From Rufibacter ruber (GTDB lineage Bacteria; Bacteroidota; Bacteroidia; Cytophagales; Hymenobacteraceae), in assembly GCF_001647275.1 (NCBI RefSeq), contig NZ_LRMM01000027.1, positions 1 through 63,826 of the forward strand: a DNA stretch of 63,826 nt. Direction: 5' to 3'. Positions 1 through 63,826 of this stretch are shown here, piece after piece. Below the pieces are notes generated by a model that ran no database searches, had not been told where the DNA came from, and saw nothing but the letters and a program-made list of their open reading frames with translations. The first letter of the stretch is position 1. Each line of letters opens with the position of its first letter. A program made the translations under genes and the position numbers.

Positions 1-562
1 CAGGGATCTTTCTTTGTTTTGCCGGTTCCTGAATTTTTCTGAAAACAGCGAAAACAGAAATATTTTAAGTGTATACATGCCCCTTGTAGAGACAGCACCA
101 GAAAGGCAGGACGCTGCAGAAAATTCTGCCAGACAAGCGCCTGCCCCATGCGCAGCGCCTGTTGTTGGCTCACCTGTATCAGCTGCGCAGCCAGGCAAAC
201 ACAAAAATTGTTGAACAAAAGGAGAGGAATTACAGTAGATGGTTGGTTAACCAGATAAGAAAGAGAGGCTGAACTAGATAAAAACTCTTTTACCCTTACC
301 GTGAACCAGATGACAGATTTTCCTTTTTAAGATATCTCTGAAATAAAATTGAATTTCTTTTATGGAATTACCCAAAGCGCCGCATCTAGAGAGTATGAAA
401 GCGACAAGCGCACTTTTTATTCCATACAGAGAGAGACATTTATACCATCAGAGAGCAGATCAAGGATTTGGCTTTCTGGCACTTTCCTAAAGGATACCAC
501 CAAAGCGTTGTTATCAAATCATTAAGGAACCAGACACGTCTTACCAAGACATAACATTGCGT
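1..562. other. Intergenic region upstream of mazG
   Basis: No supportable gene is seen here. The left edge holds a degenerate palindromic unit (13-60). A short open frame crossing it has no coding character and begins inside the repeat. The rest is AT-rich with no terminator or tRNA that I can recognise. The mazG promoter lies at the right end. Confidence 0.6.
13..60. repeat. Palindromic unit, degenerate copy
   Basis: First of the family called palindromic unit (PU) here. The family pattern is CTGTTTYYGGGCTGTTTT, four loop bases, then AAAACAGCCCRRAAACAG. This copy keeps the TTTGTTTT start and the right arm GAAAACAGCGAAAACAGAAA, but its left core has decayed. Confidence 0.6.
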
Positions 563-570
563 TATCTTTG
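563..570 (+). promoter_or_regulatory. -7 box of the mazG promoter (leaderless arrangement)
   Basis: TATCTTTG matches the Bacteroidota -7 consensus TAnnTTTG. Only four bases (CATT) separate it from the ATG at 575, so transcription would begin at or next to the start codon. No clear -33 TTG is seen at the usual distance. Confidence 0.6.
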
Positions 571-574
571 CATT

Positions 575-1399
575 ATGACTACACCTGAGCAAACAGCTTC
601 TGACCTTAGGAAAGCCCAACTGGAGGCTTTTGGCAGGCTGCTGGATATTCTGGACGAGCTGCGCGAGAAATGCCCCTGGGACCGCAAACAAACCATGTCC
701 AGCCTACGCCACCTCACCATTGAGGAGACCTATGAGCTGTCTGATGCCATTTTGCGGGAAGACATGCCGGAGGTCAAGAAGGAGATAGGAGATGTGATGC
801 TGCACCTGGTTTTTTATGCCAAGATAGCGTCTGAGCGCGGTGATTTTGACTTAGCTGAGGTGCTTCACGCCCAGTGTGACAAACTGGTGTTCAGGCACCC
901 GCACATTTACGGCGACACCACAGCAGAGACAGAAGAGGAGGTAAAACAGAATTGGGAAAGTTTAAAACTGAAAGAAGGCAATAAATCTGTTTTAGGGGGC
1001 GTTCCTTCATCACTCCCTGCCTTGGTAAAAGCCATGCGCATACAAGAGAAGGCCCGCGGTGTTGGTTTTGACTGGGATGAACCGTCAAAAGTCTGGGAGA
1101 AAGTAGAAGAGGAAATGCAGGAGTTCCAGGCTGAATTCAACAAACCTCACCTTACCCCTGAAGACAAGTCAAAAGCCACCAGCGAGCTGGGGGACGTCCT
1201 GTTTTCACTGATCAACTTTGCCCGCTTTCTGGATCTTAACCCTGAGGAGGCCTTAGAGAAGACAAATCTAAAGTTCATACAGCGGTTCCAGTATTTGGAG
1301 GCAGCAGCGGCAAAAGCAGGAAAAAGCTTAAAGCAAATGTCACTGCCAGAAATGGATGCCTATTGGAATGAAGCCAAAACAAAAAGTAACCCAAAGTAA
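575..1399 (+). CDS. mazG: MazG nucleoside triphosphate pyrophosphohydrolase
   Basis: All-alpha NTP pyrophosphohydrolase that hydrolyses (d)NTPs to the monophosphate and PPi in the cytoplasm, a housecleaning enzyme. The protein has 274 residues with two tandem MazG domains. The N-terminal domain carries the conserved KCPWDRKQT (about 32-40), then EETYE (50-54) and EIGD (70-73), which form the metal-binding EExxE...ExxD site. A second VEEE...ELGD set occurs in the C-terminal half. I start at ATG 575; an upstream in-frame TTG at 557 would run through the -7 box TATCTTTG. The gene appears monocistronic, with about 250 bp of AT-rich sequence before exbB. The length is typical of full-size two-domain MazG. 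Confidence 0.95.
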   Translation: MTTPEQTASDLRKAQLEAFGRLLDILDELREKCPWDRKQTMSSLRHLTIEETYELSDAILREDMPEVKKEIGDVMLHLVFYAKIASERGDFDLAEVLHAQCDKLVFRHPHIYGDTTAETEEEVKQNWESLKLKEGNKSVLGGVPSSLPALVKAMRIQEKARGVGFDWDEPSKVWEKVEEEMQEFQAEFNKPHLTPEDKSKATSELGDVLFSLINFARFLDLNPEEALEKTNLKFIQRFQYLEAAAAKAGKSLKQMSLPEMDAYWNEAKTKSNPK

Positions 1400-1647
1400 A
1401 AGGTTCTGAAAACTTAAACTTAACCAAGAGCCAATTGTAGATTTTGTATTTTTTTATGGGTATTATTTGATATTTTGCGTTTAAATCCCTAGGCTTGTAT
1501 TTATGTTGCTCCAGAAGGCTTTAATGAAACAAGAATAGATAAAGCCCAAGTGAATTATTAAAGCAGAAAGAGCATTTACTTTTTAACAACAATTATTTTT
1601 AACAAACACAGTAACACAAAACAACTAAACCTAAATTTTTAGAACCA

Positions 1648-2505
1648 ATGGAAAAAAAGAGTGCACCTGCAGCTGCAAAACCAGTACAAAAGAGTGAAGG
1701 CAAAGCAGGCTCAATGTTTGCAAGCATCGTTATTCCAATAGCAATTATCGCTGCGGTATGTATTTACCTGTTTATCTTGGGTAACCCAGCCAACTTTGAA
1801 GGCGGAAACAATGAAAACCACCCACTTCCTGGCAACATGCTAGGTCAGGTTTACAAAGGAGGTTTCATTGTACCAATTTTGATCGCGATTAACATCTTGG
1901 TAATCACTTTCTCAATTGAGCGTTTCTTAACCATCAGCAAAGCAAAAGGTGGTAAAGGCCTTGAGTCTTTCGTACGTAGCGTACGCCAGAAAATGAATGT
2001 GAATGACATCAACGGTGCTATTGCTATCTGTGACCAACAAAAAGGGTCAGTAGGTAACGTTGTAAAAGCTGGTTTGTTGAAATACCAGGAAATGCACAAC
2101 GAGCATGGCATGACCAAAGATCAGCGTATCCTGGCCATCCAGAAAGAGATTGAAGAGGCAACTGCCCTTGAATTGCCAATTCTGGAGAAAAACCTGGTAA
2201 TCATCTCAACTATTGCCTCTGTTTCTACTCTGGTAGGTCTGATTGGGACGGTATTGGGTATGATTAAAGCGTTCGCGGCCCTTGCAACGGCAAGTGGTGC
2301 CCCAGACGCAACCCAGCTGGCAAACGGTATCTCTGAGGCGTTGATCAACACCGCTCTTGGTATTACTGGTTCTGCCATCGCCATCATCGCGTACAACTTC
2401 TTTACCAGCAAAATTGATGAGTTGACTTACAGCATTGATGAGGCTTCTTACAGCATCATCCAGACGTATGCTGCAAATCATACTGAAAGCAATAGAGCTG
2501 TTTAA
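1648..2505 (+). CDS. exbB: ExbB/TolQ/MotA-type proton channel subunit
   Basis: Inner-membrane stator protein that forms the proton channel powering TonB. It has 285 residues. Predicted membrane segments lie at about 24-45, 70-92, 175-200 and 215-240. The last pair, with Gly/Thr-rich STLVGLIGTVLGMI, is the signature of the MotA/TolQ/ExbB family. The N-terminal extra segment with a lysine- and alanine-rich leader is common in Bacteroidota ExbB. It is first of the exbB-exbD-exbD-tonB operon, 29 nt ahead of the first exbD. About 250 bp of AT-rich DNA precede it and presumably hold the promoter, but I see no convincing -7 box. Confidence 0.95.
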   Translation: MEKKSAPAAAKPVQKSEGKAGSMFASIVIPIAIIAAVCIYLFILGNPANFEGGNNENHPLPGNMLGQVYKGGFIVPILIAINILVITFSIERFLTISKAKGGKGLESFVRSVRQKMNVNDINGAIAICDQQKGSVGNVVKAGLLKYQEMHNEHGMTKDQRILAIQKEIEEATALELPILEKNLVIISTIASVSTLVGLIGTVLGMIKAFAALATASGAPDATQLANGISEALINTALGITGSAIAIIAYNFFTSKIDELTYSIDEASYSIIQTYAANHTESNRAV

Positions 2506-2534
2506 TTGAACTTCTTATTTAGAAGGAACCCAAA

Positions 2535-3137
2535 ATGCCAAAAGTAAAAGTACATAGAACCTCTCCATCCCTGGACATGACCCCCATGGTGGACTTGGCA
2601 TTCCTTCTGGTAACGTTCTTCATGTTGATTTCGAAGTTCGCACCAGAGGAAGTGCTGGTAGTGGATACGCCTTCTGCAACAACAGAAATCAAAGCCCCAG
2701 ATGCCAACATTATCACCATTAGCATTGGTAATGATGAGCGGGTTTTCTTTGGTGTAGATGACAAAAACACTAAACTGAGACTGATAGATAAGGTCAGTGA
2801 GAAATATGGGGTAGCCTTTACAGATGCTGAGAAGCAGACGTTTTCTACCTTAGCCTCCTTTGGGATGCCTATTTCGCAGCTGAAGTCTTACCTATCCCTG
2901 AAGCCGGATGACATGAAAAACGTGAACCAGCCAGGTATTCCTATTGATTCTGCAAGAAATGAGCTGGGTGACTGGGTACAATTAGCCCGTTATTCTAACC
3001 CTCAATCTATTGTAGCCATTAAAGGAGACCAGACGGCAGGATACCCGGTGGCAGGCCGTGTGATTGAAATCTTACAGGATAAAAATGTAAACCGTTTCAA
3101 TCTGATCACTGACATGGAAGCGAAACCTCGTAACTAA
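2535..3137 (+). CDS. exbD: ExbD/TolR-family protein, first copy
   Basis: Partner of ExbB in the TonB-energising motor. It has 200 residues: a short cytoplasmic start, one membrane segment at about 18-36, then a periplasmic domain. The segment begins DMTPMVDLAFLLVTFF; Asp20 aligns with the essential membrane aspartate that relays protons. This copy is longer than the second one because its periplasmic part holds an insertion (about 85-140). It lies 29 nt after exbB and 12 nt before the second exbD. Two divergent exbD genes per operon are usual in Bacteroidota. Confidence 0.93.
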   Translation: MPKVKVHRTSPSLDMTPMVDLAFLLVTFFMLISKFAPEEVLVVDTPSATTEIKAPDANIITISIGNDERVFFGVDDKNTKLRLIDKVSEKYGVAFTDAEKQTFSTLASFGMPISQLKSYLSLKPDDMKNVNQPGIPIDSARNELGDWVQLARYSNPQSIVAIKGDQTAGYPVAGRVIEILQDKNVNRFNLITDMEAKPRN

Positions 3138-3149
3138 AAGGGAAAAGAA

Positions 3150-3683
3150 ATGGCAGAAATACAACAGCAAGGCGGCGGCGACGAAGGCGGTAAGAAACGG
3201 GCCAAGAAAGGCTCTACCAAGGTAGACATGACTCCCATGGTAGACTTAGGCTTCCTGTTGCTTACATTCTTCGTAATGACCACCACCTTGGCTAAGCCGC
3301 AGATCATGGAGATCAACATGCCGGTGAAGCCAAAAGACAGAGAAGAGCAGATGGAATTGAAAGCGTCTAATGCTTTCACCATATTGCTGGGAGCTGACAA
3401 TGGTGTTTACTACTACCGCGGACTGCACCAACCTAACGTAGGCATCATTCCTGCTTTAGAAAAAAGTGACTGGTCTGCAAAAGGAATTAGGAAAGTAGTT
3501 GCTGAGTCAATCGCAGCTAACCCTAACCTGGTAGTTCTGATCAAAGCAGATGAAACCTCTTCTTATAAGAATCTGGTAGATATCTTAGATGAAATGGCCA
3601 TCACTGGAACTCAGAAATACGCTATTGTAGAGCTGGACAACGCAGATGCTGGTTTACTTAGAAAAACTGAAGGAGGGCAATAA
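3150..3683 (+). CDS. exbD: ExbD/TolR-family protein, second copy
   Basis: Second ExbD-type subunit, 177 residues. The N-terminus is a basic, glycine-rich cytoplasmic tail. It is followed by DMTPMVDLGFLLLTFFVM (26-43), with Asp32 as the likely proton-carrying residue, and a periplasmic domain. The two ExbD proteins share the DMTPMVDL box but differ downstream, so they are old paralogues rather than a recent duplication. Its stop overlaps the tonB start as TAATG, which points to translational coupling. Confidence 0.93.
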   Translation: MAEIQQQGGGDEGGKKRAKKGSTKVDMTPMVDLGFLLLTFFVMTTTLAKPQIMEINMPVKPKDREEQMELKASNAFTILLGADNGVYYYRGLHQPNVGIIPALEKSDWSAKGIRKVVAESIAANPNLVVLIKADETSSYKNLVDILDEMAITGTQKYAIVELDNADAGLLRKTEGGQ

Positions 3684-4507
3684 TGGATAATCAACGTTTA
3701 GCAACCGCCACTCTTGATGAAATGGTCTTTGAAGGCCGTAACAAAGAGTATGGAGCCTTCATGCTGCGTAAGCTGTATTACAAGCATGTTAACCGCGCTA
3801 TTATTATCGCTATCCTGCTTTTCGTTCTCTTCTTGAGTATTCCTTTGATACAGTCAATGTTCAAAGAAGAAGAAGAAGTGATCAAAGCTCCGGTAGTGAA
3901 AGTGGTAGACTTAGCAGCTCCGCCATCTGTGGAGAAGGTAGTACCACCACCACCGCCGCCACCAGATGCACCACCACCGCCACCACCAGTGCGTTCTACC
4001 GTTAAGTTCACGCCTCCGGTAGTGAAGAAAGACGAAGAAGTTACCAAGGAAGAGATTCCAGACGTAAAGGAACTGCAGAAAACAGATGCAGGAACTGCCA
4101 CGGTGAAAGGTGACCCTACGGCACCACCTACCTTAGAAGGCATTGAGAACGGGACTGGCCCAGTTGGCCCTGTTCAAGAAGTCTTTGAAGAGAAAGTGTA
4201 CATTGCCGTTGAGAAAATGCCTGAATTCCCCGGCGGACAGACTGCTATGATGAAGTACATGGCAGACAAGTTCCGGATGCCATCTGCCGCAACCAGAGCC
4301 AACGCCGAAGGTACTGTAGTACTTTCTTTCGTGGTTGGCCCAACTGGTGAAATAAGCCAGATTGAAGTCTTGAAAGGCTTGGGTTATGGTTTAGATGAAG
4401 AGGCTGTACGGGTAATCAAGAGCATGCCGAAATGGTCTCCTGGTGAACAAAATGGTCGTAAGGTTTCTGTAAAGTATACAGTTCCTTACCGTATTGTGAT
4501 CAAATAA
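3683..4507 (+). CDS. tonB: TonB-family energy transducer
   Basis: Links the ExbBD motor to outer-membrane TonB-dependent receptors. It has 274 residues. The cytoplasmic N-terminus (about 1-35) includes the EYGAFMLRK motif often seen in Bacteroidota TonB. One membrane segment follows (about 38-60), then a proline-rich periplasmic stretch (about 86-113). The C-terminal TonB domain (about 180-274) starts near EKMPEFPGG and ends in KYTVPYRIVIK. Its ATG overlaps the exbD stop by one base. A strong hairpin terminator follows at 4530, so transcription of the four motor genes probably ends here in part. Confidence 0.95.
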   Translation: MDNQRLATATLDEMVFEGRNKEYGAFMLRKLYYKHVNRAIIIAILLFVLFLSIPLIQSMFKEEEEVIKAPVVKVVDLAAPPSVEKVVPPPPPPPDAPPPPPPVRSTVKFTPPVVKKDEEVTKEEIPDVKELQKTDAGTATVKGDPTAPPTLEGIENGTGPVGPVQEVFEEKVYIAVEKMPEFPGGQTAMMKYMADKFRMPSAATRANAEGTVVLSFVVGPTGEISQIEVLKGLGYGLDEEAVRVIKSMPKWSPGEQNGRKVSVKYTVPYRIVIK

Positions 4508-4529
4508 GGCTCTTCAGCTACCTATAAAA

Positions 4530-4581
4530 GGACTCCGGAAACCGATGATCACTTGATGATCGGTTCCCGGAGTTCTTTTTT
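4530..4581 (+). terminator. Rho-independent terminator after tonB
   Basis: Long hairpin: GGACTCCGGAAACCGATGAT pairs with ATGATCGGTTCCCGGAGTTC apart from a few mismatches, and is followed by TTTTTT. It separates the exbBD-tonB genes from the three genes downstream. Confidence 0.85.
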
Positions 4582-4631
4582 ACCAACCTGCCTTGTTCTA
4601 TTTCTTATCTCTATTTCAAATACAAAAGAGA

Positions 4632-4886
4632 ATGACATATCAAAGAAGGCCACCCCAGAAGAAACCTACCAGCTCCTACCATAACATTATGAAATATGTT
4701 TCCCTGGTAATGGTGTTCATATACTTTGGTTTTGGCTTGTACGTATTACTGTCAAGCCCAGCCCAAATAGCGCTCCCCAAAGAGTACAAAATAATAATAG
4801 GTGGTCTGCTCGTTTTCTATGGTTTTATTAGATTTGTAAGGGCTTACCAGGAATATTTTAAAAAGAACAGACGCTATGAGGAGTAG
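4632..4886 (+). CDS. Small membrane protein of unknown function
   Basis: Protein of 84 residues that I do not recognise by name. It starts MTYQRRPPQKKP, with a basic, proline-rich cytoplasmic tail. Two hydrophobic segments follow (about 22-42 and 50-68), then a charged C-terminus ending KKNRRYEE. I chose ATG 4632 over an upstream TTG because that extension would run into the terminator region. It overlaps the next gene by 11 bases (4876-4886), so the two are translationally coupled, and it may be an assembly partner of the TonB motor. That role is inferred from position only. Confidence 0.7.
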   Translation: MTYQRRPPQKKPTSSYHNIMKYVSLVMVFIYFGFGLYVLLSSPAQIALPKEYKIIIGGLLVFYGFIRFVRAYQEYFKKNRRYEE

Positions 4887-5826
4887 AAGCTTTCTGAAAA
4901 ACATGTGCATAGCAGGCGCTGTTGCCATTTATGTCTCTGCCTGTAACACGTCTGGCAGTAAAACGCTTGATACCCCTACCTCTGGGAGTATCACAATAAG
5001 TGTTGACGAAACATTTGCCCCCATTATTGAATCTCAAATTCATACGTTTGAGAATCTCTACAAGTATGCCAATGTAGAGGCGGCATATAAACCAGAGGGC
5101 CAGGTCATGCAAGATTTAATTAATGACACGGTACGCTTTGTAGTAGCCACCAGACAATTGACCTCTGAAGAAAAACAGGCCTTTGAAAAATTGAAGATTA
5201 CCCCCAGAATCACCAAAATTGCGGTTGACGGGGTGGCTCTTATCTTACACAAAGACAACAAAGACACTACCCTTACCATGCAGCAGGTACGGGATATTTT
5301 CACCGGCACCATTACTTCCTGGAAACAGCTGGACTCATCTGCCCCAGATGCCCCTATCACTATTGTATTTGATAACAGTAACTCCAGCACCTCCAGGTTT
5401 ATAGTTGACTCTATTAACCAAAAGAAGCCTTTGCCGGGCAATACGTATGCTTCTAGCTCAAACAGTAACCTGGTTGATTATGTAGCGCAGAATAGAAACT
5501 CCATTGGGGTAATTGGTGTAAACTGGATCAGTGACCGTGATGACAGCACCACAACCAGCTTCCTGAACAAGATTAACGTAGTGGGAATTAGTACTAAAGA
5601 AAAGCCATCTTCTGAAGACGATTTTGTACAGCCTTACCAAGCATACCTGGCCCAAGGAACTTATCCGCTAAGGAGAGAGGTTTTTATAATAAGCCGGGAA
5701 GCCCGTGCAGGTCTTGGCACAGGATTTGCATCTTTCATTGCTGGTGACAAAGGGCAACGTATCATTTTGAAATCTGGCCTTGTACCGGCATCAATGCCGG
5801 TACGAATTGTGGGGTTTGCCCAATAA
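4876..5826 (+). CDS. PstS-like phosphate-binding lipoprotein
   Basis: Periplasmic solute-binding protein of the PstS family, 316 residues. It begins with a lipoprotein signal whose lipobox VSAC ends at Cys23. The fold is suggested by TFAPIIESQ (about 41-49), ATRQLTSEEK, and the central DNSNSSTSRFI segment, which resembles the PstS phosphate loop. No pstCAB transporter genes are nearby; instead it sits between a small membrane protein and a TPR protein in the exbBD-tonB cluster. A similar order is known in other Bacteroidota. Whether it binds phosphate, another ligand or a cell-envelope partner cannot be told from the sequence. Confidence 0.85.
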   Translation: MRSRSFLKNMCIAGAVAIYVSACNTSGSKTLDTPTSGSITISVDETFAPIIESQIHTFENLYKYANVEAAYKPEGQVMQDLINDTVRFVVATRQLTSEEKQAFEKLKITPRITKIAVDGVALILHKDNKDTTLTMQQVRDIFTGTITSWKQLDSSAPDAPITIVFDNSNSSTSRFIVDSINQKKPLPGNTYASSSNSNLVDYVAQNRNSIGVIGVNWISDRDDSTTTSFLNKINVVGISTKEKPSSEDDFVQPYQAYLAQGTYPLRREVFIISREARAGLGTGFASFIAGDKGQRIILKSGLVPASMPVRIVGFAQ

Positions 5827-5866
5827 ATGCTTAAAAAGTTTTACTAACTCAAAACAAACATACCTA

Positions 5867-7348
5867 ATGATTAAGAACTGGAAAACGTATGGAGTTTTGG
5901 CAGCCACCCTGTTCTCGGCTGCTGGAGTCTCAGCCCACAGCTTTAACGGGTTGCGTTCTGGTAGCTTTGAACACATAGCCAATGCCACTTACTCCTCAAC
6001 ATATTCAACTCTTGCTGCACAAGATGCCTCTGCCGCTGACCTTGTAAAACAAGGAAAGGCTGCTCTGGTTCAGAACAAGACTGCTGAGGCGCAGCAATTG
6101 TTTGACAGGGCTTTGAAGATGACGAAGTCTAAAGACAACAACATCAAGATCATGATTGGTCAAGCCTATCTTGATGCTGGTGTGAAAGATCTGGCCCCAG
6201 CCATTGCTGTCTTAGAAGATGCAGTAAGCAAAGACCAAAAGAATGCTGACGCCTTTGTTCTGCTAGGTGACGCCTATCTGAACCATAAGAACATTGATGG
6301 CGGCAAAGCAATGGCCAACTATGATAAAGCCATTGCCTTGAACAGTAAAAGCCCTAAAGCCTACCTGCGTAAGGGACAATTATATGTGCAGTCAAGAAAT
6401 TTCCCGGCAGCCAAAGAAGCGCTGGAGGCAGCCTTGGCCGCAGATCCTAACTACGCCCCTACGTACTTAGAATTGGCAGAGCTGTATTATAGAGCAAACC
6501 AGATGCCTAAAAGCTCTGAGTACATCAAAAAGTATGTTTCTATGGCAGAGAATACGCCAGAGACCCGTGCCAAGTATGCTTCTATTCTGTACCTGACACA
6601 GGATTATACTACTGCCCTACCAGAAATTCAGTCGGTGCTGAAAAGTGACCCAGACAACATTGCGATGAATCGTCTGCTGGCTTACACGTACCTGGATACC
6701 AAGCAGAACGAGAAGGCACTGGAAGCCATGAACAACTACTTTGCAAAGTATGATGAGTCTAAGCGTATTCCTTCTGACTATGAGTATTACGCCAATATCT
6801 TAGTGGCTAACAAAAAGACGCAGGAGGCTGTAGATGTCATCACAAAAGCAAAACAGCTGGATCCAAAGAACCCATTATATGATGATTTGCTAGCTAAGCA
6901 GTATACCACTTTAAAGAACTATCCGAAAGCGATTGAGGCGTATAAGGCAAAATTTGCCGTTACACCACCAAGCAATACAGATTTGTTCTATTATGGCTAC
7001 ACCCATGAACTGAATGAAGATTATAAGACGGCAGATAGTGTATATGCTATAATCACCACTAACAATCCTACCTATGCGTATGGACACCTGTGGAGAGCCC
7101 GTGTTAACTCCAACCTTGACCCGGAAAGTACAGAGGGTTTAGCCAAGCCACACTATGAGGAGTTCATCAAGGTAACCTCGGGAGACAAAGAGAAATACAA
7201 GAAGGATTTGGTGACAGCCAACAACTACTTAGGGTATTACTATTATCTGAAGAAAGATAAGGCAAATGCCACAAAACACTGGCAGGAAGTAAAAGCTCTT
7301 GACCCTACCAATGTACAAGCTACAGATGGTCTAAAAGCTTTAAAATAA
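5867..7348 (+). CDS. Periplasmic TPR-repeat protein
   Basis: Protein of 493 residues with a signal peptide (MIKNWKTYGV..., cleavage near residue 24). It is built almost entirely of tetratricopeptide repeats from about residue 45 to the end, for example AYLRKGQLYVQSRNFPAAKE and the closing HWQEVKALDPTNVQATDGLK. I use ATG 5867; an in-frame upstream start at 5780 would overlap the pstS-like gene and lacks a signal peptide at the N-terminus. It is last in the TonB cluster, 40 nt after the PstS-like gene, and ends at a very strong terminator. It is probably a scaffold for envelope proteins; the partner is unknown. Confidence 0.85.
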   Translation: MIKNWKTYGVLAATLFSAAGVSAHSFNGLRSGSFEHIANATYSSTYSTLAAQDASAADLVKQGKAALVQNKTAEAQQLFDRALKMTKSKDNNIKIMIGQAYLDAGVKDLAPAIAVLEDAVSKDQKNADAFVLLGDAYLNHKNIDGGKAMANYDKAIALNSKSPKAYLRKGQLYVQSRNFPAAKEALEAALAADPNYAPTYLELAELYYRANQMPKSSEYIKKYVSMAENTPETRAKYASILYLTQDYTTALPEIQSVLKSDPDNIAMNRLLAYTYLDTKQNEKALEAMNNYFAKYDESKRIPSDYEYYANILVANKKTQEAVDVITKAKQLDPKNPLYDDLLAKQYTTLKNYPKAIEAYKAKFAVTPPSNTDLFYYGYTHELNEDYKTADSVYAIITTNNPTYAYGHLWRARVNSNLDPESTEGLAKPHYEEFIKVTSGDKEKYKKDLVTANNYLGYYYYLKKDKANATKHWQEVKALDPTNVQATDGLKALK

Positions 7349-7404
7349 ACTGATCATAAAAAAAGCCCCTCAAAATTGAGGGGCTTTTTTTATGATCAGT
7401 TTAT
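7345..7404 (+). terminator. Extended palindromic terminator after the TPR gene
   Basis: Perfect 28-bp inverted repeat with an AAAT loop, 7345-7372 with 7377-7404. The GC-rich core GCCCCTCA/TGAGGGGC is flanked by A7/T7 tracts and then by a further paired ATAAACTGATCAT arm. The symmetry means it could stop transcription from either side. Confidence 0.95.
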
Positions 7405-7407
7405 AGC

Positions 7408-7447
7408 CGGTTTTACCTTCTTTTCAGAAAAGTAGCCAATAAACAGA
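7408..7447. repeat. Palindromic unit, decayed copy
   Basis: CCGGTTTTACCTTCTTTTCAG and AAAAGTAGCCAATAAACAG still show the left arm, loop and right arm of the family, but the core has many changes. Confidence 0.4.
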
Positions 7448-7605
7448 CGCAAGGTTTCACTTCTGAATATGTGATTCTGTTAACTGAACCACGCCTTTCA
7501 GCAAAGGAAGAATTAAATTAAAATTTCTAAAAGAAGCCTTCTAAAGTGCCCCCTGCTAACTAATAGAATATCCTAAAGACGGAAGACTGGTTTTAGCCTG
7601 ATATA

Positions 7606-7626
7606 CAAAAAACAGGCCGGAAACAG
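7606..7626. repeat. Palindromic unit, right half only
   Basis: AAAACAGGCCGGAAACAG matches the right arm of the family; no left arm is present. Confidence 0.45.
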
Positions 7627-7932
7627 ACATATAGTAAGAGGAGTAATTTGAAGAGTTGTTTCTGTAACCAGGAGAGGAGTCTAGCTTGACGAATGAAAAT
7701 TGCCCGTATTACAACTAAACAAAGGTCTTTCTGTTTAGTTACTGATTACCTAAATAAACGGATACATTCGCTTCTATCAATTACTACAGAAGCTTCTCAA
7801 TGATAAACTCGCAAGATTAGAGAACTCTTCAAGCACAAAAAGTAAGGTACTCTGACTTCGGAATAAATACACCTTATTCGTTCATGATTCAGGCTTTTAC
7901 AAAATATAACTCTGCAAAGCAACCTTAATCTA

Positions 7933-7982
7933 CTTTGGCAGAAGAAGCACTATAATCCTTTGGCAGAAGAAGCACCATAATC
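7933..7982. repeat. Tandem duplication of 25 bp
   Basis: Two adjacent 25-bp copies starting CTTTGGCAGAAGAAGCAC, at 7933-7957 and 7958-7982, differ at one base (T/C). Confidence 0.9.
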
Positions 7983-8044
7983 ATCCAACACGTCTCATAT
8001 AAACATGCACATTGAACCCATCATAACAGGTACCTCTGGCCACC

Positions 8045-9106
8045 TTATAACCGACTGTTAATTACCTCCCCATATTGCCGCCACCTCTCCAGACCCGTCA
8101 TAAAATCTGAAGGCAAATCTGAGTTAAACTGGATCTGTTCATGGGTTCTTGGATGTACAAATCCAAGCGACTTGGCATGCAATGCCTGCCGGGGCAATAT
8201 GTCAAAGGTATTCTGCACAAACGCCTTGTAAGATCCAATCGGCTGGCCTTTTAAGATCTTGTCGCCACCGTACGTGGCATCATTGAATAGTGGGTGCCCC
8301 AGATGTTTCATATGAGCACGTATCTGGTGCGTTCGTCCGGTTTCCAGATTACATTTAATCAGGCTGCAATAATGGAAACTTTCCAGCACCTCATAATGCG
8401 TGATAGCCGGTTTCCCAAAATCACCGTCTGGATATACAGCCATTACTTTCCTATCCTTTGCACTACGGCCAATATTCCCCACTATTGTCCCTTTAGGTTC
8501 TGCCGGGACTCCCCACACCAAAGCGTAATAGGTACGTTCAATAGAATGGTCAAAGAACTGTCTGGCTAAGTGGGCCATTGCCAATTCAGTTTTAGCAATC
8601 ACCAAAAGGCCAGAGGTGTCTTTGTCTATACGGTGCACCAGCCCAGGTCTGATCTCACCGTTTCTGGAAGTAGGCAGATTCTGCAGATGGTAAACCAAGG
8701 CATTCACTAGCGTACCAGACCAGTTATTATAGGCTGGGTGCACCACCATGCCAGCCGGCTTATCTACCAGTAACACATCTTCATCTTCAAAGACAATGTT
8801 CAATGGGATATTCTCAGGCAGTAACTCGGTCTCTCGCGGCGGTGTGGCCAATGTAACCGTAATTACATCAAGTGGCTTTACCTTGTAACTGGACTTGATA
8901 GGCAGCCCGTTTACGCGCACAGATTCTACTTTGATTGCCTCTTGCAACTTATTGCGGGTTACATTGGGCAACCGGTCCATTAAAAATTTATCCAGCCGAA
9001 GCAGCGCCTGCCCCTTATCAACCACAATTCTGTGGTGTTCATAGAGTTCATCAGAGTCAGAACTCTCTACAATGTCCTCATCATCATACCTGTCGGGCTG
9101 CAGCAT
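8045..9106 (-). CDS. rluD: RluA/RluD-family 23S rRNA pseudouridine synthase
   Basis: Converts uridines in rRNA to pseudouridine. It has 353 residues: a variable acidic start, an S4 RNA-binding domain at about 35-95 (LDKFLMDRLPNVTRNKLQE), then the catalytic domain. The catalytic motif HRIDKDTSGLLV (about 158-169) holds the nucleophilic aspartate. RTHQIRAHM in the C-terminal half is also typical of the family. It is monocistronic, convergent with the TPR gene and downstream of the ompH terminator. The exact target uridines cannot be deduced; RluD-like rather than RluC-like is a best guess from overall length and the S4 domain. Confidence 0.93.
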   Translation of the reverse strand: MLQPDRYDDEDIVESSDSDELYEHHRIVVDKGQALLRLDKFLMDRLPNVTRNKLQEAIKVESVRVNGLPIKSSYKVKPLDVITVTLATPPRETELLPENIPLNIVFEDEDVLLVDKPAGMVVHPAYNNWSGTLVNALVYHLQNLPTSRNGEIRPGLVHRIDKDTSGLLVIAKTELAMAHLARQFFDHSIERTYYALVWGVPAEPKGTIVGNIGRSAKDRKVMAVYPDGDFGKPAITHYEVLESFHYCSLIKCNLETGRTHQIRAHMKHLGHPLFNDATYGGDKILKGQPIGSYKAFVQNTFDILPRQALHAKSLGFVHPRTHEQIQFNSDLPSDFMTGLERWRQYGEVINSRL

Positions 9107-9142
9107 ACTCTGTAGTTTTCTCTGGTTTTGGAAAGTTTAGCG

Positions 9143-9150
9143 CAAAAATA
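9143..9150 (-). promoter_or_regulatory. -7 box upstream of rluD
   Basis: On the minus strand TATTTTTG fits TAnnTTTG, 36 nt before the rluD ATG. It lies just beyond the hairpin that ends the ompH transcript, overlapping the T-rich tail of that terminator. Confidence 0.45.
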
Positions 9151-9181
9151 AAGAGCCGATGGCACAATGCCACCGGCTCTT
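9151..9181 (-). terminator. Terminator after ompH
   Basis: AAGAGCCG and CGGCTCTT plus TGGCA/TGCCA form a stem with one mismatch; on the minus strand it is followed by TTTATTTTT. Confidence 0.8.
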
Positions 9182-9200
9182 ACTAAAACTATCTAAGAGA

Positions 9201-9797
9201 TTACTTCTTCTTAACAGGTGCGGTAGTTCCAGCAGGCTTAGAAGAAGCCGCAGGAGAAGTTGTAGGAGCAGCACCTTTAGGGGCCGGGGTTACACCTAAT
9301 TTCTTTAGAACCAGATCTGTGAAATTATTACCGTCTTCCGGGCCATACAAGAGAGCTTCAGCAGTGAAAATGTGGGTATACCCATTTTCTTTAGCGGTTT
9401 CATCAATTGCCTTCTGAATTTTATTCATTACCGGCTCTAAAGCAGTCTGCTCTTTCTTTTGAAGGGAAGCGTCTGCATTACGCTGAAACTCCTCAATTTG
9501 AGTACGCAGGTTCATCAACTCTTTTTCTCTATCAGCTTTGATTACGTCAGTCATAGTAGAAACACCAGCCTGATAAGCTTTCGCTTTGGCTTCATAATCT
9601 TTGTATTTATTCTGAAGTTCTTTTTCAAATTGGCTGCTTGCGGCTTTCAAATCAGATTCAATCTGGCGGCTCTCAGGCAATTGGCTGATAATGTAGTTGG
9701 CGTTGGTGTACCCAATCTTTACGGTTCCAGTCTGTGCAAATGAAGCCACACTCACAAGTAAGAAAGCGGCTACCAACAGAGATTTCAATTTGTTCAT
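9201..9797 (-). CDS. ompH: OmpH/Skp-family periplasmic chaperone (second copy)
   Basis: Periplasmic holdase that carries unfolded outer-membrane proteins to the BAM complex. It has 198 residues with a signal peptide (cleavage after ASFAQ, about residue 22), IGYTNANYIISQLPE at the start of the mature protein, and a long coiled-coil arm of about 45-120 (SSQFEKELQNKYKDYEAKAK). The C-terminus has an alanine/proline-rich tail ending PVKKK. It lies 18 nt after the other ompH and is last in the uppS-bamA-ompH-ompH string. Two tandem Skp genes after bamA are standard in Bacteroidota. Confidence 0.93.
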   Translation of the reverse strand: MNKLKSLLVAAFLLVSVASFAQTGTVKIGYTNANYIISQLPESRQIESDLKAASSQFEKELQNKYKDYEAKAKAYQAGVSTMTDVIKADREKELMNLRTQIEEFQRNADASLQKKEQTALEPVMNKIQKAIDETAKENGYTHIFTAEALLYGPEDGNNFTDLVLKKLGVTPAPKGAAPTTSPAASSKPAGTTAPVKKK

Positions 9798-9815
9798 TGT
9801 AAGGTATTAGTTTGT

Positions 9816-10487
9816 TTAATTGTTTTTCTTTTTAACAGGTGCAGGCTTACGGCCTGGGATGGCAGGTTTGCTATTTGTGTCATTTCCCCCTGCCGGGATA
9901 GGTGGAATGTCAGCCGGGTCATCTACCAGAGCGCCTGCCGGCCTTTCTCCGGGGATACTCATTTCAGGGGTAGTCAAACCTAATTCCTCCAGCACAAATT
10001 CAGTATAATCATGTCTGGGGTCTGTATATAGCATCACCACATCCCCTGACTTATCAAACATAAAGTTCAAGCCTCTTTTGCGCACTACCTTCTCAACCGC
10101 CTCAAACAATTGGTCTTGCACAGGCCTAATCATTTCCTGACGCCTTTTAAAAAGCGAGCCTTCAAAGCCAAACGTCTTACGTTGGAATTCTCTCAACTCA
10201 TTCTCCTTCCGGGTAATTTCCTCCTGCCGCTTCACTTTCATATCAGAGGTCAGGAGAATCTCTTCTGCCTGGTAACTCTTCTGGAGTTTTTCCAGTTCAG
10301 CATGCATACCCTCCATTTCCTTTTGCCACCCCTGAGAAAGTTTTTCAACTTCAGATTGGGCATGGGCGTAAGCCGGCATTTTACTCAAAATAAATTCTGA
10401 GTCTATATAGCCAAAGCGCTGCGCATAAGAAACCTTGCTACACAGCAAGAACAGGCTTATGGCTACAAGATACTTCAGCTTTTTCAT
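9816..10487 (-). CDS. ompH: OmpH/Skp-family periplasmic chaperone (first copy)
   Basis: Second Skp-like chaperone, 223 residues. It has a signal peptide ending near VSYAQ (about 22), RFGYIDSEFILSKMPAYA opening the mature part, a coiled coil of about 45-115 and a proline-rich C-terminal tail ending APVKKKNN. It lies 32 nt downstream of bamA and 18 nt upstream of the other ompH. It is slightly longer than its neighbour, and sequence identity between the two looks modest, so they are old paralogues. Confidence 0.93.
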   Translation of the reverse strand: MKKLKYLVAISLFLLCSKVSYAQRFGYIDSEFILSKMPAYAHAQSEVEKLSQGWQKEMEGMHAELEKLQKSYQAEEILLTSDMKVKRQEEITRKENELREFQRKTFGFEGSLFKRRQEMIRPVQDQLFEAVEKVVRKRGLNFMFDKSGDVVMLYTDPRHDYTEFVLEELGLTTPEMSIPGERPAGALVDDPADIPPIPAGGNDTNSKPAIPGRKPAPVKKKNN

Positions 10488-10519
10488 TTGTTACACTTAT
10501 TACAATAACCTTACCAACT

Positions 10520-13032
10520 TTATCTGATCTGCTGACCAATAATAAAGTGGAACTGCCCACCATTCACACCTGGCCTGCCGGGCACGTCATCTAAGCCCCA
10601 ACCATAGTCAAACCCAAGTAACCCGAACGCCGCCATGAACACCCTGGCTCCAAGGCCAACAGAACGGTATAGCTTAAAGGGATCATATTCACGGTAAGTA
10701 CCAAAGTTGTTACCTGCCTCTGCAAACCCAAGAACAAATACTGTAGCGGCAGGGTTCAATGAGATGGGATAACGTAGTTCAGCAACGTATTTGTTGAAAG
10801 CTATACCACCCGGTGTCCCCAGCGGAGTAATACTCTCATCTTCATACCCCCGGAGGCCAATATAGTCAGTGGCCACAATAAAACCACCCCCGCCAAGACC
10901 AGAACCACCTAACCTAAATCTTTCAAATGGCCCAATATTGCTTTTGGAGCTATAAGACCCTATGAAACCAAAGTGGGCTCTTGTATTCAAAACCAGCTTT
11001 CCATTGCCACTAAGGGAGTGGAACCAGGAGGCATCAAACATCCACTTATGGAATTCAATCCACTGGAAGTTATTGGTATTATCCTTGAACAGGGAGTAGG
11101 GCGGCGTAAAGGTAGCCGTCAACCCAATAGATGACCCCATACGCGGATAGGTAGGTTGGTCAATACTGTTTCTGGAGAAAGAGGTTATAAAGGAGATATT
11201 GTTGGCATCTTTCAAATTGGCCGCTTCAGCGTAATTGGGGAAGATTAACGCCCCGTTACTCATATTATATCTGTAGTAAGACAGAGAGTTACTCAGTGTA
11301 AAGTTATCATCTGGCCATCTCAATCTACGGCCAAGGCTTGTAGAAACACCGGTAATATCAATATGAGCATCTTCTAACTGCCCCAGGTCATTAGCCTGAG
11401 AGAACCGCTGAATTGATTTGCTCAAGCTCACTGTGAAAGCATTAGGTCTGCGTCCGCCCAACCATGGCTCAGTGAATGAAAGGGAGTAAGACTGGTAGCG
11501 TTTTCCGTTGGCTTGTACATTCAATGCCAGACGCTGGCCATCACCAGAAGGAACAGGTCTCCATTCTTTCCAGTTGCCTGCTTTTCTGAGGGAAAAGTTG
11601 TTCAAAACCAGACCTACGGTCCCAACCGCACCTAGTCCACCACCCCATCCACCGGAAAGGGTAATCTGGTCGTTGGGCCGTTCCTCAACAGTATATTGAA
11701 TATCAACCGTCCCATTCTCTTGATTAGGAATAGGATTCATGCCAATTTTCTCTGGGTCAAAATAGCCAAGGGTAGCTAATTCACGCTGAGAACGAATCAA
11801 CATAGCCCGGCTAAAATTCTGCCCCGGCAAAGTACGCAGTTCACGCAGCACCACATGGTCACTGGTCTTGGTATTGCCTTGTATAGTAATCGCATTAATT
11901 TTTGCCTGAGAACCTTCACTGATGCGCAGCTCTAAATCAATAGAGTCACCTACCACTGCCACTTCTACCGGCTCAATCTGGAAAAACAGATAACCATCAT
12001 CCATATACAAAGAAGTCACATCTGTACCTCTGGTTGGATCATAGTTGAGTCGCTTGTCTAGCTCCTCCTTATTGTAAACATCGCCTTTCTCCAAACCGAG
12101 CACGCGGTTCAGGACGGCATCATCATAAATGTAGTTCCCCCTCCAGGTAATATTTCTGAAGTAATATTTGTTGCCTTCATCTACCACCAGCCTAATGCCA
12201 ATACGGTCATCGTTAATTTTATAGATAGAATCAGAGACAATGGTCGCATCTCGGTAACCTTCTTTGTTATAGAAGTCAATCAAGAGCTTTTTGTCTTGCT
12301 CATACTCAGATTTCTGAAACTTTGAACTGGTAAAGATCTTATAGAAGCTTTTCTCTTTGGTTTTCTTTAACTGCTTTTTCAGTTTTCTATCACTAAAGGC
12401 TTCGTTGCCGGCAATCTCAATATCACCAATCTTCACTTTTTCACCCTTGTCAACTTTTATCTCAAGCGCTACACTGTTGGCAATGACAGAATCCGGCGTC
12501 TGTTTGATCACTACCTGTGCATTCAAAAAGCCTTTTTCCTGATAAAACTTCTGCACGGCTGTGCGGGTAGAGTTGAGCAACGCATCTGTCACCACCCTTC
12601 CTTTGTTCAAAGAAATCTTTTCCTGAATATCTTCAGCATTTGATTTGGAGACGCCAGAGAACTCAAAGCGGGACAGCCTTGGTCTTTCTGTCAGGAAAAA
12701 TCAAGATAAATCTTATCTCCCTCAATTTTAGTGGCTCTCACATCTACCCCACCCAGAATACCTTGGTCCCATAGCTTTTGAATGGCTCTGCCAATAGCGT
12801 CTCCCGGAACTTCTATTTCATCCCCAATTTTTAAACCGGTTAATGAAATTAACGTATTAGGATCTAGGAACTTTGCCCCACTTACGGTAATACCACCAAT
12901 TTCATATTTACGCGGATTCGCGTAATCAATAGAGGCTGCTGCACTGCTGCTACCAACACCAAGCCTGATTTGGGCCGTAGCCGTTACACCAGACATTACT
13001 AGAAGGCATAACAGCCAAAAGTACTTACTCAT
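10520..13032 (-). pseudogene. bamA: BamA outer-membrane assembly protein, split by one frameshift
   Basis: Core of the machinery that folds beta-barrels into the outer membrane: periplasmic POTRA domains, then a 16-strand barrel. The reading frame begins at ATG 13032 with a signal peptide (MSKYFWLLCLLVMSG) and the first POTRA domain, and stops at 12691 after DKIYLDFS. It resumes in another frame upstream of 12610 and runs to 10520 with further POTRA domains and the barrel. The break is at a run of five A (12696-12700). One added A gives ...YLDFFLTERPRLSRFEF..., and a single frame of 837 residues, the normal size. BamA is essential, so a sequencing or assembly error is more likely than a real lesion. 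It sits between uppS and ompH. Confidence 0.93.
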
Positions 13033-13784
13033 TAAGAATGTGCTTTTTGTAATTGTTCACTTGTTTTGCCAAACCGGCGTTCCCGCTGCTGAAAGGCAAA
13101 AATGGCTTCGTATAAATGCTCCTTCCTGAAATCTGGCCACAGCAAATCTGTTATATACAGCTCTGTGTAAGCCAATTGCCACAGTAAGAAGTTACTGATT
13201 CGCTGTTCGCCGCTGGTTCTGATTAACAGTTCAGGGTCAGGGATGCCAGCAGTAGTCAGGTGCTGCTGAATGGTTTCTTCAGTAATATGAGCAGCAGACA
13301 GTTTCCCTTGTTCTACCAAAGAAGCCACCTGCTTCATAGCATTGACCAGTTCCCAACGGCCGCTGTAACTCAGGGCTAAGACTAACGTCATTCTGGAGTT
13401 TTGGCTGGTTAATTGAATAGCCTCCTCCAGCTCTCTCCTGCAGGCATTCGGCAGCGCCTCCCGGTCCCCAATTGCCTGCAGTCTGATATTATTCTTCGTT
13501 AAGGTATCCGTCTCCTTCCGGATGGTGTTAACCAACAACTGCATAAGGGCATCTACCTCATATTTGGGTCTTGACCAGTTCTCAGTAGAAAACGCGTACA
13601 GGGTCAGGAACTTTATTCCCAGTTCTGCCGCTGCCTCAACCGTATCCCGTACTGCTGTGATAGCATTTTGGTGACCAAATATTCTAAGATTCCCCTTTTT
13701 CTTCGCCCACCGTCCGTTCCCGTCCATGATAACGGCAACATGTTGTGGCAAATTGCCTAGATCTAACTTTTCCTTGAGGCTCAT
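13032..13784 (-). CDS. uppS: Isoprenyl (undecaprenyl) diphosphate synthase
   Basis: Cis-prenyltransferase that condenses isopentenyl units onto farnesyl diphosphate to make undecaprenyl diphosphate, the lipid carrier for peptidoglycan and surface polysaccharides. It has 250 residues. HVAVIMDGNGRWAKKKG (about 15-31) carries the catalytic aspartate and the substrate loop. LTLYAFSTENWSRP and LIRTSGEQRISNFLLWQ are the other family motifs. The stop overlaps the bamA start by a single base (13032), so the genes are coupled. Its place between a PorG-like gene and bamA is the arrangement known in Porphyromonas. Confidence 0.97.
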   Translation of the reverse strand: MSLKEKLDLGNLPQHVAVIMDGNGRWAKKKGNLRIFGHQNAITAVRDTVEAAAELGIKFLTLYAFSTENWSRPKYEVDALMQLLVNTIRKETDTLTKNNIRLQAIGDREALPNACRRELEEAIQLTSQNSRMTLVLALSYSGRWELVNAMKQVASLVEQGKLSAAHITEETIQQHLTTAGIPDPELLIRTSGEQRISNFLLWQLAYTELYITDLLWPDFRKEHLYEAIFAFQQRERRFGKTSEQLQKAHS

Positions 13785-13871
13785 TAAAAAGAAATTTCAA
13801 TGCAATTTAGGAAAAGCCTGACAAATAATACCTATTAAAGAATTCTTGTTCCCTTAATACGAAGAGATTAA

Positions 13872-14615
13872 TTAGAAGGTGGGGCAGTTGATTCTGTAAA
13901 AAGTGTAGGAAATACTGATGCCGTTGTAGAAGTACCAGTCTTTGTCATGCTGGTTCATTACCCGCTCATTCTGAAGCGAAAGGTTGTCAAAATCATCTGT
14001 AAACAGCATTCTTGCCCCAAACTCCAGCCCCAGGTTCCATCTATGCGACAGGGCATATTTGGCTCCCACTCCTATAGGAACCGCCAAAGCAAATGAGGTA
14101 CGGTAAGGATCATTACTATTATTATTGGCCGGATAAATAATTTCAGGATTCACCGCAGTGGTTTTGTTGTTATAAACCAAGCCGGCTACGCCCAGGGTAA
14201 AGTACGGTGTCCATCTTACCCTTCTCCTGAAATCATAATAGTCCAGAAAATTGTAGTCTATACCTGCGGCAAGCTCCAGCATGCTGGTAGTAACGGTAGC
14301 TTTTCTAAAATCAGCGAGCGGATGCCGTTCAGCATACTGCTCATCTTTGGCAGTTATTCGCCCCAGCAGCAAACTTCCCCTCAGGGCAAGCGCGCGGGAC
14401 ATATCTTTTTTATAAAAAACTGTAAGCGCAGGTCTATTGCTCAGGAAACGGTACCTGGGGGCTACATCACCTTTGTACACCACACCTCCAATACCAAGCC
14501 CCAGTTCACTGGTGCTGCGCTCCTGCTGTTGGGCACAAACAGGGGCCACAAAAAAAACACTCCCTATTTGAACCAAGGCGCAAATAAGGAGTGTGCGTAC
14601 GTTCTGTAGAATCAT
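13872..14615 (-). CDS. DUF6089 / PorG-like outer-membrane beta-barrel protein
   Basis: Protein of 247 residues with a signal peptide ending near PVCAQ (about 29). The mature part is made of alternating beta-strand-like segments. The C-terminus (WYFYNGISISYTFYRINCP) is typical of DUF6089, the family that includes the T9SS component PorG. In Porphyromonas gingivalis the porG gene also lies directly upstream of uppS, bamA and two ompH genes, as here. It probably contributes to the outer-membrane part of the T9SS; two secreted T9SS cargo proteins are encoded at 41.6-47 kb. The strand pattern is seen in the sequence; the T9SS role is from family and context. Confidence 0.8.
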   Translation of the reverse strand: MILQNVRTLLICALVQIGSVFFVAPVCAQQQERSTSELGLGIGGVVYKGDVAPRYRFLSNRPALTVFYKKDMSRALALRGSLLLGRITAKDEQYAERHPLADFRKATVTTSMLELAAGIDYNFLDYYDFRRRVRWTPYFTLGVAGLVYNNKTTAVNPEIIYPANNNSNDPYRTSFALAVPIGVGAKYALSHRWNLGLEFGARMLFTDDFDNLSLQNERVMNQHDKDWYFYNGISISYTFYRINCPTF

Positions 14616-14640
14616 GTACTAATACTCAAATATATCCGGA

Positions 14641-15606
14641 TTAACGGAATTTAGGTCCTCTCACGTTAGGACGCAAAATATACGTTAAGGTTACACCCGT
14701 GGTAATATACCAGTCCTTGTCAGATGAATCTCCCCGCTGATCGCCTTTCAGGCCGTAACCACGCAGGTGAGGGTAGCCACTAGCATCAGTGACAGGTATA
14801 TTTCTAGGATTGTCCTGAGGGAGAGATCCCGCCGCGGCCGCGCTTCTATCAGATAAAACAGCAGCAACAGGGTTTAAGTCAGCCTTGTCTGCATAAACAG
14901 TACTCACATCATCAATGTAATCAGTGAACGTTTTACGCCACGTAATCTCAAACCCAACATCCCAGCGCTTATCCAATCTGTACTTGACACCCAAACCTAC
15001 AGGAATCGCAAACTGCACCCGGCTGTAAGGTTTTAGATAGCCTTCACCGTTCTCTGCGTACTGACCTTCTGTTCCTAAAGGCTGCAGTTCATACCAACCT
15101 GTAGGGATATCACCTCCGTCATAGTAAGCTTTGGGGTTGTGGTGGAAGACAGCCACCCCGGCAAAGGCATAAGGGGTGAAATCAGGACGCCGCAAGTAGG
15201 TTCTGCGGTTTTCAAATAGATCAAACACCGCAACGGTGCTTAACTCCTTGATATCATTTCTAAAGCTTAGATTACGTCTATAGCGTGGCAAGTTTTCACT
15301 CTCATCTGGTGAAGCACTTTTGCTGTCATCACCCGTTATACGGCCCCAAGTAAAAGTAGCCCTACCAGAAATCCTGGGGGTAAATTTTCTGGTGAAGAAG
15401 ACAGACAAACTTGGTCTGGTAGAACTTAAACGCAAGCTGGTAAAGTCGGCCTCAGGGGTTACATCACCAAAGTAATTCATGGCATTCAAGCTTACCCCTA
15501 CACTGTTATACAAGTTCCTTCTGTTAAAACGCTGTGCTTCAACCTCCGGCATAGAGGCAAAAACCAAGGTAAGCAAAATCAAAGAAGTAGAGAATATGTT
15601 TTTCAT
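14641..15606 (-). CDS. Second DUF6089 / PorG-like beta-barrel protein
   Basis: Protein of 321 residues starting at ATG 15606 (MKNIFSTSLILLTLVFASM), with signal peptide cleavage near VEAQ. The frame is open further upstream, but only through AT-rich non-coding-like sequence. The mature part resembles the neighbouring barrel (SVGVSLNAMNYFGDVTPEAD, RPSLSVFFTRKFTPRISGRA). It has a long insertion near the C-terminus (about 245-295) that holds an alanine-rich run. It ends with WYITTGVTLTYILR. It lies 25 nt upstream of the first DUF6089 gene, so the two are a tandem pair; which of them is the true PorG counterpart is unclear. Confidence 0.78.
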   Translation of the reverse strand: MKNIFSTSLILLTLVFASMPEVEAQRFNRRNLYNSVGVSLNAMNYFGDVTPEADFTSLRLSSTRPSLSVFFTRKFTPRISGRATFTWGRITGDDSKSASPDESENLPRYRRNLSFRNDIKELSTVAVFDLFENRRTYLRRPDFTPYAFAGVAVFHHNPKAYYDGGDIPTGWYELQPLGTEGQYAENGEGYLKPYSRVQFAIPVGLGVKYRLDKRWDVGFEITWRKTFTDYIDDVSTVYADKADLNPVAAVLSDRSAAAAGSLPQDNPRNIPVTDASGYPHLRGYGLKGDQRGDSSDKDWYITTGVTLTYILRPNVRGPKFR

Positions 15607-15665
15607 GCCATCAACTGTTACTAATAAATCTTTTTTGCAGCACAATATACTTGTACTGCCACGGG

Positions 15666-15673
15666 CAAAATTA
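15666..15673 (-). promoter_or_regulatory. -7 box upstream of the DUF6089 pair
   Basis: Minus-strand TAATTTTG fits TAnnTTTG and lies about 60 nt before the ATG at 15606. It probably drives the DUF6089-DUF6089-uppS-bamA-ompH-ompH string. Confidence 0.45.
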
Positions 15674-15731
15674 TAACTATTTTTCAATATAAGAAGCAGA
15701 TATATAGACATTATGAATATATAACTATTTC

Positions 15732-16610
15732 TTAACCATTTCGTTGGTCCAGTCCCCAGTGCATTTTAGTACGCAAAGTGGTTAAAAAGTTAACCTGATT
15801 TAGCTTTACTAATCTTGCATTGAAATCCTCCCGGCGCACCGCTAACTGAATAGAAGCATCTACCGGTCTTGACCTGGAATCTAAAGACACAAGGTACCTG
15901 GTACTCCTTCCTTCAATCTCAAACGAAATCACACTTCTGTCTGAGACTACCAGAGGGCGTACATTCAGGTTATGAGGGCATACGGGTGATATGACAAAAT
16001 TGTTTGTCTGTGGCATCATCACCGGGCCACCGCAGCTAAGTGAATAGCCGGTAGAACCGGTAGGCGTAGCTACAATCAAACCGTCTGCCCAATAGGAGTT
16101 CAGATATTCCCCGTCTATGTACGTATGCACCGCAATCATAGATGAAGTATCGCGCTTTAAAATTGAAAATTCGTTCAGCCCGAAGTTTATGCCGTCAAAA
16201 ACTTCCTGATCACTGTCAAGATGGATCAAAGAACGCTCTTCAATGGTATAATGCCCTTTCAAAAGACCATCAACGGCAGACTCTAATTGGGCATAGGGCA
16301 CAGACGCCAGAAAGCCCAGACGCCCCATGTTAATTCCCATAATGGGAATCTGCAGCGGCCCAACATACGTGACGGCATCCAGCAAGGTACCGTCTCCGCC
16401 CAGGCTGAGCATATAAGAGACATCTTGTAAATTGGTCTCTCGGTTGTAAAAATCAGCTTCAGGGGGAATAGAGAGATGTGGTGTCAGGCATTCAGCAAAG
16501 CTCTCTGAGACCGTCACCTGTATACCTTGGCGTAGCAGGATCTCAAAAAGCTGCCGCACAAAGGGCACCACCTCTTCTTTCACTGGTTTACCTATGATTG
16601 CTACTTTCAT
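15732..16610 (-). CDS. nadK: NAD kinase
   Basis: Phosphorylates NAD to NADP in the cytoplasm. It has 292 residues. MKVAIIGKPVKEE opens the protein; YMLSLGGDGTLLDA (about 67-80) is the GGDGT phosphate-binding motif. FGLNEFSILKRDTS (about 145-158) and TPTGSTGYSLSCGGP (about 182-196) are the NE/D and glycine-rich motifs. Start at ATG 16610. It is transcribed with, but clearly separated from, the CBS gene by about 150 bp containing a palindromic unit. Confidence 0.96.
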   Translation of the reverse strand: MKVAIIGKPVKEEVVPFVRQLFEILLRQGIQVTVSESFAECLTPHLSIPPEADFYNRETNLQDVSYMLSLGGDGTLLDAVTYVGPLQIPIMGINMGRLGFLASVPYAQLESAVDGLLKGHYTIEERSLIHLDSDQEVFDGINFGLNEFSILKRDTSSMIAVHTYIDGEYLNSYWADGLIVATPTGSTGYSLSCGGPVMMPQTNNFVISPVCPHNLNVRPLVVSDRSVISFEIEGRSTRYLVSLDSRSRPVDASIQLAVRREDFNARLVKLNQVNFLTTLRTKMHWGLDQRNG

Positions 16611-16683
16611 GACAGAGGCTGGTCTGTTAGAGGCTAGGTCTAGTTAAGTCCCAGACTATAAGGAAAGGCACTAGAAGCTACCG

Positions 16684-16722
16684 CAGTTTTGCTTTGTTTT
16701 CAGAAAAAGAGGCCAAAAACAG
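16684..16722. repeat. Palindromic unit
   Basis: Imperfect copy: CAGTTTTGCTTTGTTTTCAG then AAAAAGAGGCCAAAAACAG. It lies between nadK and the CBS gene. Confidence 0.6.
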
Positions 16723-16756
16723 CTATTGAACCTGACAGCGGCTACAACTGCACTAT

Positions 16757-17422
16757 TTAAATATTCAGATACCGCATGAGCAAATCAAGGCGGTCATTGT
16801 CATCTTGGGTTTCTGCGCCGTCCTGGAACTGGGCGGTGATTTTGTAGCCGAACCGCTCCAAGGTAGCCACAATACGGGTCAGGTCAACGGTGTTGATTTT
16901 AAGCGTGAGCTTCATCTTGAAGATGTCGGCCTCATCTGGTGACACGTAGGCGCTCAGTATCTTGGCGTTGTTTGACTCTACCAGCCGGCTGATCTCACTT
17001 AAAGAATAGTCGCGTTCGGCCATGCAGAGCACCAGAATGCCGCCCTGTCCTTGCATGGCAGACATTTGCCCGAAGGCCGCAATGGTGTCATTCACGGTAA
17101 TCACGCCCAGGTATTCCTGCAAATCATCTAAGACCGGCACCACCTGAATCTTGTTTTTGATGGCCACTTCCATGACGTTGTAAAAATGCTGGTTCTGCTG
17201 CACGTGCACGTGCTCAAAGTCAAACGGAATGTTCTCCAGCACCAGGTCCATGTCTTTCGCCTCCAGCACGTTTTCTTCGGTGACCAGGCCCAGGTATTTT
17301 CTGTTCTTGACCACGGGCAGCTGGTTCAGCCGGAACTCTTCCATCCAACGCACGGCTTTCTCACCAGAGTCAGAGAGTTTGAGGGGCGGCACCATCTGGT
17401 TTATCAGTTCTTCAGCAATCAT
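16757..17422 (-). CDS. CBS-domain pair protein with ACT-like C-terminus
   Basis: Cytoplasmic protein of 221 residues. Two CBS motifs form one Bateman module: about 1-55 (LSDSGEKAVRWMEEFRLNQL) and 75-130 (VPVLDDLQEYLGVITVNDTI). Such modules sense adenine nucleotides. The C-terminal part (about 135-210) looks like an ACT-type regulatory domain. No catalytic domain is attached, so it is likely a ligand-responsive regulator; the target is not apparent. It overlaps the upstream hydrolase by 4 bases (ATGA), so the two are coupled. Confidence 0.8.
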   Translation of the reverse strand: MIAEELINQMVPPLKLSDSGEKAVRWMEEFRLNQLPVVKNRKYLGLVTEENVLEAKDMDLVLENIPFDFEHVHVQQNQHFYNVMEVAIKNKIQVVPVLDDLQEYLGVITVNDTIAAFGQMSAMQGQGGILVLCMAERDYSLSEISRLVESNNAKILSAYVSPDEADIFKMKLTLKINTVDLTRIVATLERFGYKITAQFQDGAETQDDNDRLDLLMRYLNI

Positions 17423-18183
17423 ACAGACGAAGTCTTTAGCAGGAATTTCTCTAAGATACTGTTAAAAGCGTCTGGATGTTCCATCATGGGCGCGTGGCAG
17501 CAATGGTCAATAAAATGCAGCTCAGAATTCTGGATTAATCTATTGAACTCATGCGCCACCATGGGCGGCGTGATGGTGTCATTCAGTCCCCAGATTAACA
17601 GCGTGGGTGCCTGAATGTTTACCAGGTCCTTGCCCATGTTGTTCCGCTGCGCGGATTTGGCAATGGAGATGATTCTGAGAACTTTGGGGTTGCTGTTGGT
17701 GATGTCAAACACCTCATCTACCAGTTCTTTGGTGGCCACTTTGGGGTCATAGAACGTGTATTCTACGCGCTCTTTCACAAACTCATAGTTGCCGCGCTTG
17801 GGGAACGAGCCGCCCATGGAGTCTTCAAACAGGCCCGAGCTGCCGGTGAGCACCAGCCGCTTCACGTGGCTGGGGTTCTTGAGCGTGTACTCCAGCGCCA
17901 CGTGCCCGCCCAACGAATTTCCTAATAAACTTAGGTCTGACAGTTGCTTGTACGCCACAAATTCCTCTACAAACTCCACCAGCCCGGGCACGCTGGCCTG
18001 GGTGAGCGGCATCTCATACAAGGGCATGAGCGGAATGACCACGCGGTAATTTTTCTGGAAATAAGAGACCACGCCGTGCCAGTTACTCAACGCGCCAAAC
18101 AGGCCGTGCAGCAACAGAAGCACTTCGCCCTGGCCTTCGTCAATGTATTCAAACCCGCCTTCCTTCTTGATTTCCAAGTTCAT
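17419..18183 (-). CDS. Alpha/beta-fold hydrolase
   Basis: Protein of 254 residues of the alpha/beta hydrolase fold. HGLFGALSNW (about 26-35) is the oxyanion-hole region, GNSLGG (about 88-93) holds the nucleophilic serine, GLNDTITPP the acid and DHCCHAPMMEHP the catalytic histidine. The substrate is unknown; the family includes esterases, haloperoxidase-like enzymes and menaquinone-pathway hydrolases. It overlaps the CBS gene by 4 bases and follows the glutamine amidotransferase gene with 38 nt between. Confidence 0.88.
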   Translation of the reverse strand: MNLEIKKEGGFEYIDEGQGEVLLLLHGLFGALSNWHGVVSYFQKNYRVVIPLMPLYEMPLTQASVPGLVEFVEEFVAYKQLSDLSLLGNSLGGHVALEYTLKNPSHVKRLVLTGSSGLFEDSMGGSFPKRGNYEFVKERVEYTFYDPKVATKELVDEVFDITNSNPKVLRIISIAKSAQRNNMGKDLVNIQAPTLLIWGLNDTITPPMVAHEFNRLIQNSELHFIDHCCHAPMMEHPDAFNSILEKFLLKTSSV

Positions 18184-18221
18184 GTGAGAAAATCGCTTGT
18201 ATGATTGGTCAATAGAAACAA

Positions 18222-18794
18222 CTATAGAGGTGTAATATTAGCAATATTCAGCCAATTTTTGAGCATCTGCAGTCCATACTGCGTGAGCGCGGCCTCCGGG
18301 TGGAACTGCAGCGCATATAAGGGCAAGGTACGGTGCCTGAACGCCATGAGTTCGCCCTCCTGGGTTTGCGCCAGCGGCACAATGGCCTCTGGGGTTTCCT
18401 GCAGCACCAAGGAATGGTACCGCACCACCTGCACCGTTGGGGGTATTTGGTCAAAGATTGAGTCTTCCGCGCAGCGGATGTGGGAGATTTTGCCGTGCAT
18501 GGGCCTGATGGCCTTCACCACCCTCGCCCCGAAGAACTGCCCCAGCGCCTGGTGCCCCAGGCAAATGCCCAGCATGGGCAGCCGCGCATGGTAGTGCTCA
18601 ATGACCGCTGGCATCACACCCGCCTTCTCTGGCGTACCCGGCCCCGGCGACAGCACAATGCCCTTCAGCGGAAGCTCTTGCAGTTCTTCCAGCGGCACAT
18701 CATTGCGCCGCACCTCCACCTCTGCGCCCAACTGCCGGAAGTAGTCATAGAGGTTGTAGGTAAACGAATCAAAGTTGTCTAAGAGCAGCAGCAC
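18222..18794 (-). CDS. Anthranilate/aminodeoxychorismate synthase glutamine amidotransferase subunit
   Basis: Class-I glutamine amidotransferase of 190 residues that supplies ammonia to chorismate-using synthases (PabA/TrpG type). LSPGPGTP (about 49-56), GICLGHQALG (76-85, nucleophile Cys78) and FHPEA (164-168, His165 and Glu167) are the triad motifs. The usual HPES is HPEA here. Translation starts with GTG at 18794. No trpE, trpD or pabB partner is in the window. Because it stands apart from tryptophan genes, PabA (folate) is as likely as TrpG, and some bacteria use one subunit for both. Confidence 0.9.
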   Translation of the reverse strand: MLLLLDNFDSFTYNLYDYFRQLGAEVEVRRNDVPLEELQELPLKGIVLSPGPGTPEKAGVMPAVIEHYHARLPMLGICLGHQALGQFFGARVVKAIRPMHGKISHIRCAEDSIFDQIPPTVQVVRYHSLVLQETPEAIVPLAQTQEGELMAFRHRTLPLYALQFHPEAALTQYGLQMLKNWLNIANITPL

Positions 18795-18830
18795 AGGGAA
18801 GAAACGGGCGGAGGTGGGAAAAAGATATTT

Positions 18831-18871
18831 CTGTTTTTGGCCTGTTTTGGGGAAAAGAGGCTGGAAACGGG
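18831..18871. repeat. Palindromic unit
   Basis: CTGTTTTTGGCCTGTTTT, loop GGGG, then AAAAGAGGCTGGAAACGGG. It lies upstream of the amidotransferase gene, between it and the toxin gene. Confidence 0.7.
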
Positions 18872-18906
18872 AGGATAGAACGGTAAATGTTAATTACGGA
18901 TAGCTC

Positions 18907-19248
18907 CTACAAATCAAACAGGATTTTCAATTTCTTATCTATCTCTGTCTGTTGCATGGTTGAAAGAAAACCCAACTGCCTTTTGATTAAATTCTTCGGT
19001 ATGGTTACTATTTTGTGAAGCTTAATGACAGAATCAACAGAAAGCCCGGTGGGTTTAAAGTCTTTGCTTTTCTTCTCAATGAGTACGTCAGTTGGTTCAA
19101 GCGATGGCGGAAGTTGGCTACTGATAAAGGCAATCACCACATGGTTGTAAAAGCCGATTTCATTGGTCAGGCAGACGGCTGGTCGTACTTTGGCCCCGCT
19201 GAAATCATCAAACGGGAAAGGCACCAGTATGATTTTCCCTTTAGTCAT
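18907..19248 (-). CDS. MazF/PemK-type toxin endoribonuclease
   Basis: Toxin of a type II toxin-antitoxin pair, 113 residues. The N-terminus GKIILVPFPFDDFSGAKVRP is the classic MazF/PemK start, with the conserved RP (R20 P21) near the active site. VIAFISSQLP and the later DSVIKLHKIVTIPK fit the rest of the fold, so it should cut mRNA at specific sites when free of antitoxin. I start at ATG 19248, which overlaps the antitoxin stop by 8 bases. An upstream in-frame start would lie inside the antitoxin gene. Confidence 0.88.
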   Translation of the reverse strand: MTKGKIILVPFPFDDFSGAKVRPAVCLTNEIGFYNHVVIAFISSQLPPSLEPTDVLIEKKSKDFKPTGLSVDSVIKLHKIVTIPKNLIKRQLGFLSTMQQTEIDKKLKILFDL

Positions 19249-19474
19249 GGAACGGCTTGCCGTCGGTGAGTTTGTAGATATCCTCTTGCTCATCCTTCAG
19301 GAAATCAAACGCCGGATTACCGGCCATTGCCTTCAACCACAGCTTTTCCTCTTGCTCATCTTCATCAGACAGGAGAATAATCACCTTTACGTTTTTCTCC
19401 CTCATCAGCAAAGGATTGTCTAACAGCAGATTTCCTTTCTTATCTATTTTCCCCGTTACCTCAATCGCTCTCAT
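19241..19474 (-). CDS. Antitoxin partner of the MazF/PemK toxin
   Basis: Small acidic protein of 77 residues upstream of, and overlapping, the toxin gene. The N-terminus MRAIEVTGKIDKKGNLLLDN looks like a small AbrB/MazE-like strand-rich domain. The C-terminal half (LWLKAMAGNPAFDFLKDEQE) is acidic and hydrophobic and would bind and neutralise the toxin. The antitoxin-first order and 8-base overlap are typical of these modules. Autoregulation of its own promoter is expected from the family but no operator is evident. Confidence 0.8.
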   Translation of the reverse strand: MRAIEVTGKIDKKGNLLLDNPLLMREKNVKVIILLSDEDEQEEKLWLKAMAGNPAFDFLKDEQEDIYKLTDGKPFHD

Positions 19475-19550
19475 AGTTCTTTCCTTTTGTTTAAGATACG
19501 GAATTGGGGATGAAATATTTCATTCTTACTTCTTTGCAAGCTGAATGTTA

Positions 19551-19598
19551 TTTTCTGTTTCCGGGCTGTTTTAGCCAAAACAGCCCGGAAACAGAAAA
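19551..19598. repeat. Palindromic unit, perfect 22-bp arms
   Basis: 19551-19572 and 19577-19598 are exact reverse complements of 22 bases, separated by the loop AGCC. It lies two bases beyond the restored stop codon of cvpA and is the cleanest copy in the window. Confidence 0.97.
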
Positions 19599-19600
19599 CC

Positions 19601-20100
19601 TCAAGCAAAATTCTCCAACGCCTCTTTCCCGAAGGGAATTACCCATTGCACAAAGGCCCAGGCGTTGGCGCGGCATCTACAAAGAAGGGATACACGCTTG
19701 ACTCGCGGGTGGTCTGGAACATAGTATCTACGCCGGTAGAATGGGCGAAGTACACCAGCAGGCAGATGGCAAAGGCCCACTTCCCGCCGCCCACGGCCGC
19801 GCCCAGCAGGTTATCCATCATCCCGAAGGGCGTGAGGTGCACGGCTTTTTTCACCACCACGCCCATGGCGCGCACGGCAAACCCAATACCCACAAACACC
19901 AGCAGATAGGCTACAAATCCGGCCCCGGTGCCCAGCCATTCCTGCACGTACGGCGTGGCCAGGCTCACCAGCTTCACCCCGAAGACCGTGACCACCACCA
20001 GCGTCACCATAGACGCCAGCTCCAGCACCACCCCTCTGAAAAAGCCCCGGAAGGCCCCGTACGCCACCGGCAGCAGCAGGAAATAATCAAACGTGCTCAA
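19601..20100 (-). pseudogene. cvpA: CvpA-family membrane protein, C-terminus frameshifted
   Basis: Inner-membrane protein with four hydrophobic segments (about 5-25, 30-50, 60-85, 100-120), of the CvpA family linked to colicin V export and cell-envelope maintenance. As written the frame ends at 19639 after PGPLCNG. The other frame continues cleanly as NAWAFVQWVIPFGKEALENF to a TGA at 19601-19603. One extra G in the GG at 19667-19668 (a C on the coding strand) joins the two into 166 residues. It is 12 nt from yqeY, and a perfect palindromic unit starts right after the restored stop. A base-calling error is the likely cause. Confidence 0.8.
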
Positions 20101-20112
20101 TCTGGGAAAAAC

Positions 20113-20574
20113 TTAGGCGTTCGGGTTGTTGAGGAGCGCGTTCACGGCGCTGGAAATGGCTCTGCCATCGGCTTGGCCGGCCAACTCCCGGGAGGCCACG
20201 CCCATCACTTTGCCCATGTCAGACGGCCCCAGGGCACCCACACGCTGAATGATTTCCAGCAGGCGCTCGCGCAAAGTTCCCTCATCTAGTTGTTGCGGCA
20301 GGAATTCCTCAATAATGGCCAGCTCGGCCAACTCAATCTCTTCCAAATCAGTACGCGATTGGGCACGGTACACCTCCGCCGACTCGCGGCGCTGTTTGGC
20401 GGCTTTGGTCAACAGTTTCAGCTCAGCGTCTGGCGTGAGGGCCTCAGCGGCGCCTTTCTCGGTCTCGGCCAGCAGAATCTGCGATTTGATTCCGCGCAGC
20501 GCCTGCAGGCGGGTTTTATCTTTGGCCAGCATGGCTTGTTTGATACCGGCTTCTACTTTTTCTTTCAGGCTCAT
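20113..20574 (-). CDS. GatB/YqeY-domain protein
   Basis: Cytoplasmic helical protein of 153 residues of the YqeY family, related to the tRNA-binding tail domain of the GatB subunit. ALRGIKSQILLAETEKG (about 25-41) and the closing ISSAVNALLN are typical. It probably binds tRNA; the exact function is unsettled in the family. Here it precedes cvpA by 12 nt on the same strand and is divergent from pdxJ, with about 130 bp between them. Confidence 0.92.
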   Translation of the reverse strand: MSLKEKVEAGIKQAMLAKDKTRLQALRGIKSQILLAETEKGAAEALTPDAELKLLTKAAKQRRESAEVYRAQSRTDLEEIELAELAIIEEFLPQQLDEGTLRERLLEIIQRVGALGPSDMGKVMGVASRELAGQADGRAISSAVNALLNNPNA

Positions 20575-20649
20575 AGTTTTAAAGTTATCCGCTCTGGTGA
20601 AAGAACGGCGGTGTGAAAATCATTTAGGCAAGTGCCGCGCAGTTTGTTT

Positions 20650-20657
20650 TATATTTG
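20650..20657 (+). promoter_or_regulatory. -7 box of pdxJ
   Basis: TATATTTG fits TAnnTTTG, 51 nt before the ATG; the -33 region is unclear. The leader contains TAGGAGA, one of the few purine-rich runs before a start in this window. Confidence 0.45.
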
Positions 20658-20708
20658 CCGAAGAACACGTTTATATTTCCCGTAGGAGAAACGTAAATCT
20701 TTTGCACC

Positions 20709-21425
20709 ATGACCAAACTCAGCGTAAATATAAATAAAATAGCCACGCTGCGGAACGCCCGCGGCGGCAACCGCCCTAACGTAGTACAGGCCGCCCTGGA
20801 TTGCGAGCGGTTCGGGGCGCAGGGTATTACCGTGCACCCGCGGCCAGACGAGCGCCACATACGCTACCAAGACGTGTACGACCTCAAAAAAGTGGTCACC
20901 ACCGAGTTCAACATTGAAGGCAACCCCACCCCCGACTTCATCAAAATAGTCAAAGAGGTCAAGCCCGAGCAGGTGACCCTGGTGCCAGACGCACCTGATG
21001 CCATCACCTCCAATGCCGGTTGGGATACGCTCCAACACAAAGATTTTCTGGTAGACGTGATTGCCCAATTCAAAGAGCTGGGCATTAGAACCTCTATCTT
21101 CGTAGACCCCATCACCGCGCAGGTAGAAGGCGCCGCCCAAACCGGTACCGACCGCATAGAGCTCTACACCGAAGCCTACGCCCACCAGTATTTAACCAAC
21201 CGCGAAGCCGCCGTAAAACCCTACGCCCAAGCCGCCCGCGTGGCCGCGGAATGCGGTCTGGGCCTGAACGCCGGCCATGACCTGGACTTAGACAACCTGC
21301 GCTACCTCAAAGAGCAGCTGCCTAACTTAGCTGAGGTTTCCATCGGCCACGCCCTCATCTGTGACGCGCTGTACTTCGGTCTGGAGAATACCATTCAGTT
21401 GTACCTTCGCCAGTTGAATTATTGA
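20709..21425 (+). CDS. pdxJ: Pyridoxine 5'-phosphate synthase
   Basis: Condenses 1-deoxy-xylulose 5-phosphate with 3-amino-2-oxopropyl phosphate to make pyridoxine 5'-phosphate, the last ring-forming step of DXP-dependent vitamin B6 synthesis. It has 238 residues. [17 protein letters not shown] (about 4-20) is the N-terminal phosphate/substrate motif; [20 protein letters not shown] and [13 protein letters not shown] are further signatures. [18 protein letters not shown] near the end closes the TIM barrel. It is divergent from yqeY, and a palindromic unit begins 5 bases after the stop. Confidence 0.97.
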
Positions 21426-21430
21426 TGGTG

Positions 21431-21475
21431 TTTTCTGTTTTCGGCCTGCTTTCTGAAAAAGAGCTCGAAAACGGA
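21431..21475. repeat. Palindromic unit
   Basis: TTTTCTGTTTTCGGCCTGCT, loop, then AAAAAGAGCTCGAAAACGG. It starts 5 bases after the pdxJ stop. Confidence 0.75.
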
Positions 21476-21520
21476 AGAGCCTGAAAAGCCTGTTATTTCC
21501 AAATGCACCTTCCCCCCTCC

Positions 21521-21662
21521 TGTCATTCTGGAAGAATCTTGTGGCAAACTAGAAAAGCAGTGGTTCTTCTCTATATACTTGTATAGTAGAGTGTTTTTAC
21601 CATTTTTAATGTGAAGAAATAACGCCTCTACAGTTCGCCCACAAGATTCTTCCAGAATGACA
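21521..21662. mobile_element. MITE-like element with perfect 23-bp terminal inverted repeats
   Basis: 21521-21543 (TGTCATTCTGGAAGAATCTT plus GTG) is the exact reverse complement of 21640-21662, with 96 bp between. There is no transposase or open frame. Related ends occur at 23434-23523, 23252-23277 and 24661-24684. Confidence 0.75.
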
Positions 21663-21778
21663 AAAGAGGGAGAAAGAACCAAAGAGAGAAATGAGGAAAT
21701 CAGAAAAGAGGGAATGACCAAACGGAAAGCAGTTCTTTCCTTAGTCATAACTTACCAGAACACCCCATGACCCAACAC

Positions 21779-21819
21779 CTGTTTTTAACCTGTTTTCAGA
21801 AAAATAGCCCTAAAACGCA
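21779..21819. repeat. Palindromic unit
   Basis: CTGTTTTTAACCTGTTTTCA then GAAAAATAGCCCTAAAACGC; it directly precedes the start of the membrane-protein gene at 21826. Confidence 0.6.
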
Positions 21820-21825
21820 CCGCCT

Positions 21826-22404
21826 ATGCTAGGCATGCTGTTCAAGATAGCGGCTTTTGTGGTGGTGGCGCATTTTGTGGTGCGGTTCCTGCTGCGCGTG
21901 TTTAATCGGCAGGGCCGGGTGTATTTTTTAACGCCGGCGCGGCAGTTTAAGCTGGTGTTCTGGTCGTTGATTAGCTTTTGGCTGGCTTTAGTCATGTTCG
22001 GGTTGCTGCTGCGGGCGCACACAGACACGCACCTGGAGCGTATTTTGGCCATCGCCCTGGGCGGAATTTTGTTTTTGTTCTCCTTGCCCACCCTGCTGGT
22101 GCATTTCCAGTACTGGCGGCATGAGCGGGAAAGCGCGCTGGAGCTGGAGAAAGACACCAGAACCGCGCTGCTGCTACGGCCGGGGCAGAAGTTTCTGTTG
22201 CAGCAAAACCAAATCAGGAGCCTGCTGGAAACCCGCTGCTCGTCCAGAAGTTCTTTCTGGAGCAACTATACGTATCTTACCCTCACGCTGCAGGACGGAA
22301 GGGCAGTCACCATCACTTCACTCTTAATTGATTTGGAGCAGTTGAAGGCGCTTTGGCCGCAGGTGCCGCTGCAGACCAGAACGAAATGGGTCTGTTTTCT
22401 GTAA
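21826..22404 (+). CDS. Membrane protein of unknown function
   Basis: Protein of 192 residues that I cannot name. It has hydrophobic segments at about 4-24, 44-64 and 72-95. A soluble C-terminal half follows (about 110-192) with strand-rich sequence (YTYLTLTLQDGRAVTITSLL) that may form a PH-like domain. The start is ATG 21826; ATG 21835 is possible. The stop codon lies inside a short palindrome (22392-22411) related to the palindromic unit, so the last few residues (WVCFL) are encoded by repeat-like sequence. Confidence 0.65.
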   Translation: MLGMLFKIAAFVVVAHFVVRFLLRVFNRQGRVYFLTPARQFKLVFWSLISFWLALVMFGLLLRAHTDTHLERILAIALGGILFLFSLPTLLVHFQYWRHERESALELEKDTRTALLLRPGQKFLLQQNQIRSLLETRCSSRSSFWSNYTYLTLTLQDGRAVTITSLLIDLEQLKALWPQVPLQTRTKWVCFL

Positions 22405-22411
22405 AACAGGT
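22392..22411. repeat. Shortened palindromic unit at a gene end
   Basis: CTGTTTT, CTGT loop, AAAACAGG. It keeps only the inner arms of the family and overlaps the stop codon of the preceding gene. Confidence 0.45.
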
Positions 22412-22420
22412 CAGAAACGT

Positions 22421-22428
22421 TACTTTTG
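22421..22428 (+). promoter_or_regulatory. -7 box before the hydrolase gene
   Basis: TACTTTTG fits TAnnTTTG; the ATG at 22447 is 18 nt on, giving a very short leader. Confidence 0.5.
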
Positions 22429-22446
22429 CACGTCAACTTCAATCTC

Positions 22447-23214
22447 ATGGAATTACATTACCGCACCATAGGCGAAGGCTCGCCGCTCTTGATTCTCCAC
22501 GGTCTGTTCGGGTATTCAGACAACTGGCAGACGCTGGCAAAGTACTACGGCGAGCACTTCAAAGTCTACCTCATTGACCAGCGCAACCACGGCCGGTCGC
22601 CGCACACGCCAGACTTCAGCTACCAGCTCATGTCTGATGACCTGCGGGAATTCATTGACCAGCACCAGATTCAGGACGCCGCCATCTTAGGCCACTCCAT
22701 GGGCGGGAAAGTAGCTATGAATTTCGCGCTGCAGCACCCAGACAAGCTTTCAAAACTCTTAGTAGCTGACATTGCGCCCAAAGCTTACCCGCCGCACCAT
22801 GATGATATTCTAGCCGGTTTTCACTCTATTGATCTGAACACGCTGCAAAGTCGGCAGGATGCCGATGACCAACTGGCCCAGAAAGTCCCGGACTTCGGCA
22901 CCCGCCAGTTCCTGCTCAAAAACCTGTACCGCACCGAGGATAACAAATTTGCGTGGCGCTTGAACCTGGAGTCAATAGAGGCCAACCTGGATTCTATTCT
23001 GGGCAACATTGAGTCAGACACGCCGTTCACCAAACCAACCCTGTTCCTACGCGGCGGCAACTCGCGCTACATCAAACCCGAGCAGGACACCGAGCAAATC
23101 AAGCGCCTGTTCCCTAACGCAGAGATACAGACCATTGAAAACGCCGGCCACTGGCTGCACGCCGAACAGCCGCAGGAGTTCTTCAAACTGTCAATGGCGT
23201 TTTTGCAGAGGTAA
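22447..23214 (+). CDS. Alpha/beta-fold hydrolase (YbfF-like)
   Basis: Protein of 255 residues starting MELHYRTIGEGSP; an upstream in-frame TTG lies inside the -7 box and is rejected. HGLFGYSDNWQTLAKYY (about 19-35) is the oxyanion-hole region, GHSMGGKVAM (about 87-96) carries the nucleophilic serine, and ENAGHWLHAEQP near the C-terminus holds the catalytic histidine. It resembles the YbfF thioesterase/esterase group. The substrate is not deducible. It stands alone between two repeat-rich intergenic regions. Confidence 0.88.
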   Translation: MELHYRTIGEGSPLLILHGLFGYSDNWQTLAKYYGEHFKVYLIDQRNHGRSPHTPDFSYQLMSDDLREFIDQHQIQDAAILGHSMGGKVAMNFALQHPDKLSKLLVADIAPKAYPPHHDDILAGFHSIDLNTLQSRQDADDQLAQKVPDFGTRQFLLKNLYRTEDNKFAWRLNLESIEANLDSILGNIESDTPFTKPTLFLRGGNSRYIKPEQDTEQIKRLFPNAEIQTIENAGHWLHAEQPQEFFKLSMAFLQR

Positions 23215-23251
23215 GTCTGGCGGAAATTGAAAGCCATTTTCCCTCCACTTT

Positions 23252-23277
23252 TGTCATTCTGAAGGAACCTTGTGGGC
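23252..23277. repeat. MITE-like end, solo
   Basis: TGTCATTCTGAAGGAACCTT matches the terminal repeat of the element at 21521. No matching opposite end is found nearby. Confidence 0.5.
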
Positions 23278-23433
23278 AAACGGCAAAGGCGTTTCAACCC
23301 CTCCAGACTTGCTAAATCTGTTTTCAGGAACAGCTCTTTCCCCGCTTGTGTCCTTCTGTAAGGCCCTTGTAGCCGCACAGCCATAGCGTTTATTTAAGTA
23401 GTTTAGTTTATACCAGATGCCGTCCCCCTTTTT

Positions 23434-23523
23434 TGTCATTCTGGAAGAATCTTGGTTGCGAGCAAGAGAAGCGTTTTAAGTAGAGCTACTACCGCTCGCC
23501 CCCAAGATCCTTTCAGGATGACA
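23434..23523. mobile_element. Short MITE-like element
   Basis: 90-bp version of the element at 21521: TGTCATTCTGGAAGAATCTT at the left, and CCAAGATCCTTTCAGGATG then ACA at the right. The inverted repeats of 22 bp have about four mismatches. No coding sequence. Confidence 0.7.
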
Positions 23524-23639
23524 GAAAAAGAACTAGGCTAAAAAAGAGAAGAAGCCTGGGGAAGAACAAAAGCTCCCAGAAAACATGGCATCTGACTGCC
23601 CGCAGTAGCATTACCCACCAGAACCAGTACCAACAACTT

Positions 23640-24359
23640 ATGACCAATTCCGCCAAAGGCACGCTTTTCTTAATCCCCACGGTTCTGGCCGAGGACACCG
23701 CGGCGGCGGTCATTTCCCCGCAGGTGGCCGAAGTGACCGGCAGGCTGACCTATTTCATGGTAGAGAACGCCCGCACCGCCCGCCGTTACATCAAATCCAT
23801 TGCGCCCGCGCAGGTTATTGAGGAACTGGCCATCACGGTCATTGACAAGAACTCTTCTGATACCGAACTGACTGCCGCTTTAAAACCATTGCTGGCCGGG
23901 CAAGACGGCGGCATCATCTCAGAGGCAGGCTGCCCCGGCGTGGCCGACCCTGGTGCGGAGTTGGCGCGACTGGCGCACCAACATGGCGTGAAGGTGGTGC
24001 CGCTGGTAGGGCCATCGGCGATATTGATGGGGCTGATGGCCTCTGGGTTTAACGGGCAGAGTTTCGCGTTTCACGGCTACCTGCCCATTGAGAAGCGGGA
24101 CCGCATTCAGGCACTGCGGGCGCTGGAGAAGGAGATGGCGCAGAAAGACCAGACCCAGATTTTCATGGAGACGCCCTACCGCAACCGCCAGATGATTGAT
24201 GACCTGCTGCAGAACCTGGGCAAAGACACCAAACTCTGCATTGCCGCCAACATCACGGGGCCCAATGAGTTCATCAAAACACTCAAAGTAAGCGAGTGGA
24301 AAGGCAAGGTACCGGACCTGCACAAACAACCGGCCGTCTTTCTGATCTATAGAAGGTAA
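23640..24359 (+). CDS. RsmI-like SAM-dependent methyltransferase
   Basis: Tetrapyrrole-methylase-fold protein of 239 residues related to RsmI, which 2'-O-methylates C1402 of 16S rRNA. GTLFLIPTVLAEDT begins the fold; ISEAGCPGVADPGAELARLA (about 98-117) is the RsmI signature; PLVGPSAILMGLMASGFNG and FMETPYRNRQMIDDLL follow. It is shorter than E. coli RsmI and lacks the C-terminal extension, a form common in Bacteroidota that often coexists with a full RsmI. So the rRNA target is uncertain. Confidence 0.85.
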   Translation: MTNSAKGTLFLIPTVLAEDTAAAVISPQVAEVTGRLTYFMVENARTARRYIKSIAPAQVIEELAITVIDKNSSDTELTAALKPLLAGQDGGIISEAGCPGVADPGAELARLAHQHGVKVVPLVGPSAILMGLMASGFNGQSFAFHGYLPIEKRDRIQALRALEKEMAQKDQTQIFMETPYRNRQMIDDLLQNLGKDTKLCIAANITGPNEFIKTLKVSEWKGKVPDLHKQPAVFLIYRR

Positions 24360-24389
24360 TTCTCCGGCTTCGCCGAAGACAAATGTGAA

Positions 24390-24433
24390 CTTTGCGTTTT
24401 AGGCCTGTTTTGGCCAAAACAGCGTACGCAAAG
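24390..24433. repeat. Palindromic unit
   Basis: CTTTGCGTTTTAGGCCTGTT and its partner; inner arms CTGTTTT/AAAACAG around GGCC, outer arms CTTTGCGT/ACGCAAAG pair exactly. Confidence 0.75.
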
Positions 24434-24502
24434 AACAGGTATGGATTGCTTTGGCAATCTGCATGACAAACGGTCAACGTACGTTTAAACTCCCAACCAT
24501 TT

Positions 24503-24537
24503 ACCCTCACCCTAACCTTCTCCCAGAGGGAGAAGGA
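24503..24537. repeat. CCCTCACCCTAACC-type intergenic repeat
   Basis: ACCCTCACCCTAACCTTCTC followed by a hairpin CCTTCTCCC AGA GGGAGAAGG. The phrase resembles a repeat that recurs between genes in many bacterial phyla. Confidence 0.6.
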
Positions 24538-24549
24538 ATACCGCTTTTT

Positions 24550-24590
24550 GCGTTTTGGGGCTATTTTCTGAAAAACAGGCTAAAAACAGG
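24550..24590. repeat. Palindromic unit
   Basis: GCGTTTTGGGGCTATTTT, loop CTGA, then AAAACAGGCTAAAAACAGG. Confidence 0.75.
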
Positions 24591-24660
24591 AAGTTAACCT
24601 TTACAGCAACCTATTTTCAAAAACTAGAAAAACGGGGCAGTTACTGCTATTACGTTTCGC

Positions 24661-24684
24661 GCGCAAGATCCCTTTAGCAGGACA
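24661..24684. repeat. MITE-like end, solo
   Basis: GCAAGATCCCTTTAGCAGGA plus CA matches the inverted end of the element at 23434. Confidence 0.45.
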
Positions 24685-24727
24685 GGTAGAGTGAATTTCT
24701 TCCGTAGAGAGAAGAATTGAGGCACTG

Positions 24728-24765
24728 CTGTTTTCGGGCTGTTTTTCAGAAAACAGCGAAAACAG
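24728..24765. repeat. Palindromic unit
   Basis: CTGTTTTCGGGCTGTTTT, loop, then AAAACAGCGAAAACAG; it ends 6 bases beyond the stop codon of the EnvC-like gene. Confidence 0.85.
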
Positions 24766-24771
24766 AAATCA

Positions 24772-26118
24772 CTATTTCCGCTGCAGCCAGCCTTCGGGGT
24801 TCAGGTTAGACTGGTTTTTCCAGATCTGGAACTGGAGCTCAGAGGTGCCCTCAGCATCTGTATAAACGGTGCCAATGGCTTGTTTGGCGTCTACCTCCTG
24901 CCCTTCAGACACATTCACAGTGCGCAGCTTGGCGTAGACGGTAAAGTATTCGCCGTGCTGGATCATGACAATGTTGTTCATGCCCGGTATGGTCTGTACC
25001 GCCAATACTTTTCCGCCAAAGATAGAACGCACCTGCTCATTGGCACCGGTCTGAATATCAATGCCGCGGTTCTCTACCACCACACCTCTGAGTACGGGGT
25101 GGTTATGGCGCCCAAAACGCTGGGAGATAAACCCGCGGCCCACCGGCCACGCAAAACGGCCTTTGTTGCTGGCAAAGTTTGAGGAGAGGGCGGCTCCTTC
25201 TGGGGTAAGGGTTACGCGGTTGGTGCTGGCGGTAGATCTGGCGGGCTCTGTCGGTTCTGGGGCGGGTTTTCCGGCCTTGGCGGCGGCGGCGGCTTCACGG
25301 GCGGCTTTGGCCTTGGCCGCGGCCTCTGCCGCACGGGCGGCGCGGGCAATCTCTTCGCGCACCAGCTCGGCAATCAGGTTATCCAGCTGCCGCACGGCCT
25401 GCTGCCGTTTCTCCACCTCCTGCTTCAGGGACTGCTCCTGCAGGCTTAACTGCTGAATCACCTGGTCCTGCTGGTCATGCATGGTGAGCAGGTTTTTGTT
25501 TTCCTTCAGCTGTACATCTAACAGGCTTTTTTTCTGCTGTTTCTGGGTGGTGAGGGTAGACAGTTGCTGACTCAGGTTCTGTTGCACCTGCTCAATGGCG
25601 GCGGCCTGCTTTTTACGGGCCTCTGTGTACTGCCGCAGGTACCGCATGCGGCGCATCATCTGGTTGAATGACTCTGAGGCAAACAGGAACATGAGCTTGT
25701 TGTAGCTGTTGGCGGTTTTGGAGGCGGCGTAAATCTGGCGGGCATACTCCTTCTTGAGCCGCTCCAGGTCAGACTGGGTCTCAGAGACTTTTTCTTCTGT
25801 GGTTTGCAGGTCTTTGTTGAGGTAGGTGATCTCTGAGGAGATGTTTTTGATCACGCCCTTCTGCACGGTGATCTTCTCCTTGATCACGTTCAGCTGCCCC
25901 AAAGACGCTTGCTTCTTTTGGGCGGTTTGCTCCAGAATGCGGTTGGCCTCTTTGATACGGCGCAGGTTGGCCGCCTTTTCGCGCTCCAGCTGGGCTTTGC
26001 TCTTAGTAGGGGCCTTTTTGGTGGTGCGTGTTGATTTCTTCTGCGCCTCTGCGCAGTAAGGACTCACCAGAAAAAGAAGAAGAAAAAGAAAAAGGATCCC
26101 CGACCTATTTACGTTCAT
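24772..26118 (-). CDS. EnvC-like murein hydrolase activator with degenerate M23 domain
   Basis: Periplasmic protein of 448 residues: signal peptide ending near AEAQ (about 26), a long coiled coil (about 40-260), an alanine-rich linker, then an M23/LytM domain (about 320-448). The zinc ligands of active M23 peptidases are lost: HxGxD is NRGID, the YxHL histidine is a lysine (YAKL), and the final HxH is replaced in TSELQFQIW. That matches EnvC, which activates amidases instead of cutting peptidoglycan itself. The start overlaps the DUF4292 gene by 14 bases. It ends the flippase-dut-nucleotidyltransferase-TPR-DUF4292 string. Confidence 0.88.
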   Translation of the reverse strand: MNVNRSGILFLFLLLFLVSPYCAEAQKKSTRTTKKAPTKSKAQLEREKAANLRRIKEANRILEQTAQKKQASLGQLNVIKEKITVQKGVIKNISSEITYLNKDLQTTEEKVSETQSDLERLKKEYARQIYAASKTANSYNKLMFLFASESFNQMMRRMRYLRQYTEARKKQAAAIEQVQQNLSQQLSTLTTQKQQKKSLLDVQLKENKNLLTMHDQQDQVIQQLSLQEQSLKQEVEKRQQAVRQLDNLIAELVREEIARAARAAEAAAKAKAAREAAAAAKAGKPAPEPTEPARSTASTNRVTLTPEGAALSSNFASNKGRFAWPVGRGFISQRFGRHNHPVLRGVVVENRGIDIQTGANEQVRSIFGGKVLAVQTIPGMNNIVMIQHGEYFTVYAKLRTVNVSEGQEVDAKQAIGTVYTDAEGTSELQFQIWKNQSNLNPEGWLQRK

Positions 26119-26860
26119 ACCCCGAAGGTACAGAAAAAGGGAAATCCAGAGAAGTGTCTGAGGTAGAAACCTGTCTTAACCGCACTCCCACGGTTGATGC
26201 TTTCCCGTTGTCTCCCTCTGGCTGCTGAATAGAAAGCAGCAGCGCCATGGGGAAAGGCTTCCCGTTCAAATCCTCAAAATCCTGGTAGTCTACCGTCATG
26301 AGGTCTTTGCTCTGCGGGCTCCTTACTTCTACCCTTTTGAGTTTGTAGCGGGTGGTATCAATAAACTGGTCTACCTGCAGGCTGCCCCGCTGTTGCCTGA
26401 TGTGCTGCACGGGCCCTTCTATGATTACTTTCTCCAGCGAGGGGGGGCCTGGCACATAGTTGCCAATTAAGATCTCCTGCAGCGTCTTGAAATCTACATC
26501 TATGTTGTAGCGCTTGCGCAGCGTTTCATAAGACCCCACCAGGTACTCATCTTTCATTCTGTTTACCAGGTACACTGAGTCTGGGGTAATCTTCATGCGG
26601 GCCGCTTCCAGGCCAAAAGCCTGCACAGAAGCCCAGATGACCTCATTCTTCTTTACGCGTAGCGTAAGGTTTGCGCTTAGCTTGCTGTTCTCGCTCTGGA
26701 TTTTGCCTTTGGCCGAAAAATACTGGTAGTCTGTGTTCACCACGCTCACCTTGTTGATTTTCTCAGGTTCAGCGGCCGCAGATGCGCCAGGCACGGCTTT
26801 TTTGGTACACCCTACTAAGACTAACATGCTTAACCCAAGGGCATAGATATATTTACTCAT
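26105..26860 (-). CDS. DUF4292 lipoprotein
   Basis: Protein of 251 residues, start at ATG 26860 (MSKYIYALGLSMLVLVGC). The lipobox LVGC places the lipidated cysteine at about residue 18. The mature part is strand-rich (LTLRVKKNEVIWASVQAFGL) and recalls the LolA/LolB fold, which is how DUF4292 is described. A LolB-like role in lipoprotein handling is possible but unproven. It overlaps the TPR gene by 8 bases and the EnvC-like gene by 14, so the three are tightly coupled. Confidence 0.8.
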   Translation of the reverse strand: MSKYIYALGLSMLVLVGCTKKAVPGASAAAEPEKINKVSVVNTDYQYFSAKGKIQSENSKLSANLTLRVKKNEVIWASVQAFGLEAARMKITPDSVYLVNRMKDEYLVGSYETLRKRYNIDVDFKTLQEILIGNYVPGPPSLEKVIIEGPVQHIRQQRGSLQVDQFIDTTRYKLKRVEVRSPQSKDLMTVDYQDFEDLNGKPFPMALLLSIQQPEGDNGKASTVGVRLRQVSTSDTSLDFPFSVPSGYERK

Positions 26861-28607
26861 ACAGTTTCTTGTCTTTAATCTTCTTACTGATGGCCTCAGA
26901 GGCACCACCAACCTGATTAGCCCTTACCCACTGTTTCAGGGCGGCTTCCCGGGAACCTAGCTGGTACAAGACATCGCCGTAGTGCTCAATAATGGTAGCA
27001 TCAGAAGATAAGGCTACGGCTTTTTCTAGCAAGCGTTTCGCCTCCTGGTAATCTTTGAGTTTATACAGCACCCATGCGTACGTGTCTAGGTAGGTGGCAT
27101 TGTCTGGAAACTGGGCCACCAGCACCCCCGCCATGATCTTGGCCTTGGCCAGGTTATGCCCGCGTAAAGAGAGAAAATAGCTGTAGTTGTTGAGCGCATG
27201 GGGGTTGTTGGGGTCTATAGCCAATACCCTATCATACGCCTGGTCAGACAGGTCATACTGCTCCAGAGAATGGTAGGCATCTCCCAACTGCAGGTTGAAC
27301 TGCAGCTGCAGCTCCACATTATTGCCAGCCATGCGCCGGCCGTACTCCAGTGACTTAGCCCCTTTGCTGTAGTTCTTGTTGAGCAAGTGCGCCACCCCGT
27401 TGTAGTACCAGAACATAGGCTGGTTAGGGAAGAACTCCAGCGCCCGCTCAGAATGCACAATCAATGAATCTGTGTGGTTCATCTCCCCATCCAGCAGCAC
27501 AATCTGCTGCCAGATTTTGAAGTGGCCAGGGTCCAGTTTCACCGCTTTCAGGTAATTATCCCGCGCCTGCAGCTTTTTGTCTGCATTCACATAGATGTCA
27601 CCCGCCACCGCAAAGGCTTTGGCTTCCTGCGGGTGTGCTTTGGTGGTCAGTTCAGCCAGCTTAATGGCCTGGGTGGCTACTTTGGCATCTGGTAAACGCC
27701 TGATGTAGTCTACCAGAATCTTCACCTTAGAGTCTATATCCAGGCTGCTGTTCCCAAAGGCGAGCTCCAGCTGCACGTCTGCCTCTGCATGTTTGCCCTG
27801 CTGCTGTAGCAGGTCTGCCAGCATTAACCGGCCGTAGGCGTTGTCTGGGGCAACTTTGAGGGCTTTCTCTGCCATTTGAATGGCCTCTGCCACCCGCTTG
27901 TTGGCCGCCAGCATCTCAGCCTGGGCTAACAGATATTTTACTTCATCTGGGTTGGCCTCAATCAAATTTCTTCCCTCTGCCAGTGCTTTCTCCAGATTGT
28001 TCTGCTTGAGGTAGATTTGCTGCTTTTTAAATGAGATCTCCTCTATGAGCCCGTACTTTTCCTCAATCTGCCCCAGGGTGCGCAGGGCGTCATCTAGCCG
28101 GTTCTTGGCTAAGTAAAGATCTGTAAGGTTGAAGAGGTACTGCTCTGTGTTGGGGAGTTCAGTGGTAAGGCGGGCGTAGACTTTGATGGCCTCCTCATAC
28201 TGCTGCTGGTTGGTGTAGATCTGGGCCAGCAGTAAGTGGTAGTACTGGTTCTTGGGCTCTAACTCCAGTGCGGCCTTGGCAAAAGGCAACGCTCCCCGCA
28301 CGCTCCCCAGCAGCAGGCTGGTCTCAGCCAGCTTGTAGTTGACCGCGGCATTGGTGGGGCTAATGGCGTAGGCGCGCTGGAAACGGTCAAGGGCTTTCCC
28401 GTATTCCTCCAGCACAAAAAACTTCATGCCTTCCAGAAAATAGGACTCACTTAGCTGCTGCTCCTGTGCCGTGAAGGCAGGCAAAGCTGCGGCGGCCTCA
28501 GCTGCCGCAGGTTTTTCCTTTCTGCGCTCAGATTGGGCATAGCCTTTTCCCCCCGCTACTACCATTCCGCACACAGCGGCCACTATCGTGAGTCCTCTTT
28601 TCAGCAT
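26853..28607 (-). CDS. TPR-repeat protein of the envelope
   Basis: Protein of 584 residues with a signal peptide (MLKRGLTIVAAVCGMVVAGG). Tetratricopeptide repeats begin near residue 50 (ESYFLEGMKFFVLEEYGKAL) and continue to the C-terminus (AVALSSDATIIEHYGDVLYQ). It is probably a periplasmic scaffold for the DUF4292 lipoprotein and the EnvC-like protein with which it overlaps or abuts. The function is not known from sequence. The gene lies 15 nt downstream of the nucleotidyltransferase. Confidence 0.85.
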   Translation of the reverse strand: MLKRGLTIVAAVCGMVVAGGKGYAQSERRKEKPAAAEAAAALPAFTAQEQQLSESYFLEGMKFFVLEEYGKALDRFQRAYAISPTNAAVNYKLAETSLLLGSVRGALPFAKAALELEPKNQYYHLLLAQIYTNQQQYEEAIKVYARLTTELPNTEQYLFNLTDLYLAKNRLDDALRTLGQIEEKYGLIEEISFKKQQIYLKQNNLEKALAEGRNLIEANPDEVKYLLAQAEMLAANKRVAEAIQMAEKALKVAPDNAYGRLMLADLLQQQGKHAEADVQLELAFGNSSLDIDSKVKILVDYIRRLPDAKVATQAIKLAELTTKAHPQEAKAFAVAGDIYVNADKKLQARDNYLKAVKLDPGHFKIWQQIVLLDGEMNHTDSLIVHSERALEFFPNQPMFWYYNGVAHLLNKNYSKGAKSLEYGRRMAGNNVELQLQFNLQLGDAYHSLEQYDLSDQAYDRVLAIDPNNPHALNNYSYFLSLRGHNLAKAKIMAGVLVAQFPDNATYLDTYAWVLYKLKDYQEAKRLLEKAVALSSDATIIEHYGDVLYQLGSREAALKQWVRANQVGGASEAISKKIKDKKLYE

Positions 28608-28622
28608 AAATTAAGTCACCTT

Positions 28623-29630
28623 CTATCCGCGCAAGACATTGTAGTCACCCACGCTGAGGTCAGCAGGCGTGCCTTGGTACACAACATGGTTTCCTACCAT
28701 GGAGTTCGAAATCAGCGCGTTGTCAATTTTTGTGTTTTCCTGTACAATGCTGTTGCTCACCACTGAGCCACTTACTTGTGTGTTATTTCCAATAGAAACG
28801 TGCGGACCTACCACTGAATTGTTCAGCACCACATTTTCGCCCACATAAACCGGCGGAATAATCACGGTATTGGTTAATTGGGCAGAAGAGGCCACTAGAC
28901 CTTCTTCGTCTCTAATATACTCCAAATAGCGCTGGTTGGTATAAACGGTAGAATCTTTGTTGCCGCAGTCCAGCCACTCAGAGATCTGGCCGGGAATGAA
29001 CACAGAGCCCTTGCTCTTCATGTTCTCCAGGGCATTGGTGATCTGGTACTCGCCTTTGTCTTTGATATCATTGTCAATGAGGTACTGCAGCTCGCTGCGC
29101 AGGTATTCCCCGTCTTTGAAGTAGTAGATACCAATAATGGCCAGGTCAGACACAAACTCCTGCGGCTTCTCCACAAACTCGGTGATGTGGCCTTGGTCGT
29201 TTAGTTTCACCACGCCAAACGGGCGCGGGTCCTCAACTTTCTGCACCCAGATAGTGCCTTCGGCCGAAGTATCCAGTTTGAAATCTGCTTTGAACAAGGT
29301 ATCTGCAAATGCCACCACCACGTTGCCTTTCAACGCCTCTTTGGCGCAAAGAATGGCGTGGGCAGTACCCAGCGGCTCATCCTGGTAGTGAATGGAACCC
29401 GTAGCACCAACAGACTCGGCAATTTTAAGCAGCTTCGCCTCTACCTCTTTCCCAAAGCGGCCTATGATAAACGCCACCTCTTCAATGGGTTCCTGGCAAA
29501 CCTTGGCAATATCTTCTACCAGACGCTGCACAATAGGCTTGCCGGCAATAGGAACCAAAGGTTTAGGAACAGTTAACGTGTGCGGACGCATGCGCTTGCC
29601 CATGCCGGCCATTGGTACAATAATTCTCAT
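28623..29630 (-). CDS. Sugar nucleotidyltransferase with left-handed helix domain
   Basis: Protein of 335 residues. The N-terminal nucleotidyltransferase domain (about 1-240) opens MRIIVPMAGMGKRMRPHTLT, with the GxGxR...PKP nucleotide-binding motif (PKPLVPIAGKP). The C-terminal part (about 250-335) is a hexapeptide-repeat helix (PPVYVGENVVLNNSVVGPHV). It makes an NDP-sugar, probably dTDP-glucose-like or mannose-type; the substrate cannot be fixed here. Neighbours dut and the flippase suggest a surface-polysaccharide context, but dut shows that the operon is mixed. Confidence 0.87.
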   Translation of the reverse strand: MRIIVPMAGMGKRMRPHTLTVPKPLVPIAGKPIVQRLVEDIAKVCQEPIEEVAFIIGRFGKEVEAKLLKIAESVGATGSIHYQDEPLGTAHAILCAKEALKGNVVVAFADTLFKADFKLDTSAEGTIWVQKVEDPRPFGVVKLNDQGHITEFVEKPQEFVSDLAIIGIYYFKDGEYLRSELQYLIDNDIKDKGEYQITNALENMKSKGSVFIPGQISEWLDCGNKDSTVYTNQRYLEYIRDEEGLVASSAQLTNTVIIPPVYVGENVVLNNSVVGPHVSIGNNTQVSGSVVSNSIVQENTKIDNALISNSMVGNHVVYQGTPADLSVGDYNVLRG

Positions 29631-29713
29631 AGTAACGTTGAAATAAGGTTGAATTAGTATGGCCTCCTACGGGAATGCCAGATTTAAGATATAGTATAAA
29701 TACTATTTTTATC

Positions 29714-29742
29714 CTGTTTTCGAAAAAACAAGCCAAAAACAG
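29714..29742. repeat. Palindromic unit, left core deleted
   Basis: CTGTTTTCGAAAAAACAAGC then CAAAAACAG; the left GGGCTG is missing. It lies 5 bases beyond the dut stop. Confidence 0.6.
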
Positions 29743-29747
29743 ACAGG

Positions 29748-30194
29748 TTACTTTTTGCCTGTGCTGCCGTAGCCACCAGCACCGCGCTCTGTCTCAGACA
29801 GCTCCTCAACCGGCTGCCAGCCTACACGCTCATACCGGGCCACCACCATCTGGGCAATGCGCTCCCCATCTTCTACAACGAAGTCAGCGTCTGAGAGGTT
29901 GACCAACAGCACCTTAATTTCGCCGCGGTAGTCTGCATCAATGGTGCCGGGGGTGTTCACAATAGAAATACCGTGTTTAAAGGCCAGTCCGCTACGGGGC
30001 CTGATCTGCGCCTCATGGCCCTCAGGCAGCTCAATGCAGAGCCCCGTAGGGATAAGTGCGCGCTGCAGCGGCTTTAAGGTAACAGGAGCCTCTAAATTGG
30101 CCCGCAGGTCTAAGCCTGCAGAATGTTCTGTCTGGTACGCGGGCAAAGGGTGCTTGCCCAGGTTAAGCACCTTAACGGGGAGTGTTGACTTCAT
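29748..30194 (-). CDS. dut: dUTP diphosphatase (dUTPase)
   Basis: Trimeric dUTPase of 148 residues that hydrolyses dUTP to dUMP and PPi, keeping uracil out of DNA and providing dUMP for thymidylate. [12 protein letters not shown] (about 68-79), [14 protein letters not shown] (about 82-95) and the C-terminal GAGGYGSTG are motifs III, IV/V and the phosphate-binding tail. I start at ATG 30194; a TTG-type start further up gives MYIG... and is less likely. The gene is 17 nt from the flippase stop. Confidence 0.96.
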
Positions 30195-30206
30195 TATGCC
30201 AATATA

Positions 30207-30214
30207 CAAATTTA
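30207..30214 (-). promoter_or_regulatory. -7 box before dut
   Basis: Minus-strand TAAATTTG fits TAnnTTTG, 12 nt before the dut ATG. It overlaps the end of the flippase gene, so dut may also be transcribed alone. Confidence 0.4.
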
Positions 30215-31710
30215 TCTATTTATCCGCCGCAGCGCGGGTTTCTCCACTACCCACACCACTATTAGAAACACACCGCACAGCCCCAGATGGTACACCTGCC
30301 TCAGCCAGAAATTCTCCAGCTCCCACGCGTACGCCAGCCAGATCAGCCCGGTAGCCAGCATCAGGTAGCCAAAGATGGCCTTGAGCGGGTACGGCACCGG
30401 GAAATACTTCTGCCCAATGGCATAGCACACCACACTCATGGTGAAGTAGCAGAGAAAGGCCGCCACCGCACTGCCCATGGAGCCCCACACCGGGATCAGC
30501 AGGTAATTGGCCACCACTGTGACAATAGCGCCAAAGATGGTGATGTAGGTGCCATACTGGGTTTTGTCAGTGAGTTTGAACCAGACGGTGAGGTTATAAT
30601 ACACCCCGTTGAAAAGATACGCCAGCAGCAGTACCGGCACCACCTCCATACCCGTGCGGTACGCCTCTTGCCCCAGAAAATACTGAAAGATGTCCAGGTT
30701 CGCGCTTATGCCCAGATAGGCCAGGGCGCAGATAATCACAAACCAGCGCATGACCGCGGCAAAGGTGGCGGGGGAGTTCTTGTCCTGCGCCTGGGAGAAA
30801 AAGAACGGCTCTGCCGAATACCGGAACGCCTGGATCATGAGGCTCATCATAATGGCCAGCTTGTAGTTGGCCCCAAAAATACCCAGCGCTTCTTCATTGC
30901 TGATGCCTTCATAAAAGCCTTCGGGGAGCCAGTCTTCCAACATGAGCCGAGACAGCATCTCATTGGTAGCGCCAGCCAGCCCCATGATCAAGATTGGGAA
31001 CGCATACACCAGCATGGGCCACATCTCAGGCAAAGAGAGTTTAAACCTGAAATCTGAGAATTCTTTCCAGAGCATGGGAATGAACAGCAGGTTGGCCACC
31101 ATGTTCACCAGAAAGATATACCCTACCCCTAATTCTGGATCATAGATGGCTGCAATTATTGGCCGCAGCTCCGTCAGGTATTCCCCATTATACACATGCC
31201 GGCAAAACAGCAGGAAGAACAGGTTACCCCCAATCACCAGGAAAATATTGGTCAACCTGATAATGGCAAACCGGGCTGCTTTGTTCTCCAGCCGCAACCG
31301 GGCAAACGGGATGGCCACTATGGCATCAACCCCCATGGTAATGCCAGCCACAGCACATACTCCTCCCGGCCGGGGTAGCCCAACCCGGCCGCAATGGGCG
31401 ACGCAAACAGAATGAAACCGGCCGTCAACAGTAAGCTGGAGCAGATGATGAGTGTCTGCACCTTGTGGTACAGGGCTCTTCTGTCTGCGTCTGGTTTGTT
31501 GGAGAACCGGAAAAAAGCCGTCTCCATGCCGTAGGTGTACACTATATTGAGGAAAGCGACTATGGCGTAGAGCTTGGTCACCACCCCGTACTCATCTGGG
31601 GCAAACACCCCCGTGTACAGCGGAACCAGCAGGTAGTTCAAGGCCCTCCCCACAATACTGCTCAACCCATAGGCAGCGGTCTGCCCTACCAGCTTTTTGG
31701 CTATACTCAT
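30212..31710 (-). pseudogene. Polysaccharide flippase (MATE/Wzx type), split by one frameshift
   Basis: Inner-membrane lipid-linked saccharide flippase with about 12-14 hydrophobic segments. The start at ATG 31710 (MSIAKKLVGQTAAYGLSSIV) reads to 31318, where it stops after LPWGLMP. The other frame continues from ITMGVDAIVAIPFARLRLEN to 30212. Adding one C to the CC at 31344-31345 (G on the coding strand) gives ...EYVLWLGITMGVDAI... and one frame of 499 residues, the normal size for the family. All conserved parts are present, so this is probably a base-call loss rather than a dead gene. It is the first gene of the dut-nucleotidyltransferase-TPR-DUF4292-EnvC string. Confidence 0.85.
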
Positions 31711-31743
31711 ATACCGTATTTAAAAACAGAAGAAAACGGGTGA

Positions 31744-31751
31744 CAAAGATA
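31744..31751 (-). promoter_or_regulatory. -7 box upstream of the flippase
   Basis: Minus-strand TATCTTTG fits TAnnTTTG, 33 nt before the ATG at 31710. Confidence 0.5.
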
Positions 31752-31782
31752 CAGGTGAAAGAGGGGAGTCTGCCATTTACGA

Positions 31783-31830
31783 CTATTCCCTTTTGCTGTT
31801 TTCTCAAAAACAGCCCAAAAACGGGAATAG
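31783..31830. repeat. Palindromic unit with paired outer arms
   Basis: CTATTCCC (31783-31790) and GGGAATAG (31823-31830) pair exactly; inside are CTGTTTT, a loop and AAAACAGCCCAAAAAC. The left GGGC core is missing. Confidence 0.75.
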
Positions 31831-31873
31831 TAAACTTAGCGTTGGTCAGCACCTAAACGAGAGCGTGGATAAA

Positions 31874-32656
31874 TTATTCTCCTTTGAAGTGAGGCTTACG
31901 CTTCTCCAGGAAAGCAGAAGTGCCCTCTTTAAAATCCTCAGAACCGCAGCAACGGCTGAACGAGTTGGCCTCTGTCTGGTAGCCGTGCTCCTCTTTGTCA
32001 TACCAGGCGTTCACGCAGTCTACAATCATGCCCACGGCCAGGGGGGCTTTGGCTACAATCTTCTGCATGATCTCCAGGCACTTGCTAATCAGGTCTTCTG
32101 GGGCGGTCACATGGTTGACCAATCCCAGTTCCTTGGCCTCATGCGCCGAAACCATGTCACCGGTCATCATCAGTTCCATGGCTTTGCCTTTGCCCACCAG
32201 CTGGGTAAGCCGCTGGGTACCGCCGTAGCCGGGTATAATGCCCAGGTTCACCTCCGGCTGTCCAAAACGGGCATTGTCACTGGCCACCCTAATGTGACAG
32301 GCCATGGCCAGTTCACAGCCCCCGCCAAGGGCAAAGCCGTTCACGGCGGCAATCACCGGCTTAGGGCATTCCTCAATCATGGCAAACACGTCCTGCCCGC
32401 GTTCCGCGAACCGGCGGCCGTTCACCTCGTTCAGTTCGGCAATCTCAGAGATGTCTGCCCCGGCCACAAAGGCTTTCTCCCCGCTGCCGGTAATAATCAC
32501 GCCCCGCACCTCTGGGTCATCATACACCTCCTGCATGGCCGCGTTGATCTCCTTCACAGTCTCAATATTGAGGGCATTCATCTTGCTAGGGCGGTCAATG
32601 GTGATAAATAAAACACCACCTTGGTTCTCCAGTAGCAGGTTGTTATAGTTGGCCAT
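31874..32656 (-). CDS. Enoyl-CoA hydratase/isomerase-family protein
   Basis: Crotonase-fold enzyme of 260 residues, most likely a short-chain enoyl-CoA hydratase of fatty-acid or amino-acid breakdown. AFVAGADISEIAELN (about 61-75) is the oxyanion-hole segment; ALGGGCELAMACHIRVAS (about 104-121) and FGQPEVNLGIIPGYGGTQRL (about 127-146) carry the two acidic residues used for water addition. The start MANYNNLLLENQGGV fits other members. It is monocistronic with its own -7 box. Confidence 0.9.
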   Translation of the reverse strand: MANYNNLLLENQGGVLFITIDRPSKMNALNIETVKEINAAMQEVYDDPEVRGVIITGSGEKAFVAGADISEIAELNEVNGRRFAERGQDVFAMIEECPKPVIAAVNGFALGGGCELAMACHIRVASDNARFGQPEVNLGIIPGYGGTQRLTQLVGKGKAMELMMTGDMVSAHEAKELGLVNHVTAPEDLISKCLEIMQKIVAKAPLAVGMIVDCVNAWYDKEEHGYQTEANSFSRCCGSEDFKEGTSAFLEKRKPHFKGE

Positions 32657-32698
32657 GGTTTATTTTCTAACGTACAGGAATTCTAGAATTGAAAGGAG

Positions 32699-32706
32699 CA
32701 AATATA
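32699..32706 (-). promoter_or_regulatory. -7 box of the enoyl-CoA hydratase gene
   Basis: Minus-strand TATATTTG fits TAnnTTTG, 42 nt before the ATG at 32656. Confidence 0.5.
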
Positions 32707-32884
32707 AAGAAAACCCCACAGAATATGCTGCTTCCCATGACTTGCAGAAAAATCCTTTGGCTGGCCCTAAAATAAGGGTAGGTACATAGGAAATAGCGGA
32801 TTTCTTTTCGTACTTATCAAAAATTTCAGGAACTGTAGTCCCTGATTCTAAGTTACCTAGCAAACATTCTCTAACTTATTTCTA

Positions 32885-33316
32885 ATGAGATCACTTCTCC
32901 GGTATTTCACCTTCGCGCTGGGGTTATTACTGCTGTTAGCCCTTGCCCCAGAGGTACACGCACAAAAAATAAAGTCTAGCAAGGCAAGAAAGGAAATAGG
33001 CAGAAAAGGCCCTGGCGGCTATAAGAAAGGCGAAGCCCCTGACGCCAACGCTGACCGCAAAATGCTGCTGGACCGCCAGAAGGCCATTGCCCAGGCAAAA
33101 ACCTCAGGCGGCGCCGGCCCCCGGTACTCACTGGCCCCCAACAAATATGACACGGGCAAGGGCAGTTTCTCCATGGGCGATTACAAGCACAAGACCAAAG
33201 GCAAAAAGCCCAGGAAACAGAAAAAGTCTAAGAAGCTCATTGACCAGGAAAACCCTAACGGGAAACTCTACCGTGAAGGCCTTAAAAAGAGAGACAAGAA
33301 GTTTCTCTTCTTCTAA
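32885..33316 (+). CDS. Secreted, highly basic small protein of unknown function
   Basis: Protein of 143 residues with a signal peptide (MRSLLRYFTFALGLLLLLAL..., cleavage after VHAQ, about 27). The mature part is very rich in lysine, glycine and arginine (KARKEIGRKGPGGYKKG, KTKGKKPRKQKKSKKLI), with little hydrophobic content. It is therefore probably unstructured and could bind polyanions such as LPS, nucleic acid or acidic polysaccharide; that is inference. I do not recognise a named family. It is followed by its own strong terminator, so it is a single-gene unit. Confidence 0.7.
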   Translation: MRSLLRYFTFALGLLLLLALAPEVHAQKIKSSKARKEIGRKGPGGYKKGEAPDANADRKMLLDRQKAIAQAKTSGGAGPRYSLAPNKYDTGKGSFSMGDYKHKTKGKKPRKQKKSKKLIDQENPNGKLYREGLKKRDKKFLFF

Positions 33317-33331
33317 CGGGTCTTCCTGCTT

Positions 33332-33375
33332 ATGAAAAAGCCCCTGCGCCCCACCCGGAGCAGGGGCTTTTTCAT
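33332..33375 (+). terminator. Terminator after the basic secreted protein
   Basis: ATGAAAAAGCCCCTGC pairs exactly with GCAGGGGCTTTTTCAT over 16 bp. A palindromic unit begins just beyond it. Confidence 0.93.
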
Positions 33376-33381
33376 TTCCTG

Positions 33382-33421
33382 CTGTTTCTGGGCTGTTTTC
33401 TGAAAAACAGCCCAGAAACAG
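33382..33421. repeat. Palindromic unit, perfect 18-bp arms
   Basis: CTGTTTCTGGGCTGTTTT (33382-33399), loop CTGA, AAAACAGCCCAGAAACAG (33404-33421): an exact 18-bp inverted repeat. Confidence 0.96.
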
Positions 33422-33423
33422 GA

Positions 33424-33786
33424 ATGAATGGTGTGCAAGAAGGAGCAGCCTTTCTGAGAGTGGCTAACCTTTGCGGTTTACAAACATTCCTGCTTCTGCT
33501 CAAGCGCTCAACCATGGTCAGTCGGCAGAAGCCTTCCTGTTTCCGGGCTGTTTTTCAAAAAGTAGGCCGAAAACAGGTTTTTGCATTTTACCCCTCCCTC
33601 TACATGATCCCCCAGATGGAGAGCCTGTTCAAAATTTGCCTTTTGAGCGGCAAGGGGCCATTACGCTTTCCCTGGCTTTGTAGCGCTGCTACGAAACTCT
33701 AAAACCGCAATAGAAGAACCCCACCTTAGCTGGCCTCACGCGTTTAACTTGTAAAGAAGCTCTCATCAGGATGCATAGAAAGCAGA
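33424..33786. other. Gene-free region before infB
   Basis: About 360 bp without a supportable gene; open frames here start inside repeats. It holds one palindromic unit (33537-33576). Confidence 0.6.
33537..33576. repeat. Palindromic unit
   Basis: CTGTTTCCGGGCTGTTTT then AAAAAGTAGGCCGAAAACAG: intact left arm, diverged right arm. Confidence 0.8.
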
Positions 33787-33809
33787 AAGCCCCGCACGGG
33801 GCGGGGCTT
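33787..33809 (-). terminator. Terminator after infB
   Basis: AAGCCCCGC ACGGG GCGGGGCTT; on the minus strand the stem is followed by TTCTGCTTTC, a weak T-tract. Confidence 0.7.
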
Positions 33810-33843
33810 CTGGAAAAATTGAATACTTGCTGGTCTCTGTGTA

Positions 33844-36438
33844 TTACAGGGTACGCTTGATTTCGCGCTCTTCGTAGGCCTCAATGATATCTCCCTGTTG
33901 CAGGTCATTGTAGTTCTTGATGCTGATACCGCACTCGTAGCCTTGTCTTACCTCAGAGGCATCATCTTTAAAGCGTTTCAGGGCGAGGATCTCACCTGAG
34001 TGAACCACAATACCGTCACGCACCAAACGTATTTTGGAGTTACGGGTAATGGTTCCATCTGTGACCATACAGCCGGCAATGGTACCCACTTTGGTGATTT
34101 TGAACACCTCCCGCACCTCTACGTTGGCTACTACCACTTCTTGTACCGTTGGCGCCAACATACCTTCCATGGCGTCTTTCACCTCATTGATGGCGTTGTA
34201 GATGATAGAGTAGAGCCTGATGTCAATCTGCTCCTGCTCTGCCAGCCTACGTGCGTTGGCCGAAGGACGAACCTGGAAGCCAATGATGATGGCGTCTGAA
34301 GCCGAAGCCAACAGAACGTCTGACTCGGAGATCTGACCTACTCCTTTGCTCAGGATGTTCACCTGCACCTCTTCAGTAGACAGTTTCAATAATGAGTCAG
34401 AAAGGGCTTCTACTGAACCGTCCACGTCACCGCGTACAATCACGTTCAGCTCCTTGAAGGTACCAATGGCCAAACGACGGCCAATCTCATCCAGGGTGAT
34501 GTGTTTCTTGGTACGCATGCTCTGCTCACGCTGCAACTGCTGGCGGCTGTTGGCAATCTCACGGGCTTCACGCTCGGTCTCCATCACCACAAACTTGTCA
34601 CCGGCCTGCGGTGCGCCATCAAGGCCTAACACCTGAATTGGCGCAGAGGGCCCTGCTTTTTTATGGCGTCTGCCTAGCACATCTGTCATGGCTTTCACAC
34701 GGCCGTAATGGGAACCGGCAACAATCACGTCACCTACTTCCAACGTACCGGTTTGTACCAGAATGGTGGCCACGTAGCCACGGCCTTTGTCAAGGGCGGC
34801 TTCAATCACGGTACCCACCGCGCGGCGGTCTGGGTTGGCCCGCAACTCAAGGAGTTCAGCCTCCAGCAATACCTTCTCCAGCAACTCGTCAATTCCTTGT
34901 CCGGTCTTGGCCGAGATTTCCTGGCTTTGGTACTTACCACCCCACTCTTCCACCAGTACATTCAACTGGGCAAGTTCCTCACGGATCTTGTCTGGGTTGG
35001 CGGTTGGTTTATCAACTTTGTTGATGGCAATCACAATAGGTGAACCCGCCGCCTGTGCGTGGTTAAGAGCCTCTTTGGTCTGCGGCATCACGCTGTCATC
35101 AGCGGCTACCACAATGATGACCACGTCTGTTACTTTGGCACCACGGGCACGCATGGCGGTAAAGGCCTCGTGACCCGGCGTATCTAAGAAGGTGATGCTC
35201 TTACCTCCGTCTGTGGTTACCTGGTACGCACCAATGTGCTGGGTGATCCCCCCTGCCTCACCGGCGGTTACCTTTGAATTTCTGATGTAGTCAAGCAAAG
35301 AGGTCTTACCGTGGTCAACGTGACCCATAATGGTCACAATTGGGGCCCGCGGCTTCAGATCTTCTTCTGCGTCTACCTCCTCAATATTGGCGTTCTCCTC
35401 TTCCTCAGAAGAGGCAAACTGCACATCATACCCAAACTCATCGGCAATGATGGTGATGGCTTCGGCATCAAGGCGCTGGTTGATAGACACAAACATGCCA
35501 AAGTTCATACAGGCCTTGATCACATCATTCACGCTCACGTCCATCAAGGCTGCCAAGTCATTGGCAGACACGAACTCAGTAACGCGTAGAATCTTAGACT
35601 CCAGCTGCTCCTGCATTCTGCGCTCATCAGCGGCCTCTGCCACGGCAGAGCGTTTCTCACGGCGGTATTTGGATCTGTTGCCCTGGTTGCCTCCTTTGCC
35701 ACCGCTCAAGCGGGCCAGGGTAGCCTTGATCTGATCCTGGATCTCCTTATCAGTCAATTCTGCACGCGGAGCAGATGGTTGCCCCGGACGGTTGTTGCCG
35801 CCTCCCGGACGGTTACCACCTGGACCACCGCCTGGACGGTTCCCCTGGTAGCCACCTCCTCCCGGGCGGTTGCCTTGCTGCGCACCGCCGGTTCCACCCT
35901 GGCGCTGGGCTGCCTGACCTGTCCCTAACGGACGGGTACTGGTAGCACGGTCGCCGGCGCGGTGGCCTTGTGGTGCAGATGTATTGGTTCCGCCCTGGGC
36001 ACCGGTTTTAGGTACCTCAATGCGCTTACGTTTCTTTTTGTCTCCGCCTTGTCCCTGACCGCCAGGCTGGTTGCCTCTGCGGCGCTCATCTGAAGAAGCT
36101 ACCGGCTTACCTCCTTTGCCACGGCCACCGCTCACCGGCAGTTCAATCTTACCTAATACAGTAAGACCTTTCAACTGGTCAGCCTGGGCTTTGATAGTCT
36201 CCTGCGGAGCTTCTGGCGCCGCTGCTTCTGGCTGTTGAGGTGCTGGCTGTTGAGGTGCCGGCGCCGGGGTTGCCGGTGGGGTTGGCGTAGCCGGAGCTAC
36301 CGGGGGCTTGGGAGCCTGGGGAGCTGGGGCCGCCGCCTTAGGCGCTTCTGGTGCCGGAGCAGGTGCAGGTGGCTGTGGTGCCGCCGGTTTTTCTGGTGCT
36401 ACGGGGGCAGCCGGGGCTTCTGGGGCTTTGGCTACATT
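33844..36438 (-). CDS. infB: Translation initiation factor IF-2, 5' end missing
   Basis: GTPase that places initiator tRNA on the ribosome. About 864 codons are visible. The IF2-N helical domain ([18 protein letters not shown]), G1 GHVDHGKT, G3 DTPGHEA, G4 NKVDKP, G5 SAKTG and the C-terminal barrels are intact. Before them lies a long Pro/Ala-rich region. Upstream of 36174 the frame stays open through Ala/Pro codons to 36438 and meets TAA at 36439 without any proper ATG start or the usual N-terminal subdomain. At the same place an SPW-repeat gene on the other strand loses its own 5' end. A TTG at 36174 is only a formal start. nusA and rimP, normal upstream partners, are absent. Confidence 0.93.
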
Positions 36439-36813
36439 TTATTGATTGCGGCTCCGTTCATCCTTGATTTTGACCGTGGCGGCGCCGAAACCTGGGTTCC
36501 CATTATAGTGGGTGCTGTTATTTTACTGCAGAACCTCATGACAAACTGGGAAGTGGGCGTATTCAGAGCCATGTCTGCTAACATGCACTTGAACATGGAC
36601 TACCTGATTGGTATTTTCTTGGCGGCCTCACCCTGGATCTTTAATTTTGATGAGTATGTGTACCTGCCGCACCTGATTGTAGGTATTGTGATCCTGCTGC
36701 AGGCTATGATGACCCGTGTGGTTCCTGAGCATGGCGCTGTGACCAATGCCGGTCCTGCCAATGCCCGCCACCCCTACAGAGGGAGCAGCATGAACCATGG
36801 CCATACACACTAA
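36430..36813 (+). CDS. SPW-repeat membrane protein, 5' end missing
   Basis: C-terminal part of a small membrane protein with two SPW-type units. The first is truncated ([20 protein letters not shown]); the second is complete ([20 protein letters not shown]). Four hydrophobic segments remain. The residues that normally start these proteins (a short VHGxxDY segment with Met) are absent; in their place the frame runs into the antisense of the Ala/Pro-rich infB region. The homology begins at about 36436. The function of SPW proteins is unknown. It is followed by a good terminator, so the 3' end is intact. Confidence 0.8.
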
Positions 36814-36852
36814 TTCTAGTGTAGACGCCAGTTAGTTAAAGAAAAAGCAGAA

Positions 36853-36884
36853 AAAAGGCCGGGAAATTTCCCCGGCCTTTTTTT
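36853..36884 (+). terminator. Terminator after the SPW gene
   Basis: AAAGGCCGGG and CCCGGCCTTT with a short AT loop, followed by a long T run. Confidence 0.93.
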
Positions 36885-36936
36885 TTGTTTTACCCCTGGG
36901 GCAAAAACCGGTGTAGCTTACACCCTTCCCATTGCG

Positions 36937-36944
36937 TACCTTTG
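36937..36944 (+). promoter_or_regulatory. -7 box of the ABC-F gene (leaderless arrangement)
   Basis: TACCTTTG fits TAnnTTTG and lies exactly 4 nt before the ATG at 36949. Confidence 0.6.
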
Positions 36945-36948
36945 TTCT

Positions 36949-38844
36949 ATGAATTACCTATCAGCAGACGCTATATCTAAAAGCTTCGGAGACCGCTGGC
37001 TGTTCCAGAACCTTACCTTTGGCATTAACCGCGGGCAACGCGTAGCCTTGATTGGAGCCAACGGCGCCGGAAAAACCACCCTCTTGCAGATTTTGGCCGG
37101 TACCATTCCGCCAGACAACGGCACTGTGAGCGTACGCAAAGGCATCAAAGTAGGGTACCTGTGGCAGCAGCCCGAGTTCCCGGCCGGCGCCACCGTGCAG
37201 GAGGCCATTTTCTCAGGCCAAAGCGAAGTGCTGGAGGCTATCAGAGACTACGAGGCCTGTATTGCCGACCCCCACGTGTCTGACGCCAAAATGCAGAAGG
37301 TGATGGAGCGCATGGAGAACCTGCACGCCTGGGAATATGAGGTGCGCACCAAACAAATCTTAGGCAAACTGGGCATCCAGAACCTGGAGGTGATGGTAGA
37401 GCACCTGTCTGGCGGACAGAAAAAACGCGTGGCCATGGCGCGGGTGCTGATTGAGGAACCGGACCTGCTGATCCTGGATGAGCCCACCAACCACCTGGAC
37501 CTGGAAACCATTGAGTGGTTTGAAAACCTGCTGACCACTGAGCAGACTACGCTCCTCATGGTGACCCACGACCGCTACTTTCTGGACCAGGTAGCCAATG
37601 AGATTGCAGAACTGGACCGCGGCCAGCTGTACACCTACAAAGGCAACTACAGCTATTATGTAGAAAAGAAGGCAGAACAGGAGGAAGCCAATGCCGCTGA
37701 GATGGGCAAGGCCAAACAACTGCTGAAGAAAGAACTGGATTGGATGCGCAAGCAGCCGCGCGCCCGGGGCACCAAGTCTAAATCAAGGGTAGACGCTTTT
37801 TACGACCTTAAAGACAAAACTTCACAGAAAGATACCCGCACCCAGCTGGAGCTGTCAGTGAAAAGCACCCGGCAGGGAAACCAGATTCTGGAGATTGACC
37901 ACCTGAGCAAACGGTTTGGCGACAAAGTGGTACTCAATGATTTCAGCTATGTGTTCAGAAAGAAAGACCGCGTAGGCATTGTAGGCCCCAACGGAGCCGG
38001 CAAAACTACTTTTCTGAACATGCTGACCGGCCGCTTGGCCCCAGACAGCGGTGAAATCATTGCCGGCCAGACCACCGTCTTTGGGTATTACACCCAGTCT
38101 GAGCTCACCTTCAATGAAAACCAGCGCGTGATTGACGTGGTGAAAGAAGTGGCCGAGGTAGTGGAAACCGGCAACGGCGAAACCATTACGGCCAGCCAGT
38201 TTCTGCAACACTTCCAGTTTCCGCCCGCGCAGCAGTACACGTTTGTGAGCAAGTTGAGCGGCGGTGAGAAAAGACGCCTGCAACTGCTGCGCGTCCTGAT
38301 CAAGAACCCCAATTTCCTGATTCTGGACGAGCCCACCAATGACCTGGACATTCAGACCCTGAACATTCTGGAGGACTTCCTGATCAACTTTGGCGGCTCT
38401 CTTCTGATTGTCTCCCACGACCGCTATTTCATGGACCGCCTGGTGGAGCACTTATTTGTCTTTGAGGAAAACGGCCACCTGCGTGATTTCCCGGGCAACT
38501 ACACAGATTACCGGGAATGGGCAAAAGAGCGGGAAGCCTTGACCGCAGAGAAAGAAACAAGCCCCTCCTCTGTCCCCGCCGCCCCAGCCCCCGTTGCCAC
38601 CCCGGCAGCGCCTGCAGAAACGACACCCAAGCGCAAAGCCACCTTTAAGGAGAAGCAGGAGTACGAGCAACTGGAGAAACAAATTGAGGAGCTGGAAGCA
38701 GAAAAAGAAAAGCTGACAGAAGAGATGAACTCCGGCGAAGGCGACCACAAACGTCTGGCAGAAATGGCCCAGCGCATTCAGCAGATCACAGACCAGGTTG
38801 ATTCTAAAACCATGCGCTGGCTGGAACTGGCGGAGATTATATAG
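36949..38844 (+). CDS. ABC-F family ATPase (Uup/EttA-like)
   Basis: Soluble tandem ATPase of 631 residues without membrane segments; ABC-F proteins act on the ribosome. The first domain has GANGAGKTTLL (about 37-47), LSGGQKKRVA and LILDEPTNHLDL. A P-site-facing linker with basic KQPRARGTKSKSR follows (about 270). The second domain has GPNGAGKTTFL and LSGGEKRRLQL with LILDEPTNDLD. The C-terminal arm is an alanine/proline-rich linker plus a coiled coil (LEKQIEELEAEKEKL), like Uup, which also binds DNA. The long C-terminal arm favours Uup over EttA. A palindromic unit follows 17 bases after the stop. Confidence 0.93.
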   Translation: MNYLSADAISKSFGDRWLFQNLTFGINRGQRVALIGANGAGKTTLLQILAGTIPPDNGTVSVRKGIKVGYLWQQPEFPAGATVQEAIFSGQSEVLEAIRDYEACIADPHVSDAKMQKVMERMENLHAWEYEVRTKQILGKLGIQNLEVMVEHLSGGQKKRVAMARVLIEEPDLLILDEPTNHLDLETIEWFENLLTTEQTTLLMVTHDRYFLDQVANEIAELDRGQLYTYKGNYSYYVEKKAEQEEANAAEMGKAKQLLKKELDWMRKQPRARGTKSKSRVDAFYDLKDKTSQKDTRTQLELSVKSTRQGNQILEIDHLSKRFGDKVVLNDFSYVFRKKDRVGIVGPNGAGKTTFLNMLTGRLAPDSGEIIAGQTTVFGYYTQSELTFNENQRVIDVVKEVAEVVETGNGETITASQFLQHFQFPPAQQYTFVSKLSGGEKRRLQLLRVLIKNPNFLILDEPTNDLDIQTLNILEDFLINFGGSLLIVSHDRYFMDRLVEHLFVFEENGHLRDFPGNYTDYREWAKEREALTAEKETSPSSVPAAPAPVATPAAPAETTPKRKATFKEKQEYEQLEKQIEELEAEKEKLTEEMNSGEGDHKRLAEMAQRIQQITDQVDSKTMRWLELAEII

Positions 38845-38861
38845 AAGCCGTGAATTCCAAA

Positions 38862-38902
38862 TTCCTATTTCCGGGCTGTTCTTTAATAACGCGAAATAGG
38901 AA
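38862..38902. repeat. Palindromic unit with retained outer arms
   Basis: TTCCTATTTC and GAAATAGGAA pair exactly over 10 bp; the interior (CGGGCTGTT) no longer has its partner. Confidence 0.75.
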
Positions 38903-38975
38903 ACCCACCACCAATTCATCAGAAAATCCATTCCATCAAAACTCCAACAATTTCAGGGCACCCTACTTCTGTGCC

Positions 38976-39021
38976 TTTCTGTTTTGGAGCCGTTTTGGCT
39001 AAAACGGCTCCAAAACAGAAA
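38976..39021. repeat. Palindromic unit, perfect 21-bp arms with changed core
   Basis: 38976-38996 and 39001-39021 are exact reverse complements around GGCT. The core is GGAGCCG/CGGCTCC instead of GGGCTG/CAGCCC, changed on both sides so pairing is kept. Confidence 0.96.
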
Positions 39022-39364
39022 ACCCGCCTAAGCTGGTTTTCAGCACAAGCACCAGACCAAAACCACCCACCCCAGTTCAGCTTAGAACCAAAGAGAGAAG
39101 GGGCTTCCATGATTAGAGCCTGAGCACAAGTGTCTTTTGTACCGCAAACGGATATTAAAAGAATCCTAGACTAACGGTTGCCTCACCCCCTAGCGTTGTC
39201 ATGCTGCTTAAAAAACTGCAGAAAAACCTTTTACTCCCCGGTTTCGCCTGCAAAATCAATATGTAAACAGGGGCTTATGGGCTGCTTACAAACCAACACC
39301 TCCCCAGAATAGAGGCACAAGAGCTGGCTTTAACCATCTGATCTCCCCTAACTGCTAAGAAAAA

Positions 39365-39396
39365 AGCCCGTTGCAGATTTTACTCAGCCACGGGCT
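39365..39396 (-). terminator. Terminator after the conserved hypothetical gene
   Basis: On the minus strand AGCCCGTGGCT, loop, CAACGGGCT with one bulge, followed by TTTTT. Confidence 0.65.
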
Positions 39397-39435
39397 CCTC
39401 CCAATTTCTTTCCGCACCGCGGAAAATAGCTCTAT

Positions 39436-40116
39436 TTAATACACGTTGGGCTTTCTCTGGTAACTGAAGGAGAAGCCTACTTTCTGAGGAGTACTCACCT
39501 GCTGCTCCTCCAGCTTCTGCTTCACGGTGATTTTCCTGATCTCATCTACCTCTGGCGCCACCAGGTCATTGTTGACCGCGGCAATCATGGCACTTTCAAT
39601 GAAAAGACGCAGCGTCTCCTCGTCTATTTTATTTTTAGCCATGTCATTGTAAGACAGGTCCAGCTGCTTCACCCCTTCCAGGTAGAAATGGTTGTCAATA
39701 TTGATCAACACCCGCCCCAGCAGGTAGCCAGGGTCATTTAACCGGTTGTACCTGATAGAGTCAGCCATGAAGTTATACGCCATGATATGCCCGAAGAACC
39801 GGCGCCTGAAATCTTCATCTACGTAGCGGCTGCGCATCAGCTCATGCTCATCTGGCAGGGTGATGATGTTGGAGTGCATGACAAAAATGAGCAGATCACC
39901 TGAGAACTTGATATGGAATTCAAAGTCATTGTAGCTGCGGTATTCAATTACCACACTGGCATCTACCCCAGAAAAACGTTCTTTTAAGCTGTCTACAATC
40001 TTAATGGCACAAGACCGCAGCTGTTCAAAGATTTCCTTGGTGTTTCTGAAGATAGCCTGCTTGGTGCTTGACTTCTGACGCAAACCTTCAAAAATTGACT
40101 CTATCCTGTCTTCCAT
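39436..40116 (-). CDS. Conserved protein of unknown function
   Basis: Soluble protein of 226 residues with no signal peptide or membrane segment. It starts MEDRIESIFEGLRQKSSTKQ, with a helical N-terminus, then a mixed alpha/beta core (ASVVIEYRSYNDFEFHIKF), and ends KVGFSFSYQRKPNVY. I recognise it only as a type of hypothetical protein found widely in Cytophagales; no catalytic motif is visible. The gene stands alone with its own terminator. An upstream spacer of 73 bp separates it from the CoA-transferase. Confidence 0.7.
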   Translation of the reverse strand: MEDRIESIFEGLRQKSSTKQAIFRNTKEIFEQLRSCAIKIVDSLKERFSGVDASVVIEYRSYNDFEFHIKFSGDLLIFVMHSNIITLPDEHELMRSRYVDEDFRRRFFGHIMAYNFMADSIRYNRLNDPGYLLGRVLINIDNHFYLEGVKQLDLSYNDMAKNKIDEETLRLFIESAMIAAVNNDLVAPEVDEIRKITVKQKLEEQQVSTPQKVGFSFSYQRKPNVY

Positions 40117-40189
40117 AGCTCATCTTTTGGTTTTGTTGCCTTACTGCGTACTAGTGTTTGTTCTTCAATTGTACCCTGGCAGCGCCAAT

Positions 40190-41413
40190 TTAGTTTTCAT
40201 TCTCTGAACCGGCCGGGTAAATCTGCCCCTGGCCTGCCATGCGCGCCAGTTCCTGGCTAGTTAGCCCAGCCACCTCCTGGAGCACTTCCCATGTATGCTG
40301 CCCCAACCCGGGCGGGAATGACAACTCTGCCCGGGTCACCATCTCAGCGGTAAACGCCACCTGTCGCACCCCTTGCCACTGCCCGTTTTCACCGGCCAGC
40401 AACTGCCCCAGCCCCAGTGGCTGCGCCAGCGCCTCAGGCACCGTGTGCACCGCCCCTGCCGGCACATGTTGCTGAATCAACGCCTGCAGCAGCGGTTCCC
40501 GCTCAAACCGGTTTACCAATTCAGATAAACGCACATTGAGCGCCACCCGGTTTATTACCCTTCCCTTATTGGTTTTATACATCTCCTGCCCCGCCAGCGC
40601 GGGCTCCCCCAACACCTGGCACAGAGAGGAGAACTGCCGGTCATCTCCTACCGCCAGCACCAGCTCTTTGCCGTCTGCCGTGGTATAGACCGTACCGTAA
40701 GGGACAATATTGGGGTGCTCAGAACCCATTCTTTCAGGGGCTTTTCCCGCCACCAGGTAATTAGTGGCCTGGTTGGCCAGCGAAGAGAGCGCCGCCCGCA
40801 GCAGAGAAACTTCTACATACTGCCCCTGCCCGGTTTTTTCCCGCAGGTACAGCGCCGCCAGCAGCCCCTCTTTTAGCTGGTGGGCCGCCATGAGATCTAT
40901 CATGGCTACCGGCATTTTCACTGGCCCGCCCCCTTTCTCACCGTTCATGTACATGAAACCCGCCTCGGCCTGCAGCACAGCATCATATCCGGCCCTTTTG
41001 CTTTCATTGCCATACCCGGTCACATGGCCATAAAGGAGCCTGGGGTTTTTGGCTGACAGGGTTTCATACTCCATTCCTAATTTCTCAGCGTCTCCCGGCT
41101 TAAAGCTCACCAGCACCACATCTGCCTTGGCCACGAGATCATAAACCGCTCTTTTGGCTTCAGCCGAGGCCAGGTCCAGACAAACAGACTTCTTTCCCCA
41201 GTTGGCGGCGGCAAAATAGGCAGACACGTCGCGGGAAGGGTCTTCAGATGAAAGTTTCCATTGCCGGGTCACATCTCCGCGGGAGCGGAGGTTTTCTATT
41301 TTAATGACTGTGGCTCCCATCTCGGCAAAGAACTGACCTACGCTGGGGCCGGCCAGCACACTTGCCAATTCCACTACCAGTAGATCATGGAACGCACCTT
41401 GGTTCTGCGGCAT
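40190..41413 (-). CDS. CaiB/BaiF-family CoA-transferase
   Basis: Family III CoA-transferase of 407 residues (from ATG 41413), which moves CoA between carboxylic acids. LLVVELASVLAGPSVGQFFA (about 10-29) is the N-terminal signature; AMIDLMAAHQLKEGLLAALY holds the conserved aspartate expected to carry the acyl intermediate; GQGQYVEVSLLRAALSS follows. The substrate is unknown. The frame opens further to an ATG at 41437, which adds MEKQPKNR, but those residues are encoded by a palindromic unit (41415-41454). I prefer 41413, though the leader would then be almost entirely repeat. Confidence 0.87.
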   Translation of the reverse strand: MPQNQGAFHDLLVVELASVLAGPSVGQFFAEMGATVIKIENLRSRGDVTRQWKLSSEDPSRDVSAYFAAANWGKKSVCLDLASAEAKRAVYDLVAKADVVLVSFKPGDAEKLGMEYETLSAKNPRLLYGHVTGYGNESKRAGYDAVLQAEAGFMYMNGEKGGGPVKMPVAMIDLMAAHQLKEGLLAALYLREKTGQGQYVEVSLLRAALSSLANQATNYLVAGKAPERMGSEHPNIVPYGTVYTTADGKELVLAVGDDRQFSSLCQVLGEPALAGQEMYKTNKGRVINRVALNVRLSELVNRFEREPLLQALIQQHVPAGAVHTVPEALAQPLGLGQLLAGENGQWQGVRQVAFTAEMVTRAELSFPPGLGQHTWEVLQEVAGLTSQELARMAGQGQIYPAGSENEN

Positions 41414-41414
41414 T

Positions 41415-41454
41415 CTGTTTTTGGGCTGTTTTTCCAAAAATGGGCAAAAAACAG
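41415..41454. repeat. Palindromic unit at the CoA-transferase start
   Basis: CTGTTTTTGGGCTGTTTTTC and AAAAATGGGCAAAAAACAG. It covers the alternative start ATG at 41437. Confidence 0.8.
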
Positions 41455-41576
41455 GTAAATGAAAAGTGCAGGCACCGTCCAGGCAAAAACAGTCTTCCCT
41501 TCCATGCCCTCACTATGCAACTCGCCTTCATTTACTTTTCACCCCACCAATCTGCCAAACCAGGATAGGCAAAAAA

Positions 41577-41606
41577 AAAGGCGGCGACCTTGTGGCCGCC
41601 GCTTTT
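41577..41606 (-). terminator. Terminator after the first T9SS cargo gene
   Basis: AAAGGCGGCGACC TTGT GGCCGCCGCTTT with one mismatch; the minus strand then reads a run of T. Confidence 0.88.
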
Positions 41607-41640
41607 CCAAAGCATCCTATTGTAAAAACTTCTGTTTCTG

Positions 41641-43968
41641 TTATCTCACTACCAGGCGTTGAGTTTCAGTTACACCGTCTGCCGTGATAGAGATCATGTA
41701 GATTCCCTGGCTTAAACCCAGGCCAGTCAGGTTCAAGGTACCGTCAGCGTTCATGGCTCCTGTGTGCAGCACTCTGCCGCTCAGGTCAACCAGGCGAACA
41801 TTCACAGTGCCTTTGGGAAGTTCTGCAAAGCGGATGTTCACATTGCCGTTGGTCACTGGGTTAGGGAACACACTCACTTTTGCCGTTCCATTTACTTCTG
41901 CGCCACCTGCGTTGTTGACAGAGATTACTTTTGAGTATTCTGTAGTACCATCCAGGTCAACCTGACGAAGGCGGTAGTAGGCAGTTCCTTTGGCGGCGCT
42001 ACGGTCAGTGAAGGCGTAGTCAATGATCACTGATGTGTTACCGGAGCCTTTTACCTCGCCCACTTTTACAAAGTCCTTGCCGTTGGCGCTACGCTCAATC
42101 TCAAAGCGGTCATTGTTGATCTCTGTGGCTGTTGTCCAAACCAGTTCTACAGCACCGTTGCGGGACACGCCTTCAAATCTGGTCAGGGATACCGGAAGCG
42201 GGGTACCGGCGCCACAGTCAGCCACCACTACTGTAGCCTCTCTTGTTGTTGTGCCACACTCGCTGGTAGCAATTACTCTCACAGTCAATGGCTGGCCCAG
42301 CTGGTCTTCTTCAAAGATGGCCACTACTTCAACATATCCGTTTCCTTCGTCAACCGGGATGAAACCTTCTGGCAATTGGAATTCATAAGTAACGCCTTCC
42401 TGCACATTGGCCACTTCAAAGCGGTAGGTATCATCAGAGAGGTTACACACAGTGTCTGGGGCTACCAGTGTTACTTGCGGGGCACCGGTTGGGCAGGTGT
42501 TTTCACATTCAACCACTTTCACTGGCAAGCAAACCGCCTCAGCACCACAGTTGTTGGCATTTACCGCTACCACTGTTACATAAAGAGTGGTATCTACTGG
42601 TGCATTCACTTTTACGGTTACAGATCCGTAGGCCTGGCTCACTACTTCAAACTCATCTGGCAAGAAGAACTGATATTTGATTTTACCGGCTGCATCTGGG
42701 TTCTTCACAGAGAACGTATAGTTCTTGGTTGGGCTTGGGCAAACTTCATCTGGAGCGTTCACTTGCAGATCAGGCTTGGTGCACGGGCTGCAGTTTGGCT
42801 TTTTAGTTACCGGAATGGCATCATACCCAGCGCCGCAGATTTTGTTGTTTTTCTTCTGGTTGCTTGATACACTCACAGAAACTTCACCGGTAGTATTTCC
42901 TGCTTTCACAATCAACAAGTCGGTTCCTTGTCCAGAAACAATCTCCCAGCCAGCAGGCACTGACCAGTCATAGTCAAAAGATTTTTTGTTCCCGGCATTG
43001 CCGTTGCCATTTCCGTTGGCTTTTACTTTCTCTACATCTGCCTCAAACTTGAGCACATCTCCCTGGCAGAACTGGGCCGGACCAGTGATCACTACTTCCA
43101 TTTTCTTACCTGGGTGCACAGGTTTTGTACGAACTTTGGTACCGCAGTCAGCATGGTTCACTTTCACTTTCATTGTACCAGGCTTCATACCCACTCTTAC
43201 AGTCACACAGTTGGTACCCTGGCCAGAGATGATCTCCCATCCGGAAGGGGCGTTACCGGCATGCGCTCTTGGCACATCCCACACGTAAGAAGTATATTTT
43301 GAATCAGCTTTGATGCAGTAGGTTACCACATCACCAGGGCAAGGATTGGCAGGACCTGAAATGTCTGAAGGCTGGGAAGTGTTGCATTTTACACCGCCGT
43401 TGTTGTCATTTCCTTTTCCAGCGTTGTTTTTCCCCTTGCCACCGCCATTGTTACCATCTGTGTTTCCGCCAGTTGAGCCGTCACCACCAGTTAATACTCC
43501 ACATTTGGCTAAGTCAAAGGTTACCATGCCTACAGTAGTTGACGCCTTGGCGGCCACCCGCAGGGTGCGCATGGTTGAAAATTCAAAAGCACTTACATCA
43601 AAGGTAAAGACGTCTGTAGCTCCGTTTTTATAACCGTTAATGCCAACACCCTCAAATTTAATTGAGTAGAAAGGGTTGTTCGTACCATTCTCTACTTTGT
43701 AATTATACTTTTCTGAGGCATAAGAAACAGCGTTTGAGGTAACGCCTGCTCCGTTTGGTAATTCAAAAGCTGCATAGCTTAAATCATTGGAGCAGTTGGT
43801 TTTGATTCTGAAAGACAACCGCACATAATCATTTTCAAGGTTCTCAGCACCTAAAAAGGTAAAATCAAAGCACTGATTGGAAGAAGTGCACTGCGCCTGC
43901 GCTTGCTGCGCCAAACCCAAAAGTATAAGCAATAGGGTACAACCCCATGAAAGTATTAGTTTTTTCAT
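41641..43968 (-). CDS. Secreted T9SS cargo protein with PKD-like repeats
   Basis: Protein of 775 residues. Signal peptide: LSWGCTLLLILLGL, cleavage after QAQA (about 25). An N-terminal domain rich in Asn/Gly (GNNGGGKGKNNAGKGNDNNG) is followed by several PKD-like beta modules with paired cysteines. The C-terminal sorting domain starts near VSVFPNPVTNGNVNIRFAEL and ends ETQRLVVR, the type A T9SS signal that directs export and cleavage or anchoring. The last 260 residues are nearly identical to the next gene. The function outside the cell is unknown; extracellular binding or structural roles are typical. Confidence 0.87.
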   Translation of the reverse strand: MKKLILSWGCTLLLILLGLAQQAQAQCTSSNQCFDFTFLGAENLENDYVRLSFRIKTNCSNDLSYAAFELPNGAGVTSNAVSYASEKYNYKVENGTNNPFYSIKFEGVGINGYKNGATDVFTFDVSAFEFSTMRTLRVAAKASTTVGMVTFDLAKCGVLTGGDGSTGGNTDGNNGGGKGKNNAGKGNDNNGGVKCNTSQPSDISGPANPCPGDVVTYCIKADSKYTSYVWDVPRAHAGNAPSGWEIISGQGTNCVTVRVGMKPGTMKVKVNHADCGTKVRTKPVHPGKKMEVVITGPAQFCQGDVLKFEADVEKVKANGNGNGNAGNKKSFDYDWSVPAGWEIVSGQGTDLLIVKAGNTTGEVSVSVSSNQKKNNKICGAGYDAIPVTKKPNCSPCTKPDLQVNAPDEVCPSPTKNYTFSVKNPDAAGKIKYQFFLPDEFEVVSQAYGSVTVKVNAPVDTTLYVTVVAVNANNCGAEAVCLPVKVVECENTCPTGAPQVTLVAPDTVCNLSDDTYRFEVANVQEGVTYEFQLPEGFIPVDEGNGYVEVVAIFEEDQLGQPLTVRVIATSECGTTTREATVVVADCGAGTPLPVSLTRFEGVSRNGAVELVWTTATEINNDRFEIERSANGKDFVKVGEVKGSGNTSVIIDYAFTDRSAAKGTAYYRLRQVDLDGTTEYSKVISVNNAGGAEVNGTAKVSVFPNPVTNGNVNIRFAELPKGTVNVRLVDLSGRVLHTGAMNADGTLNLTGLGLSQGIYMISITADGVTETQRLVVR

Positions 43969-44454
43969 GACAATAGGAAAAAAATGGCAGTTTGGATATT
44001 TTCGCTAAAGAAGCAGCAACTCAAAGACCCACAAGGGGGTAAAGAAAGAATGGAACCTTAGTTCAGGAAGATCTGATAAGTAAGATCAGCAATCTTAGAT
44101 TTGATCAAGAGAGGTAGTACAATTATTTTCATATTTTTATCTTTTCTTAAAGGTCTAACAACTAAACAATGTTCTATTTCATTGTTATATCTTCTTTAAC
44201 GGAAGCAATTTTTAGCAGTTTCACTCTAATTGCACTTTCAATCAATCTTACAAACACCTTCTTTGTTTTATTATATATTTTTACTTGCATTTAGCGATTT
44301 AAATAACTTTAACACCAAAACCACCTTTTTAACTATATAACATTTCAAAGTTTAACACATAACAAACCATCTTAAGAGGCTTGCTAACCTCTACAAAACC
44401 ATCCATTAACCATCTTCTTCACACTCCTGAATAATACCAGTTAAGCCACAAAAA
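43969..44454. other. Long AT-rich leader of the first T9SS cargo gene
   Basis: About 480 bp without a gene. On the minus strand this is the upstream region of the 41641-43968 gene. It shares blocks with the leader of the next gene: TTCTATTTCATTGTTATA near 44170, and ATTGCACTTTCA and ACAAACAC near 44230-44260. Promoter elements are probably here but none is clear. Confidence 0.6.
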
Positions 44455-44484
44455 AAAGGCGGTAACCATATGGTTACCGCCTTT
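44455..44484 (-). terminator. Terminator after the second T9SS cargo gene
   Basis: AAAGGCGGTAACCAT and ATGGTTACCGCCTTT form a perfect 30-bp palindrome, with a run of T on the minus strand. Confidence 0.93.
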
Positions 44485-44513
44485 CCAGGGCCTCCTTTTG
44501 CAACTACGCTTAC

Positions 44514-46958
44514 CTATCTCACCATCAGCCTCTGGGTCTCGTTTACACCGCCGCCATTGATGGAGATCATGTAGACCCCGCTGCTCAACCCCAGGCCACT
44601 CAGGTTCAGTGTGCCGTCTGTGCTCAGCGTGGCAGTGTGCAGAACCCTTCCGCCCAGGTCAACCAGACGCACGCTCACCTCTCCTTTAGGCACCTCAGCA
44701 AAGCGGATGCTCACGTTACCGCTGGTCACTGGATTAGGGAACACGCTCACTTTAGCAGAGGCCCCTGCGTTGGCCACCCCTGCGTTATGCTTCACAGAGA
44801 TCACCTTTGAGTATTCCTGCGAGCCGTCCAGGTCTACCTGGCGCAGGCGGTAGTAAGCCGCACCACTTGTGGCGCCGTTGTCAGTAAAGGTGTAGTCAAT
44901 CACTACGCTGGTGTTACCTGAGCCTTTCACTTCGCCAATCTTCACGAAATCCTTACCGTTCAGGCTGCGCTCCACCTCAAAGCGGTCGTTGTTGATCTCA
45001 GTGGCCGTGGTCCAGGACAGCTCCACCGTTCCGTTTCTTGACACACCGTCAAATCTTGTGAGTGATACCGGCAGTGGGGTACCAGCGCCACACTCACTCA
45101 CCACCACTGTAGCTTCTGCCGTTGCGGTGCCGCACTCGCTGGTGGCCACCACCCTTACCGTCTGCGGTTGACCCAACTGCTCTTCTTCAAACACAGCCAC
45201 CACCTCAACGTACCCATTGCCCTCTTCCACCGGAACGAAGCCCTCCGGTAGTTGGAACTCATAACTCACGCCCTCCTGCAGGTTGGCCACTTCAAAGCGG
45301 TACGTGTCATCAGAAAGGTTGCAAACAGAGTCAGGGGCCAGCAAAGAAACCTTAGGGGCGCCGGCAGGGCAAGGAGTTGGGTTACAGCCTTTAGGGTTGA
45401 AAGCAACTGCACCAATGGTTCCAGCAGCTTTCGCCTGTACTTTAATGGTAGTCAGTTTTGCAAACTCAGCAGCCGTCAACTCATAAGAGAAGGTGTCAGA
45501 GGTTCCGTTTTTATAACCTTCCGCCGCTTTGGCCTCAAATTTCACAGAGTAGAAAGGGTTGTTAGTGGTATTCTCTACCGTGTATTTAAAAGTAGTGGCT
45601 TGGGGATTTTTAGCTTTTGCCCCGGCCGGCAACTGGAAAGCAACGTTACTCAAGGCGTTCCCGCAGTTGGTGATCACCTCAAATACTATTTTCACATTTC
45701 CGTTAGGGAGGGTCACATACCCTTTGTAAATAAACTTGAAGCACTCATCTACTGACACGCAATCACCCTCACCTGGCTGTTCACCACCGTTGTCCTGTCC
45801 ACCGCAGTCAGGCAGTGGGCAAAGGGTTGGTTCAGCAGCAGTAGCGCAGGCTTTTACAGAAGAGGAAATGGTTGCCTGGTTTCTTACTTCATCTACGATC
45901 AAACTCGCAGACGCCTTGGTGAAGTCTAAAAAGCAAAGAGTGCCGGTGATAGTACCTTGATCAGTATTGGTTGAGGTGCCGTACACATGGAAAGTTCCTT
46001 TCCCTGTCACTTTGCCATGGGTGTTCTTGAAGTTACCTTTGATTTTGATGAAACCATCATTGGTCAGCTCAGAGATGCTGTTCATGTTATGGAACGTAAA
46101 ACCAGCGGTTGACTGCTCTATATACCCACAAGCGTAGTTGAAGATACTGCCGTTGCTTTCAATATTTTTATGGCTGTAGATGCGGCCCCAGTTTTTGATA
46201 GAAGCTTGTGAATTCACATAAATCCTATCTGAGGTTACTGATCCATAATTCAGCAAAAGGTTTGGCTTTCCCACGCTTACCCCGCTGGGGAAGTTCAGAC
46301 GGCCGGCAATCTTCACCGTTCCGCAGTTGTAGAAATAACCAGTGTTAATGTTCAAAGCGTCATCTGCAGTAGCCTTTACTTCAAATAAACCTTTATTATA
46401 GACAGTGGCTCCTGAATTCAAATGCACACTGTTGGAGAACACCATGTTCTTGTTGTTTTTCAAGGTGATTCTTTCAAACGCCTCTGGACTGCCCAAGGCC
46501 AGGGTCATGTCGCCGTTATTGATCACAGACCCTTTCTTGAAGAATACATTTCCCTGCACTTTTACAGTACCGTTGTTTACAAAGTAGGCAGAGTCATTGC
46601 TGTTGATCCCAAAGTCAAGGTTGGTCAGCTCCATTACTCCGTTCACGGTCACGGCCGACATGTTATTAAGCACCAACAATTTTCCTGAGCCCTTCAAAGA
46701 CCCGTTCTGGTTGATCAACAACTCCCCTTTGCCATCTTTACCAACCCAAACTTCCTGATTGATGTTCACGGCGTGGTTGATGACAATTTTCTCACAGGAA
46801 GAGGGCACTCTGCCTTTGTCCCAGATAGAACGGTCAGAGAAGTTTCCAGCTTTCACTGAAGTGATGATTTCACCGCATTTGGCTGCAAAAGCCTGCTGGG
46901 TAATCCCGAAAAGTATAAGCAATAGGGTACAACCCCATGAATGTAAAGTTTTTTTCAT
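44514..46958 (-). CDS. Secreted T9SS cargo protein with N-terminal beta-helix-like region
   Basis: Protein of 814 residues from ATG 46958 (MKKTLHSWGCTLLLILFGIT); an upstream in-frame extension is not needed and lacks a better signal. The signal peptide ends at AFA (about 25). Residues about 35-380 are built of short strand-like units (VNGVMELTNLDFGINSNDSA) that look like a right-handed beta-helix. Then comes a Cys-rich linker, a domain shared with the neighbouring cargo, and the C-terminal type A sorting domain (VSVFPNPVTSGNVSIRFAEV...ETQRLMVR). It is a paralogue of the gene at 41641 by shared signal sequence, leader and C-terminal third. Confidence 0.87.
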   Translation of the reverse strand: MKKTLHSWGCTLLLILFGITQQAFAAKCGEIITSVKAGNFSDRSIWDKGRVPSSCEKIVINHAVNINQEVWVGKDGKGELLINQNGSLKGSGKLLVLNNMSAVTVNGVMELTNLDFGINSNDSAYFVNNGTVKVQGNVFFKKGSVINNGDMTLALGSPEAFERITLKNNKNMVFSNSVHLNSGATVYNKGLFEVKATADDALNINTGYFYNCGTVKIAGRLNFPSGVSVGKPNLLLNYGSVTSDRIYVNSQASIKNWGRIYSHKNIESNGSIFNYACGYIEQSTAGFTFHNMNSISELTNDGFIKIKGNFKNTHGKVTGKGTFHVYGTSTNTDQGTITGTLCFLDFTKASASLIVDEVRNQATISSSVKACATAAEPTLCPLPDCGGQDNGGEQPGEGDCVSVDECFKFIYKGYVTLPNGNVKIVFEVITNCGNALSNVAFQLPAGAKAKNPQATTFKYTVENTTNNPFYSVKFEAKAAEGYKNGTSDTFSYELTAAEFAKLTTIKVQAKAAGTIGAVAFNPKGCNPTPCPAGAPKVSLLAPDSVCNLSDDTYRFEVANLQEGVSYEFQLPEGFVPVEEGNGYVEVVAVFEEEQLGQPQTVRVVATSECGTATAEATVVVSECGAGTPLPVSLTRFDGVSRNGTVELSWTTATEINNDRFEVERSLNGKDFVKIGEVKGSGNTSVVIDYTFTDNGATSGAAYYRLRQVDLDGSQEYSKVISVKHNAGVANAGASAKVSVFPNPVTSGNVSIRFAEVPKGEVSVRLVDLGGRVLHTATLSTDGTLNLSGLGLSSGVYMISINGGGVNETQRLMVR

Positions 46959-47634
46959 GGCAATAGGAGGAAAGAAGGTTTTTGTATTTCTACTAAAGAA
47001 TTGGCGTTTCAAACACGGCTACCGCGTGCATGTGGAGAGCAAAAGTCTAAAAAGGATAAACTTGAAAGGCAGTGGCTACCGCTTTAGGCTCATCAGAAAG
47101 AGAAAGTACAGCTTTTTTCATATTTCACAGTTTTACTCAGATTAGACATCACAACAACATTCTATTTTATTGTTATAAACTGTCTAACGGCCACGCCCTA
47201 CACCTGTTTCACACAATTGCACTTTCACCTAATGTCACAAACACATTCCTTTATAAATACAATATTATTAGATATATAATCGCTAAAAACCGCATTTCAT
47301 CCTATATACCACTATATACATATGTAATTTTTCTAGGCAATCCCCTTTTTCAACCTATTGCAAACAGCTAGTAAAACCATCACAGCAATGCAATTTATTT
47401 CACCTCAACCTAACATCAGGAAATGACCCTCCCCCACTTCCGTAGCCTCCGCAGGATCAGCCATTTATCAGCCTTCGCCTACCAGAAAAGACTCATAAGG
47501 CACTTCCAGCTTACGGGTAAGCCCACTGACTTTTCACTAAGGAGAAATGGTCTCACCGGAAAAAGCTATATTTACAGACTTTACATGACCGCCTGCGGTA
47601 AAACTTGAATGCAGGCAACCATTGAATCAATACT
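46959..47634. other. Long AT-rich leader of the second T9SS cargo gene
   Basis: Gene-free region between the divergent T9SS cargo and helicase genes. The left part shares blocks with the leader at 43969-44454 (CAATAGGA next to the start; TTCTATTTTATTGTTATA near 47160; ATTGCACTTTCA near 47215). The right part should hold the helicase promoter. Open frames at 47072 and 47423 have no coding character. Confidence 0.6.
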
Positions 47635-49131
47635 ATGAGTGTTACATTTGAAGATTTTAACCTGCAGCATGACCTGTTAGACGGCATCAGGTCTATGGGG
47701 TATAAACAAGCCACCCCCATCCAAGCTCAAGCCATTCCCCACATACTAGAGGCCAAGGACCTGATTGCCTGTGCCCAGACCGGAACCGGTAAAACGGCCG
47801 CTTTCCTGGTGCCAACCCTGAGCAAGATCGCAGAAGCGAAGTTTGATTTCACCAGTACGTTAATTCTGGTTCCCACCCGTGAACTGGCCAAACAGATAGA
47901 CGACCAGGTAGAAGGCCTCAGCTATTTCACCGGCGCCACCTCTATTGCCATCTATGGCGGCAACAACGCCCAAAACTGGGACCAGCAGAAAAAGGCCCTC
48001 ACCAGCGGCGCCGACATTATTGTGGCTACGCCCGGCCGCCTCATTGCGCACATGCAGATGGGCTACGTTAGGCTGGACCAGGTAAAATACCTCATTCTGG
48101 ACGAGGCCGACAAGATGCTGGACATGGGTTTCATGGATGACTTGATGAAAATCATCTCGCAGCTGCCCAAAGAGCGCCAGACCCTAATGTTCTCGGCCAC
48201 CATGCCGCCTAAGATCAGGACCTTCGCCAAGCAGATTCTACATGACCCTGAGGAAATAAGTCTTTCCATCTCCAAACCGGCCGCCAACATTGACCAGCAG
48301 ATTTACCTGGTATATGACAACCAGAAACTGCGTGTGTTGCAGCACATTTTAAAAGACGCCCAGATTCAGACCATGATTCTGTTCACGTCGCGTAAAAATG
48401 CAGTGAATGATATTGTGCGCTCCCTGCAGAAAATGGGCTTTGAGGCCGAAGGCATTAGTTCAGACAAAACCCAGGACGAACGCGAAGCCACTTTGCAGAA
48501 ATTTAGAAACAAGCAGCTGCAAGTGCTGGTGGCCACCGATGTGATGTCCCGCGGCATTGACGTAGACAACATTAGCCACGTGGTGAACTTTGACGTGCCC
48601 CAAGACGCCGAGGACTATGTACACCGCATTGGCCGTACCGCCCGCGCCGGCACCAAAGGCATGGCCATCACGTTTGTGAACGAGCAAGACCAGGAACGTC
48701 TGGTGAAAATTGAAAAGCTGATTGAGCGCGAGCTGCCCAAATTGCCGCTACCAGAAGGTGTGGGCGAAGGTCCAGCCTTTGACCCGGTAGGCAACAGCCG
48801 CCGAGGCGGCCGCGGAGGAAAGCCCGGTTCTTCGGCCGGAAGAGGCCGCCCAGACGGCAGACGCAGGGAAGGCCAAAGCAGCGGCGGCGAACGCCGGAAC
48901 GACCGCCCTAGAAGAGATGACCGCAAACCGCGCGGCGAAAAGCCAGCTGACGGCACCGCACCGGCTTCGGCTCCCCGCCCACCTAGAACTGAAGGCCAGC
49001 CTCAGGGCCCCAGGGCCGAAGGCGAAGAAGTGAAACGCAAGAAGAAGCGCCGCAAGAAGCCGGCCAATCGTCCGCAAGCAGAAGGCGGCGGGCAAGTACC
49101 AGCCGCCAACCCAACTTCAGCGGCAGAATAG
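47635..49131 (+). CDS. DEAD-box RNA helicase
   Basis: ATP-dependent RNA helicase of 498 residues. Q motif about FEDFNLQHDLLDGIRSMG; motif I AQTGTGKTAA (about 45-54); motif II DEAD in LILDEADKMLDMGF; motif III SATMP; motif VI HRIGRTARAG. The C-terminal 120 residues are a basic, low-complexity tail with Gly/Arg/Pro (GRGGKPGSSAGRGRPDGRRR) ending KRKKKRRKKP, which would bind RNA non-specifically. It resembles the RhlE-type helicases of Bacteroidota that work in ribosome assembly and cold growth. It is monocistronic, ending at a perfect terminator. Confidence 0.93.
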   Translation: MSVTFEDFNLQHDLLDGIRSMGYKQATPIQAQAIPHILEAKDLIACAQTGTGKTAAFLVPTLSKIAEAKFDFTSTLILVPTRELAKQIDDQVEGLSYFTGATSIAIYGGNNAQNWDQQKKALTSGADIIVATPGRLIAHMQMGYVRLDQVKYLILDEADKMLDMGFMDDLMKIISQLPKERQTLMFSATMPPKIRTFAKQILHDPEEISLSISKPAANIDQQIYLVYDNQKLRVLQHILKDAQIQTMILFTSRKNAVNDIVRSLQKMGFEAEGISSDKTQDEREATLQKFRNKQLQVLVATDVMSRGIDVDNISHVVNFDVPQDAEDYVHRIGRTARAGTKGMAITFVNEQDQERLVKIEKLIERELPKLPLPEGVGEGPAFDPVGNSRRGGRGGKPGSSAGRGRPDGRRREGQSSGGERRNDRPRRDDRKPRGEKPADGTAPASAPRPPRTEGQPQGPRAEGEEVKRKKKRRKKPANRPQAEGGGQVPAANPTSAAE

Positions 49132-49140
49132 ATTAAAAAA

Positions 49141-49170
49141 CAGAAGGCCTCCCGTTGGGGAGGCCTTCTG
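49141..49170 (+). terminator. Terminator after the helicase gene
   Basis: CAGAAGGCCTCCC GTTG GGGAGGCCTTCTG followed by TTTTT. The T-run is shared with the left arm of the palindromic unit that follows. Confidence 0.95.
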
Positions 49171-49205
49171 TTTTTGGGCTACTTTTAGAAAAACAGGCCG
49201 AAGAC
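49168..49205. repeat. Palindromic unit fused to a terminator
   Basis: CTGTTTTTGGGCTACTTTTA then AAAAACAGGCCGAAGACG; its first three bases are the last of the terminator stem. Confidence 0.7.
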
Positions 49206-49220
49206 GCACTTTCTATCAGG

Positions 49221-50162
49221 TTAAGCTCTATCCAGCAGCAACCCAATGCCCAGCAGCAGCACAAACAGCAGCGTGCTCATGGCCATCTGCTTCAGGAGCG
49301 GGTCCAGTTCAGCGGGTGTCTGCCTGCGTTTCACCTCACGGCCATTGTACAGCAGCATGGGCAAAGACCCCAAAAACAGCCACGGCCAAAGCGTGTGGTT
49401 TTCCCGCACCAGCACAAACACCGCCGCACAGACAATACCGCCCAGCAGCAGGAGCCAATGGTAATTTCTGGCCCGCAGGGCGCCCAACCGCACCGGCACC
49501 GACCTTTTCCCGGCCAGTTCATCTGATTTGATGTCTCTGATGTTGTTCACGTTCAAAACCGCCGCCGAGAATAAACCAAGGCTGGAAGCGGGCAGCAGAA
49601 GTTCAGAGAAAATGCGCTCTGTTTGCAGAAAGTACGTTCCCAGCACTCCTACCCACCCGAAGAAGAAGAACACCGAGATATCGCCCAATCCGGCGTAGCC
49701 GTACGGTTTGCCACCGTTGGTGTAGCCAATGGCCGCCCAGATAGCGCCAATGCCCAACAGCAGGAAGAAGAGAAACAGGTACAAACCTGAGGATCCCAGC
49801 GCTACCCAGAGCAAGGCCACCCCTGAAAACAGAGACAGCAAGCTGAAGACAATAATCGCCGCCTTCATCTGGCCCGGCGTTATCTGCCCCGCCTGCACGG
49901 CCCGTTTGGGACCCTCACGGTGTTGGCTGTCGGCGCCGTGCCTGGTATCACCGTAGTCATTGGCCAGGTTGGAGAGAATCTGCAGGAACAGCGTAGTCAG
50001 CACGCAGAGCAGCAGCACCGGCCACCGTGATAGGTGGTCGGCGGCGGCCAGGAAACCGCCCATGCCAATGCAAGACAAAGAAAGGGGCAGCGTGCGTAAC
50101 CGGAAAGCCGATACCCACGTGCCCGCACTAGGCCGTTTCTGGCCTGTTTTTTCCAAATCCAC
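49221..50162 (-). CDS. menA: 1,4-dihydroxy-2-naphthoate polyprenyltransferase
   Basis: Inner-membrane UbiA-family prenyltransferase of 313 residues that attaches the polyprenyl tail in menaquinone synthesis. It has about eight to nine hydrophobic segments. NLANDYGDTRHGAD (about 66-79) and NVNNIRDIKSDELAGKR (about 206-222) are the two Asp-rich motifs that bind the Mg-diphosphate. Translation starts with GTG at 50162, and residues 2-10 (DLEKTGQKR) are encoded by a half palindromic unit. It lies 6 nt downstream of the glutathione peroxidase gene. No other men genes are in the window. Confidence 0.93.
   Translation of the reverse strand: MDLEKTGQKRPSAGTWVSAFRLRTLPLSLSCIGMGGFLAAADHLSRWPVLLLCVLTTLFLQILSNLANDYGDTRHGADSQHREGPKRAVQAGQITPGQMKAAIIVFSLLSLFSGVALLWVALGSSGLYLFLFFLLLGIGAIWAAIGYTNGGKPYGYAGLGDISVFFFFGWVGVLGTYFLQTERIFSELLLPASSLGLFSAAVLNVNNIRDIKSDELAGKRSVPVRLGALRARNYHWLLLLGGIVCAAVFVLVRENHTLWPWLFLGSLPMLLYNGREVKRRQTPAELDPLLKQMAMSTLLFVLLLGIGLLLDRA
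50133..50160. repeat. Half palindromic unit inside the menA start
   Basis: CCGTTTCTGGCCTGTTTTTT and CCAAATCC match the left arm and loop of the family; the right arm is absent. It overlaps the first codons of menA. Confidence 0.65.
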
Positions 50163-50168
50163 GTAAAA

Positions 50169-50759
50169 CTAGAGGTTAATGTCGCGCAGCAGTTCTTCGC
50201 TCAGCGGAGTCACTTTTGAGGGATAGAACTTCAGGATTTTGCCGTCTTCTGAAATCAGGTATTTGCTGAAGTTCCAGGCCGGGGCTTCGGCGGTCACGCC
50301 GTTCAGGTCTTTGTTGGTGAGCCACTTGTAGAGCGGCTGCTGTTCAGCGCCAATCACAGATGCCTTCTGGAACAGCGGGAACGTCACCCCGAAGTTCTTC
50401 TGGCAGAACTCGGCAATATCTTCGTCTGAGCCCGGCTCCTGCCCGCCAAAGTCGTTGGCCGGGAACCCCAGCACCACCACCTTGTCGCCGTGCAGCTTGT
50501 GCAGTTTCTCCAGGTCAGCGTACTGCTTGGTGTAGCCGCATTTGGAGGCCACGTTCACAATCAGGATTTTCTTGCCTTTGTACGGTTTGAGGGTGGTCTT
50601 TTTCCCCTCGTTGGTCACCAGTTCAATGTCATAGATAGAAGAAGCCGCGGTTGATTCCATAGCAGTCGTTTTTTGGGTTTTCACCTCCTGGGTAGACGCC
50701 ACCGGCGTAGAACAGGCCAGCAGAAGGCTTAAGGAGAGAAGGCTTAATACTTGTTGCAT
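50169..50759 (-). CDS. Glutathione peroxidase-family thiol peroxidase, lipoprotein
   Basis: Peroxidase of 196 residues that reduces peroxides with thiol donors (in most bacteria, thioredoxin rather than glutathione). Start at ATG 50759 (MQQVLSLLSLSLLLACSTPV); the lipobox LLAC gives a lipidated cysteine at about residue 16, so the enzyme is probably attached to the outer or inner membrane facing the periplasm. VASKCGYTKQYADLEKL (about 74-90) contains the peroxidatic cysteine; WNFSKYLI is the conserved Trp segment. The open frame extends upstream through a palindromic unit to 50897 and is spurious there. Confidence 0.9.
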   Translation of the reverse strand: MQQVLSLLSLSLLLACSTPVASTQEVKTQKTTAMESTAASSIYDIELVTNEGKKTTLKPYKGKKILIVNVASKCGYTKQYADLEKLHKLHGDKVVVLGFPANDFGGQEPGSDEDIAEFCQKNFGVTFPLFQKASVIGAEQQPLYKWLTNKDLNGVTAEAPAWNFSKYLISEDGKILKFYPSKVTPLSEELLRDINL

Positions 50760-50827
50760 ACAATTTTGTCTTATCGGGTTAACCGGAATTCTACTATTTT
50801 GTTGTGCCAAGCGGCCGTAATTCTTTC

Positions 50828-50873
50828 TTTCCGTTTCCGGGCTGTTTTGGCAAAAACAGCCCGGAAACAGGAA
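50828..50873. repeat. Palindromic unit, near-perfect
   Basis: TTTCCGTTTCCGGGCTGTTT plus T, loop GGCA, then AAAACAGCCCGGAAACAGGA plus AA; a single mismatch in 21 pairs. It begins one base past the argS stop (50875). Confidence 0.95.
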
Positions 50874-50874
50874 A

Positions 50875-52671
50875 CTACATTCTCTCCGGCACGGCAATGC
50901 CCAACAGCCCCATCATGCGCTTGATGGTTTGCGCCACTTGGCGGGAAAGCGCTATTCTAAAGCTCAGTTTCTGCGCGTTGGTTTCTTGAAAAATTGGTAC
51001 CTCAGTGTAGAAACGGTTGTAGGCTTTGGCCATGTCAAAGGCATACTGCGCAATAATGCTCGGTGCGAAGTTGCGGGCGGCATCGGCAATGGTGGCCTCG
51101 GCGTAGTTCAGGAGCACCAGCACCTCGCGCTCCGTCTCATGCAAATCGGTTACGCCTTCAAACGCCGAGGTCTCTGACTGAATCCCCATTTCGGCCGCTT
51201 TCCGCTGAATGGCGGCGATACGGGCGTGCGTGTACTGCACAAACGGACCGGTGTTGCCGTGGAACTCGATAGACTCCTCGGGGTTGAACAGCATGCGCTT
51301 CTTGGGGTCTACCTTGAGCAGGAAGTACTTGAGCGCGCCCATGGCGAGGGTGTGGTACAGTTGCTGCGCCTCCTCGGGGGTGAAGCCGTCAATCTTGCCC
51401 AGTTCATCGGTTTTTTGGCGGGCGGTGTCTATCATTTCCTGCACCAGCTCATCGGCGTCTACCACCGTTCCCTCGCGGGATTTCATCTTGCCGCTGGGCA
51501 GGTCCACCATGCCGTAAGAAAGGTGCACAATGCCATCGGCGTACGGTTTCTGCAGCTTTTTCAAGACTGCTTTCAGTACCTGGAAATGGTAATTCTGCTC
51601 ATCGGCCACCACGTACAGCGACTGGTCGTAGCCAAAGTCTTCGTACTTTAGTTCGGCGGTACCGAGGTCTTGGGTGATGTACACTGAGGTACCGTCTGCC
51701 CGGAGCAACAGTTTCTCGTCCAGACCTTCCTCCGTGAGGTCTACCCACACCGAACCGTCTGGCTTTTTGAAGAACACGCCTTTGGCGAGGCCTTCGTCTA
51801 CGCGGTCTTTGCCCAATAAATAGGTGTTTGACTCATAGTAGAACTTGTCAAAGTCAACGCCAATGTTTGTGTAGGTAGCATTGAAGCCGTCATACACCCA
51901 TCCGTTCATTTTCTGCCACAGGGCGATGGTTTCAGAATCGCCTTGCTCCCATTTCTGGAGCATTTCCTGGGCTTCCAGCATGAGCGGCGCCTGTTTTTTG
52001 GCTTGCTCTTTGTCAACGCCCTGCGCTACCAGCTGGTCAATCTCTGCTTTATAGGCTTTGTCAAACTCCACGTAGTACTTGCCCACCAGATGGTCGCCTT
52101 TGATACCCGCGCTTTCGGGCGTTTCGCCCTGTCCGAACTTCTCATAGGCAATCATGGACTTGCAAATGTGAATGCCGCGGTCGTTCACCAGGTTGGCTTT
52201 CACCACGTCATTGCCGGCGGCTTTCAGAATCTCGGCTACCGAATACCCCAAAAAGTTATTCCGCAGGTGACCCAGGTGCAGCGGTTTGTTCGTGTTGGGC
52301 GAAGAATATTCTACCACCACTTTCTGTTTCTGGCCTGTTTTTGCCAAATCAGCGCCAAACTGGCTTACCTGCTCAGCGAACAGCTGCAGCCACACGCTGT
52401 CTTTGATTTCAATGTTTAGGAAACCTTTCACTACGTTGTAGCCAGCCACCTGCGGCGCGTGCTGCACCAGAGAATCGCCCAGCGCCTGCCCTATCTGCTC
52501 GGGCCCTTTGCCCAAGGCTTTGGTGAACGGGAACGTGACAAACGTAAACGTGCCGGCAAATTCCTTGCGGGTAGGCTGCAGGTTGATTTGCTCAGCGGGA
52601 AAAGCGTGTTGGAAAGTATCTTGCAGCGCCTGGCTCAGCGCCTGGGCTATCTGTGCTTCTAATTGTTTCAT
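50875..52671 (-). CDS. argS: Arginyl-tRNA synthetase
   Basis: Class I synthetase of 598 residues that charges tRNA-Arg. The N-terminal domain is about 1-100; the catalytic core starts VVVEYSSPNTNKPLHLGHLR (about 118-137), where HLGH is the HIGH motif. SGKMKSREGTVV is the KMSKS-like segment; the C-terminal DALR anticodon domain ends KRMMGLLGIAVPERM. The linker before the core (about 105-117, GADLAKTGQKQK) is encoded by a palindromic unit inserted in frame. The reading frame is otherwise normal. Another palindromic unit follows the stop by one base. Confidence 0.97.
   Translation of the reverse strand: MKQLEAQIAQALSQALQDTFQHAFPAEQINLQPTRKEFAGTFTFVTFPFTKALGKGPEQIGQALGDSLVQHAPQVAGYNVVKGFLNIEIKDSVWLQLFAEQVSQFGADLAKTGQKQKVVVEYSSPNTNKPLHLGHLRNNFLGYSVAEILKAAGNDVVKANLVNDRGIHICKSMIAYEKFGQGETPESAGIKGDHLVGKYYVEFDKAYKAEIDQLVAQGVDKEQAKKQAPLMLEAQEMLQKWEQGDSETIALWQKMNGWVYDGFNATYTNIGVDFDKFYYESNTYLLGKDRVDEGLAKGVFFKKPDGSVWVDLTEEGLDEKLLLRADGTSVYITQDLGTAELKYEDFGYDQSLYVVADEQNYHFQVLKAVLKKLQKPYADGIVHLSYGMVDLPSGKMKSREGTVVDADELVQEMIDTARQKTDELGKIDGFTPEEAQQLYHTLAMGALKYFLLKVDPKKRMLFNPEESIEFHGNTGPFVQYTHARIAAIQRKAAEMGIQSETSAFEGVTDLHETEREVLVLLNYAEATIADAARNFAPSIIAQYAFDMAKAYNRFYTEVPIFQETNAQKLSFRIALSRQVAQTIKRMMGLLGIAVPERM
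52320..52362. repeat. Palindromic unit inside argS
   Basis: TTTCTGTTTCTGGCCTGTTT plus TT and TGCC loop; right half AAATCAGCGCCAAACTGG is diverged. It encodes about 13 residues in the argS linker without breaking the frame. Confidence 0.7.
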
Positions 52672-52706
52672 GGGTGCTTATGCGGTGGCCGTTGAAGAGG
52701 ATTGGT

Positions 52707-53654
52707 TCAGCCGGTCTTCAATGGCTGGGTAGTATGTTCTAGTATCTCGAAGGCGTTTTGCGCCATAATATTTTCCGCGTCTAGCGTAGGGTTGATTTCC
52801 ACCATTTCAAAGCACACCACCCTGGGGTCGCTCACCAGATGGTGGCACAGTTCCTTGGCTTGCTCCACGTTCAGCCCCACCTCTACCGGTGTGCCGGTGC
52901 CTTTGGAGAACTTGGAATCCAGGCTGTCCACGTCAAATGACACATAAATTAGGTCACAGTCTTTCAGGCGGTTCAGAGCTTCCTGAGCCACTTGCTCCAC
53001 CCCCTTGGCGATAACCTCCGGATAGGTGAAATTCTTGATGTTGTGCTTGTCAAAAAGGTAGACCTCGGGCTTCTCGTAGCTGCGGGTTACTATATAGACA
53101 ATGTGTTCGTGCCTGATCTTCGGCTCCTCGGTGCCTACCCGTTTCAGGGCTTCCCAGAAGAAAATGGTTTCAGGAGCCGGGTCGTTGACTTTGCAATCCA
53201 GGTTGTCTTCGCCCAGCGAGGCGGCCAGCGGCATGCCGTGCATGTTGCCAGAGGGCGTGGTGTACGGCGAGTGGATATCGGCGTGCGCGTCTACCCAAAT
53301 CACGCCCAACGTCTTGTCTGGGTGCGTGGCTTTGATACCGGCAATGGTTCCGCCTGCGTTAGAATGGTCCCCGGCCAGCACCAGCGGGAACATTCCCAGG
53401 TCAAAGGTTTGTTCTACTGTGTTGCTGATGCGCTTGTAGGTCTGCAGAATGCTGTCAATGTATTTGGCGTGCGGGAAGAGGTTTTTCTCAAACATGACGT
53501 CATTGAAGTTGGGTACTTCTACAGACGTGAACCGCTTGAAATAATCTGACCCTTTGTTGAGGCACGCAATCTTGAGGGCATCTACGCCCAGACTGGCGCC
53601 GCGCTTACCCGCCCCCAGCTCAGATTTAACTTCTATCAGTCTGATTTTTTTCAT
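52707..53654 (-). CDS. Arginase/agmatinase-family hydrolase, probably arginase
   Basis: Binuclear manganese ureohydrolase of 315 residues. GDHSNAGGTIAG (about 101-112), VDAHADIHSPYTTPSGNMHG (about 127-146) and SFDVDSLD carry the metal-binding His and Asp residues. The short SGNMHG loop after the second motif is arginase-like. It would split arginine to ornithine and urea. It lies 35 nt upstream of argS on the same strand and is divergent from arginine decarboxylase with 85 bp between them. So two arginine-consuming routes face each other here. Confidence 0.88.
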   Translation of the reverse strand: MKKIRLIEVKSELGAGKRGASLGVDALKIACLNKGSDYFKRFTSVEVPNFNDVMFEKNLFPHAKYIDSILQTYKRISNTVEQTFDLGMFPLVLAGDHSNAGGTIAGIKATHPDKTLGVIWVDAHADIHSPYTTPSGNMHGMPLAASLGEDNLDCKVNDPAPETIFFWEALKRVGTEEPKIRHEHIVYIVTRSYEKPEVYLFDKHNIKNFTYPEVIAKGVEQVAQEALNRLKDCDLIYVSFDVDSLDSKFSKGTGTPVEVGLNVEQAKELCHHLVSDPRVVCFEMVEINPTLDAENIMAQNAFEILEHTTQPLKTG

Positions 53655-53739
53655 GTGAAAGCGAACCTACTTTTTGCAAAGATGGTAAAATAGCAGGAAT
53701 ATTGCACGTTATCGGCTTTCGTAAAGCCACAACTCTCTA

Positions 53740-55140
53740 ATGGATAAATACACCGACCTTATACACCAAACCTTTGATTTCCCTACGGAGGAATTCACAG
53801 TTACCAACAACGAACTCTCTTTCAACGGCATTCCTATGATGGAGTTGGTGAAGCAGTACGGTACGCCGCTGCGCCTCACCTATCTGCCTAAGATCAGTTC
53901 CCAGATTCAGAAGGCCAAGATTCTTTTCAAGGAGTCTATGGAGAAGCTGAATTACCAGGGAACGTATACCTATTGCTACTGCACCAAGTCCAGCCACTTC
54001 TCTTTTGTGCTGGAAGAGGCGCTCAAGAACGACATTCATATTGAGACGTCTTCTTCCTTTGACATGCCCATCATCAGGGCGCTGTATGAGAAGGGCAAAG
54101 TAAACAAAGACGTGTTTGTGGTGTGCAACGGTTTTAAGCGGGAACTGTACCGCAACCATATCACCAGCATGATCAATGACGGTTTCAAGAACGTGACGCC
54201 GGTATTAGACCATCTGGGAGAAATTGAGCATTATGAGCAATTTGTAGAAGGCGAATGCCAGTTGGGCATCAGGCTGGCCTCAGATGAGGAGCCTAAGTTC
54301 CAATTCTACACCTCGCGCCTGGGCATTAACTACAATGACGTGGTAGGCTTGTATGAGAGCAAGATTAAGGACAACCCCAAGTTCAAGCTCAAGATGCTCC
54401 ATTATTTCATCAACACGGGCATCAAAGACACCTCTTACTATTGGTCAGAGTTGAGCCGCTTTGTGCACAAGTATTGCGAGATGAAGAAGCTGTGCCCAGA
54501 CCTGGACACCATTGACATTGGCGGCGGCTTCCCCATCAAGACCTCTATCCAGTTTGATTACAACTACCGGTACATGATTGAGGAGATTCTGCGCACCATT
54601 CAACGCATTTGCCGTGAAGAGGGTGTGGCAGAGCCGAATATCTTCACCGAGTTCGGGATTTACACCGTAGGCGAAAGCGGCGCGCACATCTACTCTATCT
54701 TAGATACCAAGCTGCAGAACGACAAGGAGCTCTGGTACATGATTGACGGCTCGTTCATCACCAACCTGCCAGACACCTGGGCCTTGAACCAGCGCTACAT
54801 TCTAATGGCTCTCAACCATTGGGATAAACCTTACCAGCGCCTGAACATTGGCGGGCTTACCTGTGACAGTCAGGATTACTACAACTCTGAGATGCACAGC
54901 TTCCAGGTGTTCCTGCCCAAGATCCAGAAAGAGCAGCAGGAGCCGCAGTACATTGGCTTCTTCCACACGGGGGCGTACCAGGAGAGTTTAAGCGGGTACG
55001 GCGGCATTAAGCATTGTTTAATCCCGTCACCCAAGCACGTGATTATTGACCGGGAGGCAGACGGAAGCTTAAAATCATGGGTATTTGCCGAAGAGCAGAA
55101 TGTAGAATCTATGCTTCAGATACTTGGGTATAAGGACTAG
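53740..55140 (+). CDS. Arginine decarboxylase, PLP-dependent
   Basis: Fold-type III decarboxylase of 466 residues that turns arginine into agmatine, the first step of polyamine synthesis by this route. TYCYCTKSSHFSFVLEEAL (about 69-87) contains the lysine that binds pyridoxal phosphate (K75). TIDIGGGFPIKTSIQ (about 261-275) is the glycine-rich phosphate loop, TEFGIYTVGESGAHIYSI follows, and GGLTCDSQDYY near the C-terminus holds the catalytic Cys-Asp motif. It is shorter than E. coli SpeA (about 650) and typical of Bacteroidota. Divergent from arginase; shared control is possible. Confidence 0.9.
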   Translation: MDKYTDLIHQTFDFPTEEFTVTNNELSFNGIPMMELVKQYGTPLRLTYLPKISSQIQKAKILFKESMEKLNYQGTYTYCYCTKSSHFSFVLEEALKNDIHIETSSSFDMPIIRALYEKGKVNKDVFVVCNGFKRELYRNHITSMINDGFKNVTPVLDHLGEIEHYEQFVEGECQLGIRLASDEEPKFQFYTSRLGINYNDVVGLYESKIKDNPKFKLKMLHYFINTGIKDTSYYWSELSRFVHKYCEMKKLCPDLDTIDIGGGFPIKTSIQFDYNYRYMIEEILRTIQRICREEGVAEPNIFTEFGIYTVGESGAHIYSILDTKLQNDKELWYMIDGSFITNLPDTWALNQRYILMALNHWDKPYQRLNIGGLTCDSQDYYNSEMHSFQVFLPKIQKEQQEPQYIGFFHTGAYQESLSGYGGIKHCLIPSPKHVIIDREADGSLKSWVFAEEQNVESMLQILGYKD

Positions 55141-55224
55141 AAAAAAATTACAGGAAAAGTATGCCAAAGCTGTCACAAAAAGTGTAGCTTTGGCGTACTA
55201 TACCCACATCTGTCATCCTTGTTT

Positions 55225-55389
55225 ATGAAAAACTTTTTACTTCTGGCCGCTATTGGCATGTTTGGCTTTGCGTCTTGCAAGTCTTCTACCTGCCCGGCAT
55301 ATGCTACTAAGCCTAGCCAAGCCACTGAAAAAACAGTACTGGTGAAAGCCAACCCTGAGATGCCCGCCGCCCACAACATCAACGGCTAA
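55225..55389 (+). CDS. Small lipoprotein
   Basis: Short open frame of 54 codons, too short for most automated calls but with strong signs of being real. MKNFLLLAAIGMFGFASCKS is a lipoprotein signal with lipobox FASC and the lipidated cysteine at residue 18. The mature peptide (SSTCPAYATKPSQATEK...) has one further cysteine and is unstructured. A good terminator follows at 55417. The function is unknown; similar small lipoproteins are common in this family by my recollection. Confidence 0.75.
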   Translation: MKNFLLLAAIGMFGFASCKSSTCPAYATKPSQATEKTVLVKANPEMPAAHNING

Positions 55390-55416
55390 GTATACTCAGA
55401 CATGACATCAATGAAG

Positions 55417-55443
55417 AACCGGGTTTGATTCCCGGTTTTTTGT
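55417..55443 (+). terminator. Terminator after the small lipoprotein
   Basis: AACCGGG TTTGATT CCCGGTT followed by TTTTGTTTT. Confidence 0.9.
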
Positions 55444-55490
55444 TTTATATCCATCCCTTGCGTCCTTGGGCCTTTGCGCCCAAAGCGGGT

Positions 55491-55530
55491 CTGTTTTGGG
55501 GCTGTTTTTCTGAAAACAAGCCAAAAACAG
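55491..55530. repeat. Palindromic unit
   Basis: CTGTTTTGGGGCTGTTTTTC, then GAAAACAAGCCAAAAACAG. Confidence 0.8.
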
Positions 55531-55716
55531 GAACCATGGAACCCCTGCGGGAATGTATGCTGCCGCTTTGCTGAAGGTCACAGCCTTTTTTCAGGCAAAA
55601 AAATATGCCCGCCAAAGTGGCTCCCTATTCCCCTTCCCAAGCTGAAATTCTATTATTCTATTTAAGCCCCCCCAGCATTGCCCCCGCTTTTTGGTTGGCT
55701 GCCGACAGGGGAATTC

Positions 55717-55756
55717 CTGTTTTGGGGCTGTTTTCCCAAAAACAAGCCGAAAACAG
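55717..55756. repeat. Palindromic unit
   Basis: CTGTTTTGGGGCTGTTTTCC, then AAAAACAAGCCGAAAACAG. It lies 21 bases after the HAD phosphatase stop. Confidence 0.8.
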
Positions 55757-55777
55757 CATTGGGTAGGAAAATTGGGA

Positions 55778-56305
55778 CTAGCTCAGTATCTCGCGGGTAG
55801 CCGACAGCAAATCTGCGGATTGGCGCTCATGGGTGCCCGCAGGCCACTCCCCAACCAAAATAGTACGCACGCCGCATTTCTGCCCCGCCTGCATATCACG
55901 CAGATGGTCCCCTACAAACCAGGACTGGGCGGGGTCAATCATATATTTAGCCATGGCTTTCTCCAGCATGAGGCTGTCTGGCTTGCGGCGAAGGGACTCA
56001 GAGAAAGTGGGGTGCCCAGGCGCCAGGTAAATGTCATCCAGCAGGTTTCCGGTGGCGGCCTGTAGTTTCTGGTGACACGCCAGCACATCTTCTTTGGTGT
56101 AAAGCCCTTTAACCACCCCCGCCTGGTTGGTGATCACAATCAGGAGATAGCCCGCTGCTTTTAACAGCTGCAGCGCCTCTGGCACGCCGGGAGCCACTTC
56201 AAAGTCTTCTAAGCGGTAGGTGTACTCGCCCCGCTCTACATTCAGCACTCCGTCACGGTCAAGAAAAACAGCTTTATTTAAAAGAGGCATTTGTGTCTGG
56301 TTCAT
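55778..56305 (-). CDS. HAD-IIIA histidinol/heptose-phosphate-type phosphatase
   Basis: Cytoplasmic HAD-superfamily phosphatase of 175 residues. FLDRDGVLNVE (about 14-24) is motif I with the nucleophilic Asp and partner Asp; VITNQAGVVKG is motif II; KPDSLM and WFVGDHLRDMQAG are motifs III/IV. In GmhB and HisB-N the loop before motif III has a zinc site with cysteines; here APGHPTFSESLRRKP has no cysteine. The substrate may be D-glycero-D-manno-heptose 1,7-bisphosphate or another sugar phosphate. It is monocistronic, convergent with the small lipoprotein gene. Confidence 0.82.
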   Translation of the reverse strand: MNQTQMPLLNKAVFLDRDGVLNVERGEYTYRLEDFEVAPGVPEALQLLKAAGYLLIVITNQAGVVKGLYTKEDVLACHQKLQAATGNLLDDIYLAPGHPTFSESLRRKPDSLMLEKAMAKYMIDPAQSWFVGDHLRDMQAGQKCGVRTILVGEWPAGTHERQSADLLSATREILS

Positions 56306-56347
56306 AGGTCAAAAGTAAGGAGAACTTCAGAAGCTTTCCATGAAAAC

Positions 56348-56387
56348 CTGTTTTTGGGCTATTTTCTCTAAAACAGCTTCAAAACAG
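56348..56387. repeat. Palindromic unit
   Basis: CTGTTTTTGGGCTATTTTCT, then AAAACAGCTTCAAAACAG. It lies between the divergent phosphatase and oxidase genes. Confidence 0.75.
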
Positions 56388-56434
56388 CAACCGGCTTCTT
56401 GCGTACCTATAGGCTCCATTGACGTGTATCCCCC

Positions 56435-57754
56435 ATGAAGGTAGCCATTATTGGTGCAGGTATCTCCGGTTTGGCATTGGCTTACTACCTCCAGAAGCTA
56501 GGCATACGCTATGACCTCTTTGAAAGCAGCTCTGAAGTGGGCGGCATGGTCAAAAGCAGGGCGCAGAGCGGTTACCAGCTGGAGCTGGGGCCGCATGCCC
56601 TCCAGATGAACGGGGAGCTGCAGGACCTGCTGCAGGAGCTTAAACTGGACTCCCAGATCATCTGGCCTGCCCAGGCAGCGCAGCAACGGTTCATTCTCAG
56701 GAATGGGAAATTCCACAGCATTCCCACTTCGCCCCTCAAACTGCTGCTGAACTCCTTTTTCTCGTGGCACACCAAGCTCCAGATCAGCCAGGAGGTGCAA
56801 AAGCCCCGGCAGGAGATCCCGGGGGAAACCGTGGGCCACTTTTTCCTGCGCCGTTTTGGGCAGGAGGTGGTAGACTATCTGGTACAGCCTTTGGTGGCGG
56901 GTGTTTACGGGGGTGACCCAGATACCCTGTTGCTGGAGAAAACGTTTCCGGCCATGAAAGAGCTGGAGCGCGCGCACGGGTCTGTCCTGAAGGGGTTAGT
57001 GAAGCAGCACAAAGGGGAACCCTCCCAGATTTTCACCCTGGCCCCTGGTTTGCAAGCCCTGCCCAACGCCATTGCCTCTAAACTGGTTTCCCTGCACCTG
57101 GACCATGAGGTGGAGATGATCCATAAGAACAGAGGGAAATTCTTCCTGAGCATACGCCATGACCAGGAAGGTCTCAGCGATGAGGAATATGACCTGGTGG
57201 TGCTGGCCCTGCCGGCCCACGCCGCGGCCGAACTGCTGGAGTACACCGCCCCCGGTCTGTCAGCCGCGCTGCAGAACGTGAACTATGCCCCGTTAACGGT
57301 GGTGCATACCGCCTACCGCAAGCAGAACGTAGGGTTTACGCTGAACGGTTTGGGCGCGCTGCACCCCGGCAAGGAAAACCCGGTGAGTACAGGAAGTATC
57401 TGGAGCAGCTCTGTCTTTCCTGCGGTATGCCCCGAAGGCGAGGTGTTGTTTTCATCATTTGTGCACAGCGGCCCCGCTTCTGCGGCACAGGTGCCGCAGA
57501 AGGTGCACCGGGAGCTCCAGCAGAACTACTCCATCTCAGGTAGCCCTTTGTTTCAGCACTGCCACGTCTGGCCTAAGGCGCTTCCGCAGCCAGACCAGTT
57601 TATACTTGATGTGCACCGCCTGGCCGAGGTACTGGAAGAGGAGCACCTCTTTGCCTGTGCCAACTGGGTGGCTGGCCCGGCCGTTCGTGACTGCATTGCA
57701 TTCGCCAAAAGTATAGCCCAGAAAATATATTCCAGACGGCCTTCCTTCCAATAA
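56435..57754 (+). CDS. Protoporphyrinogen oxidase (HemY type)
   Basis: FAD-dependent oxidase of 439 residues that makes protoporphyrin IX (or coproporphyrin III in some bacteria) in heme synthesis. KVAIIGAGISGLALAYYLQK (2-21) is the FAD-binding GxGxxG with ELGPHALQMN downstream. GEVLFSSFVHSGPAS and the C-terminal NWVAGPAVRDCIAFAKSIAQ complete the FAD site. The length is standard for PPO. No other heme genes are in the window. It is 24 nt upstream of the glycosyltransferase gene. Confidence 0.9.
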   Translation: MKVAIIGAGISGLALAYYLQKLGIRYDLFESSSEVGGMVKSRAQSGYQLELGPHALQMNGELQDLLQELKLDSQIIWPAQAAQQRFILRNGKFHSIPTSPLKLLLNSFFSWHTKLQISQEVQKPRQEIPGETVGHFFLRRFGQEVVDYLVQPLVAGVYGGDPDTLLLEKTFPAMKELERAHGSVLKGLVKQHKGEPSQIFTLAPGLQALPNAIASKLVSLHLDHEVEMIHKNRGKFFLSIRHDQEGLSDEEYDLVVLALPAHAAAELLEYTAPGLSAALQNVNYAPLTVVHTAYRKQNVGFTLNGLGALHPGKENPVSTGSIWSSSVFPAVCPEGEVLFSSFVHSGPASAAQVPQKVHRELQQNYSISGSPLFQHCHVWPKALPQPDQFILDVHRLAEVLEEEHLFACANWVAGPAVRDCIAFAKSIAQKIYSRRPSFQ

Positions 57755-57766
57755 AGCCAGAACGGC

Positions 57767-57774
57767 TATATTTG
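57767..57774 (+). promoter_or_regulatory. -7 box of the glycosyltransferase gene (leaderless arrangement)
   Basis: TATATTTG fits TAnnTTTG and lies exactly 4 nt before the ATG at 57779, inside the short gap after the oxidase gene. Confidence 0.55.
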
Positions 57775-57778
57775 GGGA

Positions 57779-58510
57779 ATGAAAGAATCGGTGGTGGTCA
57801 TCCCGACCTATAATGAAATAGAGAATATCCAGGCGATTATCCGCAAGGTCTTTTCGTTGCCACACCCTTTCCATGTCCTGATCATAGATGACAATTCACC
57901 AGACGGCACAGCTGAGGCCGTAGAGCGCCTGCAGGCTGAGTTTCCGGAGCAGCTGTTCCTGGAGCGGCGCAAGGGAAAGCTGGGACTGGGCACCGCCTAT
58001 ATTCACGGGTTCAAATATGCCCTGCGCAACGGTTACCGGTATATCTTTGAAATGGATGCTGATTTCTCCCACAACCCTGAGGACCTCCTGCACCTGTACC
58101 ACGCCTGCGCCATTGACGGGTATGACTTGGCCATTGGCAGCCGTTACAGCAACGGGGTCAACGTGGTGAACTGGCCTATGAGCCGGGTGCTGCTCTCTTA
58201 CTTTGCCAGCAAATACGTGCGGTTCATTACGGGTATGCCTATTCATGACGCCACTGCCGGTTTCAAGTGTTACAGAAGCCATGTACTGGAGACCATCAAC
58301 CTGGACCGCATCCGGTTTATTGGGTACGCCTTCCAGATTGAGATGAAGTTTCTCACTTATAAGTTTGGGTTTAAGATCAAAGAGGTGCCTATCATCTTTA
58401 CTGACCGTGCCAAAGGGCAGTCAAAAATGAGCAAAGGCATTATCAAGGAAGCCTTTCTGGGGGTGATTCAGATGAAGCTGAGCAGCATGTTCAGAAGCTT
58501 CTCCCGTTAA
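57779..58510 (+). CDS. Polyprenol-phosphate mannosyltransferase-like GT2 glycosyltransferase
   Basis: Family 2 glycosyltransferase of 243 residues. VVVIPTYNEIENIQAIIRKV (about 5-24) is the nucleotide-binding N-terminus; DDNSPDGTAEAVERL (about 40-54) and MDADFSHNPEDL (about 92-103) carry the metal-binding Asp residues. It has no membrane segments, as in the short dolichyl/polyprenyl-phosphate mannose synthases (DPM1 type). It would transfer a sugar from GDP-mannose, or a similar donor, to a lipid carrier. It has its own leaderless-type promoter despite the short gap after the oxidase gene. Confidence 0.88.
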   Translation: MKESVVVIPTYNEIENIQAIIRKVFSLPHPFHVLIIDDNSPDGTAEAVERLQAEFPEQLFLERRKGKLGLGTAYIHGFKYALRNGYRYIFEMDADFSHNPEDLLHLYHACAIDGYDLAIGSRYSNGVNVVNWPMSRVLLSYFASKYVRFITGMPIHDATAGFKCYRSHVLETINLDRIRFIGYAFQIEMKFLTYKFGFKIKEVPIIFTDRAKGQSKMSKGIIKEAFLGVIQMKLSSMFRSFSR

Positions 58511-58520
58511 AGGGCGGTTT

Positions 58521-58560
58521 CTGTTTTGGAGCTGTTTTTGTGAAAACAGGCCAAAAACAG
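58521..58560. repeat. Palindromic unit
   Basis: CTGTTTTGGAGCTGTTTTTG, then GAAAACAGGCCAAAAACAG; it starts 10 bases after the glycosyltransferase stop. Confidence 0.85.
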
Positions 58561-58705
58561 CCCACCTCGGCTTCTCTTCTGCTATGGTTTTGCCAGCCAG
58601 AAGCTGTATCTTTCGGTTTTGTAACCTAACGGCCCGCCCAACTCAACACCTGGGTTTAACTCACACCTTGTTCAGAGGGCGGGGCCGAAGTAAAACCGAA
58701 GACTT

Positions 58706-59659
58706 GTGAATACAGATATCATCTTTTGGGTAGCCTTTAATGTTTTTGTCCTGGTTCTGCTGGCACTGGACCTATTTGTGTTTCACCGGAAAAGCCACGT
58801 GGTCAAGATAAAGGAGGCACTGCTCTGGAGTGCTTTCTGGATTGCCCTTTCGCTGGCGTTCAATGTGGGCATCTACTTCTGGAAAGGCAGCACCCCTGCC
58901 CTTGAGTTCTTAACCGCCTACCTGATAGAGAAGTCACTGAGCGTAGACAATCTGTTTGTATTCATTCTCATCTTCAATTACTTTAAGGTGCCTTCTGCCG
59001 TGCAGCACAAGATTCTCTTCTGGGGGGTGTTGGGGGCGCTGTTTTTCAGGGCTGTCTTTATTCTGGTGGGCGTGACACTCATAGCCAAGTTCCACTTTAT
59101 TATTTACATTCTGGGCGGCTTCCTGGTCTTTACCGGCGTACGCATGGCCTTCAGCAAAAGTGATGATGATATTGACCCGGAGGCCAACCCCGTGGTCAAA
59201 TTTGTGAGCCGGTACGTGCCGGTCACCAACAAGCAGTACGGTGACAAGTTCTTCGTCAAAATTGACAAGACCCGGTTTGCCACACCGCTTTTTCTGGTGC
59301 TCATTATGGTAGAGACCACAGATATTGTCTTTGCAGCAGATTCTATCCCGGCCATTCTGGCTATCTCCAAAGATCCGTTTATTGTTTACACCTCAAACGT
59401 ATTCGCGTTGCTGGGTTTACGGGCGCTTTACTTTGCGCTGGCGGGAATTATGCAGCTGTTCCACTATCTGCACTACGGTCTGTCCCTGATATTGGTATTC
59501 ATTGGTATGAAGCTGGTGCTCTCAGATATTTACCACCTGGACATGCGCATTGCGCTGGGTGTGGTAGCCTTTATCCTGGCTGTCTCTGTGATTCTCTCAC
59601 TTGTTTTCCCCAAGAAAGATAAACCTGAAATGCCTTTCCCTGAGGAGGTGGAAGAGTAA
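58706..59659 (+). CDS. TerC-family integral membrane protein
   Basis: Integral membrane protein of 317 residues with about eight or nine hydrophobic segments. LALDLFVFHRKSHVVKIKEA (near 20-40), YLIEKSLSVDNLFVFILIF (about 72-90) and VMVETTDIVFAADSIPAIL-like sequence around 200 are TerC signatures, with conserved acidic residues in the membrane. The family is linked to tellurite resistance and, in several bacteria, to manganese export or to metal loading of exported proteins. Translation starts with GTG at 58706. Here it stands alone, so the metal-export reading is the likelier one. Confidence 0.9.
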   Translation: MNTDIIFWVAFNVFVLVLLALDLFVFHRKSHVVKIKEALLWSAFWIALSLAFNVGIYFWKGSTPALEFLTAYLIEKSLSVDNLFVFILIFNYFKVPSAVQHKILFWGVLGALFFRAVFILVGVTLIAKFHFIIYILGGFLVFTGVRMAFSKSDDDIDPEANPVVKFVSRYVPVTNKQYGDKFFVKIDKTRFATPLFLVLIMVETTDIVFAADSIPAILAISKDPFIVYTSNVFALLGLRALYFALAGIMQLFHYLHYGLSLILVFIGMKLVLSDIYHLDMRIALGVVAFILAVSVILSLVFPKKDKPEMPFPEEVEE

Positions 59660-59709
59660 CAGTTTCTACTTCTTCTCTATGATTGTAGGCAAGGGTTGTT
59701 GCCCTGGTT

Positions 59710-59749
59710 CTGTTTTAGGCCTGTTTTTCAGAAATCAGCCCCAAAACAG
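59710..59749. repeat. Palindromic unit
   Basis: CTGTTTTAGGCCTGTTTTTC, then GAAATCAGCCCCAAAACAG; it lies between the TerC and transglycosylase genes. Confidence 0.8.
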
Positions 59750-59817
59750 AATCTGGGCATATCATGCAGCACTGCCAAACCATGAGCATACAGCTGCAGT
59801 AATGGCCCCAAAAACAG

Positions 59818-59852
59818 CAGAGGCCGGAATGTTCACCACACTCCGGCCTCTG
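59818..59852 (-). terminator. Terminator after the transglycosylase gene
   Basis: CAGAGGCCGGA and TCCGGCCTCTG pair exactly over 11 bp; the minus strand then reads CTGTTTTTGG. Confidence 0.9.
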
Positions 59853-59871
59853 CCGCTCTAGCGGTGGCAGG

Positions 59872-61875
59872 TTAAAAATCAAGCAGGTCAATAGGTGCTA
59901 ACTGCAGGGTGTCCATGATTTGAGTGGTATCTGGCTTGGCCATGATAAAGTTACCCGCCCTTCCGTTCAGGTTCACGTAAGAAGACACACTGGCATGCTC
60001 AGAGGGGGAGATCAGTCCGCGTTTCAGCATGTTCCCGCTGATCAGATTGAAGAAATATCTTGGGTAAGCCCTCAGCTCACCATACTGGTTAAAATACGTG
60101 CGGTATTGCTTTGGTTTAGGTACAATGCTGGCCATGAACATACTCTCCTCCAGGGTCAGCTCACTTGGCCGTTTAGAGAAATAGAACTGGGCCCCTTCCT
60201 TTACCCCATAAACGTTAGGTCCCCATTCAATAATGTTCAGGTACACCTCGTACATGCGTTGTTTTGTGCTCAGGTTCAGATTTTCTATCAGCCAAACAAT
60301 CAAAGCCTCCTCTACTTTTCTGGTGATGGTCTTCTTTCTGGTGAGGTACACATTCTTCACCAGCTGCATGGCCACAGTGCTCCCGCCCCTTACAAAAGAC
60401 CCTTCTTTGATATTCGTGATCAAGGAATGCCTGAAAGCACCCTCATGGAAGCCTTTGTGGGTGAAGAACCTGGGGTCTTCTGCCGTCAGGATCGCATTTT
60501 TGAGATAGTTTGATATCTGGTTATAGGGAGTAAAATTAGGGTTGGAGGGCCCCACCAAAAAAGTTCTGGTGGGTTTGCCATTCTCATACACCGTGTGCTC
60601 AAACTCACGGTTTATTTTACGCAAGTCCTGCTCACCAAACTGGGTAATCTCCAGGTTCTGGCCGTCTAAGTCTGAGTTGAAGGTAAGACTGTCTACCTTG
60701 GCCATGTCTACGTAAAAGTCCATGTGGTACTTGAAGCTCCCATTGGCCCGCATGCCCTGGAAGGTATCAAACAAACCAGGCGGCATTGATTCGAAAAGGT
60801 CATTGGCCGGTATGTTAGGGGAATCTATCTTAACCCCAATTTTCCTGTTGGGCCGCGTCTCATAGGTAAGCTGCGGGTAAAAAACGGCTTTGTTCACCCG
60901 CACTTCTGAAAGCGTATCAAGCGAATAGTAATGATTCCCTAACGTAATCACATACTTTAAGGCCCCGTTCTTCACAAAGACATCTTCATCAGCAATCTTT
61001 GGGTGATTCAGGACCAGGCCATGGGCACTGGATTCACCCGTAATGGTAAGTTGGTCATTCTTAAATACCTTGTCAGTAATGCTCAGGCTCAGGGTGTCAA
61101 AGCGCATGGTGGCGCCAAACTTCTGCTGGATATAGGGTACCTGGATTCCACCGGCTTTCTCTGCGTACATCTTAGCCGCCAACAGGTACTCATCAGGATC
61201 TATTACCCCATTTACATACATGGTGTTGGTGATGGAATCTGTTGTGATGGCCATTCGCCCTTGTATCTGCCCGTCTTCTACCGTAAGGGTGGGTAAGCGC
61301 ATACTAATGGTTCTGCCGTTGTTTTGAAAGATGACTCCCAGATTTCTGAAATTCACCCCATCTGGCACATTCTCAAAAGCTGTCTCAATCAACCTGTTTA
61401 AGATGGTCCCGTAGTTTGACTTTTCTTTCGCGTCTTTGGTTTTCTCTTCTTCACCAGTGGCTTTCTTCTTATAAAGGAACGAGAAATTGTCTACACTGTC
61501 CTGCTTGAAGGCCGTCACGTCCCCATTGGCAACGTCAAACTGCTTGAACACCAACCTTCCCAGAAAAAGCGAACGTACGCTCACAGTTGCCTCTACGGTA
61601 TCTATCTGTAAAAGCTTGGGCTGGTTCTCTGGCACAAATGAAATGTCTGTCACCAATACTGTTGCCAAGCCTTTGAACTGGGCTTTCCCAATCTGAAGGT
61701 CAGCCGGGTATCTGTTCTCAACTTTCTGAACAACTTTTTTAACCGCATACTGTAACAGGCGTTCTCTGTTCAAGAAGAAGATGGTAAACGCAACTAATAA
61801 TAGCCCCAGGAACACTCCCAGCCCTATGAGTATCTTCTTTTTATTACGAACAAAAAATTGTTTGATCTTAGACAA
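59872..61875 (-). CDS. AsmA-like domain fused to a GT51 peptidoglycan glycosyltransferase
   Basis: Membrane protein of 667 residues. After an N-terminal membrane segment (about 14-36), a large strand-rich region (about 60-420) resembles the AsmA/periplasmic bridging fold (RYPADLQIGKAQFKGLATVL). The C-terminal 220 residues are a glycosyltransferase 51 domain: TAEDPRFFTHKGF (about 466-478) with catalytic Glu, GGSTVAMQLVKNVYLTRKK (about 497-515), and YEVYLNIIEWGPNVYGV. There is no transpeptidase domain, so it polymerises glycan strands only, like MtgA. The AsmA-like half is unusual. Single gene with its own promoter and terminator. Confidence 0.87.
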   Translation of the reverse strand: MSKIKQFFVRNKKKILIGLGVFLGLLLVAFTIFFLNRERLLQYAVKKVVQKVENRYPADLQIGKAQFKGLATVLVTDISFVPENQPKLLQIDTVEATVSVRSLFLGRLVFKQFDVANGDVTAFKQDSVDNFSFLYKKKATGEEEKTKDAKEKSNYGTILNRLIETAFENVPDGVNFRNLGVIFQNNGRTISMRLPTLTVEDGQIQGRMAITTDSITNTMYVNGVIDPDEYLLAAKMYAEKAGGIQVPYIQQKFGATMRFDTLSLSITDKVFKNDQLTITGESSAHGLVLNHPKIADEDVFVKNGALKYVITLGNHYYSLDTLSEVRVNKAVFYPQLTYETRPNRKIGVKIDSPNIPANDLFESMPPGLFDTFQGMRANGSFKYHMDFYVDMAKVDSLTFNSDLDGQNLEITQFGEQDLRKINREFEHTVYENGKPTRTFLVGPSNPNFTPYNQISNYLKNAILTAEDPRFFTHKGFHEGAFRHSLITNIKEGSFVRGGSTVAMQLVKNVYLTRKKTITRKVEEALIVWLIENLNLSTKQRMYEVYLNIIEWGPNVYGVKEGAQFYFSKRPSELTLEESMFMASIVPKPKQYRTYFNQYGELRAYPRYFFNLISGNMLKRGLISPSEHASVSSYVNLNGRAGNFIMAKPDTTQIMDTLQLAPIDLLDF

Positions 61876-61934
61876 GGCTTCTAAAAATAAGTTCTACGGG
61901 TGCCTATATAACAAAATGTATACCACACCAACTG

Positions 61935-61965
61935 CAAATGTAAGGCTTTACCCTTTACCTCAAAA
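61935..61965 (-). promoter_or_regulatory. Promoter of the AsmA-GT51 gene
   Basis: On the minus strand TTTTG (61961-61965) and TACATTTG (61935-61942), 18 bases apart, fit the Bacteroidota -33/-7 pair. The ATG at 61875 lies about 60 nt beyond the -7 box. Confidence 0.6.
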
Positions 61966-62086
61966 TGGCTTAGCGGACAAGTGCGTAAATACGTAATCTT
62001 TCCGCATTTGTTCCTCTTTGCAAATGTCTGGCTGAACAGTGATTTTCTTGATAACCCTACCCATTAGCCATTAACGGGAACATGCT

Positions 62087-62094
62087 TATATTTG
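62087..62094 (+). promoter_or_regulatory. -7 box of purB
   Basis: TATATTTG fits TAnnTTTG, 16 nt before the purB ATG; the leader would be about 11 nt. Confidence 0.55.
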
Positions 62095-62110
62095 GGAAAC
62101 TTTCACTTAC

Positions 62111-63463
62111 ATGGAATTAACCACCTTAACCGCCATCTCCCCTGTTGATGGCCGATACAGAAACCAAACGGCAGAACTTGCCCCTTATTTTTCAGAGTTT
62201 GCCCTCATCCGGTACAGAGTGCTGGTAGAGATTGAATATTTTATTGCCCTTTGTGAGTTGCCTCTCCCCCAACTTCAAAGTATTGACCATTCTCTTTTCT
62301 CTGAGATGAGAAATATCTATCAAAATTTCACTGAGGAAGATGCCCTACAGATCAAGGAGACAGAAAAAGTCACTAATCATGATGTCAAGGCAGTTGAATA
62401 CTTCATCAAAGATAAATTTGAAAAGCTTGGGATTGGCGAGCAGAAAGAGTTTGTGCATTTTGGATTAACCTCTCAAGATATCAATAACACAGCCATTCCT
62501 GTTTCTCTGCAAGATGCCTTGCAGGAAGTACTTCTTCCAGAAATAAAACAGGTACAGGAGCTGCTGCTTCAAATGACTCAACAGTGGAAAGACATACCTA
62601 TGCTTGCCCATACCCACGGCCAACCAGCCTCCCCTACAAGACTTGGAAAGGAGATTTATGTATTTCTGGAGCGCATGGAGCAACAACTGGAGCTGTTAAA
62701 ATCAGTACCCATGGCCGGTAAGTTTGGAGGCGCTACGGGTAATTTTAATGCCCACCATGTGGCCTACCCTACTATCAATTGGGTTGAGTTCGGAAACAAT
62801 TTTCTTTCTGACACCCTCAAGATTACCCGCAGTCAGGTAACAACCCAGATAGAGCACTATGACCATCTGGCTGCTCTTTTTGACAATGTCAGAAGACTTA
62901 ACACCATTTTGATAGATTTTGCAAGAGACATCTGGCAATATGTATCAATGGGGTACTTCAAGCAAAAGATAAAAGCCGGAGAAATAGGATCTTCTGCCAT
63001 GCCGCACAAAGTCAATCCTATTGATTTTGAGAATGCAGAAGGGAATTTAAGTCTTGCCAATGCCATCTTTGGATATTTAGCAGAAAAACTGCCCATCTCC
63101 AGATTACAGCGGGATTTGACAGACTCTACTGTATTGCGGAACGTGGGCGTACCATTTGCCCATACCCTTATTGCCTTAAGGTCACTGAAAAAGGGAATAA
63201 ATAAACTTGAGCTAAATCAGCAGGCGTTGGAGAGAGATCTTGAGAATAATTGGGCTGTAGTAGCCGAGGCAATACAAACAGTTTTAAGACGTGAGGGCTA
63301 CCCATCTCCTTATGAAGCACTGAAAGGTTTAACCAGAACCAACGAAAAAGTAACTGCTTCTACCATGAGCCAATTTATAGAAACCTTACAAGTTTCAGAG
63401 AAGGTGAAAGAGGAGCTGAGAAAAATTTCGCCTTACAATTACGTGGGAGTAAGTTTATATTAA
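62111..63463 (+). CDS. purB: Adenylosuccinate lyase
   Basis: Acts twice in purine synthesis: it removes fumarate from SAICAR and from adenylosuccinate. It has 450 residues. LTAISPVDGRYRNQTAEL (about 5-22) opens the fold, FVHFGLTSQDINNTA (about 115-129) and AHTHGQPASPTR (about 165-176) are active-site regions, and GSSAMPHKVNPIDFENAE (about 295-312) is the fumarase/aspartase signature loop. The opening and length match the E. coli type. Single gene, ended by a very long palindrome that also faces the incoming rRNA operon. Confidence 0.97.
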   Translation: MELTTLTAISPVDGRYRNQTAELAPYFSEFALIRYRVLVEIEYFIALCELPLPQLQSIDHSLFSEMRNIYQNFTEEDALQIKETEKVTNHDVKAVEYFIKDKFEKLGIGEQKEFVHFGLTSQDINNTAIPVSLQDALQEVLLPEIKQVQELLLQMTQQWKDIPMLAHTHGQPASPTRLGKEIYVFLERMEQQLELLKSVPMAGKFGGATGNFNAHHVAYPTINWVEFGNNFLSDTLKITRSQVTTQIEHYDHLAALFDNVRRLNTILIDFARDIWQYVSMGYFKQKIKAGEIGSSAMPHKVNPIDFENAEGNLSLANAIFGYLAEKLPISRLQRDLTDSTVLRNVGVPFAHTLIALRSLKKGINKLELNQQALERDLENNWAVVAEAIQTVLRREGYPSPYEALKGLTRTNEKVTASTMSQFIETLQVSEKVKEELRKISPYNYVGVSLY

Positions 63464-63464
63464 T

Positions 63465-63526
63465 ATAACCGACATAAAAAAGGGGGGTAGTGAAAATTTC
63501 ACTACCCCCCTTTTTATGTCGGTTAT
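63465..63526 (+). terminator. Extended palindromic terminator after purB
   Basis: 30-bp inverted repeat with one unpaired A and a one-base loop: the core GGGGGGTAGTGAAA pairs with TTTCACTACCCCCC, flanked by A/T tracts and then an ATAACCGACAT arm. It is symmetrical, so it could also block transcription arriving from the rRNA operon on the right. Confidence 0.92.
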
Positions 63527-63752
63527 GATTCAGAAAGACATTCCAATCCCAAATATTCTATTGGTATTTAAAGAGCAATTTATAAATGTGAATAAGCAGT
63601 CAAAAGCAGGTTGATAAGACAGACTAGCGAAAGAGGTAACGCAATAGGGAGTGCAGATCAGCACTGTTCCAACAGGGCAACGGCTGAAGGCACACTGTAT
63701 GCAGGTGCCCAATGGCCGGAGTCGTTGGGCCCTGGCAGGGCTTAAACGCAGG

Positions 63753-63783
63753 GAGGCCCCTGCGGTTTCACCCGTGGGGCCTC
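63753..63783 (-). terminator. Terminator of the rRNA operon
   Basis: GAGGCCCC and GGGGCCTC pair exactly around a 15-base loop just downstream of the 5S end on the minus strand. Confidence 0.8.
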
Positions 63784-63799
63784 TCCTGGTAAGGGGGTT

Positions 63800-63826
63800 G
63801 GCGGCTACCTACTCTCCCGCGTGTGA
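63800..63826 (-). rRNA. rrf: 5S ribosomal RNA, 3' end only (cut by the window edge)
   Basis: The minus strand reads TCACACGCGGGAGAGTAGGT then AGCCGCC, the conserved 3' end of bacterial 5S rRNA (GGGAGAGTAGG...GCC). The rest of the 5S and presumably 23S and 16S lie to the right. Transcription runs into the window and stops at the terminator at 63753. Confidence 0.85.

What the first reader, a model, noticed from the sequence alone, without database searches (positions are those of the whole stretch)
18831..59749. A dense family of 40-48 bp intergenic palindromes (about 27 copies in 64 kb)
Seen: about 27 sites share CTGTTTYYGGGCTGTTTT, about 4 loop bases, and the complement. Intact or near-intact copies lie at 19551, 33382, 38976, 50828, 24728, 55491 and 58521; decayed or half copies at 13, 7408, 7606, 16684 and 29714. 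Copies average about one per 1.6 kb from 16 kb to 60 kb, but are nearly absent from the exbB-tonB-bamA block and the T9SS cargo block. Known: REP-type palindromes in proteobacteria are spread by RAYT transposases and bind gyrase, IHF or RNases. Inference: this is a separate REP-like family for this lineage, with its mobilising enzyme elsewhere in the genome.
Basis: partly seen in the sequence, partly recalled or inferred. Interest (0 to 1): 0.75.

Follow-up and report, generated by a model that had tools for sequence, protein, structure and literature searches.

The report
Conserved intergenic DNA palindromes of Rufibacter
Rufibacter genomes carry roughly two thousand copies of a 40-base DNA palindrome between genes, kept at the same places from species to species while its spelling shifts across the whole genome in some species, which looks more like a DNA site under selection than a jumping repeat or an RNA signal.

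Summary
In detail: 26 copies in the window, against almost none in shuffles. The unit is CTGTTTTnGGSCTGTTTT-NNNN-complement: four 7-base half-sites 11 bases apart within each arm. A 400-kb sample extrapolates to about 2,600 copies in this genome. All 16 Rufibacter genomes searched have it; 6 of 134 other family members have 1-3 places.

It resembles REP elements: extragenic, biased to gene 3' ends and convergent gaps. A RAYT as its mobiliser is not supported: no GTAG/CGTC tag, 17 RAYT genes lie no nearer to palindromes than other genes, and 6 of those 17 carry a different hairpin. One RAYT of this genome does sit in a palindrome cluster.

Three results point to a DNA-level site under selection: copies are retained between species (1 of 127 absent, against 127 of 1,070 other intergenic 40-mers); A/T-tract cores diverge 2.5-fold more slowly than flanking A/T tracts; and G.U and A.C mismatches are equal in the transcript sense (606 vs 596), so RNA-level selection is not seen. 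Species have 'dialects': none of 53 G012 copies keeps the inner CTG found in 173 of 184 copies here. The binding protein and the way dialects spread are unknown; a topology role is inference.

The parts
7407..7446 (.). decayed palindrome (9 of 18 arm pairs)
   Evidence: score 24/34
7587..7626 (.). decayed palindrome (12 of 18 pairs)
   Evidence: score 29/34
16683..16722 (.). decayed palindrome (10 of 18 pairs)
   Evidence: score 26/34; none seen at this gap in 7 relatives
18831..18870 (.). palindrome (13 of 18 pairs)
   Evidence: score 30/34
19555..19594 (.). perfect palindrome (18 of 18 pairs)
   Evidence: score 32/34; RNA fold -35.3 kcal/mol
21435..21474 (.). palindrome (13 of 18 pairs); a copy at the same place just after the stop codon in 10 of 10 relatives
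   Evidence: score 30/34
21779..21818 (.). palindrome (11 of 18 pairs); second copy in a gap where 10 of 10 relatives have one
   Evidence: score 29/34
22381..22420 (.). weak match at a gene end (11 of 18 pairs); matrix score only 12
   Evidence: score 24/34
24394..24433 (.). decayed palindrome (8 of 18 pairs)
   Evidence: score 26/34
24550..24589 (.). palindrome (12 of 18 pairs)
   Evidence: score 30/34
24728..24767 (.). palindrome with a 2-base shorter right arm (12 of 18 pairs in register)
   Evidence: score 29/34
29703..29742 (.). palindrome (14 of 18 pairs); match at the same gap in 9 of 10 relatives
   Evidence: score 30/34
31785..31824 (.). palindrome with a damaged left arm here (10 of 18 pairs); present in 10 of 10 relatives, where arms and outer stem co-vary
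   Evidence: score 26/34
33382..33421 (.). perfect palindrome (18 of 18 pairs) in a convergent gap; 0 to 4 copies in relatives
   Evidence: score 32/34
33537..33576 (.). palindrome (14 of 18 pairs), same convergent gap
   Evidence: score 31/34
38979..39018 (.). perfect palindrome (18 of 18 pairs) in a convergent gap; 1 to 2 copies in the 9 relatives with the same adjacent pair
   Evidence: score 30/34
41415..41454 (.). palindrome (14 of 18 pairs); match in 9 of 9 relatives next to a start codon, right arm conserved
   Evidence: score 31/34
49168..49207 (.). palindrome (11 of 18 pairs) whose left arm is also the T-rich arm of a terminator-like hairpin
   Evidence: score 29/34
50133..50172 (.). 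decayed palindrome (8 of 18 pairs)
   Evidence: score 25/34
50831..50870 (.). palindrome (17 of 18 pairs)
   Evidence: score 31/34
52324..52363 (.). decayed match inside a coding region (arginyl-tRNA synthetase)
   Evidence: score 28/34
55491..55530 (.). palindrome (15 of 18 pairs) in a convergent gap; 1 to 2 copies in 7 of 7 relatives with the same gap
   Evidence: score 33/34
55717..55756 (.). palindrome (15 of 18 pairs), same gap
   Evidence: score 33/34
56348..56387 (.). palindrome (14 of 18 pairs)
   Evidence: score 31/34
58521..58560 (.). palindrome (15 of 18 pairs), 10 bases after a stop codon
   Evidence: score 33/34
59710..59749 (.). palindrome (15 of 18 pairs)
   Evidence: score 33/34

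Best explanation
A genus-wide family of double-stranded DNA sites at the ends of transcription units, REP-like in form and place. Shown here: each unit is two inverted arms, each arm two CTGTTTT-type half-sites 11 bases apart, with a 4-base centre; units sit between genes, mostly near 3' ends and in convergent gaps; they are kept at the same positions between species; their A/T-tract cores are under purifying selection; their mismatches carry no sign of RNA-level selection; and some species have their own spelling at most copies. Inferred: a dimeric or tetrameric DNA-binding protein reads the phased A/T tracts, as a nucleoid or topology factor would (E. coli REP/BIME units that bind gyrase or IHF at 3' ends are the recalled analogue), and acts where positive supercoils meet, between convergent genes.
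For: Retention: 1 of 127 copies absent against 127 of 1,070 non-palindrome intergenic 40-mers, Fisher p 6e-6 (G003/G014), and 0 of 33 against 37 of 256, p 0.012 (G006/G013). Without alignment, 99 of 106 orthologous gaps agree on having or lacking a palindrome. Constraint: A/T-tract cores differ at 91/1471 positions (0.062), against 335/2170 (0.154) in AAA/TTT runs of the flanks and 0.210 at other arm positions; second pair 0.086 against 0.190. DNA rather than RNA: G.U 606 and A.C 596 mismatched pairs in the transcript sense, tandem context, 13 genomes, p 0.80. Placement over 7 Rufibacter genomes: palindromes in 137/161 convergent, 371/691 tandem and 71/177 divergent gaps of 60 bases or more (summed). 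Pairing: 722 of 762 half-sites lie in palindromes, the 40 solo ones being close to the 29 expected by chance; 4-base spacing in 324 inverted pairs, next commonest spacing 7. Dialects: GCTCATTT in 25/37 G012 copies, 1/185 here, 0 in 11 other genomes sampled; 0 of 53 G012 copies keep the inner CTG, 173 of 184 here have it.
Against: No binding protein is known and no binding was tested. 43 of 395 copies here are perfect palindromes where one shuffle of partners gave 1, and they fall into 15 arm types led by one with 14 copies, which looks like recent spread of whole units. At site 31785 the pairing itself, including outer bases not in the family consensus, is maintained across 10 species (13 pairs with double changes against 5.2 in shuffles, 0/500), which plain half-site recognition does not need; site 21435 shows little of this, 55491 some, the window copies none. 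The 'present' copies include 12 of 128 aligned at under 50% identity, and one of 33, so retention may be somewhat overstated. One search counts each species pair in both directions, so its p value is too small. The elements of G003/G014 are partly decayed and lose pairs more often than they gain them (81 against 45). A gyrase or topology role rests on placement and analogy only.
Confidence: 0.45

Rival explanations
1. A non-autonomous mobile palindrome of REP type, spread by an unidentified enzyme, without a host function; most copies are old and a younger perfect subfamily is recent.
For: Perfect copies with identical 40-base units in unrelated flanks (43 of 395, 14 sharing one arm); symmetric variation at the unconstrained base 7 (z 9.3); copy number varies in some gaps (0 to 4 at 33382); single units in 6 genomes of another genus, two of them in a convergent gap with no detected Rufibacter-like flank beyond the element.
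Against: Almost no gain or loss between species; core constraint; no palindrome-sized gap in 12,448 repeat alignments within this genome. At least one of the isolated copies elsewhere lies in what looks like a gene-cassette array (array recognised from memory), so it may have travelled with other DNA.
Confidence: 0.22
2. A classical REP/RAYT system: the genome's RAYT transposases copy the palindrome.
For: Three RAYT genes over the cut-off in this genome; 15 of 16 Rufibacter genomes have one over the cut-off; one RAYT here lies among 8 palindromes within 1.3 kb; the published Bacteroidetes RAYT subclass 2.6 is said to be flanked by untagged atypical structures (PMC6006769, passages).
Against: 17 RAYT loci are no closer to palindromes than control genes: within 350 bp on either side 0.65 against 0.72 (RAYT distances were taken from the profile match, not the gene ends, which biases the shorter limits against RAYTs). 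A different hairpin, GGCACG...CGCGCC, lies 44-165 bp from 6 of 17 Rufibacter RAYTs and beside 3 of 13 RAYTs of other genera, one of those an irregular form. RAYTs occur in genera without the palindrome. G006 has palindromes at normal density without a RAYT over the cut-off. 11 of 17 RAYT loci had neither-side hairpin by the strict pattern, so the hairpin's link is itself partial.
Confidence: 0.12
3. An RNA hairpin at mRNA 3' ends: a terminator or a stabiliser against exonucleases.
For: Perfect copies fold strongly as RNA (-30 to -35 kcal/mol for 4 copies); many lie just after stop codons; in G006 and G013, 18 of 204 sides adjoin a hairpin against 2 of 204 further out, and some arms double as terminator arms; pairing is maintained at 31785.
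Against: No G.U excess over A.C in transcript sense, even within 60 bases of the stop (338 against 301, p 0.15). No T-run follows the element: outward flanks are A-rich on the 3' side. Intrinsic terminators are found at 0.20-0.39 of 3' ends in Rufibacter and 0.18-0.24 in four genomes of other genera without palindromes, so they are not replaced (crude detector, reverse-strand controls 0.06-0.17). At some sites the palindrome lies beyond the terminator.
Confidence: 0.1
4. A DNA-uptake-type signal whose spelling is driven genome-wide by biased uptake and recombination, as with Neisseriaceae DUS dialects.
For: Species dialects affecting most copies at shared positions; DUS also occur as inverted pairs at terminators and in dialects (PMC3630211, passages).
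Against: Single half-elements are not enriched: 40 solo against 29 by chance, only 10 in coding sequence, whereas DUS work singly and are common inside genes (passage). No competence data were examined.
Confidence: 0.08

Closest known systems
REP / BIME elements of proteobacteria (GTAG and CGTC super-families)
   Same: Short palindromes, high copy, intergenic, mainly between convergent and tandem genes and close to 3' ends (PMC3733652, abstract and section 15 read).
   Different: No GTAG/CGTC foot, near-perfect symmetry, 11-base modular arms, no preferential RAYT neighbour, positions shared between species, species dialects.
Atypical structures flanking RAYT subclass 2.6 (group 5) of Bacteroidetes
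   Same: Same phylum, untagged, copies elsewhere in the genome; the Rufibacter RAYTs carry the published NH[LIV]H / WQ / YIH[QN]NP-like motifs in part (PMC6006769, passages; alignment).
   Different: The hairpin seen beside 6 of 17 Rufibacter RAYTs is GGCACG...CGCGCC, a different sequence present 13 times in 862 kb of this genome. I did not see the published structures themselves.
DNA uptake sequence dialects of Neisseriaceae
   Same: Thousands-scale short motif with species-wide spelling changes, often as inverted pairs near terminators (PMC3630211, passages).
   Different: Here single half-elements are not enriched and copies are almost only intergenic.
BIME-type gyrase or IHF binding sites at transcription-unit ends
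   Same: Placement at 3' ends; phased A/T tracts (role recalled; the gyrase and IHF papers were seen only as reference-list entries).
   Different: No protein binding shown here.

Membership tests
REP elements | 20-40 bp palindrome in high copy number | tested here: met
   40-bp unit, 188 copies in 400 kb sampled blind, 0 in a shuffle
REP elements | Extragenic, mostly between convergent or tandem genes near 3' ends | tested here: met
   Of 209 copies 7 coding, 8 at stretch edges, 55 convergent (35.4 expected by length), 121 tandem (128.6), 18 divergent (29.9)
REP elements | Unpaired GTAG or CGTC tag at one foot | tested here: not met
   Symmetric CTG...CAG feet; flanks show only a T/A bias over 3 bases. 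The published untagged RAYT subclasses mean this excludes the two tagged super-families, not every REP-like kind
REP elements | RAYT gene flanked by the same palindrome | tested here: not met
   17 loci against 152 control genes: no enrichment; one exception, contig C100
REP elements | Mobility: presence/absence with clean edges | tested here: inconclusive
   1 absence in 129 and 0 in 33; no empty site found in the other genus (50 genomes); closest pair only about 86-87% identical, so recent events could be missed
Intrinsic terminator | GC-rich hairpin followed by a T-run | tested here: not met
   3' flank is A-rich, not T-rich; a minority of arms overlap a separate terminator
RNA structural element | G.U tolerated over A.C in the transcript sense | tested here: not met
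   606 against 596, p 0.80
DNA uptake sequence | Single copies enriched, also inside genes | tested here: not met
   40 solo half-sites against 29 by chance; 10 coding
DNA uptake sequence | Promotes uptake of own DNA | not testable with these tools
   needs a transformation assay
DNA-binding site of a nucleoid or topology protein | Specific binding by a named protein | not testable with these tools
   core constraint and placement are only indirect
MITE | Terminal inverted repeats with target-site duplication | not tested
   no empty site was found from which a duplication could be read

The most novel reading that the evidence does not exclude
Rufibacter has a chromosome-wide code of some two thousand duplex DNA sites at transcription-unit ends, read by an unknown protein, whose spelling changed at essentially all sites together in individual species: a genome-scale dialect switch of positionally fixed sites, outside natural-transformation signals.
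Probability: 0.33. Interest if true: 0.82.

Novelty: new variant of a known kind. Interest (0 to 1): 0.6.

Why it matters
REP-type repeats are usually explained as residues of RAYT transposition or as RNA signals. Here one of the densest such families can be tested across 16 species: positions stay, cores are constrained at the DNA level, and spelling moves in concert. If a protein reads it, this would open a new global chromosome-organising factor in Bacteroidota and a natural experiment in how thousands of sites and their reader change together. If it is mobile after all, it needs an enzyme other than the RAYTs, or shows that RAYT relationships are looser than thought.

Tried and rejected
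RAYT as mobiliser: rejected as main explanation, with the C100 cluster left unexplained. RNA terminator or stabiliser as main function: rejected by the mismatch test and terminator counts. A general attenuator-like arrangement (arm shared with a terminator) looked promising in G006/G013 but is a minority there and nearly absent in this genome and G012 (10 of 780 sides against 2; 0 of 108 against 0). Insertions of the palindrome inside other repeats of this genome: none (a first run returned nothing because of invalid alignment settings). Empty site in the other genus: the query matched 5 of 50 genomes, none with both flanks lacking the element. A second CTGTTTT-unit spacing of 15 (7 pairs) is mostly a register effect; 3 elements do seem to have one extra 11-base unit (by eye). 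Rfam: no match in the window or in three foreign loci. Papers: Rufibacter with palindrom, REP with Bacteroidetes and RAYT, intergenic palindromic repeat with Cytophagales, Pontibacter with REP: no listed paper was about this family, judged from listings; PMC only, so absence from print is not shown. Limits of the comparisons: genes were called by a simple codon-score script of mine, not a standard gene finder; the first 400-kb sample was placed around known hits, the second blind by coordinate; A5 left out G005 and the second copy of this genome, A4 left out this genome's damaged copy.

Full report
OBSERVATION. The window holds 26 copies of a 40-base palindrome, with consensus CTGTTTTnGGSCTGTTTT, four bases, and the complement. 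Half-element matches number 36 against 0.30 in shuffles. The arms repeat a 7-base half-site at 11-base spacing, and TTT/AAA precede and follow the unit. Inverted half-sites are spaced by 4 bases in 324 pairs, the next commonest spacing (15) having 7 (the script failed after printing these lines).

EXTENT. In a 400-kb sample taken blind by coordinate I find 188 copies and 0 in a Markov shuffle, which extrapolates to about 2,590 in 5.50 Mb. Twelve other Rufibacter genomes have one per 1.4 to 3.0 kb in 32-100 kb samples, eight of which are the stretches matching the window rather than random ones; shuffles gave 0-2 hits. Samples of 400 kb from six genomes of other genera gave 0. Model searches found it in 15 of 15 other Rufibacter genomes, 1 of 9 same-family genomes of other genera and 0 of 14 genomes of other families of the order, then in 16 of 16 Rufibacter and 6 of 134 other family members, the six having 1-3 places each.

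PLACE. Of 209 copies in 462 kb, 7 overlap predicted coding sequence, 55 lie in convergent gaps (35.4 expected by length), 121 in tandem (128.6), 18 in divergent (29.9) and 8 at stretch edges. Summed over seven Rufibacter genomes, palindromes occupy 137/161 convergent, 371/691 tandem and 71/177 divergent gaps of 60 bases or more, and accompany 0.55-0.77 of gene 3' ends. This matches the published placement of REPs (PMC3733652, section 15).

NOT AN RNA SIGNAL IN THE MAIN. If a transcribed hairpin were selected, one-arm changes giving G.U should be tolerated over those giving A.C. In 13 genomes the counts in tandem gaps are 606 and 596 (p 0.80), and within 60 bases of the stop 338 and 301 (p 0.15). 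Intrinsic terminators are found at 0.20-0.39 of Rufibacter 3' ends and 0.18-0.24 in four palindrome-free genomes, with reverse-strand controls of 0.06-0.17; within Rufibacter they are commoner beside palindromes in six of seven genomes and equal in G006. So palindromes do not stand in for terminators. Perfect copies do fold well as RNA, and a minority share an arm with a terminator.

POSITIONS ARE KEPT. In the window's gaps, matches recur in 10 of 10 relatives at 21435 and 31785, 9 of 10 at 29703 and 9 of 9 at 41415, while 33382 varies from 0 to 4 and 16683 is absent from 7 of 7. For the closest pair with matched 220-kb stretches (G003/G014, 86% identical), 128 of 129 copies align to a partner, though 12 of the 128 at under 50% identity, and 99 of 106 gaps agree on presence. 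Against control 40-mers of the same gaps the absence rates are 1/127 and 127/1,070 (p 6e-6); for G006/G013 0/33 and 37/256 (p 0.012). Palindromes may attract the aligner, so I rely also on the alignment-free gap table.

CORES ARE CONSTRAINED. At orthologous copies the twelve A/T-core positions differ at 0.062, other arm positions at 0.210, flanks at 0.183, and A/T runs in flanks at 0.154 (both directions counted, so the p value of 1.7e-18 is too small). The second pair gives 0.086, 0.155, 0.248 and 0.190. In G003/G014 pairing itself is being lost (81 pairs broken, 45 gained, 10 double changes keeping the pair, 29 not). So in that clade the tracts, not the hairpin, are held.

DIALECTS. GCTCATTT marks 25 of 37 copies in G012, 1 of 185 here and 0 in 11 other genomes; GTTTAGGGGC marks 8 of 16 in G004, 0 of 185 here and 0-2 per genome elsewhere. 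No G012 copy of 53 retains the inner CTG; 48 have the TCA form in at least one arm; here 173 of 184 have CTG in at least one arm. At the window's own sites 14 of 15 G012 copies show TCA, counted by eye. In a single-gene tree without support values G012 sits beside G005, which suggests but does not prove a derived switch. Within-species identity of unrelated copies reaches 0.84 in G012 and 0.77 here, while orthologous copies at five clear palindrome sites (21435, 31785, 49168, 50831, 55491) average 0.65-0.74: concerted change at fixed places.

SIGNS OF SPREAD AND OF PAIRING. 43 of 395 copies here are perfect over 18 pairs, against 1 in a partner shuffle; bases 7 and 10 co-vary (z 9.3, 5.0) while most core positions do not. 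The perfect copies form 15 arm types, the first with 14 copies, as recent spread would give. At 31785 the arms and outer stem co-vary across 10 species: 13 doubly changed pairs against 5.2, none of 500 shuffles reaching it, 5 of them among the 8 outer pairs that are not part of the family consensus. Site 21435 shows little, 55491 some, and the window copies together none. Either the folded form matters at some sites or template switching mends quasi-palindromes there; I cannot tell.

RAYT. Three RAYT proteins of 182-183 aa and an IS200-type relative are encoded here. They fit the Bacteroidetes subclass 2.6 of PMC6006769 by motif (passages), whose flanking structures are described there as atypical. 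Palindromes are no nearer to 17 RAYT loci than to 152 control genes. Six of the 17 loci, and 3 of 13 in other genera (one irregular), carry an asymmetric hairpin GGCACG...CGCGCC within 44-165 bp in Rufibacter, inverted on the two sides where both are found. This is the likelier partner of those RAYTs. The third RAYT here (C100) lacks it and lies among 8 palindromes, which I cannot explain.

INTERPRETATION. A duplex DNA site, read through phased A/T tracts, placed at transcription-unit ends and kept by selection, fits the placement, retention, core constraint, mismatch parity and strict pairing together. Its reader and function are not shown. A mobile origin, and continued low-level spread of fresh units, is compatible and likely. 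Filing: REP-like in form and place, outside the tagged REP super-families, and not shown to be a RAYT system.

Noticed in passing
L106:9980-10612, L107:9944-10666 and other RAYT loci: A separate asymmetric hairpin family GGCACG(RRAGT..ACTYY)CGCGCC beside RAYT genes, 13 copies in 862 kb of this genome and also in other genera; probably the RAYTs' own REP.
   Followed up: partly
window 39115-39269; L120:7914-8082: A repeat of about 165 bp with ends TTAGAGCnTGTTTA...TAAACAAGCTCTAA, MITE-like, about 25 matches to one copy in 862 kb of this genome.
   Followed up: partly
window 21512-21541, 23243-23272, 23340-23369, 23425-23454: Four copies of a 30-base repeat around GTCATTCTGGAAGAATCTTG.
   Followed up: no
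window about 36435-36533: Blocks on either side lie on different contigs or more than 1 Mb apart in the 15 relatives, and 99 bases equal the end of contig C6 of the same assembly: a rearrangement or an assembly misjoin.
   Followed up: no
window 41641-43968 and 44514-47012: Two neighbouring similar genes (73-76% DNA identity in long segments); the first encodes PKD-like domains and a T9SS C-terminal sorting tail.
   Followed up: no
L249, L247, L250 (another genus of the family): Isolated palindromes next to short repeats that also match G003/G014 loci; in L249 the sequence recalls integron attC sites (recognised from memory only).
   Followed up: partly
L150 (viral contig collection): One exact palindrome in a 39-kb contig of the viral collection, perhaps a provirus or host DNA.
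   Followed up: no
L153, L231-L233 and other G006/G013 loci: Recurring arrangement in which the palindrome's right arm is also the 5' arm of an intrinsic terminator (AAAAGAGCCCG...CGGGCTCTTTT), giving two exclusive pairings.
   Followed up: partly
L191:15218, L195:4208, L200:16746: Elements with what looks like one extra 11-base unit (three T-tracts, then two A-tracts).
   Followed up: no
L105:9058-11445 (contig C100): Eight palindromes around one RAYT gene, far denser than the genome average.
   Followed up: partly
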